Shown here: in pieces, positions 1 through 64,000 of the stretch
Layout of the letters: every line of letters starts with the position of its first letter
Position numbering within the stretch: position 1 is the first letter of the stretch
Virus record (IMG/VR): IMGVR_UViG_3300034102_002082
Location: 1 to 64,000 of that record
Direction: 5' to 3' (one strand)
From: a virus
DNA length: 64,000 bases
Position numbers and translations under genes: made by a program
The notes under the pieces: generated by a model
Database searches by the model: none
What the model was told of the DNA's origin: nothing
The model's input: the letters and a program-made list of their open reading frames with translations, nothing else

Positions 1-41
1 CGGGTTTTTCCAGACAGATTAAGATGAATTACGGTGGACAT
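1..41 (-). CDS. 5' end of a gene cut by the window edge
   Basis: An ATG at 39-41 opens a leftward frame of 13 codons (MSTVIHLNLSGKT) that runs off the left edge without a stop. It continues the direction of the small-gene run to its right. Too little is visible to assign a product, and a chance open frame is possible. Confidence 0.3.
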   Translation of the reverse strand, partial: MSTVIHLNLSGKT

Positions 42-130
42 TTTATTTTGTGTTTTTGTTGGTTTCGTGTGAGTCGATAACCAAGACAATAAACAGAATC
101 GGAATTAAGTAAAGGATTATTTTAAAAATC

Positions 131-343
131 TTACTGTTCTAACAGTTCCGCTTCCTTACATAGCTCCCCAGCGAAACCATACTCTGACATTTCCATATTA
201 GCAACGACAAGTATTTTTGCTGCTTGTAGTGAGCAATCACCAAACTTCCGGCAATACTCAATTGCTTCATCTACACTTTCAAAGCAACGATTTTTTTCTA
301 TTTTGTCAATAGTCAATTCGGGAATTTTTGCGAGAATTTTCAT
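131..343 (-). CDS. Small hypothetical protein, 70 aa
   Basis: Unrecognised. The product is mixed in charge, starts MKILAKIPELTIDKIEK and ends in an acidic stretch (CKEAELLEQ). The middle (FESVDEAIEYCRKFGDCSL) looks helical. No membrane segment or known motif. It lies 15 nt after the next gene upstream, in the leftward run of small genes that fills the first 3.5 kb, so it is probably co-transcribed with them. Confidence 0.6.
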   Translation of the reverse strand: MKILAKIPELTIDKIEKNRCFESVDEAIEYCRKFGDCSLQAAKILVVANMEMSEYGFAGELCKEAELLEQ

Positions 344-358
344 GTTTAAATTTGCAGC

Positions 359-628
359 CTAGTCTTCGTCGGAGTCGTGTTCTTCGTCGTCGTTACGGAA
401 TTGACAAACGAACGCTTCAACTCTATTACTCAAGCAATTGTGAGCCTTTTCTAAATCGGCAAGACGACGCTGATAATACGTTATAGCCTCAACAAACGCA
501 GCGTCACGGGTCTTTGCTCGCATTGCCAAGTTCATGCTTTTGGTGAAGTCATATAGCCAGAAACCATCGTGATGCTCGGAAATTTGTAGCGTATCGTTTA
601 GCTTAGTGAAGGAGATATGCTTTTTCAT
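359..628 (-). CDS. Small hypothetical protein with acidic tail, 89 aa
   Basis: Unrecognised. I choose the ATG at 628 (MKKHISFTKLNDTL); a longer reading to 664 would start at a non-ATG codon and overlap the upstream gene by 29 nt. The product ends in a strongly acidic tail (DDEEHDSDED), as in some small phage proteins that mimic DNA or bind basic partners, but no function can be assigned. The start lies 7 nt after the stop of the upstream gene at 636. Confidence 0.6.
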   Translation of the reverse strand: MKKHISFTKLNDTLQISEHHDGFWLYDFTKSMNLAMRAKTRDAAFVEAITYYQRRLADLEKAHNCLSNRVEAFVCQFRNDDEEHDSDED

Positions 629-635
629 TTGTATA

Positions 636-836
636 TTAAACAAAGAAACCACCGTGCTTGTCAACCAATTTCACAAAATCTTTCTTGGAAATATGCGCAA
701 CAAATTCAGATAGAAATTCTTCCGTCTTTGTCTTGTTAGGAAACCGCAACCCTTTGGCGATAACGATTCCACCATAGAGGGGAAACCATGTGACGCCATC
801 GGGAGCTTTTACCGCGCTGTTAGTTGACTTTTTCAT
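636..836 (-). CDS. Small hypothetical protein, 66 aa
   Basis: Unrecognised. Compact, with VTWFPLYGGIVIAKGLRFPN in the N-terminal half, probably beta-rich, and a C-terminal helix with KKDFVKLVDKHGG. No catalytic motif. It sits 3 nt after the upstream gene (840-1067) and is surely part of the same transcription unit. Confidence 0.6.
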   Translation of the reverse strand: MKKSTNSAVKAPDGVTWFPLYGGIVIAKGLRFPNKTKTEEFLSEFVAHISKKDFVKLVDKHGGFFV

Positions 837-839
837 TGG

Positions 840-1067
840 TCAAACAGTAACAGGCAAACCACGCCGAGCAAGCAAAAAATTGCGAAGCTTCAGGATTTTT
901 TCCTTCTTCTTTTTTTCATCTGCAAAATGTGCCTTCATAGAAGCATGAGCAGCCTTGGTATCAGGGTCGCTCATAACCTCTTCTTGACGTTCAGCGATCA
1001 TGATACGTTCAGCGGGGGTTAGATCCTTCCAAGGCTTGCGCTTGAAGTTGGATAGATAAGTAATCAT
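840..1067 (-). CDS. Small basic helical protein, 75 aa
   Basis: Unrecognised. Very rich in Lys, Arg, Glu and Ala (ADEKKKKEKILKLRNFLLARRG) and probably all-helical, so a nucleic-acid or protein-binding role is conceivable. It starts 4 nt after the gene at 1072-1311 and is followed 3 nt later by the next gene, in a tight leftward operon. Confidence 0.6.
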   Translation of the reverse strand: MITYLSNFKRKPWKDLTPAERIMIAERQEEVMSDPDTKAAHASMKAHFADEKKKKEKILKLRNFLLARRGLPVTV

Positions 1068-1071
1068 AAAA

Positions 1072-1311
1072 TTATTTTTTGTGTGTTTTGAAAACCAACT
1101 CTTCTCGTTTTTTGAAATTCCTGATTTTCCGATTGATTTCTTTCGCTTCCTTTTCCGTCAACTCTTCCACGTTCAATGGATTCCATTGGTGCATCATCCA
1201 TGAAGAATCAATTCCGTGACTCTCCATAGTTTCAGACCACACAACCTTATGGAAAATTCCATCTTGTTTTACAATCGTGTTTCGATTCGATTTGAGTCGG
1301 TAAAGTTTCAT
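1072..1311 (-). CDS. Small hypothetical protein, 79 aa
   Basis: Unrecognised. The N-terminal half contains KQDGIFHKVVWSETMESHG and WMMHQWNPL; the C-terminal half is a charged helix (LTEKEAKEINRKIRNFKKRE). No known motif. Part of the leftward run of small genes. Confidence 0.6.
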   Translation of the reverse strand: MKLYRLKSNRNTIVKQDGIFHKVVWSETMESHGIDSSWMMHQWNPLNVEELTEKEAKEINRKIRNFKKREELVFKTHKK

Positions 1312-1347
1312 TGAAGAAAAGTTAAATTAAATCTAGAGAATGTCAAC

Positions 1348-1671
1348 TTATTTCTTTGAAGAATTTGCGTTTTTAATATCTTCTATCAATCCGTCATATA
1401 TCACCCGAATCATCAAAGAATTACAAAAGTCATCCTTCCATTTATCTTTATGGTTCATAGATACGTCCCACGGATAAGCAAAAGCTTTAATTAGTTTGGC
1501 AAATTCCAATTCCATCCCATAATGAAATCCACTCCCTTTAATTGCGTATATCTGTGAACCGATATTAACAAATAGATTTTCTTTTACTGATTTAACCCAT
1601 TCGTTATATTCCTCGGCAAGTTTTCGATAACCATTAAACTCAGCAATTTCCTCTTTTTGTTCAATCGTCAT
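1348..1671 (-). CDS. Hypothetical protein, 107 aa
   Basis: Unrecognised. The ATG at 1671 is preferred over an upstream TTG at 1698 because it overlaps the stop of the membrane-protein gene 1668-1847 by ATGA, a sign of translational coupling. The protein is helical (EEIAEFNGYRKLAEEYNEWV) with an aromatic middle (GSGFHYGMELEFAKLIKAF). No motif gives a function. Confidence 0.6.
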   Translation of the reverse strand: MTIEQKEEIAEFNGYRKLAEEYNEWVKSVKENLFVNIGSQIYAIKGSGFHYGMELEFAKLIKAFAYPWDVSMNHKDKWKDDFCNSLMIRVIYDGLIEDIKNANSSKK

Positions 1672-1847
1672 TGTGTGAGGATTGTGTGAAGGCACCAAAG
1701 TGTCAATGGTAAAACGAAAGGAATTAGAAACTTTATCCCTTCCGGTAGGTTGATCTTATTGCCCCCGATTATAGCACAAAGGACAAAAATCCAATTGCAA
1801 ATTACATACGTAAAAGGAACGAGAAGGATATAGGAAAGGAGGATCAT
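1668..1847 (-). CDS. Small membrane protein, 59 aa
   Basis: This frame is short but convincing: it fills the gap between its neighbours and ends in ATGA shared with the next start at 1671. Two hydrophobic segments are visible, about residues 3-27 (LLSYILLVPFTYVICNWIFV) and 40-58 (KFLIPFVLPLTLWCLHTIL), separated by a polar loop (GGNKINLPEG), so it should be a two-pass inner-membrane protein. It is followed by, and preceded by, other small genes, one of which (1854-2042) is also a membrane protein. Function unknown. Confidence 0.6.
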   Translation of the reverse strand: MILLSYILLVPFTYVICNWIFVLCAIIGGNKINLPEGIKFLIPFVLPLTLWCLHTILTQ

Positions 1848-1853
1848 AAGAAT

Positions 1854-2042
1854 TTAGTTGTTTTTATATACGATAAAAAATAAATCAAGCACAATTCCAA
1901 AAATCATAGCAGGAATAAAACAGACAGAATAGACAGGGAAACGAAACGCTTTAACATACAAGCAATTAGCATTTCCAAATGACCATTCAGCGAAGTCGGT
2001 CATTATTCTATATAGATAAGTTTCGTTAAATAAGATATTCAT
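1854..2042 (-). CDS. Small membrane protein, 62 aa
   Basis: One clear hydrophobic segment near the C-terminus (about residues 36-58, VYSVCFIPAMIFGIVLDLFF) followed by a short polar tail (VYKNN). The N-terminal half is amphipathic. Its ATG at 2040-2042 overlaps the stop of the upstream gene by ATGA. With the two-pass protein encoded next (1668-1847) it may form a small membrane pair. Function unknown. Confidence 0.6.
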   Translation of the reverse strand: MNILFNETYLYRIMTDFAEWSFGNANCLYVKAFRFPVYSVCFIPAMIFGIVLDLFFIVYKNN

Positions 2043-2209
2043 TTTGAAAAGTTTAGTTTATCTTTCTTGACTTGGACATTCGTATACTCTGAGAGATACA
2101 CGATAACAGAATCTTTATCGGTGGTCGATTCCCCACACTTATAGGTCTGAGAAGGAATAAGAGCCATTCCGAATTTGAGAACAACGATTTGCTTGGGGGA
2201 TGCGGTCAT
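2039..2209 (-). CDS. Small hypothetical protein, 56 aa
   Basis: A 57-codon frame from ATG 2209 to TGA 2039, coupled by ATGA to the next gene. The product (MTASPKQIVVLKFGMALIPS at the start, ending KKDKLNFSK) looks like a small beta-rich domain without recognisable motifs. A TTAGGGGAA element lies 43 nt upstream. Function unknown. Confidence 0.55.
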   Translation of the reverse strand: MTASPKQIVVLKFGMALIPSQTYKCGESTTDKDSVIVYLSEYTNVQVKKDKLNFSK

Positions 2210-2262
2210 GTGAGTAAGATACTGAATTGTTTGAAGAAGTAAAGATTTATTTTCCCCTAATT

Positions 2263-2550
2263 TTAAACAAAATCAACTTGACAACGCTCTTTAACTTTGG
2301 AAGGGTCAAAGACTTCAACTTCCCTATAAGTTATCGGTTTCCGATTAGTGGGAACAAGTTGCTTTTCCCGCTCATTCCACTTGTTAATAAGCTCGGTAAA
2401 GCATTGTGTCAATGGCTTACCCCTACTTGCGGTTATATTCCAGTGAATCAATTGCCTGTGTAAAGCATCTTCGTCAATGGTGCTGATACTATCTTCTTGA
2501 CGTTGGGTAATGACATTGAAGTAGTTGGATGAGTAGCGAAAGAGTTTCAT
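2263..2550 (-). CDS. Hypothetical protein, 95 aa
   Basis: Unrecognised. Begins MKLFRYSSNYFNVITQRQ, with a central helical part (LTQCFTELINKWNEREKQ) and a short C-terminal YREVEVFDPSKVKE. A TTAGGGGAA element ends 18 nt upstream of the ATG. No catalytic or membrane features. Confidence 0.6.
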   Translation of the reverse strand: MKLFRYSSNYFNVITQRQEDSISTIDEDALHRQLIHWNITASRGKPLTQCFTELINKWNEREKQLVPTNRKPITYREVEVFDPSKVKERCQVDFV

Positions 2551-2601
2551 AAAAAGAAAGATAAACGATTCCCCTAAAAAGTAAATGATTATTTTGAAAA
2601 A

Positions 2602-2850
2602 TTATTGAGGAGGAACCAAAGGACCACAATACTCAATCAACCAAAAAGAATCTGGTTTATTTTTTAGGTTATTTACGTCCTCTTCCGTGAAGTCACTCCA
2701 AGTCGCCATCATCGCGATAGTTCTTTCGCGTCTAGTTTTCCAGTAGGTAGGTGGATATTCTGCATCTATTTGGATAATATCGGCTATCGTATTGCTACGC
2801 TTGACCCAATACCACCCCGAAACCGTAGGAACTTCATCTGTGTAATTCAT
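2602..2850 (-). CDS. Small Trp-rich protein, 82 aa
   Basis: Contains VPTVSGWYWVKRSN at the N-terminus and FWLIEYCGPLVPP at the C-terminus. The opening 'P..SGWYWV' resembles the common small phage and prophage proteins that start with a P-x-x-x-G-x-Y-W/V pattern, whose function is not known. A TTAGGGGAA element sits 7 nt before the ATG and could act as the ribosome-binding site. Confidence 0.6.
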   Translation of the reverse strand: MNYTDEVPTVSGWYWVKRSNTIADIIQIDAEYPPTYWKTRRERTIAMMATWSDFTEEDVNNLKNKPDSFWLIEYCGPLVPPQ

Positions 2851-2851
2851 T

Positions 2852-3055
2852 TTATTTTTCCCCTAAAATTAAAAAATCTGCGTTTCCATCCCTATCTAAT
2901 TCAGCCAATTTAAAGCTGCATAATGGTGACACCCTGCTTTTGAACGTGCAAATCAAACCAATAAGAGTGTCTGGATTGCTCGCTTTGAACTCCATCCCGT
3001 CAACGTAGCGGGGATATTTTTCTTTACACTGGACAATGAAAGCACCTTTGGTCAT
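2852..3055 (-). CDS. Small hypothetical protein, 67 aa
   Basis: Unrecognised. Sequence MTKGAFIVQCKEKYPRYVDG, then a central GLICTFKSRVSPLCSF and an acidic end. It precedes the gene at 2602-2850 by a single nucleotide, and a TTAGGGGAA element lies 8 nt before its ATG. Confidence 0.55.
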   Translation of the reverse strand: MTKGAFIVQCKEKYPRYVDGMEFKASNPDTLIGLICTFKSRVSPLCSFKLAELDRDGNADFLILGEK

Positions 3056-3063
3056 AAGATTTA

Positions 3064-3387
3064 TTCCCCTAATTTATTTGAAAATTAAACTAAGTCAATC
3101 CAATTGTTTGAATTATTTTCCCCTAAATTTATTTTAAGATCCGGTGGAAGTGCTTGACCAAAACTTTATCAGTCCATCCATTCCACCAACCTTTACCGCT
3201 TCCAATTCCTTCTCAGCGTAAGCGATATAATCGGCACCTTTAAAAGCGTCGGCACCGTGAAATTTTTTGACGGTCGCTAGTTTCTTTTCGTATTGATTGA
3301 TAAGTGCCTGTGACATAGTGGTATTTATTTCCCCTAAATTTATTTGAAAATTAAACTAAGTCAATCCAATTGTTTTAATTATTTTCC
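3064..3387. repeat. 59-bp direct repeats flanking a small gene
   Basis: Copies at 3064-3121 and 3329-3387 differ by one single-base gap and one substitution by eye. Each begins with TTCCCCTAA and contains AAACTAAGTCAATCC. They flank gene 3134-3316. The 9-mer TTCCCCTAA (TTAGGGGAA on the coding strand) also occurs alone at 2252, 2569, 2858, 3118 and 3461, making seven copies in 1.2 kb. Confidence 0.75.
3134..3316 (-). CDS. Small helical protein, 60 aa
   Basis: Unrecognised, mostly helical (QALINQYEKKLATVKKFHGA, then YAEKELEAVK). The gene is bracketed by two nearly identical 59-bp direct repeats (3064-3121 and 3329-3387), so it may be a cassette that was inserted or duplicated. A TTAGGGGAA element lies 12 nt before the ATG. 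Confidence 0.55.
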   Translation of the reverse strand: MSQALINQYEKKLATVKKFHGADAFKGADYIAYAEKELEAVKVGGMDGLIKFWSSTSTGS

Positions 3388-3503
3388 AGCGTTGCCAGTA
3401 GCGCAAGCAAGCGAATGTCGTTACCCGTAGCAAGGTCACAAAGCAAACCCCTTGTCAGTCTTCCCCTAATCCAAAGAGCTAGTTTTTTATCAGCGTCATT
3501 CAT
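3375..3503 (-). CDS. Possible very small protein, 42 aa
   Basis: ATG at 3503, stop TAA at 3375; product MNDADKKLALWIRGRLTRG, then a Leu-rich tail (RLLALLATLENN). It reads like a small helical protein and follows the direction of its neighbours. Against it: the frame contains one copy of the TTAGGGGAA element and its stop lies inside the 59-bp repeat, so it may be fortuitous. Confidence 0.4.
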   Translation of the reverse strand: MNDADKKLALWIRGRLTRGLLCDLATGNDIRLLALLATLENN

Positions 3504-3548
3504 TGGCTTAAAAATACAAACAAAGGGAGGGAGGTCAATAGAATAAAA

Positions 3549-3587
3549 CAAAAAAAGAGGGTCAACCTTTTACGATTGACCCCCTAA
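3549..3587 (-). terminator. Hairpin terminator after gene 3595-4287
   Basis: Read on the minus strand: GGGGGTCAA, a ten-base loop, TTGACCCTC, then a run of seven T. It lies just past the stop at 3595 and fits a factor-independent terminator for the leftward gene. Confidence 0.7.
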
Positions 3588-3594
3588 TTTTTTA

Positions 3595-4287
3595 TTAGAA
3601 GCAAACGGAGCCAGAGCGGACTGCCTCAAATTTGCCCTCACCCAGTGAGTAGGTGCGAATATCGACACGCTTGCTATTCAGAAGTTTCTCAATAGCGTTG
3701 TCCATCAGCACCTTGCTCCCCGAATTTACGGTTTTATATTCCACCGCTTCCGTGACGGTTTTCTTGACTAGCACGCATTGAAGGCGGATACCCTTCACGG
3801 TCATAAGACCTTGCGAGTTGAGAACGGGTTGCATAATGTCCCCTACTTTTTCGGTCAAAAGATCGACGACGACACCCGCACCAATTTTGCGTGAGCAACG
3901 GTCATGCCCTTGGCGGTGAGCGTCATCACGATCACCCGCAAGCGTTTTTTCGATGCTTGCAAGCTTCGCTTCGATGCAAAATTTGAACTGTTCAGCGACG
4001 GAAGCAAAGGAATTTTTGCCCTTGTTAGCAATCCACTTGCTCAACTCCAAATCTTCGATGCTAATGGACATAAGCTCTTCACGGGTAGCTTTGTAAACCG
4101 ATTCCGTTGCCGTTGCGCCGCGCACCAGCAAATTGGCCTTTTCCCCTTCGCTATTGCGATAACCGTCGATTGCGGTAAAGGAGTTTGAATTGACTTGCGA
4201 GGCAAGGGAAATGTCGAAAATGTCCTTTTCGGACAAGTGAACACCTGCAAAGGCAGGGTGTGATTTGATTTCAGAATGAGAGAGCAT
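3595..4287 (-). CDS. Hypothetical protein, 230 aa
   Basis: Unrecognised. Starts MLSHSEIKSHPAFAGVHL. The central part has DRDDAHRQGHDRCSRKIGAG, with closely spaced His, Asp and Cys that might bind metal, although no known site is matched. The C-terminal third is beta-rich (VKGIRLQCVLVKKTVTEAVEY). It is transcribed alone, divergently from the rightward gene at 4929 and with its own terminator. Its base composition is richer in G+C than the late genes, like the DUF932 gene, which suggests the three genes of this region share a history. Confidence 0.65.
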   Translation of the reverse strand: MLSHSEIKSHPAFAGVHLSEKDIFDISLASQVNSNSFTAIDGYRNSEGEKANLLVRGATATESVYKATREELMSISIEDLELSKWIANKGKNSFASVAEQFKFCIEAKLASIEKTLAGDRDDAHRQGHDRCSRKIGAGVVVDLLTEKVGDIMQPVLNSQGLMTVKGIRLQCVLVKKTVTEAVEYKTVNSGSKVLMDNAIEKLLNSKRVDIRTYSLGEGKFEAVRSGSVCF

Positions 4288-4928
4288 GGCGGTGGTTTTT
4301 GGTCGATTGGTTAAGAGTGTGAAGCTGCTTGCCTCACTTCACAAACTAAATCAGATGCCTTTTCATTGGTCAATCACCAAAATGAAAAAAGTGAAAAAAT
4401 CTTTCGGTCATTTATTTGAAAAATTGTGATTGACTAATAGTTTGAATTATGCTGCACAAATTTGCTCACTAAGAAAATTTTCGATTGGAGTCAATACCAA
4501 ATTTTTTAATTTAATTTTTTAAAAAATGTGATTGACACTGAATGGACAAGGGTCATTATATGTTATAAGAGGGGACTAGCCAAAATTTTTTGGATTTTTT
4601 CTTGGAATCAGTCCAGCCTTCGGTGCCCCACTCTTCCCGTTTGATCGGGTCAATTCTTCAGGGAGAGCGATGCTTGCCAGTCCCTTCGATAGATAAGACA
4701 ATGAAGAAAAAACTGAATAGGTCAATAGCGAAAAACGAAAAAGTTGAAAAAACAAACAAGTGAGCAAAACAGAGCGTGTGCATATCTATTAGAGAGCACG
4801 AAAGTTTTCATAGGTAAAATGCAATTGTTTGAAGATTTGTCTTGTGTAGAAACAAGGCATCTGATTTGTTTGTGACATCGAAAGGCAAGACGCCTAACGG
4901 TAAATCAAACACAAAACCAAAAACGAAA
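4288..4928. promoter_or_regulatory. Divergent control region, 640 bp without a gene
   Basis: No credible coding sequence. It separates the leftward gene ending at 4287 from the rightward gene at 4929. Two TTGAC-containing segments (4430-4435 and 4532-4537) and short inverted repeats (CCAAAATTTTTTGG at 4580-4593; CCCGTTTGATCGGG near 4638-4651) are present. From the promoter at 4532 to the ATG at 4929 the leader would be about 360 nt long, unusual for a phage gene, so RNA structure or a regulatory RNA is possible. Confidence 0.5.
4532..4560 (+). promoter_or_regulatory. Sigma70-type promoter
   Basis: TTGACA at 4532-4537, a 17-nt spacer and ATTATA at 4555-4560 fit the bacterial housekeeping consensus. 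It would drive the rightward gene at 4929. This type of signal is not seen in front of the structural genes, which supports early transcription by the host polymerase here. Confidence 0.6.
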
Positions 4929-5534
4929 ATGTCCACCACGAACGCTACTCTTTCCACCTTTGCTCAGTCCCTTGCTACTATCGCAAACAACCTTGCGGCT
5001 TCCGCAAATGCGATCAATATGGGAACGGTCGGAATCGTTCAATCGGCTAACGACCTCGCAAAGCTGGCAACCGAAATTTCAGTTGCAAGTGTGGAAAAGG
5101 TCGAAGAGAAGAAACCGGAAATTGTCAAGGCTACCAATGACATTCAAATGGAGTTTAAAAATGAGGCAAATTTTCAGCCCCGTGCTTTCCAGTTGATCGA
5201 CTGCAAGACGATGGAAAAGGCTTTCTATTATCTGCAAAATGGAATTTCTCGCAAGGAAATTGCGGTCAAGTTTAATCTGGATATTACGCTTGCTTTTGAG
5301 CATCACTTTCGCAATAAGCAAAATTTTGGTGCGCGGTTGTCCACCTCACAAATCGAACGGATGCACTTTTACGTTGCTTTTTTCGCAATGTCCACCGTAG
5401 CGAGTTTTTTTACGACAACTAACGGAGGGGTTATGTATAGCCTGAAAAATAGCAAGTATTTTTCTTATCGGAATACCCGCCTAGGTGCCGTAAGTTATCT
5501 CGCAAATTGTCATCACTTGACACTCAGCGTTTAA
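4929..5534 (+). CDS. Hypothetical protein with possible HTH, 201 aa
   Basis: The ATG at 4929 (MSTTNATLSTFAQSLATI) is preferred because the frame upstream is poor coding sequence. The N-terminal 60 residues are Ala/Ser/Asn-rich helix, followed by a charged linker (VEKVEEKKPEIVK). Around residues 100-130 the segment YLQNGISRKEIAVKFNLD looks like a helix-turn-helix of the 'x-SRKEIAxxFxL' type, so a DNA-binding role is possible. The gene has its own promoter and terminator. Family not recognised. Confidence 0.6.
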   Translation: MSTTNATLSTFAQSLATIANNLAASANAINMGTVGIVQSANDLAKLATEISVASVEKVEEKKPEIVKATNDIQMEFKNEANFQPRAFQLIDCKTMEKAFYYLQNGISRKEIAVKFNLDITLAFEHHFRNKQNFGARLSTSQIERMHFYVAFFAMSTVASFFTTTNGGVMYSLKNSKYFSYRNTRLGAVSYLANCHHLTLSV

Positions 5535-5549
5535 ACAATAAGTCAAGCG

Positions 5550-5584
5550 AAAATCCTCACCTTTAAACGGGTGGGGATTTTTCA
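5550..5584 (+). terminator. Hairpin terminator after gene 4929-5534
   Basis: AAATCCTCACC, loop TTTAAAC, GGTGGGGATTTTT: an 11-bp stem allowing G-T pairs, followed by a T run. Placed 16 nt after the stop. Confidence 0.75.
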
Positions 5585-6047
5585 TTGTTCCACGTAGAAC
5601 ATTCATTTTTTGAAAAATTACTATTGACTGATAAACAAAAGCAATTCAGTTTAAGAGTATGCCAGAAGTAAGCCAATGAGCCGAAAATGGGATTTGCGAG
5701 GATTAAACCTTTAGAGTTGGGGACCACACCCAACCCAAAAAATAGAATGGGCTTATTGAGATAGCTAATCTCAATAACGAATTGCTTTCGATTTAACGCT
5801 AGGGAATAGCCAAGGGCAGTCCTTACGCTCATAAGAGAAAAGACACGGGTAAAACACTAAGGAATAGCCAAGGGAAGCGAAGGAAACAGCTAGGCAATGG
5901 GAATGATTTTAAGAGGTAAAACAAACAAAGTTAAAAAAACAGATAGAAAAGAGTTGACCAATCAAAACCATTCTGTTTTGTTTTGTGAAGTGAAGCACGT
6001 CGTTTCACACCTCACCACAAAGTTAGCAAAAATAAATCTAAATCATC
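5585..6047. other. Intergenic region before the DUF932 gene
   Basis: No convincing gene. It holds a small inverted repeat TGTTC-N6-GAACA (5586-5601), which could be an operator, and a direct repeat around AATAGCCAAGGG (near 5813 and 5863). TTGAC-like hexamers occur at 5632 and 5953 but without a good -10 element. The last 40 nt before the DUF932 ATG are A-rich. Confidence 0.45.
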
Positions 6048-7040
6048 ATGGCACACGAAATCACTTCTATCGACCGTCAGCAAGGCACCTTTCAGGCTTG
6101 GCATGGCTTGACTGAGATTATCGAAAATCTTTCCTTGCGCAATAACTGGCTTCGCCAATGGGATGTCACCCCCCGCAAAATGACCCTTATCGACGGCACC
6201 GAAACCCCTTACAGTATGCTTGTCGCAAGCGATGACGCAAAAATTCAAATTGGCGTGCCTTTCGCCGATTCCTACACTCCTATCACCAATGCAATGTTTC
6301 TCGATGTTTTGGGGGAGTCAACCCTTGGAATCGACGGTTTAACGCTTGACAGCGTGGGGAGTGTTTGCGGACGGGGCAAAATCTTTGCTAGTTTCAAAAT
6401 TTCAGAAGGCAATCGGACCATTGGCAATCGCACGTTTGAAACCTACCTGAATTTTGGTTCATCCCATGATAAGTCAGCACCTTTCTGGTTTAACACTTCA
6501 AACATTTGCACCGTGTGCGCGAATACGTTCGGAATGAATCTAAACGCTGAAAAATCGAAAGATGGCTTGGCTGGCAAGGTTCGCCATACGAAAAACGCCG
6601 CAATCGGATTGGGTAACGTGTCCGCAATCATTGAAAAGGCAATGGGCGCGCAAGCTGAATTTAACGCAATTTTTGCCTCGCTTGACTCCATGCCAGCGAG
6701 CGAAGAGACTGCCAATCGTGCCTTCGCTGGGTTTATCGGTAAAGGTGAGGAAATGTCAACCCGTAGCGCAAACACGGTTGACCGCTTGACCTCCCTCTTC
6801 GCTACTGGCAAGGGCAACCGTGGCGAAACGATGGCTGACGTTTTCTCAGCGGTTACTGACTTTTATTCACACGAATCGTCAGGTGGTGACGACCGCATGA
6901 AGCAATTTGTGTCAAGCGAATTTGGTAGCGGTGCCGAAAAGAAAAGCGAATTTTTCTCTTTACTCGCCGATGGCACCAATCGCCAAACCCTCATCGCAAA
7001 GGGTGTCAATAGCCTGAAGCTCACTGCCCTAGCCAACTAA
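6048..7040 (+). CDS. DUF932 family protein, 330 aa
   Basis: The product has the features of the DUF932 / phage-plasmid-like family: an N-terminal WHGLTEIIENLSLRNNWLRQ, a central VCGRGKIFASFKI and a conserved TSNICTVCANTFGMNL. Family members of about 300-350 residues are widespread on phages and plasmids; their biochemical role is not established, though they often sit near replication or recombination genes. The coding sequence is richer in G+C than the structural genes. It is a single-gene unit with a terminator 15 nt after the stop. Confidence 0.8.
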   Translation: MAHEITSIDRQQGTFQAWHGLTEIIENLSLRNNWLRQWDVTPRKMTLIDGTETPYSMLVASDDAKIQIGVPFADSYTPITNAMFLDVLGESTLGIDGLTLDSVGSVCGRGKIFASFKISEGNRTIGNRTFETYLNFGSSHDKSAPFWFNTSNICTVCANTFGMNLNAEKSKDGLAGKVRHTKNAAIGLGNVSAIIEKAMGAQAEFNAIFASLDSMPASEETANRAFAGFIGKGEEMSTRSANTVDRLTSLFATGKGNRGETMADVFSAVTDFYSHESSGGDDRMKQFVSSEFGSGAEKKSEFFSLLADGTNRQTLIAKGVNSLKLTALAN

Positions 7041-7054
7041 GGCAAGCAAGTCAA

Positions 7055-7087
7055 GCCCTACCTTTAAAAGAGGTAGGGTTTTTTTGT
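7055..7087 (+). terminator. Hairpin terminator after the DUF932 gene
   Basis: AGCCCTACCT, loop TTAAAAG, AGGTAGGGTTTTTTT: a stem of about nine base pairs followed by seven T. Confidence 0.8.
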
Positions 7088-7647
7088 AACCGTGAATGGT
7101 GCGCAGCACAAGGGAGGTCGGGTGTCAATGAAAAAAGAAAAAAGAATTTTCATGAGGTGGGTCATTTGAGCTTGACAGAGGTGGGTGGTGGGGGGGCATG
7201 GTAGGGTAGGGGCACACGGGTCACCTACCTAGGTGCATTCTGAGTGGGGGGGTCTACCCCCTAGGGAGGGGCGGGGGATACATCTGACACACACGGCAAT
7301 TTTTTCTTCCAATATTTCACCCTCTAAGTGTTTTTATGAATCAATTGTCACCAATGGTCTATTCGTCACTTATACTCAATTGTCAATTTTGTTCTATACT
7401 TTTTCATTCCTATATTCTTCTTTAGAAAAAATCGGGGGTAAAAATTCAATATACAGAACTTCCCCCCCTTACCGTATTATACCGTATCTATAGTATATCC
7501 CTATATGGGGGGGTAAATGATGCCCCTTATGACATTTTCTTTATATATTGATTTTGGTTTTACAACTTTTTGCCCCTATTGTCACATAGTTACAAAAAAC
7601 ACTGGGAAAATTTTGTTTATTGGACTTTGCTCCTCTAAATGTTTTTC
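7088..7647. other. Gene-free, G-run-rich region
   Basis: About 560 bp without a credible gene. At 7183-7212 four G runs of three or more are separated by loops of 4, 7 and 2 nt, matching the G-quadruplex consensus. At 7246-7261 a run of seven G and a run of five C form a perfect hairpin, followed by GGGAGGGGCGGGGG. CACCTA-CC-TAGGTG (7222-7235) is an inverted repeat. Further runs of seven C (near 7462) and seven G (near 7506) follow in otherwise very AT-rich DNA. The rightward units end on one side and the leftward operon ends on the other, so this is a boundary and a possible origin or packaging-related site. Confidence 0.5.
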
Positions 7648-7926
7648 CTATTCTTTCTTTGTATATTTGCAATCACAATGATGGACAACTCCACTTGGGT
7701 CACTCATAGGATTTACCTTTACTTCTTCTTTTGGCATTAGTGTTGTACCAACTCGTAGTTCTTTATATAAAAATCGTCCTATTATGTGCTTTTTATCGTA
7801 TCTACCTGTTTTCCAATTGTATCCAAGTAGCTTACAATAAATAAAATATTGCACCATGAACATATACACATTCAATGTACGCTTAAATTCTGTCAATTTT
7901 CTTTTTCGTGAATATTTATTAAACAT
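7648..7926 (-). CDS. Small hypothetical protein, 92 aa
   Basis: Unrecognised. Basic N-terminus (MFNKYSRKRKLTEFKR), aromatic centre (VYMFMVQYFIYCKLLGYNW) and an end containing HHCDCKYTKKE. The His/Cys cluster could bind a metal but no known finger is matched. Last gene of the leftward operon that begins near 14405. Confidence 0.55.
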   Translation of the reverse strand: MFNKYSRKRKLTEFKRTLNVYMFMVQYFIYCKLLGYNWKTGRYDKKHIIGRFLYKELRVGTTLMPKEEVKVNPMSDPSGVVHHCDCKYTKKE

Positions 7927-7933
7927 TTTATTT

Positions 7934-8206
7934 TTAGGTATATATACTCTCTTTACTATCTACCGTCATATTAAGTAGGTAACAGATCTCTTTTATTATT
8001 TCGTCTCTTGTTAGTGTTGTTCCATAGTAAAGATCATCTATGAGCAAATATATTCTAATATCTCTAATGGTGCGTGTTTTAAAAACGAAATCACATCTTG
8101 GTTCCCATGATTCTCTCTTTGCTAATTCTGATGTGGATGGATAACATTCCAATAGATCATACTCCAATTTAAGCATGTCAACGATTTCTTTTAATGTAAT
8201 GATCAT
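7934..8206 (-). CDS. Small hypothetical protein, 90 aa
   Basis: Unrecognised. Likely helical at the start (IITLKEIVDMLKLEYDLLEC), with a middle RCDFVFKTRTIRDIRIYLL that looks like a beta hairpin. It lies 7 nt upstream of the gene at 7648-7926. Confidence 0.55.
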   Translation of the reverse strand: MIITLKEIVDMLKLEYDLLECYPSTSELAKRESWEPRCDFVFKTRTIRDIRIYLLIDDLYYGTTLTRDEIIKEICYLLNMTVDSKESIYT

Positions 8207-8215
8207 TTATTATTT

Positions 8216-8383
8216 TTAATGTTGGTTCATGGAACACCATTCTTTGCATATGTCTCTTTTTGATTTAGCTTCCTCGTATGTATCAAATGGACCAACCCTT
8301 GTGTATTCTCCTTTTGAGCCGAGATAGTAGAACTTACCTAATTCTTCTACAATAGTAAAACTATCTTTGAAATATAATAACAT
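8216..8383 (-). CDS. Small hypothetical protein, 55 aa
   Basis: ATG at 8383, one nucleotide after the stop of the upstream gene; stop at 8216, nine nucleotides before the next start. The product has a clear small-domain pattern: FTIVEELGKFYYLG, then RVGPFDTYEEAKSKR and CKEWCS. The 'GPFxTxEEAxxxR' motif is typical of small beta-beta-alpha phage proteins. Function unknown. Confidence 0.6.
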   Translation of the reverse strand: MLLYFKDSFTIVEELGKFYYLGSKGEYTRVGPFDTYEEAKSKRDICKEWCSMNQH

Positions 8384-8384
8384 A

Positions 8385-8612
8385 TTATACCGTGAAATTT
8401 ACTTCTATGTATTCCACTGGTTTTGGAACTTGAACGATTATATCTACTGTAAGAACATCGCCTTGTGAATTGACCTCGAAATTACCTTGTTTTATTGCTT
8501 CTCGGATTTGTTCATTTATGTTATCCATATTTTTCTTTCTTCGTTCCCTTGCTTCTCTCAATGATTTTTTCCAACAACTTCCTGTTATTGTATTAAACTT
8601 TGATTTTTTCAC
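8385..8612 (-). CDS. Small hypothetical protein, 75 aa
   Basis: The frame opens with GTG at 8612, ten nucleotides after the upstream gene. An in-frame ATG at 8528 (MDNINEQIREAIKQGNFEV) would give 47 residues and has a purine-rich AAGAAAG upstream, so the start is uncertain. The N-terminal extension is very basic (KKSLREARERRKK); the C-terminal part alternates hydrophobic residues (VLTVDIIVQVP) and is probably a small beta domain. Function unknown. Confidence 0.5.
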   Translation of the reverse strand: MKKSKFNTITGSCWKKSLREARERRKKNMDNINEQIREAIKQGNFEVNSQGDVLTVDIIVQVPKPVEYIEVNFTV

Positions 8613-8622
8613 TTTTGTAATA

Positions 8623-8997
8623 TCATAGATTTTCGGAATATGCGTTTATCGATGTTATTATATCCATCTTCCTTACTCCATTTTTTGTTACATCACCCAA
8701 TCCATTTATCGAGAACTGTAATGAATCTTTACCAAAGAACTCTATTGATTCCGCTAACCTCTTTCCCTCTGGTGTTGTGAGTATTTCAATGTCTATCTCC
8801 ACACATTTTCCACCATCGATAAATTCTACCGATGTTACTATATGTGATGCTTTCATCAATTCAACAGAAGCATTATCGTTGTTCCCGATACAACCGATGG
8901 ATCTACGGTTAATTACTGACTCCGCTACATACTTATCCATCGCGGATTTAAGATACATAGGATCGTAATCATACTGTGACTTTATAATGAATTTCAT
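8623..8997 (-). CDS. Protein resembling the gp21 prohead-protease fold, without the catalytic His
   Basis: The C-terminal two thirds run in parallel with the prohead protease at 59501-60115. SHIVTSVEFI matches SHNITEIHW, EILTTPEGKRLAE matches EILTTPAGNILRE, and FSINGLGDVT matches GISSRALGSVT. The order and spacing are the same. The protease's GELDHPE, which carries the catalytic His, corresponds to GCIGNND here, so the His is absent. I infer a catalytically dead relative of the herpes-type prohead protease fold, 124 aa against 204 aa, encoded far from the head genes. It might bind the real protease or have an unrelated role. The match was made by eye. Confidence 0.45.
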   Translation of the reverse strand: MKFIIKSQYDYDPMYLKSAMDKYVAESVINRRSIGCIGNNDNASVELMKASHIVTSVEFIDGGKCVEIDIEILTTPEGKRLAESIEFFGKDSLQFSINGLGDVTKNGVRKMDIITSINAYSENL

Positions 8998-9003
8998 CGT
9001 GGT

Positions 9004-9417
9004 TTATTTCTTTGGATATTTATAATTAAAGGATATTAATCCATAATCCATAAATCTCTTTATTAATTCTAATGAGCCATTTTTACCTGTACCGAGAGAT
9101 ATATAATTATCTCCCTGCATTCCTTGTTCGGTATAATCAATATCATCTGCGCATTTCTTTGATATACCAAATAGACCAATCATTTCTTTCCTGAACTGTG
9201 TGATCCATAGTTTATCTGTATATACTAATCCGTGCTTTTCTACATTCCACGACTTTTTTGTGAAGTGCGCTTCGAAATTTACCATGTTTAGATCTGAATC
9301 TACATAAGATACTGATAGTCCATGGATATCTACATCTCTTTCGACTTTACTCCACAGTCCGTTTCCGCCTGTTCTACATATATTTGCGTGGAATTTATAT
9401 GGTTTTGTTTTTTTCAT
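9004..9417 (-). CDS. Hypothetical protein, 137 aa
   Basis: The ATG at 9417 (MKKTKPYKFHANICRTGGNG) is chosen because it follows the upstream stop at 9432; a longer reading would overlap that gene by 60 nt. The protein looks beta-rich in the first half (VDIHGLSVSYVDSDLNMV) and helical in the second (GSLELIKRFMDYG). Family not recognised. Confidence 0.6.
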   Translation of the reverse strand: MKKTKPYKFHANICRTGGNGLWSKVERDVDIHGLSVSYVDSDLNMVNFEAHFTKKSWNVEKHGLVYTDKLWITQFRKEMIGLFGISKKCADDIDYTEQGMQGDNYISLGTGKNGSLELIKRFMDYGLISFNYKYPKK

Positions 9418-9431
9418 TATCAACAATTCAC

Positions 9432-9845
9432 TTATTCTACTTCTTCTATCTGAACATCTTCCGAATAGTAACCGTTCGACGTTCCTATCCAACGAATTTG
9501 AACTTTGGTGTTACCTGTTTCGAATAGGTACGTTGTCCATGTCCACGATTCTGGTGAATATTTTCCTTTTTCTACATCGTTTGGCCAATCAGAAAAATCC
9601 CGATCATCACCATTGCAGGATTTTTCGGTAGCATTAGTTATGGTAGATCCAATAAGAGATTGTAGTTCTTCCTTTATATCATGTATTACTACAGATTCGC
9701 AACAATCTGGGTTGTGGAATATCCTATATTTCTTACCATTTTCTAGTTCAAAATGAATTTCATCATCTTGGCTTGTGTTGATATGCTTGATGGATTTGAT
9801 TGTCTCTCCTCGAAACGTCGATGCGTCTAAATATTTGTATGACAT
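9432..9845 (-). CDS. DUF7448-like protein, 137 aa
   Basis: The pattern G-x-x-I near the start, then HNPDCCESVVIHDI, LIGSTITNA, SWTWTTYLF and IRWIGTSNGYYSEDV fits a family of small phage and bacterial proteins I know as DUF7448 (DCCE-V, L-G-I, WTFY, SNGYYSE-V). No activity is known. The CC-E and conserved Trp/Tyr residues suggest a ligand or metal site, which is inference. It is coupled to small genes on both sides. Confidence 0.6.
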   Translation of the reverse strand: MSYKYLDASTFRGETIKSIKHINTSQDDEIHFELENGKKYRIFHNPDCCESVVIHDIKEELQSLIGSTITNATEKSCNGDDRDFSDWPNDVEKGKYSPESWTWTTYLFETGNTKVQIRWIGTSNGYYSEDVQIEEVE

Positions 9846-9854
9846 ATAATTATT

Positions 9855-10373
9855 TTATTTATGTATAGCGTAGAACTTCATGGAATCATCATTAGATACG
9901 ACGAATTCGACCTTATCACTAGCTTCCGCCATAGACATTGCCTTGAAGAACATCATACTATCTACGAAATTCATCACAGTTACGGTTGCTTTCTTTCCAT
10001 CATTTTCCATTGCTTTAAACATATCAGGATAATTCTTCTTGATATCTTCGCGCAACTCCACGTTGTTTTTGAATGTTGTATCTAGTGAATTTTGCAGAAA
10101 ATTAATATTGTCTCTAACAAAACTATGTTGTTGTAGGAAATCTCCTTTTGTGATTTCGGAGAAAGCTTTAATGAATTCTTCGGCTTTGATTGGTTGCTGA
10201 TATGCAGTATCTCCGAAGTAGTTATAAGCCAATTCTATAAACAATTTTGCGTATCGTTGACTTACTTTCATTCCTAGCTTCTTGATATATTCTGCGGTTA
10301 TCTTTCCGCTCACTTGACCTTTTCTTTTTACTTTCGCTTTACCGAACGCTCCTGATGTATTTTTGTTTTTCAT
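9855..10373 (-). CDS. Hypothetical protein, 172 aa
   Basis: Unrecognised. A basic N-terminus (KNKNTSGAFGKAKVKRKGQ) is followed by a helical domain (QRYAKLFIELAYNYFGD) and a Met/Phe-rich C-terminal part (VMNFVDSMMFFKAMSMAEAS). It may bind nucleic acid through its basic tail, but that is only composition. Starts two nucleotides after the upstream gene. Confidence 0.6.
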   Translation of the reverse strand: MKNKNTSGAFGKAKVKRKGQVSGKITAEYIKKLGMKVSQRYAKLFIELAYNYFGDTAYQQPIKAEEFIKAFSEITKGDFLQQHSFVRDNINFLQNSLDTTFKNNVELREDIKKNYPDMFKAMENDGKKATVTVMNFVDSMMFFKAMSMAEASDKVEFVVSNDDSMKFYAIHK

Positions 10374-10374
10374 T

Positions 10375-10893
10375 TTATTTTTTAATTAATCTTTTTATAA
10401 TTGCCATGAATCCATATTCTGTGAATGTGTTTTTGGGGAAAATTGGTTTGCTATCGTTTTCATTTATCTCTCTTGCTTTCGGTACTTGTATATGTACATA
10501 CTTACCTTCCGAATATGCTTCATTTAATGGTACACCATCCGGCATATCGAACTTTATCGATATTCCTTTTTTCTTGGATATGAATTGCCCATAATCTAGC
10601 TTATTGCGTATTGCCATACGATCACTATATAAAGTCACATTTTCCCTGTCGTGGTATATAACCTCAAAAACATGATCAAATATTTTTACTTCCGGTCCAA
10701 ATCCTGTTCTGTTTTCGTGTGTGATTTCAATATCAATATGTGGGGGTAATTCAAATTTTACTCGAATATTTTTTAGTATTTCTAAGTAATCCTCTTCCTG
10801 CTTTTTCTTTAATTGTTCTATCCGAATAGCTACAAGATCTATAGCTTCACTCTCATAAATTTCTTTGGTTGTTTTCATTTTTATTATCTTCAT
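10375..10893 (-). CDS. Hypothetical protein, 172 aa
   Basis: Unrecognised. Two close ATG codons (10893 and 10878) are possible; the shorter starts MKTTKEIYESEAIDLVAIRI. A charged helix (RIEQLKKKQEEDYLEILK) leads into a beta-rich domain. No motif recognised. Confidence 0.6.
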   Translation of the reverse strand: MKIIKMKTTKEIYESEAIDLVAIRIEQLKKKQEEDYLEILKNIRVKFELPPHIDIEITHENRTGFGPEVKIFDHVFEVIYHDRENVTLYSDRMAIRNKLDYGQFISKKKGISIKFDMPDGVPLNEAYSEGKYVHIQVPKAREINENDSKPIFPKNTFTEYGFMAIIKRLIKK

Positions 10894-10956
10894 GTTACAC
10901 GAATATACTAGGAAAGCAATATAATTCTATTACGTACGAAACTTTTCTTTACTATC

Positions 10957-11577
10957 CTACTTCTTAAAAAGCGTGACACTTACCATTCTCGTTACTTTTC
11001 CAAGTCCTTTGTATGGATATATATTAACATCGTTTCGCCAGCCATGTTTCAAGAACCCATTCTTTATATCTATGTCATTCTTCAAAAAATCCATTATCTC
11101 TTCCGGTTCTCTGTATTTTACGTTATGATTCTCGAACAAAACATTAACGTTAAATAATACCTCCTTATATGGGCTTAGTAATTTGAATATTTTTTTTATG
11201 TTTTCCTTTTCGGTTTGGAAGGTTCTTAGTAGGTCTAGATTTACGACTGCTGGATTATAATTTTTTGTTCTCGACATTACTCCATAGAAATCTCCGTGGT
11301 AGAAATTTCCAATGTTTAATTTCTTGTTTTCTTTTATTATTTCCTCATTCGTATCAACACCATGAAAATTTTCCGGAGATTGTATGAATCCAGACGATAA
11401 AATCTGATGGAGTTCCGATTCTTCTAATATGGTTTTTGTTTCTTTATTTATACATTCTGCACAAAGAGTCCAGTATTGTTTGTTTTCTTGTATATTGGAT
11501 TTACCAAAAGATTTTTTATATGGGAGAATTATGGTTTCTTCTCTGGATTTTTTCTTGTCTTGGAAGGTGAATTTCAT
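10957..11577 (-). CDS. Possible SAM-methyltransferase-like protein, 206 aa
   Basis: The segment FHGVDTNEEIIKENKK, then FYHGDFYGVM and NPAVVNLDLL, has the spacing of class I methyltransferase motifs: an acidic residue at the end of strand 2, then a following D-F, then N-L-D at the motif IV position. The Gly-rich motif I is not evident, so the assignment is weak. The gene overlaps the helicase stop/start by ATGA (11574-11577), indicating coupled translation with the helicase. Confidence 0.45.
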   Translation of the reverse strand: MKFTFQDKKKSREETIILPYKKSFGKSNIQENKQYWTLCAECINKETKTILEESELHQILSSGFIQSPENFHGVDTNEEIIKENKKLNIGNFYHGDFYGVMSRTKNYNPAVVNLDLLRTFQTEKENIKKIFKLLSPYKEVLFNVNVLFENHNVKYREPEEIMDFLKNDIDIKNGFLKHGWRNDVNIYPYKGLGKVTRMVSVTLFKK

Positions 11578-14405
11578 CTATACTTCCTACTCGATGGGTG
11601 AGGGTTATTGAAAAAATGGCTTATTTTTACATCAAATCCATCCCACGGGTTTTTATAGTATCCAGCTTCCACTAATTTGTGAGTATCTACATAATCGATC
11701 CACATTTTACTATTGGTTATACCGTTATTTCGCATAATGATTACATGTTCACTAATTGATCTATAATATTTTTTTCCGAAAATTGAATCATAAAACACCT
11801 TTTCGTTATTGCAGAATACTTTTCCCGGATATTTGTAATAATTTTGATCCTCCAATTTATTTTCTATGTGATATTTCTTCCACCCAACAACTCCAGTGAT
11901 ATTCAATTTCTTTATTAAGTCGATATGTTCTTGTTTTGTCCTGTAACCTCCCCATACTGAATTGAAGAACTCACACACTGTCAATTTTCTCCATGGATGT
12001 TTTAAATATCCACTCTCCAATAATTTATTTTCTTCGTAGTATTTCTTCCAACTACAACTATTTGTTATTTTGTGTATCTTTATTAGATCGATATGATCGA
12101 CCAAAGATTTTCTTCCGAACAGGTCGGTAATTTTTACATTAAATGTTGTCCATGGGTTTGAATAATATCCACTTTCCGATAATTTATTTTCTTTGTGGTA
12201 TTTCTTCCAACGACCACTATAGGTAATTTTTAGTTTCTTTATCAGATCGATGTGGTCCTGTTTTGTTTTATAGATAATATCCCCATTTATATAGTTAAAA
12301 AATTCTTTTTCTGTCATGTTATGCGTTCTCCATGGTTGGGACTTATATCCTATATCGGATAATCTATTTTTCCTACGATATTTATGCCACCCGTGGCTAC
12401 CAGTAATATTCGTTTTTTTTATTAGATTTACGTGTTCATCAAAAGATTTCTTTTCTCCCCATATAAAACGGAAGAAATCCTTTATCGTCATGTTGAATGC
12501 CTTCCATGGATTTATGTAATATCCATTATGTGCCAATTTATTCTCGTTGTGATGTTTCATCCAATATTTACTTCCCCTAATTTTTGTGCTTTTTATTAGA
12601 TTTACGTGTTCATCAAAAGATTTCTTTTCTCCAATTAATTTAAAAATTTCTTTCCTATAATCTAGAATATTTTTACTTGAAAGTAGATCACTACAGAAAT
12701 TGAACAAAAATCCGGTTGTGTCAACTGTATTTAAAAAATCATATTCGATATTATTAATATCTATATTGGAGCTTCTACTTAATATTGAAAGAGCACATTC
12801 GTTCAAAATCATACTGGCAATATCCTCTACACATTTATCTGAGACATCCTTAATGTTAATATTCCATCTGACCGAAGTTTTCATTATTTCTAACCTAACA
12901 ACAAAAAACTTTTTCGCTTCTTCATTTTCACTTGATAATCTGGAGAATGTTTTTATCGCTTCCACTCTCAACTTATTCTGTGCAATGTCATCTCCTATAA
13001 TCGATAATGGATTCTCTCGTGTAATATTTTCATATCCATCACCCTGTTTATTGTCATTCTTTATTCTAAGATAAACCGGCTTGAAGAAATTAGCCAAGCT
13101 CATAGATGCAACTATGAACTTCAAATGATTGTTTAGTATCTCCCTCGCGTTGTCCTCTCCAATATTTAAATCATGTGGAAGTAACATAGTAACTCGACAA
13201 AATGTTTTGTCCTTAAAGTCTCTAGTAACTCTACCAGCCATCTGAATAATGTTTCCGTAGCTATCCCTTATACCGTGAATTATGCAATGCTGTAGTGGAG
13301 GATAGTCGCTTCCTTCCATGAACATCTTCATTGCGATTATTACATCGACAACGAAAGATTTATCATCCTTACTAACTTTTCTTATATATTCTTTCGCATT
13401 ACATTGAAATGTCTCTGATACTAGGTCAGCAACAATCAACATCTTTCCGGATGTAGTTTTTATGGAATAAGTTCCTGTTTTTTTATCTTCAGAAACAATT
13501 TCTCCAATACTTTCTACTACATTTTTTACGATTCTATGTTTCTTTACTTTTCCCTCCATAGCCACTTTCGGGTGGATAAATATGATAGTTTTAAGTCGTT
13601 CGTCAAAACAGTTTTTCAGTCCTTCATGCACATCAGTCTTATAAACAGCATAATTAAACTGGATTTGTTTGTTGTAGAATCTACACTCATCTTGTACTCT
13701 ATAAAATGGAACTTCGAAATGAATAAACCCAGATTGTTGATCGGTAGGAATAATAGTCGTCTCATCGGTTCTAAAATGTGTCGCGGTGACAAGTAATATA
13801 CTATTAGATGATTCATTTAACGTGTCTAGAAAAATCTTTCCAACTTTATTGGGGTTAAAATTTCCTTGATAGTCCTCACCAGTAGATACATGATGTGCTT
13901 CATCAACAATAAGTTTTATATTTTTGTATTCACCGGAATCTTTCACTATATCATACGCTCCACATAAAGTCTGTTGGCAACATACTATTGTTCTTAGGTC
14001 TGGATTTTCTGGACATGACCTAATAAAATCAACCATGGAGTGTATGGTTTTTTCCGAATCGTCTCTACATAGATTATCACTTACCGACCATAACACTGTC
14101 TCTCCACTACCTAATAGTAGCATTTCAGATCCAAATTCCGCACCAATTGCAGTTTGTGGAACCACTATTATGGATTTGTTATATCTAGATTTGGCATTCC
14201 ATTTGTGGCTGGAAACTTTAATTGCTCTACTCTTACCTGCTCCAGTGGAAGCAACTAGACTTACTTTCAGATTCTCACAAATTTCTTCAAATTCCGATTG
14301 CCACTTAAAAGGTGATGGGCACGACAGTTCATCATCCGTAAATGGTTGAACTTCTAGGTTTCTGGTTATTTTATATCCTAATTTCCAAATAGAGAAAGAT
14401 TTCAT
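11574..14405 (-). CDS. SF2 DEAH-type helicase with six C-terminal repeats, 943 aa
   Basis: An ATP-driven nucleic-acid helicase or translocase. Motif I is STGAGKSRA (about residues 53-61), motif II is VDEAHH (about 168), motif III is VTATHF, and motif VI is IQMAGRVTRD (about 390). The first 600 residues therefore form the two RecA domains and a linker. The last 340 residues are six imperfect repeats of about 57 residues built on HxxLIKxxxITxSxxWxKYxxENKL and G-Y-Y-x-x-P-W. The repeats recall the Trp-containing 'integrase repeat unit' class of DNA-binding modules, by eye only. T4 has the smaller SF2 helicase UvsW in recombination-dependent replication; a similar role is possible. The minus-sense TATAAATA at 14416-14424 may be its promoter. 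Confidence 0.85.
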   Translation of the reverse strand: MKSFSIWKLGYKITRNLEVQPFTDDELSCPSPFKWQSEFEEICENLKVSLVASTGAGKSRAIKVSSHKWNAKSRYNKSIIVVPQTAIGAEFGSEMLLLGSGETVLWSVSDNLCRDDSEKTIHSMVDFIRSCPENPDLRTIVCCQQTLCGAYDIVKDSGEYKNIKLIVDEAHHVSTGEDYQGNFNPNKVGKIFLDTLNESSNSILLVTATHFRTDETTIIPTDQQSGFIHFEVPFYRVQDECRFYNKQIQFNYAVYKTDVHEGLKNCFDERLKTIIFIHPKVAMEGKVKKHRIVKNVVESIGEIVSEDKKTGTYSIKTTSGKMLIVADLVSETFQCNAKEYIRKVSKDDKSFVVDVIIAMKMFMEGSDYPPLQHCIIHGIRDSYGNIIQMAGRVTRDFKDKTFCRVTMLLPHDLNIGEDNAREILNNHLKFIVASMSLANFFKPVYLRIKNDNKQGDGYENITRENPLSIIGDDIAQNKLRVEAIKTFSRLSSENEEAKKFFVVRLEIMKTSVRWNINIKDVSDKCVEDIASMILNECALSILSRSSNIDINNIEYDFLNTVDTTGFLFNFCSDLLSSKNILDYRKEIFKLIGEKKSFDEHVNLIKSTKIRGSKYWMKHHNENKLAHNGYYINPWKAFNMTIKDFFRFIWGEKKSFDEHVNLIKKTNITGSHGWHKYRRKNRLSDIGYKSQPWRTHNMTEKEFFNYINGDIIYKTKQDHIDLIKKLKITYSGRWKKYHKENKLSESGYYSNPWTTFNVKITDLFGRKSLVDHIDLIKIHKITNSCSWKKYYEENKLLESGYLKHPWRKLTVCEFFNSVWGGYRTKQEHIDLIKKLNITGVVGWKKYHIENKLEDQNYYKYPGKVFCNNEKVFYDSIFGKKYYRSISEHVIIMRNNGITNSKMWIDYVDTHKLVEAGYYKNPWDGFDVKISHFFNNPHPSSRKYR
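11600..12640 (-). repeat. Six tandem 57-58-codon repeats in the helicase C-terminus
   Basis: Repeat starts are marked by EHVNLIK, EHVNLIK, DHIDLIK, DHIDLIK, EHIDLIK and EHVIIMR. Repeats one and two share an identical 42-bp segment (12417-12458 and 12591-12632) at an offset of 174 bp, exactly 58 codons, so at least one duplication is recent. Confidence 0.85.
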
Positions 14406-14415
14406 TTTTATTGTG

Positions 14416-14424
14416 ATATTTATA
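14416..14424 (+). promoter_or_regulatory. Late-promoter-like element ATATTTATA
   Basis: ATATTTATA lies 5 nt before the ATG of 14430. On the other strand it reads TATAAATAT, a match to the T4 late -10 consensus TATAAATA, 10 nt before the helicase ATG. It may serve either or both genes. It is one of more than fifteen such elements in the window. Confidence 0.55.
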
Positions 14425-14429
14425 CTAAG

Positions 14430-14669
14430 ATGTTAAGAAAGCAATACAATTCTCTCGTTTCTACTACTAAAGGTAGTATACAGAATCTATTGAATGGTGA
14501 GAAAGTTTTATCGGATCAAGAACTTACAAATCACAGAAGAAAGATCTGCCTACAGTGTCCACAATGGGACGCTACTGGTTTTCTTGGCGTAGGAAAATGT
14601 AACGCTTGTGGTTGCTCCGGTTACAAATTAAACATCAGAGCGTCTACTTGTCCTGAGATGAAGTGGTGA
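14430..14669 (+). CDS. Zinc-ribbon-like protein, 79 aa
   Basis: C-x2-C (CLQC), then GKCNACGCSGYK, then TCPEMKW at the very end: six to seven Cys arranged as a small zinc ribbon. The C-x-C-G-C-S / CP-x-x-K-W ending is shared with the protein at 24706-24948, so the two are paralogs. A helical N-terminus (QNLLNGEKVLSDQELTNHR) precedes the ribbon. Known relatives in phages have no assigned function. The stop overlaps the convergent gene at 14644 by 26 nt. Confidence 0.65.
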   Translation: MLRKQYNSLVSTTKGSIQNLLNGEKVLSDQELTNHRRKICLQCPQWDATGFLGVGKCNACGCSGYKLNIRASTCPEMKW

Positions 14670-14874
14670 TTGACTTTTTATATTTAACTACCGATTCAAA
14701 TATCTCTGTTTTTATAGCAATAAATTCTTCTTCGTCTGCGCCGAAAATTTCTCGATTGGATGCTGCCATAGATATTAATACTTTGACTATGTTATCTCTG
14801 CTCTCGATTGGATTATTTCTATCCATTAAAAATGCTAATGCTTGATCGTAATGATGTTCCGCTATTGGTGTCAT
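14644..14874 (-). CDS. Small helical protein, 76 aa
   Basis: Unrecognised and mainly helical (HHYDQALAFLMDRNNPIESR, then AIKTEIFESVVKYKKS). It follows the 5'-nucleotidase gene by three nucleotides and is probably translated from the same mRNA. Confidence 0.6.
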   Translation of the reverse strand: MTPIAEHHYDQALAFLMDRNNPIESRDNIVKVLISMAASNREIFGADEEEFIAIKTEIFESVVKYKKSITTSSQDK

Positions 14875-14877
14875 AAT

Positions 14878-15438
14878 TTATTTAGAAAAGTGTTCTGTAA
14901 TTAGTTCTTTTACGTGATTGATATGCTTACCATCGTCACTATAATAATCAACATCTCTGTTCCATAACTGCGGGAATAACAATCCATTGCCTCCCCATTG
15001 AACAAATGAGTCGATCTGTGTTTCGGTATCATCAATCAAGATCTTGTTCGGAGAAGCCAATAAATACTTATGTCTCGTCAATATGGTTCTACTAATCATG
15101 TGCGGATAATGCTTTTTAATCCACTTCATTTTGCCGGAACAACACAATGGATTTCTCGATGGTGCTGTTAGGAAAAAAGTAGAACCACTTTTTTCGCAGA
15201 AACGGAGTAGGTCATCTGCCCAAGGATACTTCTCCAAGTTTTCCCAGAAAGATTCTCCACCAGCATCAATTGCTTCCCAAAAATGTTCGGTGGTTACATT
15301 TACACCATTCCATTTTTCTATAGGATGTACACCCTTTGGTACGGAGTAATCGGTTATGTTAAGTGCTTTCATTGCCCCACGGACAAACATAGCCATAACT
15401 CCATCTAAATCAATTAGATATATTTTTTTATTTTTCAT
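14878..15438 (-). CDS. HAD-family 5'(3')-deoxyribonucleotidase-like phosphatase, 186 aa
   Basis: HAD motif I is LIDLDGVMA (about residues 8-16, nucleophile Asp and acid/base Asp), motif II is FFLTAPS, and motif IV is ILIDDTETQID, followed by WGGNGLLFPQLWN. The order and length fit the NT5C-type 5'(3')-deoxyribonucleotidases carried by many phages, which dephosphorylate nucleoside monophosphates and shape the dNTP pool. With the GMP-reductase-family gene at 17563 it forms part of a nucleotide-metabolism group. Confidence 0.75.
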   Translation of the reverse strand: MKNKKIYLIDLDGVMAMFVRGAMKALNITDYSVPKGVHPIEKWNGVNVTTEHFWEAIDAGGESFWENLEKYPWADDLLRFCEKSGSTFFLTAPSRNPLCCSGKMKWIKKHYPHMISRTILTRHKYLLASPNKILIDDTETQIDSFVQWGGNGLLFPQLWNRDVDYYSDDGKHINHVKELITEHFSK

Positions 15439-15509
15439 ATTTAATCATTACAACATATTTTTTACTGATGTCAATATTATTCTATCGTTTTTGTATTATA
15501 TTTATAGAC

Positions 15510-16547
15510 ATGGAAACACATAATAGCGAAATTAGTAAACGAAACGATTTAATATTGATTAGATATAAATCTGGGGTACATAGAATGGACATATTGAAAG
15601 AATTTCACATAACACAGAAAAAATATAGAGAAATAATACAAGGGTTTGGATTAAAAACGAAAAGGAATTTTATTAGACCAACGAGTTTACATAAACTAGA
15701 TATACATATTTTTGATAGTGTAGATTCATCAGATAAAGCATATTGGTTGGGATATCTCATGGCTGACGGTGGTATCATAAATCCGCGCAGATTTTCGTTA
15801 ATATCCAAAGATTTAGAAGTTTTAGAAAAATTCAAAATGTTCTTGTCTACGACTATTCCAATTATACATAATAAAAATTTTGACGACAGAACACAAAAAA
15901 CATATGAGTCATATCAAATGTTGATAAATTCTTCATATATGGTTGAAAAATTAAATGAATATCATATAAACAAAGAAAAATCATATAACGCTAAATTTCC
16001 AGATATAGATGAGAAATATTATCCTGACTATATCCGTGGGGTATTTGATGGTGATGGTTCTATCTTCAAGAAATTAAAATCAAATTTTGGAGTATCTATA
16101 ATAGGAACGGAGGAGATAACTAAATTTATGAAAGAATATTTTATAAAAACTTTTAATTTCTCCGATGTGAAATTTGGTAAAGTATGCGATAATAAAAAAG
16201 CAAAACAATTTAAACTTTATATACACAGACATGAAGATTTAATCAATTTTTATAATTTTATATATAACGATAAAAATTCATGTCGATTAACGAGAAAATT
16301 TATTAAGTTTAATGAACTGATAGAAATATATAAAAACCGACCGGTATACATTTCAAAGCCACGGGGGAAATCTTATAAAAAAAGAGAACTTCCTTATGCT
16401 ATATATAAGAATGGTAAAAAATTAAGTGTCGGTGTCTCTATAGGGAAATCTAAAATAAAATGGATAGGTACGTTCCAAACAATTGAATTGGCGAAAGAGG
16501 CAAGAAATAAATATTTATCGGAACATGGAATCCCAATAACGGATTAA
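15510..16547 (+). CDS. Free-standing LAGLIDADG homing endonuclease with AP2-like tail, 345 aa
   Basis: Two LAGLIDADG-type motifs are visible: WLGYLMADGGI (about residues 79-89) and YIRGVFDGDGSI (about 174-185), so both active sites can form within one chain. The C-terminal 50 residues (SVGVSIGKSKIKWIGTF, then ELAKEARNKYLSEHG) fit an AP2-type DNA-binding domain, common in phage homing endonucleases. The ATG at 15510 is preferred over 15468 because ATATTTATA ends 3 nt before it. The gene stands alone rightward among leftward genes, as expected of a mobile gene. Its target is not evident. Confidence 0.85.
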   Translation: METHNSEISKRNDLILIRYKSGVHRMDILKEFHITQKKYREIIQGFGLKTKRNFIRPTSLHKLDIHIFDSVDSSDKAYWLGYLMADGGIINPRRFSLISKDLEVLEKFKMFLSTTIPIIHNKNFDDRTQKTYESYQMLINSSYMVEKLNEYHINKEKSYNAKFPDIDEKYYPDYIRGVFDGDGSIFKKLKSNFGVSIIGTEEITKFMKEYFIKTFNFSDVKFGKVCDNKKAKQFKLYIHRHEDLINFYNFIYNDKNSCRLTRKFIKFNELIEIYKNRPVYISKPRGKSYKKRELPYAIYKNGKKLSVGVSIGKSKIKWIGTFQTIELAKEARNKYLSEHGIPITD

Positions 16548-16549
16548 TT

Positions 16550-16765
16550 TTACTGTCTTTTTCCTCTTTCGATCATCATCGAATCAGCAAGTAATGCTGC
16601 ATTTTCGCAAGCAGTACGAACATTATCAATATTAAATATACGAGTTGATTCATTAGCTAACATGCCAGTAATAGCAGATTTTGCATATTCGTCCCATACC
16701 GACATAATATTTTTCGATAGTATTGATGTTGATTCTTTTGGTGCTATTTTTGATAGTGGTTCCAT
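16550..16765 (-). CDS. Small helical protein, 71 aa
   Basis: Ends with NAALLADSMMIERGKR, a pattern common in small phage and prophage proteins (A-x-x-AD-x-M-L-x-ER) of unknown function. A predicted all-helical protein. It is the gene immediately downstream of the PEP-CTERM-like peptide. Confidence 0.6.
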   Translation of the reverse strand: MEPLSKIAPKESTSILSKNIMSVWDEYAKSAITGMLANESTRIFNIDNVRTACENAALLADSMMIERGKRQ

Positions 16766-16770
16766 AAATT

Positions 16771-16932
16771 TTAATTCTTATTAATGTATTTTTTCCATAG
16801 TGCCATCGACACACATATCCCCACGAAAAATACACCGTATGTTGATGGCTCTGGTACTACTGGATAATGAGGATTCCGCAAGTTATCCCACCCATTTCTT
16901 TGCTGCGCTAAAAAATTATATATCTTTGGCAT
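16771..16932 (-). CDS. 53-aa protein with PEP-CTERM-like C-terminus
   Basis: ATG at 16932, overlapping the end of the DUF4326 gene by 17 nt; TAA at 16771, just before the next start. The C-terminal half is VVPEPSTYG, then a hydrophobic stretch GVFFVGICVSMAL, then a basic end WKKYINKN. This is the three-part layout of the PEP-CTERM sorting signal (V-P-E-P-S-T, membrane segment, basic cluster), which bacterial exosortases recognise. No N-terminal signal peptide is seen; the first 25 residues are polar. It could be a small single-pass membrane protein whose resemblance is accidental, or a decoy substrate or regulator of the host sorting machinery. Real as a gene: good; as PEP-CTERM: moderate. 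Confidence 0.55.
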   Translation of the reverse strand: MPKIYNFLAQQRNGWDNLRNPHYPVVPEPSTYGVFFVGICVSMALWKKYINKN

Positions 16933-17296
16933 GTAATGTATTTATAAATTCTTCTATTTTTTCTTTTATTACGTCTCCGTGGCAAGCAACTTCTCTGTCC
17001 GGTTCCTTGCACCAACAACGTAACGCGAGGTTCTTACCAGACAGAACAATGTTTGTCAACTCTAAAATAGCATCTAATTTTTGACCATATGCATTTATAT
17101 CGGCATCGATCAATTCTCTGTATTTTTGTATGACGTTACTTCTCTCTACAGTGTCATGTCTATTGTTCAAAATAAATGGATTTCCTAATACTCTGTTAGT
17201 CCGGTCTATGTCAACCACGATTTCATTATCTCTCTTTTTGAACATTCCTTTTCTTTTACTCACTACTCGAACACCGATTGTCTCTTGCTTTTGCAT
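16916..17296 (-). CDS. DUF4326 family protein, 126 aa
   Basis: Matches the DUF4326 layout: VRVVSKR at the start, DIDRTNRVLGNPF, a helical QKYRELIDADI, then LALRCWCKEP and ACHGDVIKEKIEEF. The C-W-C and CHGD residues may bind a metal. The family is found on many phages; its reaction is not known, although its genes often neighbour nucleotide metabolism. The first Met is kept because the early beta strand is part of the family, even though this gives a 41-nt overlap with the gene upstream. Confidence 0.75.
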   Translation of the reverse strand: MQKQETIGVRVVSKRKGMFKKRDNEIVVDIDRTNRVLGNPFILNNRHDTVERSNVIQKYRELIDADINAYGQKLDAILELTNIVLSGKNLALRCWCKEPDREVACHGDVIKEKIEEFINTLHAKDI

Positions 17297-17561
17297 ATGC
17301 TATAATCTCCGATAGTATTTTAGTTGTGTTATCGTTCATTATTGAATCAATTATACATTTATTATCATCATCGTAATGACAATCGTTCTCCGAACAAAAT
17401 ACTATTTGGTCAAAAAAAGTGATTTGGAATGACGCAGAATTGGTAATATATTGATATGGATAATAATCAATTTCTTTTCCGGTATATTCAAATACTATTC
17501 TAGCATAATCCAGATTAAGATCATAAACATGGTCTAATATATCCTGTACTTCGTTTTTCAT
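17256..17561 (-). CDS. Hypothetical acidic protein, 101 aa
   Basis: Unrecognised. Contains FCSENDCHYDDDNKC, an acidic Cys/His cluster, between two helical parts. It follows the GMP-reductase-family gene by one nucleotide and overlaps DUF4326 by 41 nt, an arrangement that implies coupled expression. Confidence 0.6.
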   Translation of the reverse strand: MKNEVQDILDHVYDLNLDYARIVFEYTGKEIDYYPYQYITNSASFQITFFDQIVFCSENDCHYDDDNKCIIDSIMNDNTTKILSEIIAYAKARDNRCSSSE

Positions 17562-17562
17562 A

Positions 17563-18636
17563 TTAATTTATTACTTTCCATTTTGTGTTTTTTAGTGCCG
17601 ATAAATCATTACCACCAGAGTAGCTAATTTGAGACTGGATTGCTTGTGTGAGTGTTTCATAATATTCTGAATAAGTTAGATGGTTACATTCTACTTCTGT
17701 AGATATACCTTCTACGTTTTTCACAACTTGTCCAGTTTTCTGTTTACATTCTGCACTGGCAGAACCATAATACTTTTTATAAAGTTTCGTTGTTAGTTGT
17801 GGTTCATAATCCTTTGATATATTATTCCAATAATATTCGTTATTCCTATGTACCATTTTTTCTACTAGATCACCAGGTGAATCCAAACATGCAGCGAATA
17901 TACTACCAGCCATTACCATCGGAATATTGATTGGATTTCTCCAGATAGGTCCTGTAAATTGATTTGAGGTAAATGCCACAATAGCCTTGGCAATATCTGC
18001 TGGTTCTCTTACTCCACCATCAATAATACACGGAATTCTCGCATATATTCCGGCTTCTATCGCAGCACTAAACATCGGAGAACCGAATCCTGTTGTTGGG
18101 AATGTACTACAGCCCTTTCCACAACTAAGACCAATCTTGAATGCATCAGCACCAGAATTCTGGATAAATTGCACGGAATCTCTGTCACCCCAAATATTAC
18201 CAGCGATTACTTTCGTATCTAATCGTTCTTTTATGAACTTGATCATATCAGCAACGGTATCACTGTAACCATTTGCTATATCTATTGTTACGAAATCTAC
18301 TCTACATTTGCTTTCAGATATATCACTAATTAGTTGTTTATCTTCGGACTTTACTCCGACAGAAATAGATACGATTGGCCAGCTTTCCGATCTTGCTCGC
18401 TGTACAAACTTCCTCGTATCTGAGAATCTGTGAAAGATATAAAACTGCCCACCGAATGATAATTGTTTAGCGATATCTTCGTTTAAAACAGATATCATAT
18501 TCGATGGGACTACTGGTAATTTAAACTTTTTTCCTAGGAATGTTATCTCCGTAGAACATTCCGATCTAGACGTTACTTTGCATTTGTTTGGTACCAAACA
18601 TATATCTTTGTAATTTAGTGCGATATTATTTTCCAT
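17563..18636 (-). CDS. GMP reductase / IMP dehydrogenase family enzyme, 357 aa
   Basis: A TIM-barrel purine oxidoreductase. LNYKDICLVPNKC fits the N-terminus of the family, GLSCGKGCSTFPTTGFG is the active-site Cys loop (about residues 160-185), and IDGGVREPADIAKA the phosphate-binding GG-x-R segment. MAGSIFAACLDSPG and YYGSAS follow as in GMP reductases (GuaC). There is no room for the CBS pair of most IMP dehydrogenases, and the length matches GuaC. GMP reductase turns GMP into IMP with NADPH; IMPDH does the reverse oxidation with NAD. The family is clear; the direction of reaction is not. Unusual for a phage; it may rebalance purines during infection. Confidence 0.8.
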   Translation of the reverse strand: MENNIALNYKDICLVPNKCKVTSRSECSTEITFLGKKFKLPVVPSNMISVLNEDIAKQLSFGGQFYIFHRFSDTRKFVQRARSESWPIVSISVGVKSEDKQLISDISESKCRVDFVTIDIANGYSDTVADMIKFIKERLDTKVIAGNIWGDRDSVQFIQNSGADAFKIGLSCGKGCSTFPTTGFGSPMFSAAIEAGIYARIPCIIDGGVREPADIAKAIVAFTSNQFTGPIWRNPINIPMVMAGSIFAACLDSPGDLVEKMVHRNNEYYWNNISKDYEPQLTTKLYKKYYGSASAECKQKTGQVVKNVEGISTEVECNHLTYSEYYETLTQAIQSQISYSGGNDLSALKNTKWKVIN

Positions 18637-18639
18637 GTT

Positions 18640-19089
18640 TTAAATTTTCTTCCCATCGTTCCATTTTTTCCAAAATTCTTTCATTGGTTTCTTTCTGCTT
18701 GCATTTGGGGTTGCTCTAAATTCTTTTAATTTTATTGTTTTTATCTCGTCGGTGTAGACGAATGACCATTCCGCCCAATAATCATTTTCTAAATTGTCAT
18801 CATGCGTAAGTATATAGAAATCTATTATTTCTGGAGTTGGTACCAGCACACACTCACCAGATTCTTCTATATGTCCACCGAACCTGCTATTAAGATCTTC
18901 CGTCCATCGATTAAGTCTTTTCGTTATTGACATATCTACATGCACATCATACACATACATACAATTTTCCAAACTTTTTGTTTGAAATTCCTGTAGGTAA
19001 ATGTATTCTATATCTATTTCATTACCAATATTATCTGGTAGCGGAAGATTTACTCCCCTATTTATTATTAATCTGTCGAATAAACCCAT
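18640..19089 (-). CDS. Hypothetical protein, 149 aa
   Basis: Unrecognised. MGLFDRLIINRGVNLPLP resembles the openings of small 'MGLFD' phage proteins. The rest has VYDVHVDMSITKRLNRW and an acidic centre, ending KEFWKKWNDGKK. Placed 3 nt upstream of the GMP-reductase-family gene. Confidence 0.55.
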   Translation of the reverse strand: MGLFDRLIINRGVNLPLPDNIGNEIDIEYIYLQEFQTKSLENCMYVYDVHVDMSITKRLNRWTEDLNSRFGGHIEESGECVLVPTPEIIDFYILTHDDNLENDYWAEWSFVYTDEIKTIKLKEFRATPNASRKKPMKEFWKKWNDGKKI

Positions 19090-19122
19090 ATGATTGCAGT
19101 GTTTCAGAAGTTACCGAGATTG

Positions 19123-19575
19123 TCAACGATTAAATTTTAGTAATTTTTGTAAGATATCGTTATATTCCAACAGCAATATATCTTTAACATGCTGATGTAA
19201 CATATCCTTTGACAAATCCTGCTTTATCCTATCGAACCTATTCTGTAACAGACATACTTCTTTGTTATTTTTGAATTCCGGTAAAACTCCATTACTTGTT
19301 GTTTTTCTTTTATTTGTATATTCGTAAATTACTCTGCCGAATTTATCTACCTGCTGCGTCTTTTTATACCTATGCTCTTTTAATTTAATCGTGTCGAGAT
19401 TATTAAAGTCATCGCCCGTGACTGGTGATAACCAGTCGAATTTCTTATTTGGTTTCACCGACCGTATGATATATACGAAATTTGCAAGAAATATTGGGTC
19501 TTCTCGGATTATCTTTTTATTGAATTTCCCACCGATCAATATTGCTATGCCACTGCCTTTCTTCTTATTTTTCAT
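19123..19575 (-). CDS. Hypothetical basic protein, 150 aa
   Basis: Unrecognised. Lys/Arg-rich (KLKEHRYKKTQQVDKFGRVI, then YTNKRKTT), with a helical C-terminus (DILLLEYNDILQKLLKFN). First gene of the leftward operon 14644-19575, facing the rightward ART gene at 19637 across a 60-bp control region. Confidence 0.55.
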   Translation of the reverse strand: MKNKKKGSGIAILIGGKFNKKIIREDPIFLANFVYIIRSVKPNKKFDWLSPVTGDDFNNLDTIKLKEHRYKKTQQVDKFGRVIYEYTNKRKTTSNGVLPEFKNNKEVCLLQNRFDRIKQDLSKDMLHQHVKDILLLEYNDILQKLLKFNR

Positions 19576-19636
19576 CTAATCTACATATAACCACAAAAAA
19601 CCGAGAGTCAATCATAAAAGTTGCATATTTATAGAA

Positions 19637-20179
19637 ATGAAATATACAGATTTTTACAGTGAGTTATTAGAAATTAAGTCTCAACAAGATACACCAGAAT
19701 TCAAGAATTGGTTCAAAAATTCTAAAGTAGTTGACGATCAAGGGAATCCGCTTCGTGCGTATCATGGTACTAGCAAGGATAAAGACTTTTCTAAATTTAC
19801 TGAGAAACAGAATGGAATGTGGTTTACGAGTTCTCCAGAATCGGCATCGTCGTATGCAGATCAAAATGATAGCATGAAATCTACGTATGGTTATCGTGGA
19901 AATATCGAGCATATTAACACAGCATCAAGAGTTATTCCAGTATATTTATCTATCCAAAATCCAGCAATTAACTTAACGAAAGAACAAGAAGATAAATTGA
20001 GATATTCTGACAATTATACTAAAGCGCAGCGAGAAGTTTTCGCTGAATTAAAGGCGCAAGGACATGATGGTGTCGATATGGGTGGAGGAGTATATGTTGT
20101 ATTTAGACCAGAACAGATAAAATCTGCAATAGGAAACACCGGAAAATTTAATCCGTCAGATCAACATATACACAAATAA
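19637..20179 (+). CDS. ADP-ribosyltransferase-like protein with putative capsid-targeting leader, 180 aa
   Basis: The leader MKYTDFYSELLE belongs to the conserved set in this window and ends in an L-x-E cleavage-like site. The enzyme part is the phage 'polyvalent' ADP-ribosyltransferase type: FKNWFKNSKVVDDQGNPL, AYHGTS (NAD-binding strand), GMWFTSSPESASSYAD, and the typical ending VVFRPEQIKSAIGN. These domains transfer ADP-ribose from NAD to proteins or nucleic acids. By analogy with T4 Alt, which is packaged and injected, I infer a head-packaged enzyme acting on the host. ATATTTATA lies exactly 3 nt before the ATG and no Shine-Dalgarno is seen. Confidence 0.75.
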   Translation: MKYTDFYSELLEIKSQQDTPEFKNWFKNSKVVDDQGNPLRAYHGTSKDKDFSKFTEKQNGMWFTSSPESASSYADQNDSMKSTYGYRGNIEHINTASRVIPVYLSIQNPAINLTKEQEDKLRYSDNYTKAQREVFAELKAQGHDGVDMGGGVYVVFRPEQIKSAIGNTGKFNPSDQHIHK

Positions 20180-20196
20180 ATATCGGTATAGTAATT

Positions 20197-20529
20197 TTAC
20201 ACCAGCGTGATTAGGCTATTTAGATCATCGAGTATAGTATTACAGATATCCACCAATTTTTTTCTGTTTTCTATCTCAAAATTATGAATAATATATTCAT
20301 TGTCTGACATAGCTAATTTTGTCTCTTCTATCAATTGTATAAGTTCATCCAATCTATCTTTGTGAGATAGCTTTCTCTGCTTTCCGCTGAATATATCGAG
20401 TATCAGAGTTTCTTTCTTTTCCAGTATTACGTTTATTCTATCCATAGCTACTTCCGTTTCGCTCTTTGGAATCCAGAAAAATATAACCGATCTGATTATT
20501 CTATAAATTGAGAATGCGATATTCGACAT
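20197..20529 (-). CDS. Hypothetical protein, possibly membrane-anchored, 110 aa
   Basis: An N-terminal hydrophobic stretch (FSIYRIIRSVIFFWI, residues 5-19) with arginines is followed by a charged helical body (RLDELIQLIEETKLAMSD). It could be a membrane-associated coiled-coil protein. No family recognised. It follows 20532-21068 by two nucleotides. Confidence 0.55.
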   Translation of the reverse strand: MSNIAFSIYRIIRSVIFFWIPKSETEVAMDRINVILEKKETLILDIFSGKQRKLSHKDRLDELIQLIEETKLAMSDNEYIIHNFEIENRKKLVDICNTILDDLNSLITLV

Positions 20530-20531
20530 AA

Positions 20532-21068
20532 TTATTTTCCTTTTCTGGTTGCTCTGAATTTTAGTTCTCCGTTTATTTGTTTAAAGTAGTAAATATCGGA
20601 TTTTTCTGGTATATACTTCGATATTAAAATATTAGTTTTGCTCTTGAAGTCATATCCCTTGAACACCGAATTAACAATTATTGGTTGTCCCATTTGGATA
20701 TCAAATACTGCTACCTTATTGTTTTCTAATTCTATATAAAAGAAGCAATCCGAAAGTGGATCTAGTGATGTCCATTCTGTCGGTAAATCTCTACCGGAAT
20801 AATCCTTATTTGTATTATCCTTATTTTGCTGCGGTTTCTTTCTATTATTTTTTCTCAATCCGAATGTTTCATCATGATCGTAATAATAAACTGTTACGTT
20901 ATCTCGTAGAGTGCTTAGTAACCCATCTACAATTGCTATAGAACCCCATTCGAGTGGGTTTCGCATATTCGTATCATACAAAATATAATTGCTGTTTTTA
21001 AGCCCTATACAGTAATATGTATCGATTCCTTTTTCTATCTTCTTAAAAGTTTTCGGTTTTCTTGCCAT
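20532..21068 (-). CDS. Hypothetical protein, 178 aa
   Basis: Unrecognised. Basic ends (MARKPKTFKKIEKG; KFRATRKGK) around two similar beta-rich parts: YYCIGLKNSNYILYDTNM and FFYIELENNKVAVFDIQM. The likeness of these halves, each followed by a residue pattern with P and a hydrophobic run, suggests an internal duplication. A low-complexity linker (KKPQQNKDNTNKD) joins them. Confidence 0.55.
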   Translation of the reverse strand: MARKPKTFKKIEKGIDTYYCIGLKNSNYILYDTNMRNPLEWGSIAIVDGLLSTLRDNVTVYYYDHDETFGLRKNNRKKPQQNKDNTNKDYSGRDLPTEWTSLDPLSDCFFYIELENNKVAVFDIQMGQPIIVNSVFKGYDFKSKTNILISKYIPEKSDIYYFKQINGELKFRATRKGK

Positions 21069-21316
21069 TACACTTTTTCTATTTCAAAATTTATGTTACA
21101 TTCCGACAATATTTTACCACCGATTTTACACTTATCCTCCGTACCGAAATATAGAACTGGATTTCTGTCAGATTCTATATCCGTTAATATTTTGTCCACT
21201 AGATTGGAATCTACGTCACCATCGTATAATCTAGATAGTGTCGCTATGATCGCCATGTCATTAATTAGTTCATTTTCGGTCGTTTTTACCACCAATGAGT
21301 AATTTTCGTTTTTCAT
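21068..21316 (-). CDS. Small hypothetical protein, 82 aa
   Basis: Unrecognised. Helical with acidic patches (GDVDSNLVDKILTDIESD). Its stop overlaps the start of the next gene by one base (TAATG), a coupled pair. Confidence 0.55.
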   Translation of the reverse strand: MKNENYSLVVKTTENELINDMAIIATLSRLYDGDVDSNLVDKILTDIESDRNPVLYFGTEDKCKIGGKILSECNINFEIEKV

Positions 21317-21340
21317 TACGAAAACACTAAATCTAAAAAA

Positions 21341-21727
21341 TTATTTTGTCAAGACATTTTTCTTGCTTTGTTCGTTTCTGGTGAAGAATTGCCATAACTT
21401 TGAACAGACAAGCTTTATCGAATCTCTATCCCTAGCTATGTCAAGACCTAATCCGTGATCGGTTATCTTCTTATTTAAGTTATTTGATATTGGGTTAGGT
21501 GTAGATTTCCCGTCGATTATATTGATAAATTCTATAATGGTCTTTCTCTGTGTGATAGGATCTTCTACCGAACTGTATAATATCGGTGAAATTATGTTAT
21601 TGAATATCTTTTTTTCTTTCGCATCCGTTAATGTTAATGCGAAATTTTTTAAATCATTCATCATTTCTGCTTCCCACAGAACTTCGGATAAACATTCTTT
21701 TATTAATTCTTGTAATTTATTCTTCAT
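21341..21727 (-). CDS. Hypothetical protein with helical leader, 128 aa
   Basis: The N-terminus MKNKLQELIKECLSEVLWEA is amphipathic and holds [LI]-x-E sites (LSE, LWE). It resembles the leaders MNIHLIIKECIDEVLSE (28446) and KELKNMIAECIVEE (31709). I treat these as a second class of possible prohead-targeting leader. The rest is helical, with a polar tail, and is not recognised. TATAAATAT on the plus strand (ATATTTATA in sense) ends 3 nt before the ATG. Confidence 0.55.
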   Translation of the reverse strand: MKNKLQELIKECLSEVLWEAEMMNDLKNFALTLTDAKEKKIFNNIISPILYSSVEDPITQRKTIIEFINIIDGKSTPNPISNNLNKKITDHGLGLDIARDRDSIKLVCSKLWQFFTRNEQSKKNVLTK

Positions 21728-21756
21728 AGTTATAAATATAGTCTATTTCCCAAATT

Positions 21757-21800
21757 AACAAAAAATCACAACCCATATTATAGGTTGTGATTTTTGCTTA
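21757..21800. terminator. Bidirectional hairpin terminator
   Basis: AAAATCACAACC, loop CATATTAT, AGGTTGTGATTTT, with A and T tracts at either side. A second small inverted repeat, GGTTC-GGATT-GAACC, follows at about 21804-21819. It separates two leftward units. Confidence 0.7.
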
Positions 21801-21849
21801 GGGTTCGGATTGAACCTCCACCAGATTATTTATTCAAATAATCAAAATT

Positions 21850-23097
21850 TTATTTGTAGCTTCTTGAGTATAATATACTGCAAAGACCAGAATCTTTATT
21901 CCAGACGAATCCTTGTGCTCGTTGCTTTGATCCGATATATCCGTGAGTATTGTGGTAATTATCATTTCCACTCAACGCCGGAATTATTCGGACTATACAT
22001 GAACCATCTTCTGTCGCAACGGCGCGTTCATGATGTAAATGCCCAATGTGTATTTCTCTATGCGAGCACTTACTCCAATATTCACATTCAGAAGCCATTA
22101 TCATAGGCAACTTCGCTATCTTTATCTTGTCACCGTGATCATATCCTATCAAGACATCGCCGTATTTCCTATATTTTCTCGGAGAAGGTAAATTGTCGAT
22201 ACTCACATTCTTGTCATTCTTATACCAACATTCGAGCGAATCACCAATATGATGCATTGAATTTGTTTCGTGATTTCCGGCAACAACTATAACATCAACT
22301 GGTGCTACAGTAGATAGGAAATCGATTGCCCATACTAATAGTTCCCTTCCCTCTTTGAATATTTTTGGAAATCTGCTATCAACAGACTGTGGAGTAAACT
22401 TAGTTGTTGTATTCTGTTCATTATCAATAGTCAAGTAATCATTCCCGACAGGAAATAGTATTTTTTCTATGTTATATGAGCGAGCGGAATAAACAATATC
22501 AGCAATAGATTCCTTGAATCTTTCTTTGGCAATCGAAATATCAAAATCACCACCATCTGATGGCTTCCAGCCTAATTTACCGAGATGCAAATCAAATGCA
22601 CAAACTTCCAACATAACCGACTCCAATGATGGGTCTATTGAGTAATTGTATTGTTTTTTGTTTGGTGAATAGTTGAGTAGATCTGCTTTCAAGTCAATTA
22701 TTATCTGGTTAGTTTCTACACTAACTTTTCTTTTAAATTCACCTTTTGCTTGGAAATTTTCTCCGTATGAATTACCAACAAACTTGATACATTCCCAAAT
22801 GTTGGTATCTATATCACACACCCTGATAAGATCCTCGATAGTTCTTATGTTGGATGTTGTTGATTCTGCTACACCAGCATCATTGGAATAGGTAAATGAT
22901 GCTTGTGTCTGTGGGAGTGTATTGATATCAAGTTCTCTAACGGATACACCCGGTGATGGTAACGACGCAAATATCTTATTGAACCAATTATTAGCTGCGG
23001 TCTTCTTATAACCCAACTTTCTAATTTCTCTTCGTATTTGTGTGTCGGTTAACTTCCCCTTTAGGGTTTTTATTTTTTGTATTTGTTTATTATCCAT
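21850..23097 (-). CDS. Metallophosphoesterase with N-terminal HTH-like region, 415 aa
   Basis: Calcineurin-type phosphoesterase motifs appear in order: FDLHLGK (D-x-H), PVGNDYL (GND), VVAGNHETNS (GNHE) and IHIGHLHHE (GH-x-H). These bind two metal ions and hydrolyse phosphomonoesters or diesters; phage relatives are often annotated as exonuclease-like. The first 45 residues (KLTDTQIRREIRKLGYKKTA) look like a DNA-binding helix-turn-helix, as in a family of phage phosphoesterases. Substrate unknown, DNA end processing plausible. A hairpin terminator lies just past its stop. Confidence 0.8.
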   Translation of the reverse strand: MDNKQIQKIKTLKGKLTDTQIRREIRKLGYKKTAANNWFNKIFASLPSPGVSVRELDINTLPQTQASFTYSNDAGVAESTTSNIRTIEDLIRVCDIDTNIWECIKFVGNSYGENFQAKGEFKRKVSVETNQIIIDLKADLLNYSPNKKQYNYSIDPSLESVMLEVCAFDLHLGKLGWKPSDGGDFDISIAKERFKESIADIVYSARSYNIEKILFPVGNDYLTIDNEQNTTTKFTPQSVDSRFPKIFKEGRELLVWAIDFLSTVAPVDVIVVAGNHETNSMHHIGDSLECWYKNDKNVSIDNLPSPRKYRKYGDVLIGYDHGDKIKIAKLPMIMASECEYWSKCSHREIHIGHLHHERAVATEDGSCIVRIIPALSGNDNYHNTHGYIGSKQRAQGFVWNKDSGLCSILYSRSYK

Positions 23098-23148
23098 ATA
23101 TTGGTATCAGTAAATTAGGTAATGGGTTATTTGTCAATCTATAATAAA

Positions 23149-23976
23149 TCAACCATGTAATAATTCTTTTTTGGTTTGTGACTCAGGAAACATCGATTCT
23201 GGTTTAGGTGGGGTGTACGTTCCCTCGATAACCTCAACGATATATTTTAAAATTCCACTTCTAACAATGTCCTCTTTTGTGAATGAGAAGCAATGTATTC
23301 CCTGATCTCTAGAAGATTGACTGTTGAATATATCAAACATACGCATGAAACCAGAATGTCCATTTATATCTGATTGCAATGGATCTCCCAATATCACGAA
23401 CTTGGAAAATTTGCCTATTCTTGTTATTACCGTAGTTAATTCCTTGAACGTAAGATTTTGTGCTTCATCGACAACAACAAATTTAGCGTTTATTGATGCT
23501 CCTCTAAGATAATTAACTGGTATGCCCTGCACCCGTTCTTCTTTTACCAATAAATCTATCTGTGCTTTCGGTAGTAATTCTTCTAGCTTATCGCGTAATG
23601 GCATCAAGAATGGTTCCATTTTATCATTAGCTTCACCCGGTAATGATCCTAGAGATTTTGATGCGCTTTCTGCTATACTTCTAACGTATACAATATCACT
23701 GATTGTCTTTTTATTCATCAGCTTCAATCCAGCATATATTGATGTGAATGATTTACTTGTTCCTGCTGGACCTTGTATAAAAACTACTTTTGTGTTTTTG
23801 TCTTCTATTAAATCTATTAATGATTTTTGTTTTTCGGTGAAATCGGTTCTTTCGTATATGTCTAAATTAAAGTTCAATTTTTCATTTTGGAATACTCGTG
23901 GACTCGTATCTTTCGTTTGATTTGGAGTTGCCGATACTACGATTCTCTTTTTCTTCTTTTCTTTTGTTTTGCTCAT
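23149..23976 (-). CDS. phoH: PhoH-like ATPase, 275 aa
   Basis: Walker A QGPAGTSKS (about residues 68-76) and Walker B FVVVDEAQN (about 166-174) with VILGDPLQSD form the PhoH core, which resembles the N-terminal half of superfamily 1 helicases. PhoH-like genes are frequent in T4-type phages. Their function in infection is not settled; RNA helicase or ATPase activities linked to RNA turnover have been proposed for cellular versions. The N-terminus is a basic tail (KEKKKKRIVV). Confidence 0.85.
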   Translation of the reverse strand: MSKTKEKKKKRIVVSATPNQTKDTSPRVFQNEKLNFNLDIYERTDFTEKQKSLIDLIEDKNTKVVFIQGPAGTSKSFTSIYAGLKLMNKKTISDIVYVRSIAESASKSLGSLPGEANDKMEPFLMPLRDKLEELLPKAQIDLLVKEERVQGIPVNYLRGASINAKFVVVDEAQNLTFKELTTVITRIGKFSKFVILGDPLQSDINGHSGFMRMFDIFNSQSSRDQGIHCFSFTKEDIVRSGILKYIVEVIEGTYTPPKPESMFPESQTKKELLHG

Positions 23977-23979
23977 GTT

Positions 23980-24315
23980 TTAGTTATATGTTGTTTTAAC
24001 GTTTCTAACAAAATTGATCATTTTATCCTTTATATTTTTTGCCTTCTGGCAACTTTCATATATCTCATTCTCAAGGAAATATGAGAATATATGTTCTAAT
24101 GTCTGCGTGTAGTCTTTTTCGTATAATATTACATAATATTCAGTTTTCCCGAAATTAAATAATTCAACACAATCCATATTATTGTCTATTGCATATCCTA
24201 TACGATCAAGTATATGATTCGTTAACTTTTCTCTATTGTCGTTTACGAATACTTCCATTTCCAAGTCTTCACTTGGTATTTTTATTACTTTTTCGGTTAT
24301 TTTTTTTATGGACAT
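23980..24315 (-). CDS. Hypothetical protein, 111 aa
   Basis: Unrecognised. Acidic and helical (NREKLTNHILDRIGYAIDNN), with a beta segment FGKTEYYVILYEKDY. It starts 47 nt inside the end of the metallopeptidase gene and ends 3 nt before the PhoH start, so it is translated within the same operon. Confidence 0.55.
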   Translation of the reverse strand: MSIKKITEKVIKIPSEDLEMEVFVNDNREKLTNHILDRIGYAIDNNMDCVELFNFGKTEYYVILYEKDYTQTLEHIFSYFLENEIYESCQKAKNIKDKMINFVRNVKTTYN

Positions 24316-24658
24316 CTTTTTTTGTTTTTTCTACTTCCATTAAACATTTACCCATCAAAGATACAAATCTTTCATTGGAATACAACCTAGATTCACCCAT
24401 TACATCTAATACAATATGCACTAACTCATGAAAATACGTTTCTATCAAATCTTCTTCGGTTATGAGAACTTGTTCAAGTATTTCTTTACCGTCTTCTTTT
24501 ATTCTTCTGGTTACATAACCAGTTTTTTGTAAACATATTAGTTTCTTCTCTGGATCGGCGTATCCATAGCAATTTCTATTTTCATACAATCCATCCATCA
24601 TTTCTACCTTATATTCATGCCCTATCAAATTGAATGATTTTGGTATTTTGAATTCCAC
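24269..24658 (-). CDS. Small zinc metallopeptidase-like protein, 129 aa
   Basis: YFHELVHIVLDVMGE (about residues 76-90) contains the HExxH zinc motif followed by a downstream Glu/Asp, as in small phage zincins. The start codon is GTG at 24658 (reading MEFKIPKSFNLIGHEYKV); the opening strands resemble the family's 'IGgh-ykV' beta region. The last 25 residues are a very basic tail (KKDVHKKNNRKSNKNTK). Target unknown; such proteins are often called SprT-like or putative peptidases. Confidence 0.65.
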   Translation of the reverse strand: MEFKIPKSFNLIGHEYKVEMMDGLYENRNCYGYADPEKKLICLQKTGYVTRRIKEDGKEILEQVLITEEDLIETYFHELVHIVLDVMGESRLYSNERFVSLMGKCLMEVEKTKKDVHKKNNRKSNKNTK

Positions 24659-24705
24659 TATGAATAAGTATCCATCAAATACCGTTTTGGTTAATATTTA
24701 TTTTT

Positions 24706-24948
24706 ATGGAAATTAAATTATATGAAAGAATTATTAACTTTTTGTTTGCTCTCTTGATATGGGCGAAAGGTGGATTTAAATTTCCCGATACCGAAATTTT
24801 ACATACCAGAATAAGTATATGTATTTCTACTCCATGCGAAAAGTGGAATAAGAAAGCCTACTTTGGTTTCGGTGGATGCAATAAGTGCGGTTGCTCAAAA
24901 CTAAAACTATACTTAAAAACATCGGAGTGCCCATTGAAAAAATGGTAA
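24706..24948 (+). CDS. Zinc-ribbon-like protein with N-terminal hydrophobic segment, 80 aa
   Basis: The C-terminal half (STPCEKW, GGCNKCGCSKLKLYL, ECPLKKW) is the same zinc-ribbon-like module as in 14430-14669. Here the N-terminus is hydrophobic (IINFLFALLIWAKGGF), so this paralog may be membrane-associated. ATATTTATT lies 3 nt before the ATG, with no Shine-Dalgarno. A single rightward gene in a leftward area, ending in a hairpin terminator. Confidence 0.65.
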   Translation: MEIKLYERIINFLFALLIWAKGGFKFPDTEILHTRISICISTPCEKWNKKAYFGFGGCNKCGCSKLKLYLKTSECPLKKW

Positions 24949-24951
24949 TAA

Positions 24952-24990
24952 AAAGGCTAACTAAATATTGTATCTAGTTAGCCTGTGTAT
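24952..24990. terminator. Hairpin terminator between convergent genes
   Basis: AGGCTAACTA, loop AATATTGTATC, TAGTTAGCCT: a ten-base perfect stem between the stops of 24948 and 24993. Confidence 0.75.
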
Positions 24991-24992
24991 TA

Positions 24993-25196
24993 TTATATCC
25001 TATCTCTGTATCTAACAGGTAGGATCTCTATCTTTGTCCCATCTGGAAATTGAGAGAGGATTCTCTCCCAATATTTTTTTTCCTGTATAGCATAATTATC
25101 TTTCTTATCTGTATACGTGGAATCTGATACTCTCGCACCTGACCTAAATACGGCATATAATATCGTATCTTCTTTATTTCTTATATTTTCTACCAT
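24993..25196 (-). CDS. Small hypothetical protein, 67 aa
   Basis: Unrecognised. Contains NYAIQEKKYWERILSQFPDG, then TKIEILPVRYRD. No motif gives a function. Follows the 56-aa gene by 60 nt. Confidence 0.5.
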   Translation of the reverse strand: MVENIRNKEDTILYAVFRSGARVSDSTYTDKKDNYAIQEKKYWERILSQFPDGTKIEILPVRYRDRI

Positions 25197-25256
25197 AATA
25201 TTAATAGTTATATATGTTAATGCGAATTTTCGACTGAAAATTTACTACGCAAATTT

Positions 25257-25427
25257 TTATCGTCGTCTCAGTAACGACAGTTCCTCGGATATTTCGTCTG
25301 TGGAAGGACACAGTATGTCGGCTATTTTATCTATTTTCCGCAAGTCTATTACTTCCCTGACCACTCTGGTGATCTTCTGTTTCCGATATTCTATAAATTT
25401 ATTTTTAATATTTGTATTTTTATCCAT
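25257..25427 (-). CDS. Small charged protein, 56 aa
   Basis: ATG at 25427 and TAA at 25257 give a highly charged, helical protein (NKFIEYRKQKITRVVREVI, later ISEELSLLRRR). It fills the space between two other leftward genes. A strand-opposed frame over the same area encodes an implausibly hydrophobic Ser/Ile-rich product and is taken as its shadow. Function unknown. Confidence 0.5.
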   Translation of the reverse strand: MDKNTNIKNKFIEYRKQKITRVVREVIDLRKIDKIADILCPSTDEISEELSLLRRR

Positions 25428-25480
25428 GTGTTTAGAATTAACAATACAAATACACAGATATTTTCTTTTGTCAAATGAAA

Positions 25481-25672
25481 TTATTCGATAATCTTTTTTA
25501 TAATCAGTTTTTCTGGTAATATCGACTCATACGTGCCATAAATTTCACAAGAAAACATTATTTTTGTTGCTTTTTCTTTTCCGAATAACTCTATTAATTT
25601 TTTGTAAGTGTTATTAGAATCAAGAACTTGTGAGTCGTTATTTGTTTGTATATTAAATTTGCTATTTTTCAT
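25481..25672 (-). CDS. Small hypothetical protein, 63 aa
   Basis: The ATG at 25672 overlaps the upstream stop by ATGA and is preferred over 25684. Sequence MKNSKFNIQTNNDSQVLD, then a helical KKLIELFGKEKATKIMF. Unrecognised. Confidence 0.55.
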   Translation of the reverse strand: MKNSKFNIQTNNDSQVLDSNNTYKKLIELFGKEKATKIMFSCEIYGTYESILPEKLIIKKIIE

Positions 25673-27363
25673 ATCATGTCCCATGTTGGTAAATTGTATT
25701 GGTTAGAATTTCCGAATAAATATTCAACAATCATATCGGGAGAAACCATGATATAATTGTATTTTTTGTCGGTTCCGAATAAATGCATAACTTTAAGAAA
25801 ATGTTGAACGTCTTCGTATTCATTGTTCAATTCTATCGTCTTTTGCTCCATCGAATTATCGTAAGCTTCCATTTTCCCATTCTTCAAGTCTATTACCAAC
25901 GGTATGGCTAAATACTCATCTATCCATTCTTGTATCTGTTCTCTTGGTTTTCCCACATATTTTAAATGGCTAGGAAAATTTTTCTTGAGTAATCTTGAAA
26001 ATAATTGGTCTACGTTGGTCTTATTGGATTGCACTACAGATATTTCTGTTATTTTTCTATTTTCTGAAATAGTTACTACCAATTGTTTCATTTCAGAAAA
26101 GAATTTTTCCAATTCGCTATAATCAGTCTTCCTCACCCGTAAAGTAAATGTAACTCTAAGATAATACATATCTTGATTATAATCAAATTGTATATGGGTC
26201 AATTTCTTGTATTTATTCGACAACACGGAAGCAAGCGCATCTGCCTTCTCTTGAGAAAACCCCATTACGCCATCTCCACCAAGATCATATTCTATGTCGC
26301 CATCAATTATATCTGGTTCGCCGCTATTTACGGTTAATGATACATCCTCAATAGCTACACCAGTATTCTTAAGTTCTCTTCTAACATCGTTTATGTACTC
26401 GGTTATTTTCCCGTATAAGTTTATACCTTTCTTCGTTACTTCATCTTCTGAGTCATAATATCCACCAAGTTTAAAATATTTTTTACTTTTTATTTCTTTA
26501 TTTATGTTGTTATCTGCCCATTTTCGTAACTCATTTTTGAACTGTGAAATAGGTACCCCGTAAATTTTAGAAACATTATAATATATTTCATCACTACTGG
26601 ATAATGACGCGAACGGTTTTATTAAACATCTAGATATGGGTTTCTTTATATTGTTATCGTTATCTGTTATTAAATATGCGACAATTGTACCATCGGATAC
26701 TTCATCCTTAACATATTGAGCATTCGATCCTTTGATTGGTTTTGTATCGTCGTTCTTCCCCTTATATACTATTTTATCCGTACCTAGATTCATGCAACTT
26801 GTCCAATTCCTGTCGGTTGACATACCGGCAATGTCGTATGGGTGTCTACTTATCGCAATTTTTAATTTTTTCCCGAATATCTGGCGATATGGATCTTCAT
26901 TGAATACTTTCAATAACTCAGTTTCATTTGGTAGATATTTTTGTATTACTTTTCCGAGTTTATATGGTATTTTATTTCCGTTCTTATCCTTCTTTACTTC
27001 TCCTGTCTTGTTATCAACGAAGTAACAAACGTTATCGACATAATTTTTAAAACTACCAACGCTCATATCATCATCCGATGTAGAATTGCTCAATGTAAAA
27101 TATCCATCTTGTGTATTTGTATTATTTTGTAACAACCCTATCAATCTATGGTATGATGTTTCTGTTCTGTATCTGGTTATGACATAATCAACTAATTCCT
27201 GATTTATCGGAACATCAAATGGAATATATATTCTATGTTTTCCATTAAATACATGATCCAGCAACGTCTTATATTTTCCACCAGAAATTTTTGTGTATTG
27301 CTTTGCTGTAGAGAGTGGCAATGCCATTTCCACTATATCGGAGTAAAAATCTTTATATATCAT
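25669..27363 (-). CDS. Large leader-bearing protein of the W/G-x-x-C group, 564 aa
   Basis: Start at 27363 aligns the leader MIYKDFYSDIVEMALPL with its relatives; an ATG at 27372 adds three residues. The middle holds ISRHPYDIAGMSTDRNWTSC, a segment resembling MGHCGN (31248 gene) and STKWCIS (45803 gene): a Trp or Gly, two residues, then Cys, followed by a beta-rich part (GTIVAYLITDNDNNIKKPIS). I know such proteins from T4-like phages only as hypothetical. The C-terminal 200 residues are beta-rich. It is the downstream end of an operon of leader-bearing genes. Inferred role: head-packaged protein of unknown activity. Confidence 0.6.
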   Translation of the reverse strand: MIYKDFYSDIVEMALPLSTAKQYTKISGGKYKTLLDHVFNGKHRIYIPFDVPINQELVDYVITRYRTETSYHRLIGLLQNNTNTQDGYFTLSNSTSDDDMSVGSFKNYVDNVCYFVDNKTGEVKKDKNGNKIPYKLGKVIQKYLPNETELLKVFNEDPYRQIFGKKLKIAISRHPYDIAGMSTDRNWTSCMNLGTDKIVYKGKNDDTKPIKGSNAQYVKDEVSDGTIVAYLITDNDNNIKKPISRCLIKPFASLSSSDEIYYNVSKIYGVPISQFKNELRKWADNNINKEIKSKKYFKLGGYYDSEDEVTKKGINLYGKITEYINDVRRELKNTGVAIEDVSLTVNSGEPDIIDGDIEYDLGGDGVMGFSQEKADALASVLSNKYKKLTHIQFDYNQDMYYLRVTFTLRVRKTDYSELEKFFSEMKQLVVTISENRKITEISVVQSNKTNVDQLFSRLLKKNFPSHLKYVGKPREQIQEWIDEYLAIPLVIDLKNGKMEAYDNSMEQKTIELNNEYEDVQHFLKVMHLFGTDKKYNYIMVSPDMIVEYLFGNSNQYNLPTWDMI

Positions 27364-27415
27364 TATTACCATATAAATATATGTTTATTTTAATATGTGC
27401 AAATAATTATACAAT

Positions 27416-27817
27416 ATGGGTATATTTAAGGTCATCTCTGGTAAATTGGGAGCTTCCGCCATATTGACGCACTCAATAGACAACCCAACCATACTATATT
27501 CCAATATGGCACATGATAAATTAACTGGTTATACAAATGTGGAACTGATAGGAGAATCTCCGAAAATATTCCAAGGAAAAAATACCAATAGAGATACAGT
27601 ATTAGATATTAAAAAGTCATTATTTGAGTGCAGTTACTGGTCGGGAAATATAATAAATTATACTAAAGATGGTATCGAAATCGACATACATCTCTTAATT
27701 TTTGGTATAATTTTTCAAGATGTGAAATATTTTGTAGTATATAAAAAACTAAATACTAATAAAATTTTATTTACTTTGAAAAAAATAGCAAAAAGATGTT
27801 GTAATATTTATCTGTAA
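27416..27817 (+). CDS. PAS-domain protein, LOV-like but without the photoactive Cys, 133 aa
   Basis: The line NMAHDKLTGYTNVELIGESP, KIFQGKNTNRDT, then NIINYTKDGIEIDIHLLI follows a PAS domain of the LOV kind (TGY-x-EL-G, F-Q-G-x-x-T-x-R, NY-KDG). In flavin LOV domains the segment is N-C-R-F-L-Q; here it is S-P-K-I-F-Q, so no flavin-Cys photoadduct can form. PAS domains sense small molecules or mediate protein contacts. There is no attached kinase or output domain. It overlaps the convergent kinase-like gene by 10 nt. A phage PAS protein is unusual. Confidence 0.7.
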   Translation: MGIFKVISGKLGASAILTHSIDNPTILYSNMAHDKLTGYTNVELIGESPKIFQGKNTNRDTVLDIKKSLFECSYWSGNIINYTKDGIEIDIHLLIFGIIFQDVKYFVVYKKLNTNKILFTLKKIAKRCCNIYL

Positions 27818-28446
27818 TGTGCTTTATGTACTTGATTAGATAGACCATAATCGACTATCACAACAGATTCTTTCCCGTTTCTATTTACTAGACCATAACT
27901 GTTTAATCTACCAAGATCCCCGTATCCTTTATCGAAATCTAACATGAAGGATTTTACTCTATCAGCAAATTCGTTATTATCATATTTTTCGATTAACTCT
28001 TTTGGTGGTTCCGAATAATGATTATTTCCGCTATATCGCAGATAATCATGAAGCTCATTTATATTTTTTATGCCGGTCAATTCTCTAAATTTCGACATGG
28101 ATAATTTTTTTGCCAATTCCATCTCTACCCATCGATATCCAACCTCATCAAAATCGTAAACTTTAGCAATAATATCTCCATACATATCTTGGGCACCCCA
28201 ATCAACTTCTACTTCATTTTGCGCAACCCCCGCATCATTCTTCGCCATTTTTAAAGCTTTCGTATCATCAATAACAAATACGACTCTACCGGTACCACTA
28301 GATATCCTCTGTAGGTGTTGAGCCGCGTACTTTACTTTCCCTGTATATGAATGTATTTTATTGAATTCATCCTTGTTCCACGAAGATGGGTAATCTTCCG
28401 ACAATACTTCATCTATACATTCCTTTATTATTAAATGTATATTCAT
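27808..28446 (-). CDS. Protein-kinase-like protein with helical leader, 212 aa
   Basis: Glycine-rich strand RISSGTGRVVFVIDDTKALK, with the Lys at the position of the ATP-binding lysine, then AQNEVEVDW for the helix-C Glu. Near the C-terminus, GDLGRLNSYGLV and VVIVDYGLS stand for the catalytic loop and a DFG-like DYG. At about 210 residues it is a minimal kinase fold, as in several phage kinase-like proteins. The N-terminus MNIHLIIKECIDEVLSE is a possible second-class head leader with I-x-E and L-x-E sites. Its start overlaps the NUDIX gene's stop by ATGA. Activity untested; it could be a pseudokinase. Confidence 0.6.
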   Translation of the reverse strand: MNIHLIIKECIDEVLSEDYPSSWNKDEFNKIHSYTGKVKYAAQHLQRISSGTGRVVFVIDDTKALKMAKNDAGVAQNEVEVDWGAQDMYGDIIAKVYDFDEVGYRWVEMELAKKLSMSKFRELTGIKNINELHDYLRYSGNNHYSEPPKELIEKYDNNEFADRVKSFMLDFDKGYGDLGRLNSYGLVNRNGKESVVIVDYGLSNQVHKAHYR

Positions 28447-29000
28447 AATCCGAGCCTTTGATAACTGACATATACCAATGGATCAACTATTTCATCGCTA
28501 ATATACATCCAACGTAAAGGTGCTAAGTCATTTTCTGTTCCGTCTCCTTTTGGTTTGGATGGGGATTCTGCGTCAGTCAGATCAATACCAAACAAATAAT
28601 AAGTTGTGTCTGAACTCTTTGTTCCTCTGCACGTACCAAGTTCTTTTATCTTCGATATATCAACATCGTAACCAGTTTCCTCGAATAATTCTCGTTTTGC
28701 TGCGGCTTTCGGTTCTTCTCCCTTATCAACACCACCAGTTACCGATGATAATGATCTACTTTCTCCCCAGCATGGAGTTATTTCTTCTCTAATACCGATT
28801 TCATATGCATCTCTGCCTGCTCTTCTATATGGTAATATAGAGATGATCTTTCCATCACATCGTATTTCATGTGAATATGTGTATGTACCAGTTGGTGTTT
28901 CCATTTCACGTAGTTCTAACCACTCATCACCACCTAATTTTTTAAAATCTGGTTTGGTAGATTCGGTTAATATGTCTTTGTAAAATTCTTTATATTTCAT
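28443..29000 (-). CDS. NUDIX hydrolase with putative capsid-targeting leader, 185 aa
   Basis: Leader MKYKDFYKDILTE, then a complete NUDIX box: GGVDKGEEPKAAAK followed directly by RELFEETGYD, matching G-x5-E-x7-R-E-U-x-E-E-x-G-U. NUDIX enzymes hydrolyse nucleoside diphosphates linked to another group, for example ADP-ribose, NAD, NADH or capped RNA ends. T4 has one (NudE.1), but not with a head leader. With three ADP-ribosyltransferase-like proteins in the same set, a substrate related to ADP-ribose or NAD is attractive but is inference. It is coupled by ATGA to the kinase-like gene. Confidence 0.85.
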   Translation of the reverse strand: MKYKEFYKDILTESTKPDFKKLGGDEWLELREMETPTGTYTYSHEIRCDGKIISILPYRRAGRDAYEIGIREEITPCWGESRSLSSVTGGVDKGEEPKAAAKRELFEETGYDVDISKIKELGTCRGTKSSDTTYYLFGIDLTDAESPSKPKGDGTENDLAPLRWMYISDEIVDPLVYVSYQRLGL

Positions 29001-29009
29001 ATTAGTTTA

Positions 29010-29516
29010 TTAAAATTTTGGATAAACGATTATTCGCCCATCTTCTCTTACTGTCCCTTTGTGTGTTTTCAATAACTTCTTATATATAGCAGCAGCACCA
29101 TCACTTAATTCTTTATCTGACGTAATACTATATTTCTTATCGTCTAATAACCACAAATAAAACTCCATTCCATATCCATAACCACGAGCGTTTCTAGTAA
29201 AACCAATGGTGTTTATAATAACTGAATTACCATTTTTTCCTAAATTGCACGAACCAATATATTCGTCTTTATTATTAAAGAAGTGAAGGTTGTGTGGTCC
29301 CGCATTCTGTATTCCATCTCGATCTACATAAATATCAAAACCATTGGTTCCATCTTCATACCATAGGTCTTCCATTTTTGGTTGCTTTGATGGGAGAACT
29401 TGTTCATCATCATATGAACTATGAGAATTTAACGCATCAATAGCAACATACAAATCACTAATGTTTGATTGTAAATTTTCTAAGACTAAATGAGAATAAA
29501 AATCCTTGTAATGCAT
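29010..29516 (-). CDS. GNAT-like acetyltransferase with putative capsid-targeting leader, 168 aa
   Basis: Start at 29516 aligns the leader MHYKDFYSHLVLE; longer frames overlap the upstream gene. The enzyme part shows NTIGFTRNARGYGYGMEFYL, which fits GNAT motif A (R-x-x-G-x-G for acetyl-CoA pyrophosphate). It is followed by ITSDKELSDGAAAIYKKLL, typical of a phage GNAT subgroup with SD-x-x-x-x-GA-x-x-W/Y-x-x-L. Target unknown; T4-type and other phages acetylate or otherwise modify host proteins. Gap to the upstream gene is four nucleotides. Confidence 0.6.
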   Translation of the reverse strand: MHYKDFYSHLVLENLQSNISDLYVAIDALNSHSSYDDEQVLPSKQPKMEDLWYEDGTNGFDIYVDRDGIQNAGPHNLHFFNNKDEYIGSCNLGKNGNSVIINTIGFTRNARGYGYGMEFYLWLLDDKKYSITSDKELSDGAAAIYKKLLKTHKGTVREDGRIIVYPKF

Positions 29517-29520
29517 ATTA

Positions 29521-31248
29521 TTAAATATCAAGATTTTCAAAAAAAGAGTTAATTGCTTCTTTTTCGTCGTATCTATCGAACCCATAATTTGGGACATGCA
29601 TATCACCATCGATACTAAAATTATATCTGTGGAATATATTAAAGTGTGGATCAATATCAATAGATCCAGTATCAATCACTTCGATAAATTCTACCAAATC
29701 CCATTTCTGATATACTGGTGAGTTAAATTTGCGAGTTGGGTCTTCATATCCTACATGAAACATATATCCCGTATCGTCTTGTATAAATTTTAGATCTGTT
29801 ATTCCTTCAAGAAAATTCTCCGTCATTTCCGATAATATACCAACTTCATATCCTACCCGCACAGCAGAATTTAATTGTTCTATTATCAGATCTTCATTAT
29901 CGTATAAATAGTCGAATTCATTAATATCTTCGTCGTCATTGGTCGAAGTTTTGTTACTTACGTAGCTATCGACACCCTTTGATTTATACCTACTGTCTCT
30001 AGATACCATATCAAATAGTCTTTCTGTTGAATTTTTGTCGTCGTGTATATTGCCATGATAGTGGTTTTCCATATAGTCACCGTCTATAACGTATTGCTTG
30101 TAATATTTTAACTTCTGTGGTTCTTGTGTCGATGGTATGTCTTGCCACAACTCTTCAATATTTTTCCACGATACGATACGAATCGAACCATTATTGGTGA
30201 ATTGAACTAGGTTTCTAGTGTTTGGTGGGAGTCTATCCAATATTAAATTCTTAACCCGTTCCGTGAGTCCTTCTTCTTTATATATTAATTTCAACGGCTT
30301 TAATTCTGGTCTTGCTACATATAATTTTCGCCTTTCTGATTCATCTAAGTCATCAACACTGAAGTTCTGCTCTGGTGCGTATCCACCTCCACGAATTCCT
30401 TTTATGAAAAATGAACTACCATCTTTTAATTTTAATAAGCTTATTATATACTTGTGATAAATTTCGGCTGGCTTTTCGTTGGCTCTGCCTTTCATTTCTC
30501 CCAACATACCAGTTGATTTATCCAATATAAAGGTACACGAAGGTCTACCAAATATTTTGTCTCCACGTTTTGTAATTTTCCTCAAACTTAAAACTGTGTC
30601 CGATGGTTTGTGTGATGCTGTATTTCCGCAGTGTCCCATAGCATCACCCTCTTTCCTACAGAATGGTATCGATAAATCAAACCAAATAAAACCATCTGGA
30701 AACTTTATTAATTGCGTCATTGAATCTATTTCATCTGTCATATCGATCCATTGATTATCCTCTCCATGTGATTCCTTCCATTTGTCCTCATATTTCTGGA
30801 ACAGATAAATGATTTTCCTAGGATCTTCGTAAGAAAACCTAAAATTCTTTATTTCTGATATTGGTAACGATAAAAAATGCTCAAGAGTGCCTAGTTCTAA
30901 TGAATACCGAATAGAACCATTCGTGAGTTCCTTCGGTGCTGCATATTTTTCATTTTTAATTATATTACTAAAATCGTCTAGCCATTTACTCTTACTCTTA
31001 TCATATGCTCCGCGATAAGTAGTATGATAGTTATGCCTTTCATTCTCCCATGCCAAATATCTCCACCAACGTAGATACCATTGAATAATATCGTCTCTCC
31101 TTAACGACTTAACTACTTGAGAAACATGCCTTTTATCGTATTCTGAATATGGTCCATTGGTGCCCGTTAAAATTGGGAGATACCTATCATATCTAGCCTC
31201 CAATAATAATTCAGAGTAAAAATCCGAAAATTTCTGCTCAATTATCAT
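29521..31248 (-). CDS. Large leader-bearing protein of the W/G-x-x-C group, 575 aa
   Basis: Starts at the ATG at 31248 (MIIEQKFSDFYSELLLEA), a divergent form of the leader with LLE-A. A purine-rich GGAAGAGGA lies about nine nucleotides upstream. Residues around 200-260 contain DAMGHCGNTASHK and RPSCTFILDKSTGMLGEMKG, the same kind of Cys-centred element as in the genes at 25669 and 43662. An acidic segment near 430 (NKTSTNDDEDINEFDYLYD) precedes the C-terminal part. Function unknown, presumed head-packaged. It overlaps 31238-31654 by 11 nt. Confidence 0.6.
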   Translation of the reverse strand: MIIEQKFSDFYSELLLEARYDRYLPILTGTNGPYSEYDKRHVSQVVKSLRRDDIIQWYLRWWRYLAWENERHNYHTTYRGAYDKSKSKWLDDFSNIIKNEKYAAPKELTNGSIRYSLELGTLEHFLSLPISEIKNFRFSYEDPRKIIYLFQKYEDKWKESHGEDNQWIDMTDEIDSMTQLIKFPDGFIWFDLSIPFCRKEGDAMGHCGNTASHKPSDTVLSLRKITKRGDKIFGRPSCTFILDKSTGMLGEMKGRANEKPAEIYHKYIISLLKLKDGSSFFIKGIRGGGYAPEQNFSVDDLDESERRKLYVARPELKPLKLIYKEEGLTERVKNLILDRLPPNTRNLVQFTNNGSIRIVSWKNIEELWQDIPSTQEPQKLKYYKQYVIDGDYMENHYHGNIHDDKNSTERLFDMVSRDSRYKSKGVDSYVSNKTSTNDDEDINEFDYLYDNEDLIIEQLNSAVRVGYEVGILSEMTENFLEGITDLKFIQDDTGYMFHVGYEDPTRKFNSPVYQKWDLVEFIEVIDTGSIDIDPHFNIFHRYNFSIDGDMHVPNYGFDRYDEKEAINSFFENLDI

Positions 31249-31654
31249 CTGTAGAATCCTCTTCCTCATCCCCATTACCGGATGACCAATTTTCAAAATC
31301 TGTTATACTCAGTTCCAGTAATTTTATGATGGATAATATTAAGAAGCTTTCATCTTTCTTAGATAATTTCAGGTCTTGGATATCTTTTCCGATATCTATC
31401 CCTAACTGCATCAACTTATTTGTTTTATGTTGATTCACTAATTTTTTATTCAATAAACCAGGCACCGTCTCTTTTCCTAGTATAGATTCTGTCAAATTCT
31501 CCATCTCTTTTTCAAATTCCACCTTTTTATTTTTACTACCTTTCACTTTACCAACTTTTCGTTTTATATCGGTGATATCTTTTGGTGATATCTTTCTAGC
31601 AATTTCAAAGGATAGTAATAAATTCGTTTTTTGTAAAATATGACTGGTTTCCAT
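31238..31654 (-). CDS. Hypothetical protein with acidic tail, 138 aa
   Basis: No conserved leader. Helical and Lys-rich (SPKDITDIKRKVGKVKGSKN), ending in an acidic tail (GNGDEEEDSTDDN). ATATTTATT in sense lies 10 nt before the ATG, so this gene probably opens the operon that runs to 25257. Function unknown. Confidence 0.6.
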   Translation of the reverse strand: METSHILQKTNLLLSFEIARKISPKDITDIKRKVGKVKGSKNKKVEFEKEMENLTESILGKETVPGLLNKKLVNQHKTNKLMQLGIDIGKDIQDLKLSKKDESFLILSIIKLLELSITDFENWSSGNGDEEEDSTDDN

Positions 31655-31708
31655 AGTATGTGTTAATAAATATGGTTTTATTATCGTTTTGATATATTTA
31701 TAATCAAT

Positions 31709-32122
31709 ATGACGAAAAAAGAATTGAAGAATATGATAGCAGAATGTATTGTTGAAGAGGGAATGGTTGATAGATTAAAGGCCAGAGGAGCAGGAATTGT
31801 TGGTGGGGCGAAACGTGGATTACAAGGTGGTATAGAAACAGTTAAGTCAAAAATAACAAATGATCCAGCCGATAAGTATAATGCCACTAAGAGTATTACG
31901 TTAGCGAAGAATAGAAATGAAGTAGCAAAAATAGAATCGTATAAGAAAACTGCCATTGCCAAATTGGACAAAGTGGCAAATGAAATTATTGTTGACCTAG
32001 AGAAACTAGGGATAAGCAAAAGAGGTATTTCGGCAAAACAAATAAACTTTTTGAAGAGTGCTTTGCGGAAATCGTTAGAGAAAACGATAGATAGTATTCC
32101 TGTTGGTTACTGGAATCCTTGA
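31709..32122 (+). CDS. Small basic protein with second-class leader, 137 aa
   Basis: Leader KELKNMIAECIVEE-G, with an I-V-E site, is like those at 21727 and 28446. What follows is Lys/Ala-rich (VGGAKRGLQGGIETVKSKI), reminiscent of the small basic internal proteins that T4-like phages pack with DNA. ATATTTATA lies 6 nt before the ATG. Ends with a helical basic domain and DSIPVGYWNP. Likely an internal head protein, by inference. Confidence 0.55.
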   Translation: MTKKELKNMIAECIVEEGMVDRLKARGAGIVGGAKRGLQGGIETVKSKITNDPADKYNATKSITLAKNRNEVAKIESYKKTAIAKLDKVANEIIVDLEKLGISKRGISAKQINFLKSALRKSLEKTIDSIPVGYWNP

Positions 32123-32725
32123 TTATACCAAATTCTTAAAGAACTGTATATAATCTCTGGCTCGCTTTCCCGTTTGTTTTGCCCACTTACTGTCGGCTAA
32201 TTCAGCCGATGCTGATTTCCAGTCCTTATTTGCTATAGCCGATCTGAAATCGTTGAATTTTTGGATTCCACCTCTCCCCATATTGAATGTCAACGATACT
32301 AGTTTTATCTTGACTTCTTTTGGTAAGGTATCGAAGTTATGAAATACTCGTTTGGTATCCGATATAGCTTGTTCTAAATCTTTCTTAAAAAACGAATCTA
32401 CTTCGGACTCGGTATACGTAGATTTTACCGGTTCCCCCTTTTCGAACTTGTGACCTATACCGACAGTCTTGTATCCCATACTATCAATATAAGTACTTTT
32501 CTTATGCCCCTCATACTCAACGAAATGTTTTTTATAATCATCAAATGATGGATTGCTGTTTGATGTTTTTGAAAAATCTATATTTTTATTTGTATATATA
32601 TCTGACTTCTTATCTTGTTGCTTTACTTGATGAATAGGAACATTCTTAGTTGGTCCATCGAAGCTAACCATAGGTGGTGGAAGATCTAGTTCTTTTAATA
32701 TATCCTTTAGTTTTATAATTTCCAT
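32123..32725 (-). CDS. T4-type lysozyme (GH24) with N-terminal extension, 200 aa
   Basis: A muramidase cutting peptidoglycan between NAM and NAG. FVEYEGHKKSTYIDSMGYKT, then VGIGHKF, gives the Glu / Asp / Thr catalytic set of T4 lysozyme (E-G; D; T-x-G-x-G-H). SLTFNMGRGG and WAKQTGKRARD complete the fold. The first 85 residues are extra: MEIIKLKDILKELDLPPP looks like the short amphipathic leaders, with an L-K-E site, followed by a polar linker. So this could be the endolysin or a head/tail-associated lysozyme delivered at entry. No signal peptide is seen. Confidence 0.85.
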   Translation of the reverse strand: MEIIKLKDILKELDLPPPMVSFDGPTKNVPIHQVKQQDKKSDIYTNKNIDFSKTSNSNPSFDDYKKHFVEYEGHKKSTYIDSMGYKTVGIGHKFEKGEPVKSTYTESEVDSFFKKDLEQAISDTKRVFHNFDTLPKEVKIKLVSLTFNMGRGGIQKFNDFRSAIANKDWKSASAELADSKWAKQTGKRARDYIQFFKNLV

Positions 32726-32767
32726 ATTTTATATAAGTATTGCTGGAATGCTAATATTTATGTTAAT

Positions 32768-34003
32768 ATGACAATACCAGTTCAAGATAAAGTTAGATAT
32801 CCGGGTTCAGCGTCCTTTTTACCTGGCTCCGGTTCTACACCATACGGTTATTTCGATAACGACCCTCACTTCCAATCATCGATAGTCAGTGCTACTAAGT
32901 GGGCAGCAACTAGTATGGGGTATCCTATCGTTGATATAGAATTGGTCGATGTAAACTTTTTCTCAAGATTCGAAGAAGCTGTTCTCGAATATGGTGCGCA
33001 GGTAAATCAATTTAATATTCGCAATAATATGTATTTATTGCAGGGACAATCTACCAGTAACAGAGTTACACAAAAAAATATACAGGGTTCTGGTGTAGTA
33101 TATCAATCATCATTGGCGCAAGACTATGGTGTTGAATTGGGTGTTGGTGGCAACGTTGACTGGAAGCGTGGACATTTTGCTACACAAACTGGCAGCGATG
33201 GTGGTTACCGTCAATTATATGATCTACAAGCCATATGGGGAGACTCGGTGGAAAGCGGGTCTAGAATAGAAATAAAACGAGTATTTCATAGTATGCCACC
33301 AGCCTCTGCTAGAATATACGATCCATTCTCTATGACTGGTATGAGTTATAGTAATATAATGAACGAAATGGGATTTGCTGGGTATTCTCCAGCAACACAG
33401 TTCTTAATGACTCCTATATTCGAGGATCTTTTACGTATGCAAGCTATTGAGTTTAACGATATCGTCAGAAAGAGTGCATATTCCTTCGAACTAGTAAACA
33501 ACAAGTTAAGAATATTTCCTACTCCATCGTATACGCATAATATCTACTTTGAATATGTAGTCAAGAAAGATGTCATAGAAAATATATATTTTCCAGCTGG
33601 CTCAAACCTGATTACTAGTTCAGCTGCAAATTATTATACTGATACACAAGGTTCTGGTATAGTCGGTGACTATAGTAATGCGCCATATGATATTATCCCA
33701 TTTATTGACATAAATTCCGTTGGTCGCCAGTGGATAAATAAATATTTCTTGGCATTATGCAAAGAAATGTTAGGTGGAATAAGACAGAAATACATGACCA
33801 TCCCTATTCCCGGTTCAGAAATAACATTGGATGGTGCTGAACTTAGACAAGAAGCAGCAGCTGAAAAGACGGAATTGATAAATCAACTTCGCGAAAATTT
33901 AGAAGCTACAGGAAGATCGGCCCAGATGGAAAAGCAAGCACAACAAGCCGAGCAACTTCAACAAACATTAAAGGTGTCTCCTCTATATATTTATATAGGT
34001 TGA
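32768..34003 (+). CDS. Neck protein, gp13-like, 411 aa
   Basis: Placed directly before gp14- and gp15-like genes, as gene 13 is in T4. The start (DNDPHFQSSIVSATKWAATS, then YPIVDIELVDVNFFSRFEEA) fits the head-completion/neck proteins of T4-like phages: a terminal 'F-x-x-D-x-x-x-W' type helix and 'F-x-x-FEEAV-EYG'. T4 gp13 has 309 residues; this protein has about 100 more, including a C-terminal Gln/Ala-rich helix (MEKQAQQAEQLQQTLK). It would join the portal vertex to the tail. Assignment rests mainly on position. ATATTTATG lies 5 nt before the ATG. Confidence 0.6.
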   Translation: MTIPVQDKVRYPGSASFLPGSGSTPYGYFDNDPHFQSSIVSATKWAATSMGYPIVDIELVDVNFFSRFEEAVLEYGAQVNQFNIRNNMYLLQGQSTSNRVTQKNIQGSGVVYQSSLAQDYGVELGVGGNVDWKRGHFATQTGSDGGYRQLYDLQAIWGDSVESGSRIEIKRVFHSMPPASARIYDPFSMTGMSYSNIMNEMGFAGYSPATQFLMTPIFEDLLRMQAIEFNDIVRKSAYSFELVNNKLRIFPTPSYTHNIYFEYVVKKDVIENIYFPAGSNLITSSAANYYTDTQGSGIVGDYSNAPYDIIPFIDINSVGRQWINKYFLALCKEMLGGIRQKYMTIPIPGSEITLDGAELRQEAAAEKTELINQLRENLEATGRSAQMEKQAQQAEQLQQTLKVSPLYIYIG

Positions 34004-34004
34004 C

Positions 34005-34041
34005 ATAAAAAATGGGACTAATTTAATAGTCCCATTTTACT
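34005..34041. terminator. Bidirectional hairpin terminator
   Basis: AAAATGGGACTA, loop ATTTAA, TAGTCCCATTTT: perfect 12-bp stem with A/T tracts, between convergent genes. Confidence 0.85.
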
Positions 34042-34045
34042 TAGA

Positions 34046-34315
34046 TTACGATTCCTCTGTCGTATCTACTACAACTTTCGGTCTGCGCTCGTTCTTATCA
34101 GTATCGGATACGTTCAAGACAGACTTGACGAATTTCCGGATTCTTCCCTTTGAAAAGGGAACCTTAACGTCCTTGATTTCTTTCTTTCCAGTAACTTTGT
34201 TAGTTACTTCTACACTTTCCAAAAAAGATGTTTTTGGCATAGTCTTGATAGACTCGATCATTCTCTTGTTCCAGCGTGCTCGTGTTCCCGTTGGGAAGTA
34301 TGTTAGATGTGACAT
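34046..34315 (-). CDS. Small basic protein, 89 aa
   Basis: Unrecognised. Arg/Lys-rich (RARWNKRMIESIKTMPKTSF, later FSKGRIRKFVKSVLNV) with an acidic end (VVDTTEES). It may bind nucleic acid. A single leftward gene inside the neck cluster, with its own terminator. Confidence 0.6.
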   Translation of the reverse strand: MSHLTYFPTGTRARWNKRMIESIKTMPKTSFLESVEVTNKVTGKKEIKDVKVPFSKGRIRKFVKSVLNVSDTDKNERRPKVVVDTTEES

Positions 34316-34409
34316 ATAGTTAATGTGTTATTTTTTGTTTACTTTCCCAATATATATAACTTAACACAGAAAGCAAGACATTTTTCTTAAAACAAACATA
34401 TTTATTCGT

Positions 34410-34874
34410 ATGCAAAGAGGAAAATATATATCGTCCAGAGATTTTAAACTCTTCACCAGTGTCAATAATGAACTGATGGATGATGTTATGGAAATAATAG
34501 TTTCTATCTTTAAGATATCACCAGAAACACAAACTAATATTTATGGTGAGGTTTCGCAGAAGACTGGTAAATGGTATTATTCTCCTATAGAGGTATCATC
34601 TATACCGGAGAGACCGGAAATGACCAGTGATGATGAAGGTTTCGGTGTTAATAGAAGCCAGACACATATATTTAAGTTTTTGGAATCGGAACTAAAGCGT
34701 ATCAATTTTTATCCAGAGCACGGAGATTTAATATTGTACAATGACAAGTATTTTGAAATAAATAACGTAGTTCAGGAGCAATTGCTTGGTGGACAACCAG
34801 ATAAGTCTTTTTCTATAATATGTAATGCACAATACACGACATTGAGTTCAATCCAAATCGTCCCTAGAATATAA
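34410..34874 (+). CDS. Neck protein gp14-like, 154 aa
   Basis: Features of the T4 gp14 head-completion family: FGVNRSQTHIFKFLESEL, then FYPEHGDLILYNDKYFEINN and a concluding SIICNAQYT. T4 gp14 is 256 residues, so this is a short version. Gp14 joins gp13 at the neck to let tails attach to filled heads. ATATTTATT lies exactly 3 nt before the ATG, again without a Shine-Dalgarno. The next gene follows after four nucleotides. Confidence 0.7.
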   Translation: MQRGKYISSRDFKLFTSVNNELMDDVMEIIVSIFKISPETQTNIYGEVSQKTGKWYYSPIEVSSIPERPEMTSDDEGFGVNRSQTHIFKFLESELKRINFYPEHGDLILYNDKYFEINNVVQEQLLGGQPDKSFSIICNAQYTTLSSIQIVPRI

Positions 34875-34878
34875 TATT

Positions 34879-35787
34879 ATGGCATGGAAAGGAAGCAAGT
34901 CTAACAATAACGTACCGAACAATTTCAATAATGAAATTGGTTATACTGGTTCGCCTATATCAGTAAATAGAGAAGAACAGTTAAAAATATGGGATAAATT
35001 TCCGGATGTTACTATGGATCTCTATCGTATCGATGAGACCATATTAAAACATATAAATGTTGCATTGTCACCAACTGTTCTCGATAATGGCAATATGATA
35101 AAAGTTCCAGTCATGTTGGGTTCTCCTGAGAGATGGGCGTCGGTGAAGAAAGATGGGATCTTTCGGGATCAGAACGGGAAAATACAAAAACCATTGATAA
35201 TGTTCAAGCGTAGTGGAGTAGCAAAAAATGATCAGTTCATGATGTTTAATAGACATATATCATACACTTTCCAGAGAAAATATTCCGAGAAAAATCAATA
35301 TGATCAGTTTTCTGTACTCAACAAAACAAGAACAGAACAACCAGTTACGGAATTTTATAGTGTGACCACACCTGACCATGTAATAGTCACATATGAGTTC
35401 GTGATATGGACCGATTCCACCGAGCAGAATAATGAATTGATACAATTATTCAATTTCGCCACACATGAATATTGGGGAGAAAAGAATAAATATAAATTTA
35501 GAACAGAGATATCGGATTTTTCTAATCAAGTTGAAGTTCCATCCGATCAAGATAGGGTTATTAAGACTACATTCAATTTAACTGTGTATGCTCATTTACT
35601 CCCAGAAAAATTTGAAAACAATAAATTGACTGTCCAGCAGATGATATCACCGAAAAAGATAGTAATAAAAGAGAATGTGTTTGGTATACAACCTACACAA
35701 ACCACTGGCGTGTCAAATGAGTTCGTTAATCCAAACAAGAATAAAGCAAATAATCCAAACGTTTCTCCGATAAAATTTATAGAATAA
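34879..35787 (+). CDS. Tail sheath stabilizer gp15-like, 302 aa
   Basis: By position and sequence the equivalent of T4 gp15, which caps the tail and stabilises the sheath. Recognisable parts are VMLGSPERWASVKKDG, PLIMFKRSGV and YSVTTPDHVIVTYEFVIWTD with QLFNFATHEYWG. T4 gp15 has 272 residues. The C-terminus is a polar, Asn-rich tail (NPNKNKANNPNVSP). Co-transcribed with the gp14-like gene. Confidence 0.75.
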   Translation: MAWKGSKSNNNVPNNFNNEIGYTGSPISVNREEQLKIWDKFPDVTMDLYRIDETILKHINVALSPTVLDNGNMIKVPVMLGSPERWASVKKDGIFRDQNGKIQKPLIMFKRSGVAKNDQFMMFNRHISYTFQRKYSEKNQYDQFSVLNKTRTEQPVTEFYSVTTPDHVIVTYEFVIWTDSTEQNNELIQLFNFATHEYWGEKNKYKFRTEISDFSNQVEVPSDQDRVIKTTFNLTVYAHLLPEKFENNKLTVQQMISPKKIVIKENVFGIQPTQTTGVSNEFVNPNKNKANNPNVSPIKFIE

Positions 35788-35822
35788 TGTTGTTTTGGAA
35801 TTCTATATATACTTATATATAT

Positions 35823-36098
35823 ATGGAAAAAACACCTATACAATTATCGAAAGAGGAACTTGACAATATTAATGACATCGGAAATTCATACCGAAACACG
35901 GTTATGAAATTTGGAGAATTACAGTTAGAAAAAATTGAAATTCAACACCTAATAGAAACACTTAACCAACGCGAAGAAAAATTGGTCGGTGATATAAACG
36001 AGTTAAAGGTTAAAGAAAAAACAGCAATAAATTCAATACTAGAGAAATACGGAGAAGGCTCATTATCTCTAAAAGATGGTACTTTCATACCAGCGTAA
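35823..36098 (+). CDS. Small coiled-coil protein, 91 aa
   Basis: ATG at 35823, preceded by ACTTATATATAT, is preferred over 35787. Almost entirely coiled coil (QLEKIEIQHLIETLNQREEK), ending EKYGEGSLSLKDGTFIP. Small proteins ending in 'KYG-G-xLxxxxGxFxP' are common in T4-like phages between tail genes; no role is assigned. Confidence 0.6.
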   Translation: MEKTPIQLSKEELDNINDIGNSYRNTVMKFGELQLEKIEIQHLIETLNQREEKLVGDINELKVKEKTAINSILEKYGEGSLSLKDGTFIPA

Positions 36099-36202
36099 CA
36101 TTATCAAATTTTTTTAAATAAAAAATATAATTTTGATTTTTGTTGGAATATTTATATTTAGCAACAGATCAATATTTTCAACAATAAAAGGAACCATAAA
36201 AT

Positions 36203-39184
36203 ATGCCAATACAAGAAGGTGGAAGATTCACACCAAATGCACAAATAGTATCTCCAGGTGTTTTCACCAGAGAATTAGACCAATCATTTCTGTCACAGGG
36301 AGTTGATTCAATCGGTGGAGCAATTGTTGCTCCATTCTCAAAGGGACCAGCGTTCTCACCAACAAAAATAACCACACAAGGAGATCTAGAAGCAGTATTC
36401 GGTGCTCCAGATGGTGTATTATACGGGCCATATACCGCTCAACAATATTTACAGGAACAGGGAGTAGTAACTATTGTTCGTACTGGTGGTCTTGGTGGAT
36501 ACAATCAACAAGCACCATTAGCAATAGTTGCTCAACCTGGTCAATACACAAGATTCACTGAGTCCGGTTCCTATAGTGGAAGTTTGGTTAATGTTGTTGT
36601 CACCACTAGCGGAAGCGTATCCGCATCGTTGAGTGGAACTATATACGGACAATTCTATAGCGGAGTTTATTCCGGTTCAAATATACAGATCGGAACTATT
36701 AGTGCATCAATAATTGACCCACAAATAAGCGCATCTATTCTTATTAGCGGATCATTGACTGCAATTGCTATATCTGGGTCAAGTATCGGTCATACAGGAG
36801 CACTATTAACTACGGTAAAAATAACATCATCCAATCTATGTGGAAATGTAGTTTATTTCGCGTCTGGTTCATTAAACGGAGCATACGGATTGCTAAACCC
36901 AGCAGCATTCGTTCCTGAAGGGGTAGATTACGTTGATGATTGTGGTTTATTGGTAACTGGTTCATCGACCAGAAGAGAAAAAGTATTGGCTGTTCTAGCG
37001 AACACCGCTTATGATACTGGTCAAAATCTATATGGTTTCTCTGGATCTGTCCTTACTTCTGGTTCATCGATATCCGCAGACTTCTCATTGACGCTAAATA
37101 CTGCTCGTCTCGATTCCAATACTGGATTGGTTCTTTCCTCTTCATATGGAACTTACAGCTTCTCGTTAGATAGTTCTTCACCAAAGTATATTACAAATGT
37201 ATTTGGTAGCGATCCGAAGGCTGGATTTATCCCTGTCGCTGTTGGTGCTAAGATAGAAGCAGCTTACACATACAAGCTATTCGAAAATTCTATAGACACC
37301 GTAATTCCACAGTTGGTTGATTCTGGTTCATGGAGAATTTCTGTTCGTCCAGTAACTAACGGTCTAAAGTTTGTCCAAGATGGTGTTACTACTGGCTTAG
37401 AAGACTCAGCTTATGATATTACAAACGCATATACCCCATGGATTAACTCACAAAAAGTTGCTCCGTTCAGCGGTTCAGTTGGTTCTCCTTCAACAACGAG
37501 CTATAACTTGTTCAAGGTACATACTATGACAGACGGAACAAATTCGAATACCTTATACAAGGTCGAAATCTCCAACGTAAAGTCTGCTGGAACAGTTCCT
37601 GGTTCAGATTATGGTACATTTACATTAGCTGTCAGAGATTATACCGATACCGACAAGAAACCGGTATATCTAGAAATCTACCAGAACTTAAATCTAAATC
37701 CAGATTCTGCCGACTTTATTGCTCGCAAGATCGGTGATCGTTATAGCTATATAAACGCTAACGGGAAGATTCTAGAATTCGGTGATTACTCAAATCAGAG
37801 TCGTTACATCAGAGTCGAGATGACTAATAGCCCATATCCAAAATCATCGATCCCATACGGATTCGATGCTTACGCTACACCAACTGGTGGATCTTTGGTA
37901 ACCGTAAAAGCATTCCCAAAGATGACTTTTACTAGCGCATCAACATATAGCAAACAGACTGGAAAATATTGCTCAGGTATAGTATTCCAATCAGCACCAG
38001 CTGGGGCAGATGCTGAACTTTCTGCGCTATATCCAGAAGGATCATCAGAAGGTTCTGAAAGAGACAACAAGACTTACTTTGCTCCATTACCAATCGGTTC
38101 TGGTGTCGGTCAGAATGTCGCCTTCGATTTACAAGATGTATGTGGAATAGAATCTGTTGATACAGCATCAACCAGCGTAACTAACGCAAAACAAAGAAAA
38201 TTCATTCTAGGTTTCCAAGGTGGATTTGACGGTGCATCACCATCTGTTCCAGTTCTTGTCGGAAATGACATAATTTCTACAAACCAACAGGGCTTCGATT
38301 GTTCTACTAATCAGAGCGTCGGTTCATATTCGTATATGCAATGTCTAAACGCATTGAGTAATGCGGACGAATTCGATATAAATCTCCTAGTAACCCCTGG
38401 TCTACTATATGAATATAACCCATACTTGATTTCACAAGGTGTTGAGCTATGTGAAACTCGTGGAGATTGTTTCTATATTCTAGATTCTGCCGCAAATAAA
38501 ACCGCTGGTGCTGCTGCTCTTGACAGTGTTGTTGCTCTAGCTGCTGAATTTGATACTAGCTACGCTGCTACTTATTACCCATGGGTAAAGATTCGTGATG
38601 TTAATAGCAACAAGATAATCACTGTTCCACCATCAGTCGTACTACCAGCAGTCTATGCTGCTAACGATAGAGTTGGTGCAGAATGGTTCGCTCCTGCTGG
38701 TTTAACTCGCGGCGGAATTCAAACCGCTGTTCAGGTATGTGATAGATTGACACACGCAGATAGAGATGTTCTTTACTCTGGTCGCGTAAATCCAATCGCT
38801 GCATTTCCAGGACAAGGAATTTGTGTATGGGGTCAAAAGACATTGCAGGTTCAGCCAAGCGCATTGGACAGAGTTAATGTCCGTAGATTGTTAATAACAC
38901 TAAAGAAGTTCGTTGCAAGTTCCAGCAAGTTCTTGGTATTCGAACAGAATGTAACTACTACAAGAAACAAGTTCTTGAACCTAGTTAACCCATACCTACA
39001 ATCTGTTCAACAGCGTTCTGGTATCTATGCATTCAAGGTTGTTGGAGATGACTCAATCAATACTCCTGACATCGTTGATCGTAATATTCTGTACTTCCAA
39101 TTGTATATTCAACCATCAAAGACTGCTGAATTTATCATAGTAGACTTCAATATAACTCCTACCGGAGCATCATTTAACGCTTAA
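36203..39184 (+). CDS. Contractile tail sheath protein gp18, 993 aa
   Basis: The tail sheath subunit that contracts at infection. Start VSPGVFTRELDQSFLSQGVD, with GAIVAPFSKGPAFSPTKITT and FGAPDGVLYGPYTAQQYLQE, is the conserved sheath N-terminus. The C-terminal 300 residues (YYPWVKIRDVNSNKIITVPP, then SVVLPAVYAANDRVGAEWFA and AGLTRGGIQ) are the conserved core. At 993 residues it is half as long again as T4 gp18 (659). The extra part is Ser/Gly/Thr-rich beta sequence near residues 110-260 and 440-620, probably surface domains. AAAGGAACC upstream is a good ribosome-binding site, and ATATTTATA lies 48 nt upstream. Confidence 0.92.
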   Translation: MPIQEGGRFTPNAQIVSPGVFTRELDQSFLSQGVDSIGGAIVAPFSKGPAFSPTKITTQGDLEAVFGAPDGVLYGPYTAQQYLQEQGVVTIVRTGGLGGYNQQAPLAIVAQPGQYTRFTESGSYSGSLVNVVVTTSGSVSASLSGTIYGQFYSGVYSGSNIQIGTISASIIDPQISASILISGSLTAIAISGSSIGHTGALLTTVKITSSNLCGNVVYFASGSLNGAYGLLNPAAFVPEGVDYVDDCGLLVTGSSTRREKVLAVLANTAYDTGQNLYGFSGSVLTSGSSISADFSLTLNTARLDSNTGLVLSSSYGTYSFSLDSSSPKYITNVFGSDPKAGFIPVAVGAKIEAAYTYKLFENSIDTVIPQLVDSGSWRISVRPVTNGLKFVQDGVTTGLEDSAYDITNAYTPWINSQKVAPFSGSVGSPSTTSYNLFKVHTMTDGTNSNTLYKVEISNVKSAGTVPGSDYGTFTLAVRDYTDTDKKPVYLEIYQNLNLNPDSADFIARKIGDRYSYINANGKILEFGDYSNQSRYIRVEMTNSPYPKSSIPYGFDAYATPTGGSLVTVKAFPKMTFTSASTYSKQTGKYCSGIVFQSAPAGADAELSALYPEGSSEGSERDNKTYFAPLPIGSGVGQNVAFDLQDVCGIESVDTASTSVTNAKQRKFILGFQGGFDGASPSVPVLVGNDIISTNQQGFDCSTNQSVGSYSYMQCLNALSNADEFDINLLVTPGLLYEYNPYLISQGVELCETRGDCFYILDSAANKTAGAAALDSVVALAAEFDTSYAATYYPWVKIRDVNSNKIITVPPSVVLPAVYAANDRVGAEWFAPAGLTRGGIQTAVQVCDRLTHADRDVLYSGRVNPIAAFPGQGICVWGQKTLQVQPSALDRVNVRRLLITLKKFVASSSKFLVFEQNVTTTRNKFLNLVNPYLQSVQQRSGIYAFKVVGDDSINTPDIVDRNILYFQLYIQPSKTAEFIIVDFNITPTGASFNA

Positions 39185-39202
39185 TAGTTAAATAATAAAA
39201 AC

Positions 39203-39234
39203 AAAAACTCCCACGTAATAGTGGGAGTTTTTTT
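39203..39234 (+). terminator. Hairpin terminator after the sheath gene
   Basis: AAAACTCCCAC, loop GTAATA, GTGGGAGTTTTTTT: strong stem with T run, 20 nt after the gp18 stop. Confidence 0.9.
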
Positions 39235-39265
39235 ATGTCCGCGTAACAACGATAGAAAGTGGACA

Positions 39266-39300
39266 ATAAAAAACTCCAATCGAAAGATTGGAGTTTTTGA
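39266..39300 (-). terminator. Hairpin terminator after the tail tube gene
   Basis: AAAAACTCCAATC, loop GAAA, GATTGGAGTTTTT: a stable GNRA-looped hairpin with A and T tracts, just past the leftward tube gene's stop. Confidence 0.85.
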
Positions 39301-39320
39301 CGAGTATTTAAATTTAAAGA

Positions 39321-39812
39321 CTAGAATTGCAAGATTGCTTGATCGTAGGATATTGTGAGGTTAACCATTACCGGATCTCCACCACTTGCCCAATCCATCT
39401 GCCCACCGTCAAAGTTAGTAATGAATGCTCCTTGTAGAGTCCATTCTTCAACCTTGTCACCAACTGGTCCAAGAGCATTAAAAGTAATGTCCTTTTTGTA
39501 GAAATCGGAATAACCCATGCGACCAGTTACTGATTCGAAGCTTAGACGAATCCATTCCATAGCAGCTTGCGCAGCACTCGGAACGATTGGGTCATATAAA
39601 CTGATGGACAATTCCTGCCATTCTGGTTTACCAGCGATGTAACGCTTTAAGTTAATATGATCCAATGTAACTCTTGGGATCTGGAGTGATGGACGACTTG
39701 CCATCTTGATCATAAATGATGGAATGCCATCAATATACATGATGAAGCGATTAGCCATCTTTGGTTCGAAGTTTGCGCTGAATATTTCACTTTGGTCTAG
39801 TAGTTCTGCCAT
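39321..39812 (-). CDS. Tail tube protein gp19, 163 aa
   Basis: The subunit of the inner tail tube through which DNA passes. RFIMYIDGIPSFMIKMASRP, then HINLKRYIAGKPEWQELSIS, and DPVMVNLTISYDQAILQF are typical of gp19; length equals T4 gp19 (163). It is on the opposite strand to the sheath gene and convergent with it, whereas T4 has 18 and 19 in tandem. AAGGAAA precedes the ATG. It is also the boundary beyond which the second block of leader-bearing genes starts. Confidence 0.92.
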   Translation of the reverse strand: MAELLDQSEIFSANFEPKMANRFIMYIDGIPSFMIKMASRPSLQIPRVTLDHINLKRYIAGKPEWQELSISLYDPIVPSAAQAAMEWIRLSFESVTGRMGYSDFYKKDITFNALGPVGDKVEEWTLQGAFITNFDGGQMDWASGGDPVMVNLTISYDQAILQF

Positions 39813-39919
39813 AATTTTCCTTATATTTATTGTTTGTTGTTAAAGTTGTAAAAATAAATATATAGAATTTATATTTTTTATAGTAATAATAAACAGTTTC
39901 ATTATGTATTTATTATAAT

Positions 39920-40621
39920 ATGAAAGAAATATTATCTGATATTACTGAGAATGATTCATCTATATTGATAAAATCACCAGTTAAATTTTATTCTAAGTTA
40001 CATAAGTTGGCAATTGATATAGCTAACATGAACGAGAAAAAGAATAAGAATTCGAATAAAATGAAATCGTTGGCTTTCCATGGTATAGAATATATGCTAT
40101 TATTCCCAACGGAAGTAGCAAGAAAAGATACCGTGATATCCTACATCTTGGATAAGATATCACCAAACAATCATTATACTAATTATACAATAAAGAAAAT
40201 ATTGGAGAAGGAGTATAGAGTTTTCGCTAGAATCAATTCGTTCAGAACACTTGGTAGACCATCAATAAATTACGGGATTTTTATTGATAATGTTTTATAT
40301 TTTACGCTATCACTGAGAAAAATGTCTGACGGTTATGAGATAGTGAATTTCGTAAGAAAAAACGGTGAAGTATCCACGGTGATGTTTGACGTTATGTTCA
40401 ATGTATTTTTATTGGAGTATAAACCAAAATCAATTACGTATTTCGTGGATAGGAGAATTGACAGATATAATTATCTATTAAAAATTGGATTTAATGTCGT
40501 TGGATTTGGTCCACCTAGGTGGTATCTGATCAATGATAACATCATCGAGAGAAATACGAATGTATATGTCGGTAATAAGGTATGGGATTGTGGAACAATT
40601 AGGTTACAATGGAAAACTTAA
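39920..40621 (+). CDS. Protein resembling the C-terminal domain of phage endonuclease-like proteins, 233 aa
   Basis: The latter half (NYGIFIDNVLYFTLSLRK, EIVNFVRKNGEV, SITYFVDRRIDR, YLLKIGFNVVGFGPPRWYLI) follows a conserved module often attached to phage homing-endonuclease-like proteins: 'SYaDRR-x-x-x-x-x-Y-x-x-x-GF-x-x-x-x-x-PxYxY'. I do not know its activity; a GNAT-like acyltransferase fold is possible. The first residues MKEILSDITEND hold an I-T-E site and may be another leader. TATTTATT lies 5 nt before the ATG. Confidence 0.5.
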   Translation: MKEILSDITENDSSILIKSPVKFYSKLHKLAIDIANMNEKKNKNSNKMKSLAFHGIEYMLLFPTEVARKDTVISYILDKISPNNHYTNYTIKKILEKEYRVFARINSFRTLGRPSINYGIFIDNVLYFTLSLRKMSDGYEIVNFVRKNGEVSTVMFDVMFNVFLLEYKPKSITYFVDRRIDRYNYLLKIGFNVVGFGPPRWYLINDNIIERNTNVYVGNKVWDCGTIRLQWKT

Positions 40622-40645
40622 TATTATTCATAATACTTATATATT

Positions 40646-40777
40646 ATGAAAATTGATGATAATGAAAAAGATGCTATGTTTTTCATAGCTGGGTGTTCTA
40701 CTATTATTTTATTACTAATCACTGCCGTTTTTACAATCGGTTGGTTGATTATAAAAAATATAATCCCACATTTATAA
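40646..40777 (+). CDS. Single-pass membrane peptide, 43 aa
   Basis: ATG at 40646 after TACTTATATATT. Polar start (MKIDDNEKDAM) and one long hydrophobic helix (FFIAGCSTIILLLITAVFTI) continuing to GWLIIKNIIP. A small inner-membrane protein; holin-like or superinfection roles cannot be told apart. Its stop overlaps a long inverted repeat. Confidence 0.55.
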   Translation: MKIDDNEKDAMFFIAGCSTIILLLITAVFTIGWLIIKNIIPHL

Positions 40778-40840
40778 GTGACAATATAATGTTAGTTAAT
40801 GTATCATTTATGATACAAGTAACAACATAATGTCACTTAT
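40774..40840. repeat. Long imperfect inverted repeat, likely bidirectional terminator
   Basis: The arms ATAAGTGACA and TGTCACTTAT enclose further pairing (TAATGTTAGTTA against TAACAACATAAT) and an inner hairpin TGTATCAT-TT-ATGATACA. It sits between convergent genes. No T run follows the outer stem, so it may be a transcript-stabilising hairpin or a cruciform. Confidence 0.6.
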
Positions 40841-40848
40841 ATGAGTAA

Positions 40849-41928
40849 TTAATAACTCATATGTGTATGTCCACCATCTTGTTTAATCACCGTTAAACCA
40901 TTCTTTTTAAAGGTATTTATCAGCAATGGATTGACGACATCAATCTTTAATTTAATCTTTGAATTGTAGCCATTCTTTAGTGATTTATAATCATCTAACC
41001 CAAGCTTTACTAACTTATCACCTAGTCCTTTATTTCTGTGTTCTGGTTTGACGATTAGATCAAATGAGAATTCTTCTCCCTTACTTGAGTTCTGTAATTC
41101 TGTATATAAAGCTCCGAGAACTTCACCATCTTCAACTAATACAACATTTAATTCTTTCCCTCTAAGAATTGATATTCCAGAAGACTTTTCTAGCTCGTTT
41201 ATTTGCTCCCAAAAATCCGGTATATCTTCCCCGTCATCTGACTGTAATTGCCCATCTTGAATATACTTTGTTTCTATTTCTTCAGTCAATGCCAATTCCG
41301 GTGAATGAACCGGTGAATTTGCATACGGAGGAGTCTCGACTGGTTCTTCTTTCTGTTCTTTGCTTCCACCCTTATCTATCAATTTCTTAACGTCTTTAGC
41401 TAACTCGTAGAAACTACCGTTTGGTAATATATATTGGTCAAATGTGCTATTCTTTCCACCTAATTGACCAATCTGTTCCTCATCAGTTTCATATAAACCA
41501 GATGGTCCTTTTTTTACGTCCGATTGATATACTTGTATTATCCCCGTTAATGGTTTTGATGTATCGACTGGTAACTTTTTTATAGCATCGGTATGACTCT
41601 TTAGGTTCTTGCCGTGTGCATAATCATTAAAGTCACTAGATACTGGCTTATCATTCCAGTTTATTATGTTGAACTTTATTTTATAATATGATGCTTTGTA
41701 ATAAAAAGTGAAGAATCCAAGAATTGATGTGATCGATTTTTTCGGAACTCTATGGTCGGTAGCTATTCCAATTGATGTGTATGATATATCTGGTTCAAAT
41801 ACGTTCCCGATCTGATCATCATCTAGATCTAAAGCAAGCTTGAAAGCGGAATATATCGAAGACTGTAAAGAGTTGGGTGGAATAACCACTTCATTCAGAA
41901 TATGTGAGTAAAAATCCTTATAATTCAT
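40849..41928 (-). CDS. GNAT acetyltransferase with putative capsid-targeting leader, 359 aa
   Basis: Leader MNYKDFYSHILNE, then an unrecognised domain of about 220 residues, then a GNAT domain over the last 110. The latter has NVVLVEDGEVLGALYTEL, DLIVKPEHRNKGLGDKLVKL (R-N-K-G-L-G is motif A, binding acetyl-CoA) and NTFKKNGLTVIK. The N-terminal domain includes NDYAHGKNLKSHTDAIKK and LTGIIQVYQSD and may provide targeting or another activity. ATATTTATA in sense lies 4 nt before the ATG. Presumed packaged and injected; target unknown. Confidence 0.75.
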   Translation of the reverse strand: MNYKDFYSHILNEVVIPPNSLQSSIYSAFKLALDLDDDQIGNVFEPDISYTSIGIATDHRVPKKSITSILGFFTFYYKASYYKIKFNIINWNDKPVSSDFNDYAHGKNLKSHTDAIKKLPVDTSKPLTGIIQVYQSDVKKGPSGLYETDEEQIGQLGGKNSTFDQYILPNGSFYELAKDVKKLIDKGGSKEQKEEPVETPPYANSPVHSPELALTEEIETKYIQDGQLQSDDGEDIPDFWEQINELEKSSGISILRGKELNVVLVEDGEVLGALYTELQNSSKGEEFSFDLIVKPEHRNKGLGDKLVKLGLDDYKSLKNGYNSKIKLKIDVVNPLLINTFKKNGLTVIKQDGGHTHMSY

Positions 41929-41940
41929 ATGCTATAAATA

Positions 41941-42849
41941 TTAATTTAAAATCCTAACGTTCTTTATTTCTGTCACATCTATTGTTTTCCAGTCCACGTT
42001 AGATTCTTGTGAAACATCATTTACATTAATAACACCAGTAAACAATGATCTAGTTCCCTTCAAGTCTGCATATCCCTCTGCGTATTCTTTTGATGGTGAT
42101 ACATATAAATCCTTCGGTAGCTTGCCAGAATCTTTTATTCGTAATACCATAGAGCTATCGTGAGATGCATATATTCTAACTTGTTTACCGGAAGGATTAA
42201 GTAATTTGTTTACCATCTTAATCGTTTCTTCCGATGCTTCATCATTACCCTCAAACATTTCTAGCTTACCATTATAATCTACAGTTAATGATATCTGCAT
42301 ATCATCGTCAGCTGAAGCTGATACTTCTATTACTACAGGGAAAAATTGTTGGATATTATGGTTATGTTCCCCATCAAACAATAAACTATATTTTAATTGT
42401 TCTATATCAACATACGGAATATGGCTCGTTAATTCTTTAACTTTCTTTATTACGTCATTTCTTAGGTTAATAAAATCGACAGCAAATTCGGAAGTTTTAC
42501 TTTTTAGAACTCTATTCAGAGTATATTCATTTTTATGTTGTGGTTTTTTTAGGATATTAGCAATAAAATCGAAGTTTATTAATTCTGGGTTTCTTATTGG
42601 TTCGGTAGCTTTTGGTTCCAATTCATCCATAACGTATTCTAGTTCATCGTGTAATTTATCATATTGTCTCTTTAATGATATATATTCTTCCGAATCCGCA
42701 TATCTACTATGCATATCACCCATACCATTTTTCCTAATGGTTTGGAGTTTATTGAATACGATATCTATTTCTTTACTCAACTCGGATCTTCTTGCTATCA
42801 GATCCGAATTTTCTTTTAGTATGTGTATGTAAAAATCTTTGTATTTCAT
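41941..42849 (-). CDS. Leader-bearing protein, possible degenerate ADP-ribosyltransferase fold, 302 aa
   Basis: Leader MKYKDFYIHILKE-N, then a coiled-coil segment (residues 15-75, RSELSKEIDIVFNKLQTIRK), a middle domain, and a C-terminal part VRIYASHDSSMVLRIKD, then KDLYVSPSKEYAEGYADLKG and LFTGVINVNDV. The last looks like the ADP-ribosyltransferase 'yhGT ... lyft-s-eyA-gYa' pattern, with Y-A-S-H for the usual Y-H-G-T. It may be inactive or divergent; the call is weak. Gene gap to the next is one nucleotide. Confidence 0.5.
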   Translation of the reverse strand: MKYKDFYIHILKENSDLIARRSELSKEIDIVFNKLQTIRKNGMGDMHSRYADSEEYISLKRQYDKLHDELEYVMDELEPKATEPIRNPELINFDFIANILKKPQHKNEYTLNRVLKSKTSEFAVDFINLRNDVIKKVKELTSHIPYVDIEQLKYSLLFDGEHNHNIQQFFPVVIEVSASADDDMQISLTVDYNGKLEMFEGNDEASEETIKMVNKLLNPSGKQVRIYASHDSSMVLRIKDSGKLPKDLYVSPSKEYAEGYADLKGTRSLFTGVINVNDVSQESNVDWKTIDVTEIKNVRILN

Positions 42850-42850
42850 G

Positions 42851-43660
42851 TCAAAATGGTAGGTCTTTATTGTCTGGTTGTTGTATATGTTGTCTTGTTG
42901 TGATTTTTGGTTTTTCGTTTTTCACATTAAATCCACCACCTTTATACATCTCCGGTTCTTCATCATCGTAACCAATTTCAGCTTTGAGTAATCTATCATG
43001 TTTTTGATATGGATTTTCTCCTTCCCAGAATGGATCTATCAATACAAATTCTCCATTATCCCTTTTCATTATATTTCCCTGTGTAAAATCCGGTGTTCCG
43101 AACTCTTTATCCGCCGTAATTAAGAACCAATAATCTTTTTTGAATTCTATTATAGATGGACGACTTTTTTCAATTTCTTTTATCTTGCTATATGTTTGTT
43201 TCCAAATATTATTCCTGTCTTTCATTTTTTCCAGATACTCATTATCTCCACCGTAAACTTTATAAAAGTCTATATCTAAGAATTCTTCCTTTGTTATTGG
43301 ATTTAATTTCTCAGTTTTTATTATATATAAATGAGAATGAGATGTTGGTCGGGTAAAGTTTGGGACTATTCTTCTCGGTTTATCGAAGAATTTAGGAAAA
43401 GATTTCCTTGGATTTTTTAACGCAAATCTAACAAATTTTAAATATGGAACGTCGCTATGGAATATTTTTAAAACATATTTCCAAGACGGATGTGATAGTA
43501 CGGTTGCGTATGTTCCTTGCCCCAATATTTTACCACCATGTTTCTCAAAATCTGATAGAAGTTCACGTAATTGTAAATCATTGTTCGTCGGGTCAGATAA
43601 AAGTTCCCCAATGCTATCATACTTCTCAAACAGATATGAGTAAAAATCTTTGTATTTCAT
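42851..43660 (-). CDS. Protein-kinase-like protein with putative capsid-targeting leader, 269 aa
   Basis: Leader MKYKDFYSYLFE-K. A glycine-rich loop GKILGQGTYATVLS is followed by WKYVLKIF with the ATP-site Lys. A catalytic-loop-like DFTQGNIMKRDNGEFVLIDP follows, in which D-x-x-x-x-N and a D-P-F take the places of HRD-x-x-x-x-N and DFG. The order and spacing are those of a small kinase. The polar C-terminus (QHIQQPDNKDLPF) is unstructured. With 27808 it makes two kinase-like proteins in the set. Confidence 0.65.
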   Translation of the reverse strand: MKYKDFYSYLFEKYDSIGELLSDPTNNDLQLRELLSDFEKHGGKILGQGTYATVLSHPSWKYVLKIFHSDVPYLKFVRFALKNPRKSFPKFFDKPRRIVPNFTRPTSHSHLYIIKTEKLNPITKEEFLDIDFYKVYGGDNEYLEKMKDRNNIWKQTYSKIKEIEKSRPSIIEFKKDYWFLITADKEFGTPDFTQGNIMKRDNGEFVLIDPFWEGENPYQKHDRLLKAEIGYDDEEPEMYKGGGFNVKNEKPKITTRQHIQQPDNKDLPF

Positions 43661-43661
43661 G

Positions 43662-45803
43662 TTATGTGTTTCTCCAATTTTTTATTTTTGCTGCTTCTGG
43701 TGTTGGATACTTTGGTTTTACATTTAATAAAATCACTTCTCCCTCATCACTCCCTATCATATCCGGTATATCGAGTGCCACATCAAACCCAAACTTATGA
43801 TTAAATTCTTGTGTCGATAGATATTTTTCTACCTTCTCTATGTCTATACTACCATCGAAAGATTTTAATGCTAACGTTGTGTAACCAACCAAACCGAAGA
43901 GTCTCATAGTAGGAGACTTAGAGAATGATAATGCGGATAAAAAATATTTGAGATATTCTTCATCGGAGTTGTCTATGTTATCTGGGTATACCTCATCTCC
44001 TCTATATAATAATCGATTAGATGTATATTTAAACATTTCCTTATATCTGTCATCTAGTTTACTCCACGCATTTAATAATCCGATTCTATCCTGTGTATGG
44101 TTTCCTTGGTGTATGTTAACCATAACTAGAAAATCATATAAAATATAGTCAGCTTCCGTTGGTAATAAATAATTCTCTTGTTGGATTTTTATGTATTCCT
44201 GTTCTTTCCCCCTTTTATTTTTTATAAGATATAATTCTTTTATAGTAATATCGTATCGTTTTCTGTCCTTATAATACTTGTTAATGTACATGGAGAATAT
44301 CGCATTTGTCGGTGACTCTCCATGAGATATTAAACGACCACCATTTTCAAGTACAATTAAATAATTACCGGATTGTTTAGTAAATAACTTATTTATTCCT
44401 TCACACATAAGAAGTTCTCGATAAAAATCTTTATATTGTATCTCATTTATTCTTATCGCATTGAAGAGATCGATTACTTCTTGATATCCCAGTTTCTGAT
44501 AAAATTTTACTATGTCCTCCGTAGAATTTATTTTCGGTGGTAAGTCGAATGTTTTTGTTTCGTCTTGATCGAACCCAACACTTAAATCCGCACCAAATAC
44601 ATAAGCTTCAAAATCCGTTTCAAAATGTACCATACTATAAAATTCTTTAATTTGTTCCTTCGTTAATATATTTGTTAGTGTGTCGATCATACTCTCATAG
44701 AAATCACTGAAATAATTTATATATTTTATCGACCTGTTAAACTTTTCAAAATCTTTTTGCTCTAAAGAATTACGTAGAAATTCCGTAAACTCTTTATCCG
44801 TATCAAATTGACTATTAATGTGGTATATGCGAGAAAACGGAAGTTCAAACTTCATACGATTGCCTTGGGACATACACAAATTATAACATATGTTTTTTAA
44901 TTTGTCAAATCCGATAGCTCCCATTATTATACCCGATATGTCAAGATTTTTACTAACATCAAATTTAGAATTCACTATATTAAAAATGCCACTGAGAAAT
45001 TTCCTTAATTCTTTTCTAAATTCTCCTTCACCAAAATAGATATTTGCTCCTGATATGAATTTTTTCTGTTTATGTCCACCTTTTCTTTTTATTCTATTAT
45101 TCTTTTCTGAATCAAAATAGTTAATTATACCAGAAGAAATTTTTTCCGGTAGAGTTGATAAAAATTCAGTAGCACCGGATTGACCCAATTCAGTATCATT
45201 GGCATCATATGCTTCTATATCGTTTGTCTTACCGACCAAAGCGATTTTCCATAGAGGATTTATCTTGTCCAGATTTCTGTTTTTCACTATTACTATCGTA
45301 TTCGCCTTTTCATCATAATATGAATCCCAGTAAGTTTCATTCGATGTTGATATACACCACTTAGTTGAACCACCATAATGTTTGGCAGCTTCATGGGATT
45401 CTGGTGCAATTACCAGCCAATCATCGGTATCTGCAATTACGTCGATATCACCCGATAGTTGTTCTTTTTTCGAAACGGTTCTATTTTTTAGTATATCTGA
45501 TAAATCATCTATAGTTTTTACTTTGAATATATCGATTCCCTTAACCCTACTATCGAACTCCCTAATATTGTCCATTAGTTCATTTTTCTTACTTCCTCGC
45601 CAGAAATTTTTATGGAAATAATCAAACCCCTTATCGTCGTAAATATCGTTTAGACGTTGGCTAATCCATTTCAGATATTTCTTAGATGTAGATGGATCTT
45701 CGTCTATTATATAATTTATATCGTCCGGAGTTAGTAATTTATCTACTCTATTACGGAAATCATCTTCTCTACCCTCGATCAATAATATTTCTAATAATTT
45801 CAT
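43662..45803 (-). CDS. Large W-x-x-C-group protein with an internal leader, 713 aa
   Basis: The first 450 residues begin with MKLLEILLIEGREDD (L-I-E then G) and contain AAKHYGGSTKWCIST (about 145-160) followed by a beta-rich part (NTIVIVKNRNLDKINPLWKI). They are thus related to the proteins at 25669 and 29521. At about residue 455 a second leader-like segment, EIQYKDFYRELLMCEG, starts a C-terminal part of about 260 residues. The codon before QYKDFY is ATA where sister genes have ATG, so two genes seem to have fused after loss of a start codon. The gene start overlaps the upstream stop by ATGA. Function unknown. Confidence 0.65.
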   Translation of the reverse strand: MKLLEILLIEGREDDFRNRVDKLLTPDDINYIIDEDPSTSKKYLKWISQRLNDIYDDKGFDYFHKNFWRGSKKNELMDNIREFDSRVKGIDIFKVKTIDDLSDILKNRTVSKKEQLSGDIDVIADTDDWLVIAPESHEAAKHYGGSTKWCISTSNETYWDSYYDEKANTIVIVKNRNLDKINPLWKIALVGKTNDIEAYDANDTELGQSGATEFLSTLPEKISSGIINYFDSEKNNRIKRKGGHKQKKFISGANIYFGEGEFRKELRKFLSGIFNIVNSKFDVSKNLDISGIIMGAIGFDKLKNICYNLCMSQGNRMKFELPFSRIYHINSQFDTDKEFTEFLRNSLEQKDFEKFNRSIKYINYFSDFYESMIDTLTNILTKEQIKEFYSMVHFETDFEAYVFGADLSVGFDQDETKTFDLPPKINSTEDIVKFYQKLGYQEVIDLFNAIRINEIQYKDFYRELLMCEGINKLFTKQSGNYLIVLENGGRLISHGESPTNAIFSMYINKYYKDRKRYDITIKELYLIKNKRGKEQEYIKIQQENYLLPTEADYILYDFLVMVNIHQGNHTQDRIGLLNAWSKLDDRYKEMFKYTSNRLLYRGDEVYPDNIDNSDEEYLKYFLSALSFSKSPTMRLFGLVGYTTLALKSFDGSIDIEKVEKYLSTQEFNHKFGFDVALDIPDMIGSDEGEVILLNVKPKYPTPEAAKIKNWRNT

Positions 45804-46519
45804 TTTTGTAATAGTGTTAAATACTTAGGATCTATTTTCCCATTGATTATAACTGTTTCTTCCCACTGCCCATCACTACTATCGGGACTATATCTATTAT
45901 CCCCTATTATATGTGCTATTTGTCCTCTAACGGCACCATCTAATACATCTGGTTCCATTGATACGTATGGTGTCACTCCATCTCGCTTCATTGCTGATGT
46001 ATCGATCTTGAATATGTTATCACCATATTCACCAAGAAGTATTAGATCAATGTTACTTACGGTAAATACCCCACTGGTTCCTCTATTACTTATACCGGTT
46101 CCGGTAGTTGTGTTTAATCCATTTTCTTTTATACCATCTACGTTCTCGTCCCTCGTTCCGTGGTATAATGGTGATGGTGAACCCCAAAAATCTTTATTGA
46201 AAGTTTCCTCGACATTAGATTCTATCTCAGAAAAATCAGAATCATATAGGAACCTGTCCTTCTTATGGAAAGTCAATGGATAATTTTGTGCAGTTGGGTC
46301 AAATTCTATAACAGCTTGGTCAGTTAGTATGTACGAATTTCCCGAAAATGGTATGTTAATATCGTTATACTTTACCTTCATGTTGTCTAGAACTATTTTG
46401 ATATCTTCTAACGGTTCCGTTTCTGGATTTTCTTGTAGATAATCATCATATTCATATTCTATATCACTTGCGGAATGACCTTCGATTATCAGGTGTTGAT
46501 AAAAATCCTTATATTTCAT
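45800..46519 (-). CDS. ADP-ribosyltransferase-like protein with putative capsid-targeting leader, 239 aa
   Basis: Start at ATG 46519, two nucleotides after the upstream stop. Leader MKYKDFYQHLIIE-G with a clean I-I-E|G site. The C-terminal domain has SPLYHGTRDENVDGIKENGL, GTSGVFTVSNID and WEETVIINGKIDPKYL: H-G-T strand, a Ser/Thr-x-x turn and a late Glu, as in PARP/KptA-like ADP-ribosyltransferases. The N-terminal 110 residues are acidic and unrecognised. Predicted to modify host molecules with ADP-ribose after injection, like T4 Alt. Confidence 0.7.
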   Translation of the reverse strand: MKYKDFYQHLIIEGHSASDIEYEYDDYLQENPETEPLEDIKIVLDNMKVKYNDINIPFSGNSYILTDQAVIEFDPTAQNYPLTFHKKDRFLYDSDFSEIESNVEETFNKDFWGSPSPLYHGTRDENVDGIKENGLNTTTGTGISNRGTSGVFTVSNIDLILLGEYGDNIFKIDTSAMKRDGVTPYVSMEPDVLDGAVRGQIAHIIGDNRYSPDSSDGQWEETVIINGKIDPKYLTLLQK

Positions 46520-46521
46520 GA

Positions 46522-47136
46522 TCAATAAGTAAAATCGTTTATGATCCTATAATTTATATTAAAAGCATCAAATAGAAGTCTAAATTCCGCCAAACATTGT
46601 TCCTTTGCTCCACCCACTAAATAGCAACCAGATAATTTTTTTAAATCCGAAATCACAACATCTGGTATATTCACGGAGTCATTTTCGATAATATCTGGCA
46701 AATCAGTAAATTCGTTCCAATCATCTGCAAATAATTTTTCCCACTCATCGGTAGTTACGTCACGACTGTCGTATTTTTTATTCATAACCATAAATCGAAT
46801 AGCCTTAATAATATAAGCTCTATCCATCCCATTGTCCATCCACACACGAAAAAATCCGTATCCTTTATCAATAAATTTCATATTGGGTATCACATCATCA
46901 TTCAACCCATGTTCTAGATAGTAGTCTATTATTGAATTTTTATCATCTTCACTTCCGATACTATCACCATTGAAATAAACTACAATCGGACCTTTTCTAT
47001 TGTTTAAAAAATTACAAATACCATCAACAATCCCACCACAATATTTATTGTATTCGGGTTGAACATCTACGACTACAGTTGGTGATGATAATGTTCCTTC
47101 ATTAATTAAATGTAAATAAAAATCTTTGTATTTCAT
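46522..47136 (-). CDS. Isochorismatase-like (cysteine hydrolase) protein with putative leader, 204 aa
   Basis: Start at ATG 47136. Leader MKYKDFYLHLINE-G (I-N-E|G). Then TVVVDVQPEYNKYC, which fits the D-x-Q strand of isochorismatase/nicotinamidase-type hydrolases. Near the end GCYLVGGAKEQCLAEFRLLF provides the nucleophilic Cys position, followed by INYRIINDFTY. The Lys of the Asp-Lys-Cys triad is not obvious. Relatives cleave amides such as nicotinamide, a product of ADP-ribosylation, so a link with the ART proteins is conceivable. Fold call moderate, activity unknown. Confidence 0.55.
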   Translation of the reverse strand: MKYKDFYLHLINEGTLSSPTVVVDVQPEYNKYCGGIVDGICNFLNNRKGPIVVYFNGDSIGSEDDKNSIIDYYLEHGLNDDVIPNMKFIDKGYGFFRVWMDNGMDRAYIIKAIRFMVMNKKYDSRDVTTDEWEKLFADDWNEFTDLPDIIENDSVNIPDVVISDLKKLSGCYLVGGAKEQCLAEFRLLFDAFNINYRIINDFTY

Positions 47137-47213
47137 ATATGTTAAAATAATAAATATCAATAAAACTTTTTATATTCGTTATTTGTCATATATATTCATA
47201 TTTATACATATAT

Positions 47214-47534
47214 ATGGAAAAACTAAAATATTACGTAGCCGATTCAACTTTGCGGAAAAATAACCAAACTCCGGTCTACATTTACAATAACATACCCGAA
47301 TTGATACATCATTTAGAAGGGACATGTCTCAGAAATTTTAAACAATCCAGAGCAAAGTTGATGGAATCTGCCGCAGATACCGGTCTTATTGAAGATGACC
47401 GTGGGGGTAGAGCATTCTATGAATTGATGACCGAATATTTTAATATCGGTTATGTTAAGAATAATACACCAGTAAAGAAGAATATCTTCGAAGCTGAGTA
47501 CTTATCAACTAGACGAGATGAATTAGGAGATTAA
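47214..47534 (+). CDS. Hypothetical protein, 106 aa
   Basis: Unrecognised. KYYVADSTLRKNNQTPVYIY, then a helical LRNFKQSRAKLMESAADTG and a Tyr-rich region. ATATTTATA lies 7 nt before the ATG. It begins the rightward unit that contains the helicase, whose TTG start follows 5 nt after its stop; a role with the helicase is possible. Confidence 0.6.
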   Translation: MEKLKYYVADSTLRKNNQTPVYIYNNIPELIHHLEGTCLRNFKQSRAKLMESAADTGLIEDDRGGRAFYELMTEYFNIGYVKNNTPVKKNIFEAEYLSTRRDELGD

Positions 47535-47539
47535 TACCT

Positions 47540-49165
47540 TTGGATATTATTTGGAATAAACCTGTTCAGGTATATACCAAGAGTGGAATGATGTTTGTTC
47601 GTTCTTGGTATATACCAGAAGAATTAAAGTCTGGATTTTTTAGATTTTGGGGTAAAAACCAAGATCTGAGAAAGCAAGGATTTAGTATAAAAGAGGAAGA
47701 TGGTAGTTGGGTATTATCCGAGTGGAGAAGAATGATAAGAGATTTCTCAAACATAGGAAGATACCCAGAAAAGAAAAAGATAATGATTCCAACTGAATCA
47801 TCGTTGGAAATAATACCGATTAAGAATCACTCTGGTTTGCGCGAGTGGCAACCCAATGTAGTTGCAAAATTGTGCGCATCTATACGGAAATATGGAGCAG
47901 CAATCGACGGGTCTGACTTGGGTACGGGGAAAAGTTATTGTGCTGTCGCTGTTGCTCGTGAGATGGGATATAATGTTGGTGTAGTGTGTCCAAAAGCAGT
48001 AGTAACGGAATGGAACAGAGTAATATCTAATCACTTTGGTATGACTCCTTTATTTGTAATAAATTATGAGGGATTGCGCACGGGAAAGCATAAGGATATT
48101 GCTGTATGGGAACGGTTATCGAAGAAAACGACACGAACAAAATTTAAATGGAAAATAAAGAATCCAGAAAAGACATTAATTATTTTCGACGAGAGTCATA
48201 AATTAAAAACATGGAGTACACAGAACGCAGAAATGGGTTACACAGCAAAAGATCAAGGATATAAAATTTTATGTCTATCTGCTACTAATAGCATATCGCC
48301 GATAGAGATGAGAACCGTTGGTAAAATAATTGGACTACATAATGGATCAAGTAAGGAATATACGAACTTCTTGACTGAGAGCGATTGTGAGAAGGGAAGA
48401 TTTGGGTGGCAATTTGGTGGAGATGAGGACGTATTAAAAAAGTTAAACTTTGATATATTCAAAGAAAGAGGAACTAGAATAAAACGAGAAGAAATCCCAT
48501 CTTTCCCGTCGTGTGATTTATCGGCAGAAGCCTTTGACATAGACGATAAATCTAAGAATGAGATGAATAAGATATTCAGTGAAATGAATTCAGAACTTAA
48601 ATCACTGGAAAGAACAATTAAATCAAACAAAGAGAAAAATCAGTTAGCGATGGTAATTCAATTGAGGGCTAGGCAAAAATGTGAATTTTTGAAAGTTCCT
48701 TTACTTGTTGATATGGCAAAGGATGCTATGGATAATGGGATGAGCGTAGCCATATTTATAAACTTCTCAGATACAATTAGATCGCTGGCAGAAAAGCTAG
48801 ATACTATCTGTATTGTGTGGGGGGAAGATGTAAAAAATAGACAACAACATATAGATGACTTCCAATCCAATAAGTCAAAAATAATATTAGTTAACATAAA
48901 AGCTGGTGGTGCTGGATTATCACTGCATAATTTAAATGGGAATCATCCACGACTTGCTTTGATTTCTCCAACAAACTCAGCGGTAGATTTAAAACAATGT
49001 ACGGGTAGAGTTTGGCGAACTGGAGCATTGACAAAGGCAGTACAAAAGATTATATTCATTTCTGGAACTGAGGAAGAAGTTATTTGCAATAAAATGAAAA
49101 CAAAATTACATAATTTAGATCTTATAAATGACGGAGACCTATCAGTTTCTCCGATTTTTAAGTGA
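47540..49165 (+). CDS. SNF2/UvsW-type SF2 helicase, 541 aa
   Basis: Motif I GSDLGTGKSYCAVAVA (about residues 123-138), motif II FDESHKLK (DESH box, about 217), motif III CLSATN, motif V NIKAGGAGLSLHNL and motif VI KQCTGRVWRTGA show a complete SF2 helicase or translocase of the SNF2 group. The first 100 residues are an extra N-terminal domain. Such enzymes remodel DNA-protein complexes or unwind forks; T4 UvsW, also SF2, drives the switch to recombination-dependent replication. Start is TTG at 47540 with AGGAG 11 nt upstream; the next ATG would lie after 16 residues. Confidence 0.85.
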   Translation: MDIIWNKPVQVYTKSGMMFVRSWYIPEELKSGFFRFWGKNQDLRKQGFSIKEEDGSWVLSEWRRMIRDFSNIGRYPEKKKIMIPTESSLEIIPIKNHSGLREWQPNVVAKLCASIRKYGAAIDGSDLGTGKSYCAVAVAREMGYNVGVVCPKAVVTEWNRVISNHFGMTPLFVINYEGLRTGKHKDIAVWERLSKKTTRTKFKWKIKNPEKTLIIFDESHKLKTWSTQNAEMGYTAKDQGYKILCLSATNSISPIEMRTVGKIIGLHNGSSKEYTNFLTESDCEKGRFGWQFGGDEDVLKKLNFDIFKERGTRIKREEIPSFPSCDLSAEAFDIDDKSKNEMNKIFSEMNSELKSLERTIKSNKEKNQLAMVIQLRARQKCEFLKVPLLVDMAKDAMDNGMSVAIFINFSDTIRSLAEKLDTICIVWGEDVKNRQQHIDDFQSNKSKIILVNIKAGGAGLSLHNLNGNHPRLALISPTNSAVDLKQCTGRVWRTGALTKAVQKIIFISGTEEEVICNKMKTKLHNLDLINDGDLSVSPIFK

Positions 49166-49184
49166 GTCAACCATATTTATAATC

Positions 49185-49526
49185 ATGGAATCAATAAAAT
49201 TAAACAAAAAAGAACTCTTTCACGTAGAAGGAACGAATTGGAAAGTTGGTATTGAATTGACTACCGCAGATTTTGATAGCTTAGATGTGATGTTTATAGA
49301 AGCAGCGACAAGAGGAGTAGAATTTTGCTATCACGCAAAACCAAAGGAATTTAAACTAGGCGCATACATTCAGATATCATTAAAAAAGAAAACACCATAT
49401 ACGCGATGGGTTAACTCATACACCACGTTAGTAAACGCTTCTATGTTTAATATGTCAAACAAATTAAAGGAAAACTTTTTGAAATCACAAAAAGTCGATA
49501 TATCACTAGAAAAAGTAATAGTATAA
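49185..49526 (+). CDS. Hypothetical protein, 113 aa
   Basis: The ATG at 49185 has ATATTTATA exactly 3 nt upstream and is preferred over the longer frame that overlaps the helicase. The sequence (VEGTNWKVGIELTTADFDSL, then GAYIQISLKKKTPY) is a small alpha-beta protein. Unrecognised. Starts a coupled set of three genes. Confidence 0.6.
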   Translation: MESIKLNKKELFHVEGTNWKVGIELTTADFDSLDVMFIEAATRGVEFCYHAKPKEFKLGAYIQISLKKKTPYTRWVNSYTTLVNASMFNMSNKLKENFLKSQKVDISLEKVIV

Positions 49527-49530
49527 ATTT

Positions 49531-50049
49531 ATGGGATTATCAGGAATAAAAAAGCCTATTAGTGAATTTGAGATAATATCAGTTCAGAAAATAGCGAAGT
49601 CAAAGAGTGAGTGTTCTCGTTTATTGGGAGTAAGTATATGCACGTATATAAAGTATGCTAGGTTATATGGGTTGGATATAAAGTTCACTAAACCAGATGG
49701 AACGAGGAAATATACTATCAAAAAAGGACCAAGAAATCCATTTAAAACTAGACAACCAATCGATGCTATATTACAGAACAAATATAAGGGACTGAATAAG
49801 AATACAGTTAAGAATAGATTATTCTCCGCTGGATTAAAGAAAGAAGAATGTGAACTATGTAAGTATTCCGATAAGAGAGAAATTGATGGAAAGTCTCCGT
49901 TGATGCTCAGACAAAAAGATCAAAATCCGGATAACTATAGTTTCGATAACTTAGAAATATTATGTTTCAATTGTTTTTTTACCTATTATGATGGTTGGTA
50001 TATTTCCGGAGAAAAATCACTCAGAAAATGTAAGAAGGTAAATGGATAA
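49531..50049 (+). CDS. Degenerate HNH / zinc-finger DNA-binding protein, 172 aa
   Basis: The N-terminal helix-turn-helix (KIAKSKSECSRLLGVSICTY) and C-terminal zinc module follow phage HNH proteins: CELCKYSD, PLMLRQKDQNPDNYSFDN, LEILCFNCFF. The four zinc Cys and the structural 'P-x-x-L ... DN ... L-x-x-LC-NC' remain. The catalytic His is missing (L-R-Q-K-D instead of L-x-H-x-D), and so is the last His (CFF for CH-x). So it should still bind DNA but not cut; a domesticated homing endonuclease used as a DNA-binding factor is my reading. Confidence 0.6.
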   Translation: MGLSGIKKPISEFEIISVQKIAKSKSECSRLLGVSICTYIKYARLYGLDIKFTKPDGTRKYTIKKGPRNPFKTRQPIDAILQNKYKGLNKNTVKNRLFSAGLKKEECELCKYSDKREIDGKSPLMLRQKDQNPDNYSFDNLEILCFNCFFTYYDGWYISGEKSLRKCKKVNG

Positions 50050-50419
50050 TAATAACGAAATGTTTCATAAATTACTATCAGAGGCTCAAACGAATCTGAT
50101 TAGCAATAATATATTATACTCTAACCTTATATCCGATAGGGAAAAAGTTATAAAATTTTACGTAAAGAGAATAAATAAAGTACAGAAAAGAATAAGATCT
50201 ATTGGTAATGCCGTAAAAAGAGAAGAATCGAGAATACGGGAATGCAAAAAAATGCTCGGTATGTCGATTGATACAATACAAAAGGGAAAGGTAATTGTAA
50301 AGGAATCGATAGAACCTATAGATAAATTTGCTATAAATCCAATTACTGGAGAAGTAATCGAATTATCGTACGATGAAATAAATCAACTGTTAGAAGACAG
50401 AAAGAAAAAAACCCCGTAA
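50042..50419 (+). CDS. Coiled-coil protein, 125 aa
   Basis: Overlaps the previous gene by 8 nt. A long charged coiled coil (KVIKFYVKRINKVQKRIRSI, then KREESRIRECKKML) is followed by NPITGEVIELSYDEINQL. Unrecognised. The hairpin that follows ends the rightward unit. Confidence 0.6.
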   Translation: MDNNNEMFHKLLSEAQTNLISNNILYSNLISDREKVIKFYVKRINKVQKRIRSIGNAVKREESRIRECKKMLGMSIDTIQKGKVIVKESIEPIDKFAINPITGEVIELSYDEINQLLEDRKKKTP

Positions 50420-50437
50420 GTTACGGGGTTTTTATTT
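50405..50437. terminator. Bidirectional hairpin terminator
   Basis: AAAACCCCGTAA, short GT, TTACGGGGTTTTTAT: very stable stem between convergent genes; the right arm abuts the stop of 50437. Confidence 0.85.
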
Positions 50438-50979
50438 TATATTTTTGGTGTTATTTTACCCTTATTCGGATAAGCATTTATCGACCATCTGGCTGGTTTC
50501 CCATCTTTTGTCATATCTGACGTAATTCCGGCTCTTGGTTCCGTTATTTTTGCACCACCTTCGTTAACAGAAGATATAGTTTTGTTTAACGGAGTTCCGT
50601 CGATATCGCCAGTTATGTGTGGACCACTAGCAGACAACTTTTCTGAGTTATTGCCTGCTTCTATGTTTTCTTCTCCACCATCTGGATTTACGACAACGGC
50701 AGTAGATATATCACCTAGACTTTTACATTTTTCCATATTACTATAATAATGTGGGTCTTCCTTTAAATGATCCATCGCAATTTTTTGCGCTATAGTATCA
50801 TCATCGGTATGTTCATGTTCTTCGTCTGATCCTTTTTGTAATTCTGGTGCATTGAACTCTTCCGGTTTTTCTTCTACTGTATCTTTATTGAGATGTGAGA
50901 AGAAATCCTTGAAATTGATATCCGTAGAATCTAAGTCATGTGTTTCTTTCAATTTTACTTTTTTTATTTGTTTTTTCAT
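50437..50979 (-). CDS. Acidic protein with DUF5661-like motif, 180 aa
   Basis: A basic N-terminus (MKKQIKKVKLKETHD) is followed by an internal copy of the leader core (INFKDFFSHLNKDTVEE). Then DEEHEHTDDDTIAQKIAMDH and LKEDPHYYSNME match the pattern I know from DUF5661 proteins: an E/D-H cluster, then 'KIAxDHLxExPxYYxxL'. The remainder is polar and low in structure. The next gene (50984) carries a related NLKTNPKYYSKL segment. Likely a structural or packaged protein; no enzyme domain. Confidence 0.55.
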   Translation of the reverse strand: MKKQIKKVKLKETHDLDSTDINFKDFFSHLNKDTVEEKPEEFNAPELQKGSDEEHEHTDDDTIAQKIAMDHLKEDPHYYSNMEKCKSLGDISTAVVVNPDGGEENIEAGNNSEKLSASGPHITGDIDGTPLNKTISSVNEGGAKITEPRAGITSDMTKDGKPARWSINAYPNKGKITPKI

Positions 50980-50983
50980 AATT

Positions 50984-52099
50984 TTATTTCTTATTATTCA
51001 TTCCTCGCATAATAGATGATATTGATTCTATCCCGCGACCAGCAACTCTTTCCTTGATGCCAGCTTGTACAATTTCATTTGCTACGCTGTTTACTACTGG
51101 AGAATTTCTGTTTCTGTTTTTCATCATTTCATCGATAATGTTACCGACTTGTTTTATCTTTTCTTCTTGTGTTACTTTTAGATCAGGCATAAGCATTTGT
51201 AATTTTGAATAATATTTTGGGTTTGTCTTTAAATTGTTTACTACTATCTCCTTGGCTTTTTCTTTACTTGGTCTCATTTGTTTTGCCATCTCGTAACGAA
51301 GACCGGAAAAAATTTCATCTTTATCTAAACCATCGACATTTAGATCGACATCGCTAACATTGTCATATGGAGCAGATCCTAATATAGTGTTTCCGTTCAT
51401 TGGTGAATACCTAGTATTCCTCGTTTCGGATGAGAATTTGCTTGGATCTTGTGAGGTTCCATTAAATGTAGCTGCCCATCCAGATGCGGCGATACTACCA
51501 CCAGCAGCACCACCGTAACCTCCACCAGCACCATAATCTTCTAATATTCTGGTATGTTGCTTTTTGTTATCTGAATATATTACTCTATCGATATCTATTT
51601 CCATACCATCGAAACCGTCATAATCCAATAGATCGTTGCCCTCATCAGATTTTACATATGCTAATGTAATATGTGCTTTATAATCTGGATAATTATTTTT
51701 ATAAGATAATTCTTTTAGTTCATTATTAATTTGATTTAATACTTCACCAGTTACATCTATCTTTATAACATCAAAATCGTCCGTACTGAATTTGGTCACT
51801 TTACCTAATGTAGCTTTTATCTTACCTTCATACTTCTTTAATATTTCTCTGGCAGCATCCTCGTTACCATCTTCTAACCCGTACAGCAAGGTTATATGTG
51901 GCCATTCTTCTTTTCCCTTTGAATCATCCCCTTCTTCTTGATATAGAATATCATCCGGTATTTCTTCGATAAATTCATATACCTTCATTAGTACTGGTAT
52001 ACTGTCAGATTTAGTGGTCTCTGTCGGAGGAACTTCCGCCATGACACAATCCTTGAACTCTTCATTTAATAGTTGCTTATAAAAATCTTTGTATTTCAT
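50984..52099 (-). CDS. 2H phosphodiesterase with putative capsid-targeting leader, 371 aa
   Basis: Start at ATG 52099. Leader MKYKDFYKQLLNE-E, then a 2H phosphoesterase domain with both signature motifs, WPHITLLYGLE (about residue 73) and YKAHITLAYVKS (about 145): H-x-T-x twice, with the two His acting as acid and base. This family opens 2',3'-cyclic or 2'-5' phosphodiester bonds. It includes the phage anti-CBASS protein Acb1, which destroys cyclic oligonucleotide alarm signals, and LigT. After a Gly-rich linker (GAGGGYGGAAGG) comes a C-terminal region with NNLKTNPKYYSKLQM, as in 50437. A packaged anti-defence nuclease is an attractive inference. Confidence 0.75.
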   Translation of the reverse strand: MKYKDFYKQLLNEEFKDCVMAEVPPTETTKSDSIPVLMKVYEFIEEIPDDILYQEEGDDSKGKEEWPHITLLYGLEDGNEDAAREILKKYEGKIKATLGKVTKFSTDDFDVIKIDVTGEVLNQINNELKELSYKNNYPDYKAHITLAYVKSDEGNDLLDYDGFDGMEIDIDRVIYSDNKKQHTRILEDYGAGGGYGGAAGGSIAASGWAATFNGTSQDPSKFSSETRNTRYSPMNGNTILGSAPYDNVSDVDLNVDGLDKDEIFSGLRYEMAKQMRPSKEKAKEIVVNNLKTNPKYYSKLQMLMPDLKVTQEEKIKQVGNIIDEMMKNRNRNSPVVNSVANEIVQAGIKERVAGRGIESISSIMRGMNNKK

Positions 52100-52100
52100 A

Positions 52101-52442
52101 TTAATCAAATAATATTTTCTTGTCTGATATTCTTCCTTCGGTCGGTATTCCAGTTTTTCCTTTTAACATATTCATTACTGTTCTTGGACTCATCCCACCG
52201 AAATTTACACCAATTATACCTCGTTGTTTACAGTAATCTTCCAATTCTTTTATTTCTTCTGGATTGTATTCTTGTATATTATTCGGTTGGAATCCTAACG
52301 GTTTATCCTCTGTACTTCTTTTGCTGAATAGTTTAGTTGGATCAAACTCACCCGGTTTTGATACGTGGGGTTTAATTTCATTTTTCCCCATCATAGATGC
52401 CATGGTAGAGAAGTTAAATGTATTGAACGATAGTTGTTCCAT
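52101..52442 (-). CDS. Hypothetical phage protein, 113 aa
   Basis: The C-terminal half (KELEDYCKQRGIIGVNFGGM, then SPRTVMNMLKGKTG) is a conserved piece seen in phage proteins of unknown role, often joined to 2H or structural proteins. Its stop is one nucleotide before the 2H gene's start, so the two are coupled. ATATTTATA in sense lies 6 nt before the ATG. Confidence 0.6.
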   Translation of the reverse strand: MEQLSFNTFNFSTMASMMGKNEIKPHVSKPGEFDPTKLFSKRSTEDKPLGFQPNNIQEYNPEEIKELEDYCKQRGIIGVNFGGMSPRTVMNMLKGKTGIPTEGRISDKKILFD

Positions 52443-52541
52443 TATCGTTATAAATATGCGACTAGTTACGTATTATGCGAATATTCTCCGGATTGTGATA
52501 TTTTTATACGCAATTGATAATTCATATATACTTATATATAT

Positions 52542-53360
52542 ATGAAAAATGGAGTGTACAACATACAGAATATAATAACAGGAGATTGTTATATAGGTAG
52601 TTGTGCGAGTAAATCTGGGTATAAAGCAAGATGGACAAACCATAAGAATGACCTAAGAAAAGGAAAACATCATTCTATCATATTACAGAATGCATGGAAC
52701 AAGTATAGCGAAGAAAATTTCATATTTTTTATGTTGGAGTACTGTGAACCAGTGATGTGTATCGAACGAGAGCAGTATTATATGGATAATTTGAATCCGA
52801 AATATAATGTCGCAGAAGTTGCCGGTAGCAACCTAGGGGTTAAACAATCAGAAGAAACGAAGAAAAAGTTACGAAATAGATCATATGACTGGATGCGTGG
52901 AGATAATAATTGGAATAGATTGCCGGAAAATAGAAAATCGTTACGCGATAGAATATTAAGAAATCCAATAAAACAAACAGAGGACGGGTGGAAAAAAATC
53001 TCCGAGTTCCACAAAGGAAAAAGTAAGACCGAAGAACATAGAGCTAAAATCTCAATATCAAATAAAGGGAAACAGAAATCACAGGAACAGTTAGAGAAAA
53101 TGCGAAAATGGCAAGTAGAACATAATACTGGCGATAAATGTCATTTCTCGAAGGATCGATATATATTTTCCGGTGAAAGTAATTCTAAGTTTAGTGGTTA
53201 TTTTAAATTTAAACACAAACTAACAAATGAAGAATTCATCGGATCAAAGATTGAATTCACTAACAAATTTAATTTGGAACATACGAAGGTATGTGCAATA
53301 TGCAACGGAAAAAGGAAATCTACTAAGAAATGGGTTTTTATCGAAAAAATATTAAAATAA
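52542..53360 (+). CDS. GIY-YIG homing endonuclease with NUMOD3 motifs, 272 aa
   Basis: N-terminal GIY-YIG nuclease: GVYNIQNIITGDCYIGSC (the GVY and YIG strands), KARWTNHKNDL with the catalytic Arg, and EREQYYMDNLNPKYNVAE with the Glu. NUMOD3-type repeats follow: GVKQSEETKKKLRN, KGKSKTEEHRAKISISNKGK and QSQEQLEKM-like. The end binds DNA. A free-standing mobile gene placed just before the terminase cluster, as homing endonucleases often are. TACTTATATATAT precedes the ATG. Confidence 0.88.
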   Translation: MKNGVYNIQNIITGDCYIGSCASKSGYKARWTNHKNDLRKGKHHSIILQNAWNKYSEENFIFFMLEYCEPVMCIEREQYYMDNLNPKYNVAEVAGSNLGVKQSEETKKKLRNRSYDWMRGDNNWNRLPENRKSLRDRILRNPIKQTEDGWKKISEFHKGKSKTEEHRAKISISNKGKQKSQEQLEKMRKWQVEHNTGDKCHFSKDRYIFSGESNSKFSGYFKFKHKLTNEEFIGSKIEFTNKFNLEHTKVCAICNGKRKSTKKWVFIEKILK

Positions 53361-53364
53361 AATT

Positions 53365-53982
53365 ATGAAAAGAGCAAAAAACAAAAGTAATACGGATATA
53401 GTTCGTGGATATTTGGCGGGAGAACGTCCCTTCACTCAAGTAGGATATGAAGGTGTACCAGACGCAAAAAGAAAAGAAGGTGAAATATGGACGGATAGTA
53501 AAGGCCGCGAATGGATCAAAACATCTTATGGTATCCGTTCACATAATCCACAGGCAGATTTAATTAAAGAGGAAGCCGATAAGATGTGGATATGTAAAAG
53601 AACCGGACAGAATTTAAAGTTTTCACACAATAAATATGACAGAATGACTTTGATGAAAACTGGTATGAGTTTCGATGCTCTCGTCGAATACGAAACTGAG
53701 TTAAGAATAAAGGGTCTATACAACGATTATGCCGCTAAGAAGGTTTATAGAAACCAATTGGCTTATCTAGAAGATCTGAAAAAGAAATTAGAGGAGAGTT
53801 ACAAGTATACCGATGAACATAAGATTATAACTTATGTAAATTCGAATGGTTTGGTAGAAGAATGGGAGAATGATGCCCGTCAAGAATTGATGGAAAATAT
53901 AGTAAAAGATTTAGAGCAATGTAATAAATCGATAGAAGAAACAAAAGCAGAGATAGAAAAGTTAAGCCATATTGATATATGA
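53365..53982 (+). CDS. Conserved protein upstream of the large terminase, 205 aa
   Basis: Features: KRKEGEIWTDSKGREWIKTS, a Cys pair region (MWICKRTGQNLKFSHNKYD), and a long C-terminal coiled coil (DLEQCNKSIEETKAEIEKLS). It overlaps the terminase gene by ATGA and lies where T4 has the small terminase gp16, so it could play that role, but there is no sequence proof; the 'EGEIWTD-G-W' part is common in phage hypothetical proteins. Confidence 0.6.
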   Translation: MKRAKNKSNTDIVRGYLAGERPFTQVGYEGVPDAKRKEGEIWTDSKGREWIKTSYGIRSHNPQADLIKEEADKMWICKRTGQNLKFSHNKYDRMTLMKTGMSFDALVEYETELRIKGLYNDYAAKKVYRNQLAYLEDLKKKLEESYKYTDEHKIITYVNSNGLVEEWENDARQELMENIVKDLEQCNKSIEETKAEIEKLSHIDI

Positions 53983-55598
53983 GCGAAGATAAGAATATCA
54001 GCGTAAAAGACGCTATACGGATAGAGTATAAAAAATGCGCGACGGATATTATATACTTCCTAAAAAAGTATGTCTATATACAAAACCCAGTAAAAGGTAG
54101 GGTTAAGTTCGAATTATATCCATTCCAAGAAGAAACCCTACGTCAATTTCAGAGCAATGACAAGAACATAGTACTAAAATCTAGGCAGATGGGAATATCC
54201 ACTCTGTGTTCATGTTATATATTATGGATAATGATATTCAACTCAGATAAAAATTGCTTAATTATATCAAAAACACAAGATGCTGCTAAGGAACTGGTGA
54301 CGAAGATTAGATTCGGTAATGATCACCTACCTAGTTGGTTAAAAGTTCCTGCCACAGAAGATAATAGATTATCATTAAGACTCAAGAACGGATCACAAGT
54401 TAAATCCGTATCTAGTTCTAAGGACTCTGCCCGTGGTGCTGCATGTTCTGTTCTCATAATGGACGAAACCGCTTTCTTGGATGATGGTGAAGCTATATGG
54501 TTGGCAGCACAACCAACATTGTCTACTGGTGGTAAGGTAGTAATGTTGTCTACACCAAATGGTCTTGGTAACTTCTTTCATAAAATGTGGATAGAAGCAG
54601 AATCAAGCAAGAATGGATTCAATCCTATTAGCTTAAAATGGGATCTACATCCAGATAGAGATCAACGGTGGAGAGATAAACAAACAGCGGAACAAGGTGT
54701 TAGACAATCTGCACAAGAATGTGATTGCGACTTTGCTTCATCTGGTAATACCGTAATAAATGACAATATAATAAAGCTATATGATACGATGGTTAAGCTC
54801 CCATTAGAGAAACAGGGACCAAGCGGAAATCTACATATATGGAAGTATCCGGTAGATGGTAAAAAGTATATGGTTTCTGCTGACGTTGGTAGAGGAGACT
54901 CCGAAGATTATTCTGCTTGTCATGTATTGGAACTTGAAACCATGGAACAAGTTGCTGAATTTGAACATAAATTATCAACAAAGGAATATGGTAATTTTTT
55001 GGTGGGCTTGGCTACACAATATAATGATGCTTTACTTGTCATAGAAAATAACAATATTGGGTGGGCGACTATTCAACAAGTAATAGATAGAAACTATAGG
55101 AATCTGTTTTATATGACTAACGACATGAAATATGTCGATGTTGAAGAGCAGATGACCAATAAGTTATATTCAGAGGATAAGAAGATGACACCAGGATTTT
55201 TGACTAGCTCAAAAACGAGACCATTGATAATTTCTAAGATGGAATTATATATGCAACAAAAAGAAGTCATAATAAATTCCCAGAGATTGATGAATCAATT
55301 CAGAACGTTCATATGGAATAACGGAAAAGCCGAAGCTGCTCGTGGCTATAACGACGATCTTGTGATGTCATTTGCAATAAGTATGTGGGTAAGAGATACA
55401 GCATTGAGATTACAAAGTCAAGGGATAGAACTAAATAAGATCATGTTAGATAAAATAGGAAATTCTTCTAGTAGAGGATATACAACATCAGGCACAAGTG
55501 GTGTTGGTGGAATATATAGAGCCAACGGAACTAACTCAAATCCGTGGGAGATAAAACTTGGTGGGGTATCTGAGGATTTACGGTGGTTAATTAGGTAA
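53979..55598 (+). CDS. Large terminase subunit gp17, 539 aa
   Basis: The DNA-packaging motor and headful nuclease. Walker A variant LKSRQMGIS (about residues 66-74), Walker B VLIMDETAF (about 157-165), coupling motif LSTPNG, and the RNase H-like nuclease VSADVGRGDSEDYSACHVLE (about 297), which provides the first catalytic Asp. YNDDLVMSFAI near the end supplies the last. T4 gp17 has 610 residues. It docks on the portal encoded next. Confidence 0.93.
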   Translation: MSEDKNISVKDAIRIEYKKCATDIIYFLKKYVYIQNPVKGRVKFELYPFQEETLRQFQSNDKNIVLKSRQMGISTLCSCYILWIMIFNSDKNCLIISKTQDAAKELVTKIRFGNDHLPSWLKVPATEDNRLSLRLKNGSQVKSVSSSKDSARGAACSVLIMDETAFLDDGEAIWLAAQPTLSTGGKVVMLSTPNGLGNFFHKMWIEAESSKNGFNPISLKWDLHPDRDQRWRDKQTAEQGVRQSAQECDCDFASSGNTVINDNIIKLYDTMVKLPLEKQGPSGNLHIWKYPVDGKKYMVSADVGRGDSEDYSACHVLELETMEQVAEFEHKLSTKEYGNFLVGLATQYNDALLVIENNNIGWATIQQVIDRNYRNLFYMTNDMKYVDVEEQMTNKLYSEDKKMTPGFLTSSKTRPLIISKMELYMQQKEVIINSQRLMNQFRTFIWNNGKAEAARGYNDDLVMSFAISMWVRDTALRLQSQGIELNKIMLDKIGNSSSRGYTTSGTSGVGGIYRANGTNSNPWEIKLGGVSEDLRWLIR

Positions 55599-55654
55599 TA
55601 ACTATCGTATTATAATAACATTTTACCCAAACGAATAGATACTTATTCATATAT

Positions 55655-57556
55655 ATGATAAACGAACAAGATAAGTTGGAACATAAAGATGGCGTTTTTG
55701 CTAAATTAAAAAGATTGTTTAGTGATGAAGTAGTCATAAGAAATGTTGGTGGTAAGAAAATAAAAGTAGCAGATACTGAACACAATCAATTCTCTACCGA
55801 CAGAAATTCTCTGCGTGATAGGTTTAATAGGCTCCGATCAAGTACATATAACTTACATAACCGAGATATGGCTATGTCATACCAATCGGCGAGATTGGAG
55901 CTATTTCGCGATTATGATGTCATGGATATGGACCCTATATTGGCATCTGCTCTAGATATTTATGCCGATGAATGTTTGACTGCAAATGAACACGGTAAAG
56001 TACTGACCATATCATCGGACGATGAAAATATAAAGCAGATATTAGAAAACTTGTTTTATGATATTCTCAACGTAGAATTTAACTTATGGAGTTGGATAAG
56101 AAATTTATGTAAATATGGAGATATGTATTTACTCATGGATATTTCTCCTGAGTATGGCGTGTATAATGTCCACCCACTATCGTCATATGAAGTTACCCGC
56201 ATCGAAGGAATCGACCCAGAAAACAAAGCATATGTAAAATTTCAACATGATGGTGCTAGGGGTGGACAAGAATACGATAACTTCGAAGTCGCACATTTTA
56301 GATTACTAAGCGATTCTAACTTCTTACCATATGGAAAGTCCATGTTGGAATCTGCTAGAAGAATCTGGAAACAATTATCGCTAATGGAAGACGCGATGTT
56401 AATACATCGTATAATGAGAGCACCAGAGAAGAGAATATTTAAGATAGACATAGGAAATATACCACCAAATGAAGTAGATGGTTATATGGAAAAGTTGATA
56501 TCCAGAATGAAAAAAATTCCATATATTGACGAAAAAACTGGGGATTACAATTTAAGATTCAATTTACAAAACATGGTAGAAGACTTCTATCTACCAGTTC
56601 GTGGATCAGATAGTGGTACTAGTATCGATTCACTAAGCGGGATGGAGTTTACTGGCACGGAGGACATAGAATATCTGAGAAATAAGCTAATGTCTGCCTT
56701 GAAAATTCCAAAGGCGTTTTTGGGTTATGACGAAACAATGTCAGGAAAATCAACACTTTCTATGGAAGACGTTCGTTTTTCTAAGACTATCAATAGACTA
56801 CAGAAAATCATATGTAGTGAATTGAATAAGATAGCTATTCTCCATTTATATGTTCAGGGATATAGAGATGCATCATTATTGAATTTTAAATTGGAATTAA
56901 CCAATTCGTCAGCGGTTCTTGAGCAAGAGAAGATAGCTTTCTGGCAAGATAAAATAAACTTGGCCAAGGATATGAAGGAAAGCAAATTATTTGATTCCGA
57001 TTATATATACAAGGAAATATTTAAACTAAGTGCTGGTAAGATTCAGGAGATAAAGAAGGGTGTAATCTCAGATCAAAAAACATTCTGGAGATATGACCAG
57101 ATAGAAAATGAAGGTAACGATCCAACATTTTCAAAACAATCAGTAGATTCTAATGGGTCAACTAAGGATGTTCCACAAGAAGATGCCGGAAATTCACCCT
57201 TGGAGTCTGGTGGAGAAGAGCCACCACTAAAAGAAGCGGTGCGGAAAAAAACCAAAGATAGAATATTGCCAGACCAGTCCGGTATTAAAGATGCATCTGA
57301 TTACCCGTTTGGAGAAAATCCATTAGGAAAGAAAGAAGATGAAGGTAGTAGAACAGATCCATTGAGACATACAACTAGAGGAGGGACATTCTCTATGCGC
57401 GAGAATGAGCTATCCGAGATATTAAATAAGGTAACTAACCGAGAAAAAAAGAAAAATTCTAACAACAGCAATATATTATTAGAAGACATTACCACCCCAA
57501 TAACAAGAAAAACTCCATCGATCATGGATGAAACACAAATTCTTACAGAAGAATAA
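55655..57556 (+). CDS. Portal protein gp20, 633 aa
   Basis: The dodecameric portal at one head vertex. Typical parts are DMDPILASALDIYADECLTA, then VAHFRLLSDSNFLPYGKSML-like segments, ESARRIWKQLSLMEDAMLIH and RIMRAPEKRIFKIDIGNIPP. It is about 110 residues longer than T4 gp20 (524), with a long polar C-terminal tail (from residue 500). TACTTATTCATATAT precedes the ATG. Confidence 0.92.
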   Translation: MINEQDKLEHKDGVFAKLKRLFSDEVVIRNVGGKKIKVADTEHNQFSTDRNSLRDRFNRLRSSTYNLHNRDMAMSYQSARLELFRDYDVMDMDPILASALDIYADECLTANEHGKVLTISSDDENIKQILENLFYDILNVEFNLWSWIRNLCKYGDMYLLMDISPEYGVYNVHPLSSYEVTRIEGIDPENKAYVKFQHDGARGGQEYDNFEVAHFRLLSDSNFLPYGKSMLESARRIWKQLSLMEDAMLIHRIMRAPEKRIFKIDIGNIPPNEVDGYMEKLISRMKKIPYIDEKTGDYNLRFNLQNMVEDFYLPVRGSDSGTSIDSLSGMEFTGTEDIEYLRNKLMSALKIPKAFLGYDETMSGKSTLSMEDVRFSKTINRLQKIICSELNKIAILHLYVQGYRDASLLNFKLELTNSSAVLEQEKIAFWQDKINLAKDMKESKLFDSDYIYKEIFKLSAGKIQEIKKGVISDQKTFWRYDQIENEGNDPTFSKQSVDSNGSTKDVPQEDAGNSPLESGGEEPPLKEAVRKKTKDRILPDQSGIKDASDYPFGENPLGKKEDEGSRTDPLRHTTRGGTFSMRENELSEILNKVTNREKKKNSNNSNILLEDITTPITRKTPSIMDETQILTEE

Positions 57557-57599
57557 ATAAAAAACTTACTTTTTATAAACATTTACATATTTATTAATT

Positions 57600-58487
57600 A
57601 TGATTCAAACCAAGAAGTTAAAACATTCTAAATTTAAAAATACAGGCATTTTGTTTGAGCTTCTAGTCAAGCAAGTGACCGCAGACATCCTTTCCGGCAA
57701 GGAAACATCAAATGCTGTCGGTATTCTACAGAAATATTTCGGTGAGGGAACTGAACTCGGGAAGGAACACAAGATATACAAGTTCATAAATGAGGAGAAG
57801 ATAAAGAATGATACTAATGCTGAAAAAGCCATTGAAGTATGCATACGAGCAAAGAAAAAACTGAACGAAAATAAATTAAACAAGGAAAAGTTTGAATTGA
57901 TCAAGGAAATAAAGGGTAATTGGGATATCGATAGTTTTCTCAAGGGTAGTATAACTAACTACAAGTTAATGGCTTCTATATATAAAACATTAGAAGAATC
58001 TATCAAAGTTGATTTTGATATAGACCCAAAAGAATCGTATCAGTCTAGACAATTTATATTGGAACATCTCACGACCACAAAGAAAAAAGTATTAGAATCA
58101 ACGGACAAGGATGATCTAATAAAACTATATCAAGAACAATCGGAAGATATGAGACTGTTATCTTATAAGTTAATGGTTGATAACTTTAATACTAAGTACT
58201 CCACACTAAATGACCCACAGAAGTCATTAATAAAAGAATATATTTATAATGTGAGCAATACGAATTCGCTCCGTAAATTCATAAACGATGAAGTTCCTAA
58301 AGTAAGAGTTAAATTAAATGAATTATCTGGTAATATAAATAACCAGATATTGAAGATAAAAATAAAAGAGGCAGCAAACCAATTATCTAAAATATGTGAA
58401 GGTGCTGTCGTCAAGGATAATCACGTTTCTTCTTTATTGGTTGCATATGAATTGATAAAAGAAATGGAGTCGTTGAATGGAAAATAA
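57600..58487 (+). CDS. Conserved T4-like head-region protein, 295 aa
   Basis: Starts KKLKHSKFKNTGILFELLVK, a pattern I associate with a hypothetical protein found between portal and protease genes in marine T4-like phages. The rest is helical (KKKVLESTDKDDLIKLYQEQ). A role in prohead assembly is likely from position only. ATATTTATT lies 4 nt before the ATG. The end overlaps the next gene by 11 nt. Confidence 0.7.
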   Translation: MIQTKKLKHSKFKNTGILFELLVKQVTADILSGKETSNAVGILQKYFGEGTELGKEHKIYKFINEEKIKNDTNAEKAIEVCIRAKKKLNENKLNKEKFELIKEIKGNWDIDSFLKGSITNYKLMASIYKTLEESIKVDFDIDPKESYQSRQFILEHLTTTKKKVLESTDKDDLIKLYQEQSEDMRLLSYKLMVDNFNTKYSTLNDPQKSLIKEYIYNVSNTNSLRKFINDEVPKVRVKLNELSGNINNQILKIKIKEAANQLSKICEGAVVKDNHVSSLLVAYELIKEMESLNGK

Positions 58488-59499
58488 GAAATTAATTTGT
58501 ATTGAGGGCGGGAAAGAATCCACTAAGGGTTACTCATTCGTTAAGTCTATAGGTTACGATATATTAGTCAGAAGTCCTGATAATAAGTTGGAACTTTGGA
58601 AGCCATTGGGTGGAAACTCGAATGTACGCCATTTGAATCATGACGGAAAAAAGTATGAGTTCTCATCAGCCGACAAGAACAAGATAAAACAGATACTCAC
58701 GGAATTGAGTGCAACTGGTGGGGTAGCTGGTTATGCTACACCATACGCATTTTCTAAGGGTGGAGAAGGAAATAAAAAAGCTGCCGAAATGGTTGGTTAC
58801 AAGTTAGTTAAAGAAGAACCAGAGAAAGAAGTCATTGGTGAAGGTAAGTACTCAAACTACAAGAAGCACCCAATGAAGAATGAAGCTAAAATATCATTAT
58901 CGTTACGTGAAGTAAATAAGTTGTTACGTGAGATAGAAAACCTAGTAAATTTCAATAGCAGATTAAAAACAGAAACCAAGGTTGATGGTACTTACTGGAG
59001 CAGAAGCGCAAAGGATGTAGCTCAGATCAGGGAAAGAACAAAAAATATTGTTCGTGGTATTCGCGGCATAGTAAAGGGTAAATTGAATGAAATTTCACAA
59101 CCAATGTCGGAGCCTGTAGTCGGTACTGATTCACAACCAGTGTTACCTACGACCCACGCGAATTCTCCGGAGAAATTATACACCATTTCCATAGACTTTC
59201 TAAATTTTCAGAACGATATAAGCGGAACAGTAATCAAGCACACAAACACAATTAAGAAAAAGGTATTAAATAGAGAAGTTACTGTGAGAGCATCCAAGGG
59301 ATACGGTCAAGTAGAAAAGGATTATACTATACTAGTAAAAAATGTATCTATTGTATTATATAAGGAAGAGTATAACCTAATATTTAAAGATCAGAATAAG
59401 AAAGAATATTATATCAATACAGCATTCAAATTAAAAGTAAAATCTCCGATAGAAGCCACACAATCAGTTACACAAGAACAACCAATTTTAAAGAAATAA
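58477..59499 (+). CDS. Conserved head-region protein, 340 aa
   Basis: Contains SATGGVAGYATPYAFSKGGE, then KKAAEMVGYKLVKE, a motif present in several T4-like head-cluster proteins and often close to gp21-type cleavage. The C-terminal 130 residues form a beta-rich domain (KDYTILVKNVSIVLYKEEYN). The function is not known; its place directly before the protease suggests a core component. Confidence 0.65.
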   Translation: MENKKLICIEGGKESTKGYSFVKSIGYDILVRSPDNKLELWKPLGGNSNVRHLNHDGKKYEFSSADKNKIKQILTELSATGGVAGYATPYAFSKGGEGNKKAAEMVGYKLVKEEPEKEVIGEGKYSNYKKHPMKNEAKISLSLREVNKLLREIENLVNFNSRLKTETKVDGTYWSRSAKDVAQIRERTKNIVRGIRGIVKGKLNEISQPMSEPVVGTDSQPVLPTTHANSPEKLYTISIDFLNFQNDISGTVIKHTNTIKKKVLNREVTVRASKGYGQVEKDYTILVKNVSIVLYKEEYNLIFKDQNKKEYYINTAFKLKVKSPIEATQSVTQEQPILKK

Positions 59500-59500
59500 T

Positions 59501-60115
59501 ATGAGCAAACAATTACTAATAGACTGCATCCCGTTCGAGATATCACCAACATTATTAAACGAGATAAAAGTTGCTGGTCCGAATTCTTTACTTATAGTAA
59601 AGGGTGTTTTACAGCGTGCCGATTCCGAGAATCAAAACGGAAGAACTTACGCAAAAAAGATACTTGAGCGAGAGATAGAAAACTACAAGAAGAATTTCGT
59701 TAATGAGCGCAGAGCAGTGGGGGAATTAGATCACCCTGAAAAGAGTATAATAGAACTGAAGAACGTCAGTCATAACATAACGGAAATTCACTGGGAAGGT
59801 GATGACGTTGTTGGTACCGTTGAAATATTGACTACTCCTGCTGGTAATATCCTTCGCGAATTAATTAAAAACGGGATAAAAATTGGTATTTCTAGTAGAG
59901 CACTTGGATCAGTAACAGAAGGTCGTAACGGTACGAAAGTTGTCGGTGATGACTTGTCATTAATTTGCTGGGACTTTGTTAGTAATCCAAGCACCAGTGG
60001 GGCATGGATGAATCCAACAAACTTGAATGAGGGAATTGATAATAGCATCACACCAAAGAATTCAAAACTAGAAGAATTGGTTAGGGACTTGATCATCGAA
60101 ATCGGAAGCAAATAA
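59501..60115 (+). CDS. Prohead core protease gp21, 204 aa
   Basis: The serine protease of the herpes/T4 prohead type that matures head proteins by cutting after [LI]-x-E. RAVGELDHPEKS (about residues 70-81) has the catalytic His, KIGISSRALGSV (about 127-138) the Ser, and LICWDFVSNPSTSGAWM the conserved end. Other fold elements are SENQNGRTYAKKILE and EILTTPAGN. T4 gp21 has 212 residues. It would cleave the scaffold, capsid and, by inference, all leader-bearing cargo. Confidence 0.93.
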   Translation: MSKQLLIDCIPFEISPTLLNEIKVAGPNSLLIVKGVLQRADSENQNGRTYAKKILEREIENYKKNFVNERRAVGELDHPEKSIIELKNVSHNITEIHWEGDDVVGTVEILTTPAGNILRELIKNGIKIGISSRALGSVTEGRNGTKVVGDDLSLICWDFVSNPSTSGAWMNPTNLNEGIDNSITPKNSKLEELVRDLIIEIGSK

Positions 60116-60124
60116 TTTAAAAAT

Positions 60125-60709
60125 ATGAAAACAACAAAAAAATTTAACATCGGAAGTATTCTAAAAGAAATTTCCAGCCACGCAACTATCGGTAGATTAG
60201 ATGAAGCTGGAAATTTTCCAGAAAAGAAAAAACCAGCAGCCACACCGGAAGAAGATGATAATCAAGCGGAGGTTCCGGTTGGTGGAGATACACCACCAGC
60301 CGCTGCTCCTGTCGATAAACAAACAGCACCGGCACCAGAACAACCAAATTCTGAGCCACCAGCCCAAGAACAAGATGCGCCAGCTGCTCCAGTAGATAAT
60401 GCTCCAGCGGAACCAGCACAAGAAGATCCAAATATGGCAAAGTCGGAAACCGACCAAGCGGAACAAGAAATAGATCAACCATCGTTCGTAAAGTTAAATA
60501 GTGATACCGGAGTTAAGTTTTTGCTTGGTACCATTCTTGAGCCAGCTGTAGAGACAAATACAATAGATTCTATTGCACAAGACTTCATCGATAAACTAAA
60601 GATAAATACAAACGAGGACTTCCAGAAGTTTAGGGATGAAACTATTCAATTTAGACCAGTAAGTGGATTCAATCAATTGTTATCCAGCATGGAAAATTTC
60701 ATTGGATGA
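60125..60709 (+). CDS. Prohead core-like protein, Pro/Ala/Glu-rich, 194 aa
   Basis: Starts MKTTKKFNIGSILKEISSHA, with L-K-E and then L-D-E|A sites like a targeting leader. Residues 40-115 are a low-complexity stretch of Pro, Ala, Glu and Gln (PVDKQTAPAPEQPNSEPPAQ). A folded C-terminus (VKFLLGTILEPAVETNTIDS) follows. It fits the position of the T4 gp67/gp68 core proteins. Overlaps the next gene by ATGA. Confidence 0.65.
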   Translation: MKTTKKFNIGSILKEISSHATIGRLDEAGNFPEKKKPAATPEEDDNQAEVPVGGDTPPAAAPVDKQTAPAPEQPNSEPPAQEQDAPAAPVDNAPAEPAQEDPNMAKSETDQAEQEIDQPSFVKLNSDTGVKFLLGTILEPAVETNTIDSIAQDFIDKLKINTNEDFQKFRDETIQFRPVSGFNQLLSSMENFIG

Positions 60710-61350
60710 ACGAAGAACTTATAAGTTATTCTATATCTGTTTTAAGAGAGGATTTATCGAAAATAACATCCTCTCTTCCAGATAAACCAGCTGACCTATT
60801 CAGGAAGTTGGTTATAGCGTTTCCTAAATTGATTAAGAGTATAGGAGCAGTAAAAGCATTTATTTTAAAAGACACAGTAATACAAATAAAATGTAAAAAT
60901 TTTACCGTTTTTATTTGTAGATCGAAGACTGATTATACGAAAGTCGATATAATAATAAGAAAAGGTGGGACTAATTTAGTAAAGAAAGAGAATGTATTTT
61001 TTGAGGATTTGGAACGAGTCATCATGTCAGCAAATAAATCAACATTAACCGAATATGAGGTTGGGGATTTGGATAAAAATAAGTCCAAGATAGATAAAAA
61101 TCAAGGCAAACAGAAGATTGGAACCAATAGTTCCAATGTGAAGAATGTGGCAACATCGCTATCCTCAGCGATGTCCGCTGTTGATGGTTATCCATCAACG
61201 GAAAAAGAAATAATATCAAATACTAATGATAGGTTTGAGGACTTAGATAAAGTAATAAATACATCACAGTTCAGGAGTTCTGTCGGAGATGACAAAACAT
61301 ACCAGAAAATAAAAAAGAATTACGCAACAATTAAACAGAATAAAATATAA
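60706..61350 (+). CDS. Hypothetical head-region protein, 214 aa
   Basis: First 110 residues form an alpha-beta domain (LRKLVIAFPKLIKSIGA-like, then TVIQIKCKNFTVFICRSKTD); the rest is polar (KNKSKIDKNQGKQKIGTNSS). Not recognised. Translationally coupled to the core-like protein, so a head role is likely. Confidence 0.6.
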   Translation: MNEELISYSISVLREDLSKITSSLPDKPADLFRKLVIAFPKLIKSIGAVKAFILKDTVIQIKCKNFTVFICRSKTDYTKVDIIIRKGGTNLVKKENVFFEDLERVIMSANKSTLTEYEVGDLDKNKSKIDKNQGKQKIGTNSSNVKNVATSLSSAMSAVDGYPSTEKEIISNTNDRFEDLDKVINTSQFRSSVGDDKTYQKIKKNYATIKQNKI

Positions 61351-61381
61351 TTTTTATATTTATTCATATATACTTATAAAC

Positions 61382-61810
61382 ATGAAATTAAAAAAACTCT
61401 TAGCAGAAATGGGAGCACCCGATTCATTCGGTGCACCAAAACAAGAAAAGACTATCGGTAAAGAGCTTAAATTGGCACTTGAAACCATCGGTGGATACAA
61501 CGGTCATGGTAAGTCATTAAAACGAGAAATTGGGTTACCAGAACTATCAAAAAAATTAAGAGAAACCGTTGATTTGGCATCAAAAATTGCACTAGAGAAT
61601 CTGAATGAAGATGAATGGTTCGAAAGAAAAACTGTTGAACGCAATATGACAGAAGCGAAGAAGCATGTATCCGAATTTGAAAAAATAGCTTCCGAGGCAC
61701 ATAAATGCGAAATGCAACTAGAAGCATTGTTCGATGAAATCGGACATAAGTTAGGAAGATATTATGAGATAAAAGATTTAGATGTAGAAACTACACCAAT
61801 AATAAAATAA
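61382..61810 (+). CDS. Prohead core-like helical protein, 142 aa
   Basis: Leader-like MKLKKLLAEMGAPDSF with an L-A-E|M site, then a helical, charged body (KKHVSEFEKIASEAHKCEMQ). Likely a minor core or internal protein processed by gp21. TACTTATAA lies just upstream of the ATG. Confidence 0.6.
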   Translation: MKLKKLLAEMGAPDSFGAPKQEKTIGKELKLALETIGGYNGHGKSLKREIGLPELSKKLRETVDLASKIALENLNEDEWFERKTVERNMTEAKKHVSEFEKIASEAHKCEMQLEALFDEIGHKLGRYYEIKDLDVETTPIIK

Positions 61811-61817
61811 TATAGTC

Positions 61818-62189
61818 ATGGACGCATCTGATAATAATACATTAGCTGGGTTGATAACTGCTGGCTCGACAATACTTACTGGCATAGTTTCTCTGATTGG
61901 TGCCATACTATACAACAATAGAAAGCAGAAAATTAGCAACCAAAATGACTTTACTCTACTTGCTGACGCAAATAACAAATTTAGGGATGAGGTTAGAGGT
62001 GATCTGAAGATCGCTCGTGACCGTATAGACAATTTGGAGAAGGATTTGGATATAGCAAAAAAGACCATAGTTAAAATGGATGCTGAACTGGAAGAAGCGA
62101 AGGCTACTATTGTTAAACTTGAGTTTGAATTGACCGAAAAGAATATTCTGATTCACGCACTTACGAGAAACACATCGAAAAATATTTAA
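61818..62189 (+). CDS. Membrane-anchored coiled-coil protein, 123 aa
   Basis: One hydrophobic helix near the N-terminus (LITAGSTILTGIVSLIGAIL, residues 11-30) is followed by a continuous coiled coil (DRIDNLEKDLDIAKKTIVKM, then AELEEAKATIVKLEFE). This topology recalls small inner-membrane phage proteins such as spanin-like or assembly-site anchors. No family recognised. An odd presence inside the head cluster. Confidence 0.6.
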   Translation: MDASDNNTLAGLITAGSTILTGIVSLIGAILYNNRKQKISNQNDFTLLADANNKFRDEVRGDLKIARDRIDNLEKDLDIAKKTIVKMDAELEEAKATIVKLEFELTEKNILIHALTRNTSKNI

Positions 62190-62233
62190 AAATATTTTAT
62201 CTTTTTGTTAATTGTATATATACTTATATAGAA

Positions 62234-62281
62234 ATGCGACAACCTTTATTTGTGGCAATAAAAAATAATTTTTATTACTGA
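62234..62281 (+). CDS. Possible 15-codon leader peptide before the scaffold gene
   Basis: ATG at 62234, with TACTTATATAGAA just upstream as for other late genes, opens a 15-codon frame (MRQPLFVAIKNNFYY). The scaffold gene then starts 34 nt after its stop with its own AAGGAAA. It could be a vestige of an old gene start or a regulatory leader peptide. Confidence 0.3.
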   Translation: MRQPLFVAIKNNFYY

Positions 62282-62315
62282 TATTAATATCGGTACCACG
62301 TAATAAAGGAAACAC

Positions 62316-63575
62316 ATGTCAAAAATACTAAAAGATGCAATGATTGATGCGAAGGCTGTTAGAGCCACCGCATTAGCAAACGCTCGCGCAGCATTAGAAG
62401 AAGCTTTTTCTCCTAAGCTAGAAGCGATGTTTAGCCAAAAACTAAAAGAGATGGATCAAGAGGGTCAACAAGAACCAGAATCGATTGATTCTATTGATGC
62501 TCTTCAACCAGAAGACCAAAACATCGGCGGGGAAGAAATTCCAACCGATTTTAACAATGCTCAGGACTCCGCCGGGATTAATCCGGTTGCCGATATTACT
62601 TCCGGTAACGAAATTGATCAGGCTACACAAGCACTAGCAGAATCAGACGATTCATTCGCTCTCGACTCATCGAAGTCAGGAGAAAAAACAACCGATTCTG
62701 TAGGTGTTAATGGACAAACCAAACAAGCACTAAAGAAGGATGACAAGAACGTAACTGCCAATTTCTCGGGTAGCGCACAAAAAGTTCCAGCAAAGTCTGC
62801 GTCCGGAGAAAAAACAACCGATTCTGTAGGTGTTAATGGACAAACCAAACAAGCACTAAAGAAGGATGACAAGAACGTAACTGCTCCACTAAAAGAAAAT
62901 GAATGTGAAGATGGGGAGTCAGAAAAAACTGAATTAGAAGAGATCCTGTCCGAATTAGAAGATGGTTCTAAAGAAGATGAAGATGGTAAAGACCTAGACG
63001 AATCCGAGAATCCTTTCGCCAAGAAAGAAGACGGCGATGAAGAGATCGACCTAGATGAAGTACTATCCTCACTAAAAGAAGAATCCGAAGAAGAGGAAAA
63101 GGAAGAAGAGTCCGATGAAGAAAAAGACGAATTGAAGGAACAAAATGCTTCACTCGTTAAAGAAAACACCGACTATAAACGCGCACTTTCATACTTGAAA
63201 ACCAAGTTGAACGAAATCAATTTGCTTAATGCCAAACTACTTTACACAAACAAGTTGTTTAAGGCCGCTGATTTGAGCAACAACCAGAAGGTAAAGATCG
63301 TAGAAAATATGGACCTAGCGAAGACTGTTCGTGAAGTTAAATATGCCTACGCAATAATCGCTGAATCGATTAATTTCGGTGGAAAGCAACCAATAAAAGA
63401 ATCCGCTGCTCCTAAAAAAGTAGTAGTTCAAAATAAAGTGGTTAGCACTATCACTGAAGGTTTAGCATCAAGAACCGTAGCTTCCACTAAGCCATCAAAA
63501 GAATTGCTTACAGAAGGTGCTGTAATGTCCAATAGATTCCAGAAACTAGCTGGTATCAAAACAAGAAAAGCTTAA
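62316..63575 (+). CDS. Prohead scaffold (core) protein gp22, 419 aa
   Basis: The internal scaffold on which the capsid forms, later degraded by gp21. Helical N-terminus (LEEAFSPKLEAMFSQKLKEM), a long acidic low-complexity middle (for example EDGDEEIDLDEVLSSLKEES), a coiled-coil region (LKEQNASLVKENTDYKRALS) with LYTNKLFKAADL, and a conserved C-terminus (EGAVMSNRFQKLAGI). It is longer than T4 gp22 (269). A duplicated segment (SGEKTTDSVGVNGQTKQAL twice) adds to the length. AAGGAAA lies 7 nt before the ATG. Confidence 0.85.
   Translation: MSKILKDAMIDAKAVRATALANARAALEEAFSPKLEAMFSQKLKEMDQEGQQEPESIDSIDALQPEDQNIGGEEIPTDFNNAQDSAGINPVADITSGNEIDQATQALAESDDSFALDSSKSGEKTTDSVGVNGQTKQALKKDDKNVTANFSGSAQKVPAKSASGEKTTDSVGVNGQTKQALKKDDKNVTAPLKENECEDGESEKTELEEILSELEDGSKEDEDGKDLDESENPFAKKEDGDEEIDLDEVLSSLKEESEEEEKEEESDEEKDELKEQNASLVKENTDYKRALSYLKTKLNEINLLNAKLLYTNKLFKAADLSNNQKVKIVENMDLAKTVREVKYAYAIIAESINFGGKQPIKESAAPKKVVVQNKVVSTITEGLASRTVASTKPSKELLTEGAVMSNRFQKLAGIKTRKA
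62679..62884 (+). repeat. 80-bp exact direct repeat inside the scaffold gene
   Basis: Copies at 62679-62758 and 62805-62884 are identical by eye, offset 126 bp (42 codons), so the reading frame is kept. The interval codes for NFSGSAQKVPAKSA-like sequence. Confidence 0.9.
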
Positions 63576-63627
63576 TATATTGTATATATAAAGTAGAGTA
63601 GATGAGAAAATTCAAAACACAAAAATT

Positions 63628-64000
63628 ATGTCAAATGTAAAATCACTATTAACAGACACATTCAATCCACAAGCTCGTCTTATGGCTGAAACTCGCGGTC
63701 TTCGTCAGAAATGGGAAAAAACTGGTCTTCTAGAAGGAATCACCAGCGAAACCGAACAAGGACACATGTCCATCCTTCTTGAAAATCAGGCTAAACAGCT
63801 GATTGAAGAAGCTACCCGTACCGGAACTTCCGCTAACTCAGAACAATGGGCTGGCGTTGCTCTCCCACTAGTTCGTCGTGTATTCGCCGAAATCGCTGCT
63901 AAGGAATTCGTTTCCGTTCAGCCAATGAATCTACCATCTGGTCTTATTTTCTATTTGGACTTCAAATACGGATCTAATATAGCTGGTAAGCCATCATTCC
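63628..64000 (+). CDS. Major capsid protein gp23, 5' part
   Basis: Open from ATG 63628 to the window end, 124 codons. Start MSNVKSLLTDTFNPQARLM, then KWEKTGLLEGIT (an L-L-E|G site where gp21 could remove the prepeptide), ILLENQAKQLIEEATRTGTS, ALPLVRRVFAEIAAKEFVSV and QPMNLPSGLIFYLDFKYG. These are signature parts of T4-type gp23. Placed directly after gp22 as in T4. No strong Shine-Dalgarno is seen; TTGTATATATAAAG lies about 35 nt upstream. Confidence 0.93.
   Translation, partial: MSNVKSLLTDTFNPQARLMAETRGLRQKWEKTGLLEGITSETEQGHMSILLENQAKQLIEEATRTGTSANSEQWAGVALPLVRRVFAEIAAKEFVSVQPMNLPSGLIFYLDFKYGSNIAGKPSF

Follow-up and report, generated by a model that had tools for sequence, protein, structure and literature searches.

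We identified a short N-terminal leader (consensus MKYKDFYxxLLxE) shared by a dozen otherwise unrelated proteins in IMGVR_UViG_3300034102_002082, a phage genome of ~130 kb (129,856 bp) whose positions 1-64,000 form the window, i.e., the whole 64,000-nucleotide stretch of DNA described here. We consider it very likely that this leader is a lineage-specific capsid-targeting propeptide of the T4 type, and that the enzymes bearing it are packaged, trimmed, and delivered to the host. The common leader, the unrelated bodies behind it, their [LIV]xE ends, a protease gene, a common promoter-like box, and leader swaps on conserved cargo are observed, while core binding, cleavage, packaging, and injection are inferred; virion data are lacking both for this phage and for phages close to it. 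Since the tag is similar to the capsid-targeting signal of T4 and has at its end the protease cut site that would be expected, this T4-like phage probably loads its head with enzymes and delivers them to the host with the DNA.

A 16-column leader profile run over the whole genome, a check that a preliminary description of this DNA had suggested, rings 14 times (E 7e-9 to 3e-5), with no further genome site up to E = 10. Twelve copies are N-terminal: eleven in the window, starting at 19637 on the plus strand and at 27363, 29000, 29516, 31248 (core located at 31236), 41928, 42849, 43660, 46519, 47136, and 52099 on the minus strand, and one beyond it at 112043 (+; MKFKDFYVDDRLEE). The remaining two are internal, at 44441 in ORF 43662-45803 and at 50919 in ORF 50437-50979. 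Every leader gene named in the preliminary description was thereby recovered at the start given for it, as were its two internal copies. In the leader form MKYKDFYSHLLNE, the key residues are numbered Y3, F6, and E13. N-terminal 13-mers formed 43 high-scoring pairs, whereas internal windows, drawn 500 times, never gave more than 1. Across the predicted proteome we count 16 instances of the core [YF]x[DE]F[YF], of which 12 are N-terminal, compared with a mean of 2.5 and a maximum of 7 after shuffling of the proteins. Beyond residue 18, the leader proteins have no mutual match, so the earlier statement that leaders are alike and bodies different holds, save for a DUF5661 stretch common to 50437 and 50984. 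A short N-terminal leader (about 10-20 residues) common to otherwise unrelated proteins is what a T4-type capsid targeting sequence (CTS) calls for.

Table 1 Leader-bearing genes, promoter-like boxes, and head genes of the window
Coordinates	Strand	Feature	Evidence or remark
19626..19632	+	TATTTAT box of 19637	
19637..20179	+	Leader MKYTDFYSELLE and ART-PolyVal ADP-ribosyltransferase	PF18760 E 3e-22; own TATTTAT box
25669..27363	-	Leader MIYKDFYSDIVE and 564-aa protein, start 27363	Without family match
27373..27379	-	TATTTAT box of 27363	
28443..29000	-	Leader MKYKEFYKDILTE and NUDIX hydrolase	PF00293 E 8e-11
29010..29516	-	Leader MHYKDFYSHLVLE and 168-aa protein, family unknown	Leader profile
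29521..31248	-	Leader MIIEQKFSDFYSELLLE and 575-aa protein, family unknown	Weak PcfJ-like match, E 0.1
31666..31672	-	TATTTAT box, unit 31654 to 31248, 29516, 29000	
40849..41928	-	Leader MNYKDFYSHILNE and C-terminal GNAT acetyltransferase	PF00583 E 1e-7
41934..41940	-	TATTTAT box of 41928	
41941..42849	-	Leader MKYKDFYIHILKE and 302-aa protein, family unknown	ART-like motifs by eye only
42851..43660	-	Leader MKYKDFYSYLFE and kinase-like protein	phrog_15752 (PHROG of T7 0.7 kinase) E 4e-6
43662..45803	-	713-aa fused ORF: leader-like start MKLLEILLIE and 'G-x-x-T-K-W-C' protein, internal leader, second unit of ~255 aa	
44400..44441	-	Internal leader copy IQYKDFYRELLMCE in ORF 43662-45803	Profile E 1.3e-6
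45800..46519	-	Leader MKYKDFYQHLIIE and ART/RNA 2'-phosphotransferase-like protein	Weak match
46522..47136	-	Leader MKYKDFYLHLINE and alpha/beta 'DVQP' protein	Isochorismatase-like by motif only
47150..47156	-	TATTTAT box, unit 47136, 46519, 45803, 43660, 42849	
50437..50979	-	DUF5661 protein with internal leader-like INFKDFFSHLNKD (50881-50919)	Asp replaces cleavage Glu
50984..52099	-	Leader MKYKDFYKQLLNE and 2H phosphoesterase/Acb1-like protein with C-terminal DUF5661-like stretch	PF13563 E 2e-6, PF23474 E 3e-6
52450..52456	-	TATTTAT box, unit 52442 to 52099, 50979	
59501..60115	+	Prohead protease, S77/gp21 type	PF03420 E 2e-31
63628..64000, continues to 65229	+	Major capsid protein (MCP) start, gp23 type	

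The leader carries the features expected of a targeting and processing signal. In T4, gp21 cuts after L/I-x-E, and in the CTS of IPIII residues 4 and 7 serve targeting and residues 8 and 10 processing (PMC9026906). Here, [LIV]xE ends at leader residue 10-14 in all 12 N-terminal copies (position counted from the leader itself for 31248) as against 19 of 157 other ORFs (12%; Fisher 2e-10), and the strict [LI]xE is present in 11 of the 12. We acknowledge that this enrichment is partly circular, because the first pattern required E, though the profile search did not. A perfect [LI]xE is missing from the internal copies, which read M-C-E and N-K-D instead, so that what had been described for them stands for the presence of the leader and not for its cut site. 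[YF]3 and F6 are found in 14 of 14 copies, spaced as Tyr4 and Phe7 of T4; a targeting function is inferred from sequence only. As read from the letters themselves, K-Y-K-D-F-Y-x-x-L-L-x-E contains no hydrophobic stretch and so lacks the hydrophobic core that follows the basic N-terminus of a Sec signal peptide. The gp21-type protease that the preliminary description placed in the window is the S77 protease at 59501. Separately, the MCP has LIEE-A at roughly the gp23 cut position of T4.

The cargo is diverse and in large part enzymatic by prediction. The match of 19637 to ART-PolyVal scores 80 bits (curated cut-off 31), while 50984 lies just above its cut-offs (PF13563, 28.1 vs 27 bits; PF23474, 27.3 vs 27), its activity being inferred; 45800 is a probable second tagged ART besides 19637. 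Domain searches bore out the labels ADP-ribosyltransferase-like, NUDIX, GNAT (for 40849), kinase-like, and 2H that had been assigned from the sequence, but not isochorismatase-like (46522). This DVQP protein had no family match and no PDB sequence match, and a fold search with its model returned weak matches only (best E 0.025), isochorismatases among them at TM about 0.4; we do not claim an isochorismatase, because no match was confident. In the same model, residues 1-15 are of low confidence and form a helix separate from the folded body. A GNAT-like reading of 29010..29516 was supported by no family in the domain searches, family searches with the 564-aa protein gave no match, and PADLOC found no meaningful match on defence proteins.

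Fused ORFs with a leader inside occur both here and in a relative, G001, in which the homologue of 45800 is fused to the preceding gene, leaving the leader at the seam of the two proteins. A leader retained within a fused chain could serve as a processing site. The C-terminal unit of 43662-45803 matched nothing in a PDB sequence search, and its ART-like motifs are a lead only, since its AF2 model (pLDDT 44) is unusable.

These genes also have a promoter-like box in common. All leader transcription units of the window are preceded by a TATTTAT box lying 10-24 nt before the start, and the same box precedes the structural genes at 32768, 34410, 57600, 61382, 69176, and 71931, as well as some genes outside the structural block (e.g., 90723, 94777, and 106928). 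The leader operons of G001 carry this box too (18 of 79 genes vs 1.0 expected).

Comparisons with other phages indicate that the tag is confined to a lineage, while homologues of some of the cargo occur more widely. G001 (MCP 81% and protease 68% identical) has its own set of leader genes, including a GNAT homologue of 40849 with its own leader. Among 50 phages and fragments with MCPs 58-80% identical, many of them short, the profile gave only weak, short matches, none convincing, and the tag is therefore taken to be lineage-specific. It did not ring in Mel-JY01, in immuto, or in T4, to whose leader the likeness is at the level of the core motif only. A tblastn search of known phages with the leader alone gave no match, the leader being too short for BLAST. 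The 2H-PDE cargo is conserved under differing leaders (MKYKDFYKQLLNE here, MDNPYKKFTQFLLNE in the homologue). In an unrelated phage, homologues of two cargo proteins stand under a different common leader, MRAxEF[ILV]xE; the unrelated G062 has one leader common to seven genes, and its DVQP homologue starts with MRANEFVTE, aligning to MKYKDFYLHLINE with M, F, and E kept and a four-residue gap. The MRAxEF leader and an S77 protease occur together in only 5 of 18 contigs, all five >140 kb; no S77 protease accompanies the leader in the smaller contigs or in G062. The GTKWC cargo has a homologue in Pseudomonas phage PA5oct, gp279, whose annotation gives it as a virion protein by ESI-MS/MS; gp279 starts with an [LI]-x-E leader, and PA5oct encodes an S77 protease. 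A leader pattern derived from PA5oct, picked after seeing gp279 and three adjacent genes, fits 4 of 1995 starts, namely three MS-detected virion proteins and a fourth of 64 aa; when PA5oct N-termini were clustered, the largest cluster was an unrelated small-gene family.

Several known systems offer parallels. As in T4 IPI, IPII, and IPIII, a short N-terminal leader with a [YF]-x-[DE]-F core and an L/I-x-E end stands on unrelated proteins beside a gp21-type protease (PMC9026906, PMC12373910). The spacing of Y-x-[DE]-F is that of T4, but the stretch from F to the cut site is 3-4 residues longer, and against three T4 copies this phage has 12 N-terminal and 2 internal ones, with enzyme cargo and copies within fused ORFs. 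MKTYQEFIAE, whose Y and F are IPIII residues 4 and 7, had been attributed to the T4 internal proteins and Alt alike; the T4 sequences have it in IPII and IPIII, with MKTFKEF in IPI, whereas Alt lacks this leader and is trimmed at an ITE site, with removal of six residues from its N-terminus (PMC5694885). Likewise, the number of leader proteins exceeds the set of T4 itself (three IPs and Alt), as had been said, but for the T-even phages together at least ten internal proteins are reported (PMC12373910). Alt is a head-packaged, injected, gp21-trimmed ART (PMC5694885, PMC5512222), and 19637, at least, is a tagged ART encoded in the window; unlike the window proteins, Alt has the six-residue propeptide and a C-terminal cut too, and other sequence families are involved. 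Polyvalent injected proteins combine, as here, an ART-PolyVal domain and enzyme cargo injected with DNA, in single long multidomain chains (Iyer et al. 2017, PMC5512222), whereas the genes here are mostly separate, each with its leader. In SPN3US and phiKZ, an S77-type protease similarly cuts the propeptides of ejected head proteins after x-E, and the N-termini of gp53 and gp54 are identical (PMC5694885), but the propeptides are mostly long (>100 residues) and on few proteins.

The likeness of the leaders could merely reflect recent copying of one gene start, by DNA duplication or recombination of a shared 5' segment, with a functionless peptide. GATTTTTA is indeed almost invariant at D5-F6-Y7, same-codon use is 0.63 vs 0.52 expected, and most of the 14 copies encode D5-F6 as GAT TTT, so that the DNA hardly varies there; part of the similarity is thus explained by the leader's common descent. 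Synonymous changes at Y3, K4, and Y7, bodies that begin immediately after the leader, its retention in G001 (core proteins 68-81%, cargo 46-53% identical), and the common leader that G062 independently has make copying alone very improbable. A function other than head targeting is slightly easier to entertain, and still improbable: the leader might dock its proteins onto a tail, baseplate, host complex, or anti-defence assembly, [LIV]xE being part of a helix and not a cut site. It is predicted to be helical, no cleavage has been shown, and the internal copies lack a clean cut site; such docking, however, sits poorly with [LIV]xE on every N-terminal copy, with the encoded S77 protease, with a G062 leader swap that preserves M, F, and the final E, and with a cargo homologue bearing an LxE leader in PA5oct virions.

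It is unlikely, if less so, that the proteins are packaged and not injected, acting in head assembly or DNA condensation and remaining in the empty head. The leader by itself says nothing of ejection, and T4 core proteins with gp21 sites are not all injected (PMC9026906), but the cargo is enzymatic (ART-PolyVal, NUDIX, GNAT, kinase-like, and 2H/Acb1-like), injection is predicted or established for ARTs of the ART-PolyVal and Alt kinds (PMC5512222), and T4 IPs with this type of leader are injected (PMC12373910). Prohead targeting and trimming by the encoded protease is supported, being favoured by every test run; virion packaging and injection are inferred.

Under prohead targeting, the tagged enzymes would be made late, as the box in common with structural genes hints in the absence of transcription data. 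The leader, a predicted short helix, may bind the prohead core via its [YF]-x-[DE]-F face, and we propose that each enzyme is therefore built into the prohead, where the gp21-type protease would cut after [LIV]-x-E and free the mature enzyme within the head. The ADP-ribosyltransferases, NUDIX, GNAT, kinase-like, 2H/Acb1-like, and other enzymes would then travel in the head alongside the DNA and, on delivery to the host cell at infection, may reprogram it or block its first-line defences.

Host defences encounter injected phage proteins before any others, yet to our knowledge few such proteins are known outside T4. If our reading of the leader is true, injected effectors could be listed from sequence alone via the tag repeated in each phage lineage, and this phage would supply a dozen candidates, among them a candidate Acb1-like (anti-CBASS) enzyme and at least one ADP-ribosyltransferase. 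Tags are exchanged on cargo that stays conserved, and the fused ORFs suggest processing of fused effectors within the head. More tentatively, and perhaps with less than even support, T4-superfamily phages may draw on a common pool of injected effectors, each lineage with its own capsid-address tag (MKYKDFYxxLLxE here, MRAxEF[ILV]xE elsewhere), and tags at fusion seams may mark polyproteins cut inside the prohead.

The window covers bases 1 to 64,000 of a virus record of 129,856 bp and encodes a T4-type head, including the gp21-type (S77) prohead protease that the preliminary description had read there. Among named phages, the protease is most similar to those of Microcystis phage Mel-JY01 (52%) and Flavobacterium phage immuto (53%); the closest relative found is IMGVR_UViG_3300020048_000114 (G001; 70,436 bp), with capsid protein and protease 81% and 68% identical.

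The N-terminal leader proposed to be shared by many genes proved real: a profile built from 18 copies (14 from this genome, four from other contigs) matched 14 places at E 7e-9 to 3e-5 and, over the whole genome, nothing further up to E 10. Twelve copies are N-terminal (11 inside the window, one at 112043) and two internal (44441 and 50919). N-terminal 13-mers yielded 43 high-scoring pairs, and internal windows, drawn 500 times, never more than one. Each of the 12 N-terminal leaders closes with [LIV]xE, compared with 19 of 157 other ORFs, although this comparison is partly circular because the first search pattern demanded E. As had been claimed, the bodies behind the leader are unrelated, the sole exception being a DUF5661 stretch common to 50437 and 50984, and family models back several of the cargo classes named earlier (ADP-ribosyltransferase, NUDIX, GNAT, kinase-like, and 2H). 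Among ADP-ribosyltransferases (ARTs), injection is known for Alt and was predicted by others for those of polyvalent proteins (PMC5512222).

Coordinates of cargo, head genes, and other recurring N-termini
Feature	Genome	Position	Basis
ADP-ribosyltransferase	window	19637	family model
NUDIX	window	28443	family model
GNAT	window	40849	family model
T7-kinase-like	window	42851	family model
RNA 2'-phosphotransferase/ART-like, weak	window	45800	family model
2H/Acb1-like	window	50984	family model
S77 protease	window	59501-60115	E 2e-31
gp23-type major capsid protein	window	start 63628	
L-I-x-E-C-x-x-E-[VI]-L genes	window	21341-21727 (-), 27808-28446 (-), 31709-32122 (+)	
L-I-x-E-C-x-x-E-[VI]-L genes	G001	11912, 66141, 66883	
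MKLKxxLxE genes	window; genome	32123-32725 (-), 61382-61810 (+); 79607-80041 (-)	
MKLKxxLxE genes	G001	27523, 37389, 37883	
Shared leader MENFDLKKFLVEN	immuto	1803, 118632	
Shared leader MKKQILSEQFRRMQKLAGIITES	immuto	25061, 111675	
Shared leader MKKSQLRQIIKEAL	immuto	102294, 113188	

We read the leader as a probable capsid-targeting propeptide. Its consensus, M-K-Y-K-D-F-Y-x-x-[LI]-[LIV]-x-E, shares the Y-x-[DE]-F spacing of the T4 internal proteins (IPII and IPIII start MKTYQEFIAE, IPI MKTFKEF) but places three to four more residues ahead of [LIV]-x-E. T4 gp21 cuts after L/I-x-E, and IPIII mutations assign residues 4 and 7 (Y, F) to targeting and 8 and 10 to processing, Asp at position 10 blocking cutting and leaving targeting intact (PMC9026906). 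The internal copy at 50919 terminates in N-K-D, and we infer from the T4 precedent that it would target without cleavage. T4 57B (acb1; NC_000866, about 73952-74410), the Acb1 protein of T4, adjoins ipI and starts MMEFKDFSTGL, with a leader-like F-K-D-F core.

Homologous cargo carries different leaders in different phages. The 2H enzyme of the window (50984-52099) starts MKYKDFYKQLLNEEFKDC and that of G001 MDNPYKKFTQFLLNEDFKDC; weakly similar N-terminal units start MKLLEILLIEGR and MNYKDFYTVLLLEGR, respectively. In an unrelated phage (G062; IMGVR_UViG_3300017917_002941), MRAxEF[ILV]xE or a close variant heads seven genes of a tight cluster (fragment L238/L350) with GH19-like, nucleotidyltransferase-like, and GNAT-like members by eye. 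Its homologue of the window DVQP protein (46522-47136; 36%, E 4e-37) starts MRANEFVTE, and a three-way alignment keeps only M, F, and the final E among leader columns, with a four-residue gap exactly at the extra length of the window leader. Its MRAxEF-led GTKWC protein (named for G-x-x-T-K-W-C) has homologues in the first unit of 43662-45803 (E 1e-5) and in the G001 counterpart of that unit (E 6e-10). An S77 protease accompanied MRAxEF leaders in only 5 of 18 contigs. The tag is lineage-specific, and leaders are exchanged on conserved cargo.

Leaders also occur inside fused chains. In G001, the GTKWC gene runs at its end into the homologue of 45800-46525, whose leader (IWEAKYKDFYEHLNESKS) is retained within the chain. 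The window version of the GTKWC gene is joined to a different second unit, for which attempts at identification gave no identity, again with a leader (INEIQYKDFYRELLMCEG) in between. A leader therefore lies at such a seam in two phages, which fits a processing site.

Virion evidence comes from Pseudomonas phage PA5oct (S77 protease, E 7e-25), whose GTKWC homologue, gp279, starts MKLFEVFTLYE and is annotated "structural protein, ESI-MS/MS". Derived from the start of gp279 and those of three adjacent genes, the pattern M[KR][LI].E[FVI].{1,2}[LI].E matched 4 of 1995 PA5oct starts; gp279, gp104, and gp105 were MS-detected and gp103 (64 residues) was not. In the inspected stretches, about 31 of 183 genes have an MS note. 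The pattern was picked after the fact, and this is therefore support, not proof.

In 26 of 181 genes (about 3.4 expected), a TATTTAT box sits no more than 40 nt ahead of the start codon, mostly at 10-24 nt; G001 has the box at 18 of 79 genes (1.0 expected), including its three leader operons. The box precedes leader genes 19637, 27363, and 41928, as well as 31654 (heading a unit with 31248, 29516, and 29000), 47136 (with 46519, 45803, 43660, and 42849), and 52442 (with 52099 and 50979). It also precedes structural-block genes 32768, 34410, 57600, 61382, 69176, and 71931, and likewise a few genes outside that block. Near the start codon (19626-72000 here, and in G001), it is likely a late-promoter element with a very short 5' untranslated region. 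Its placement suggests, without proof, late expression.

Other N-termini recur. L-I-x-E-C-x-x-E-[VI]-L (e.g., MKNKLQELIKECLSEVLWE) occurs on several proteins, several of whose genes also have the TATTTAT box, and is possibly another head leader. A lysozyme, genes next to the scaffold and, in G001, a P-loop kinase-like protein share the start MKLKxxLxE. The related, cultured immuto (NC_055915.1) has further shared leaders.

Packaging, trimming, and injection are inferred, not observed, for this phage; its leader system extends that of the T4 internal proteins in a real and well-supported way.
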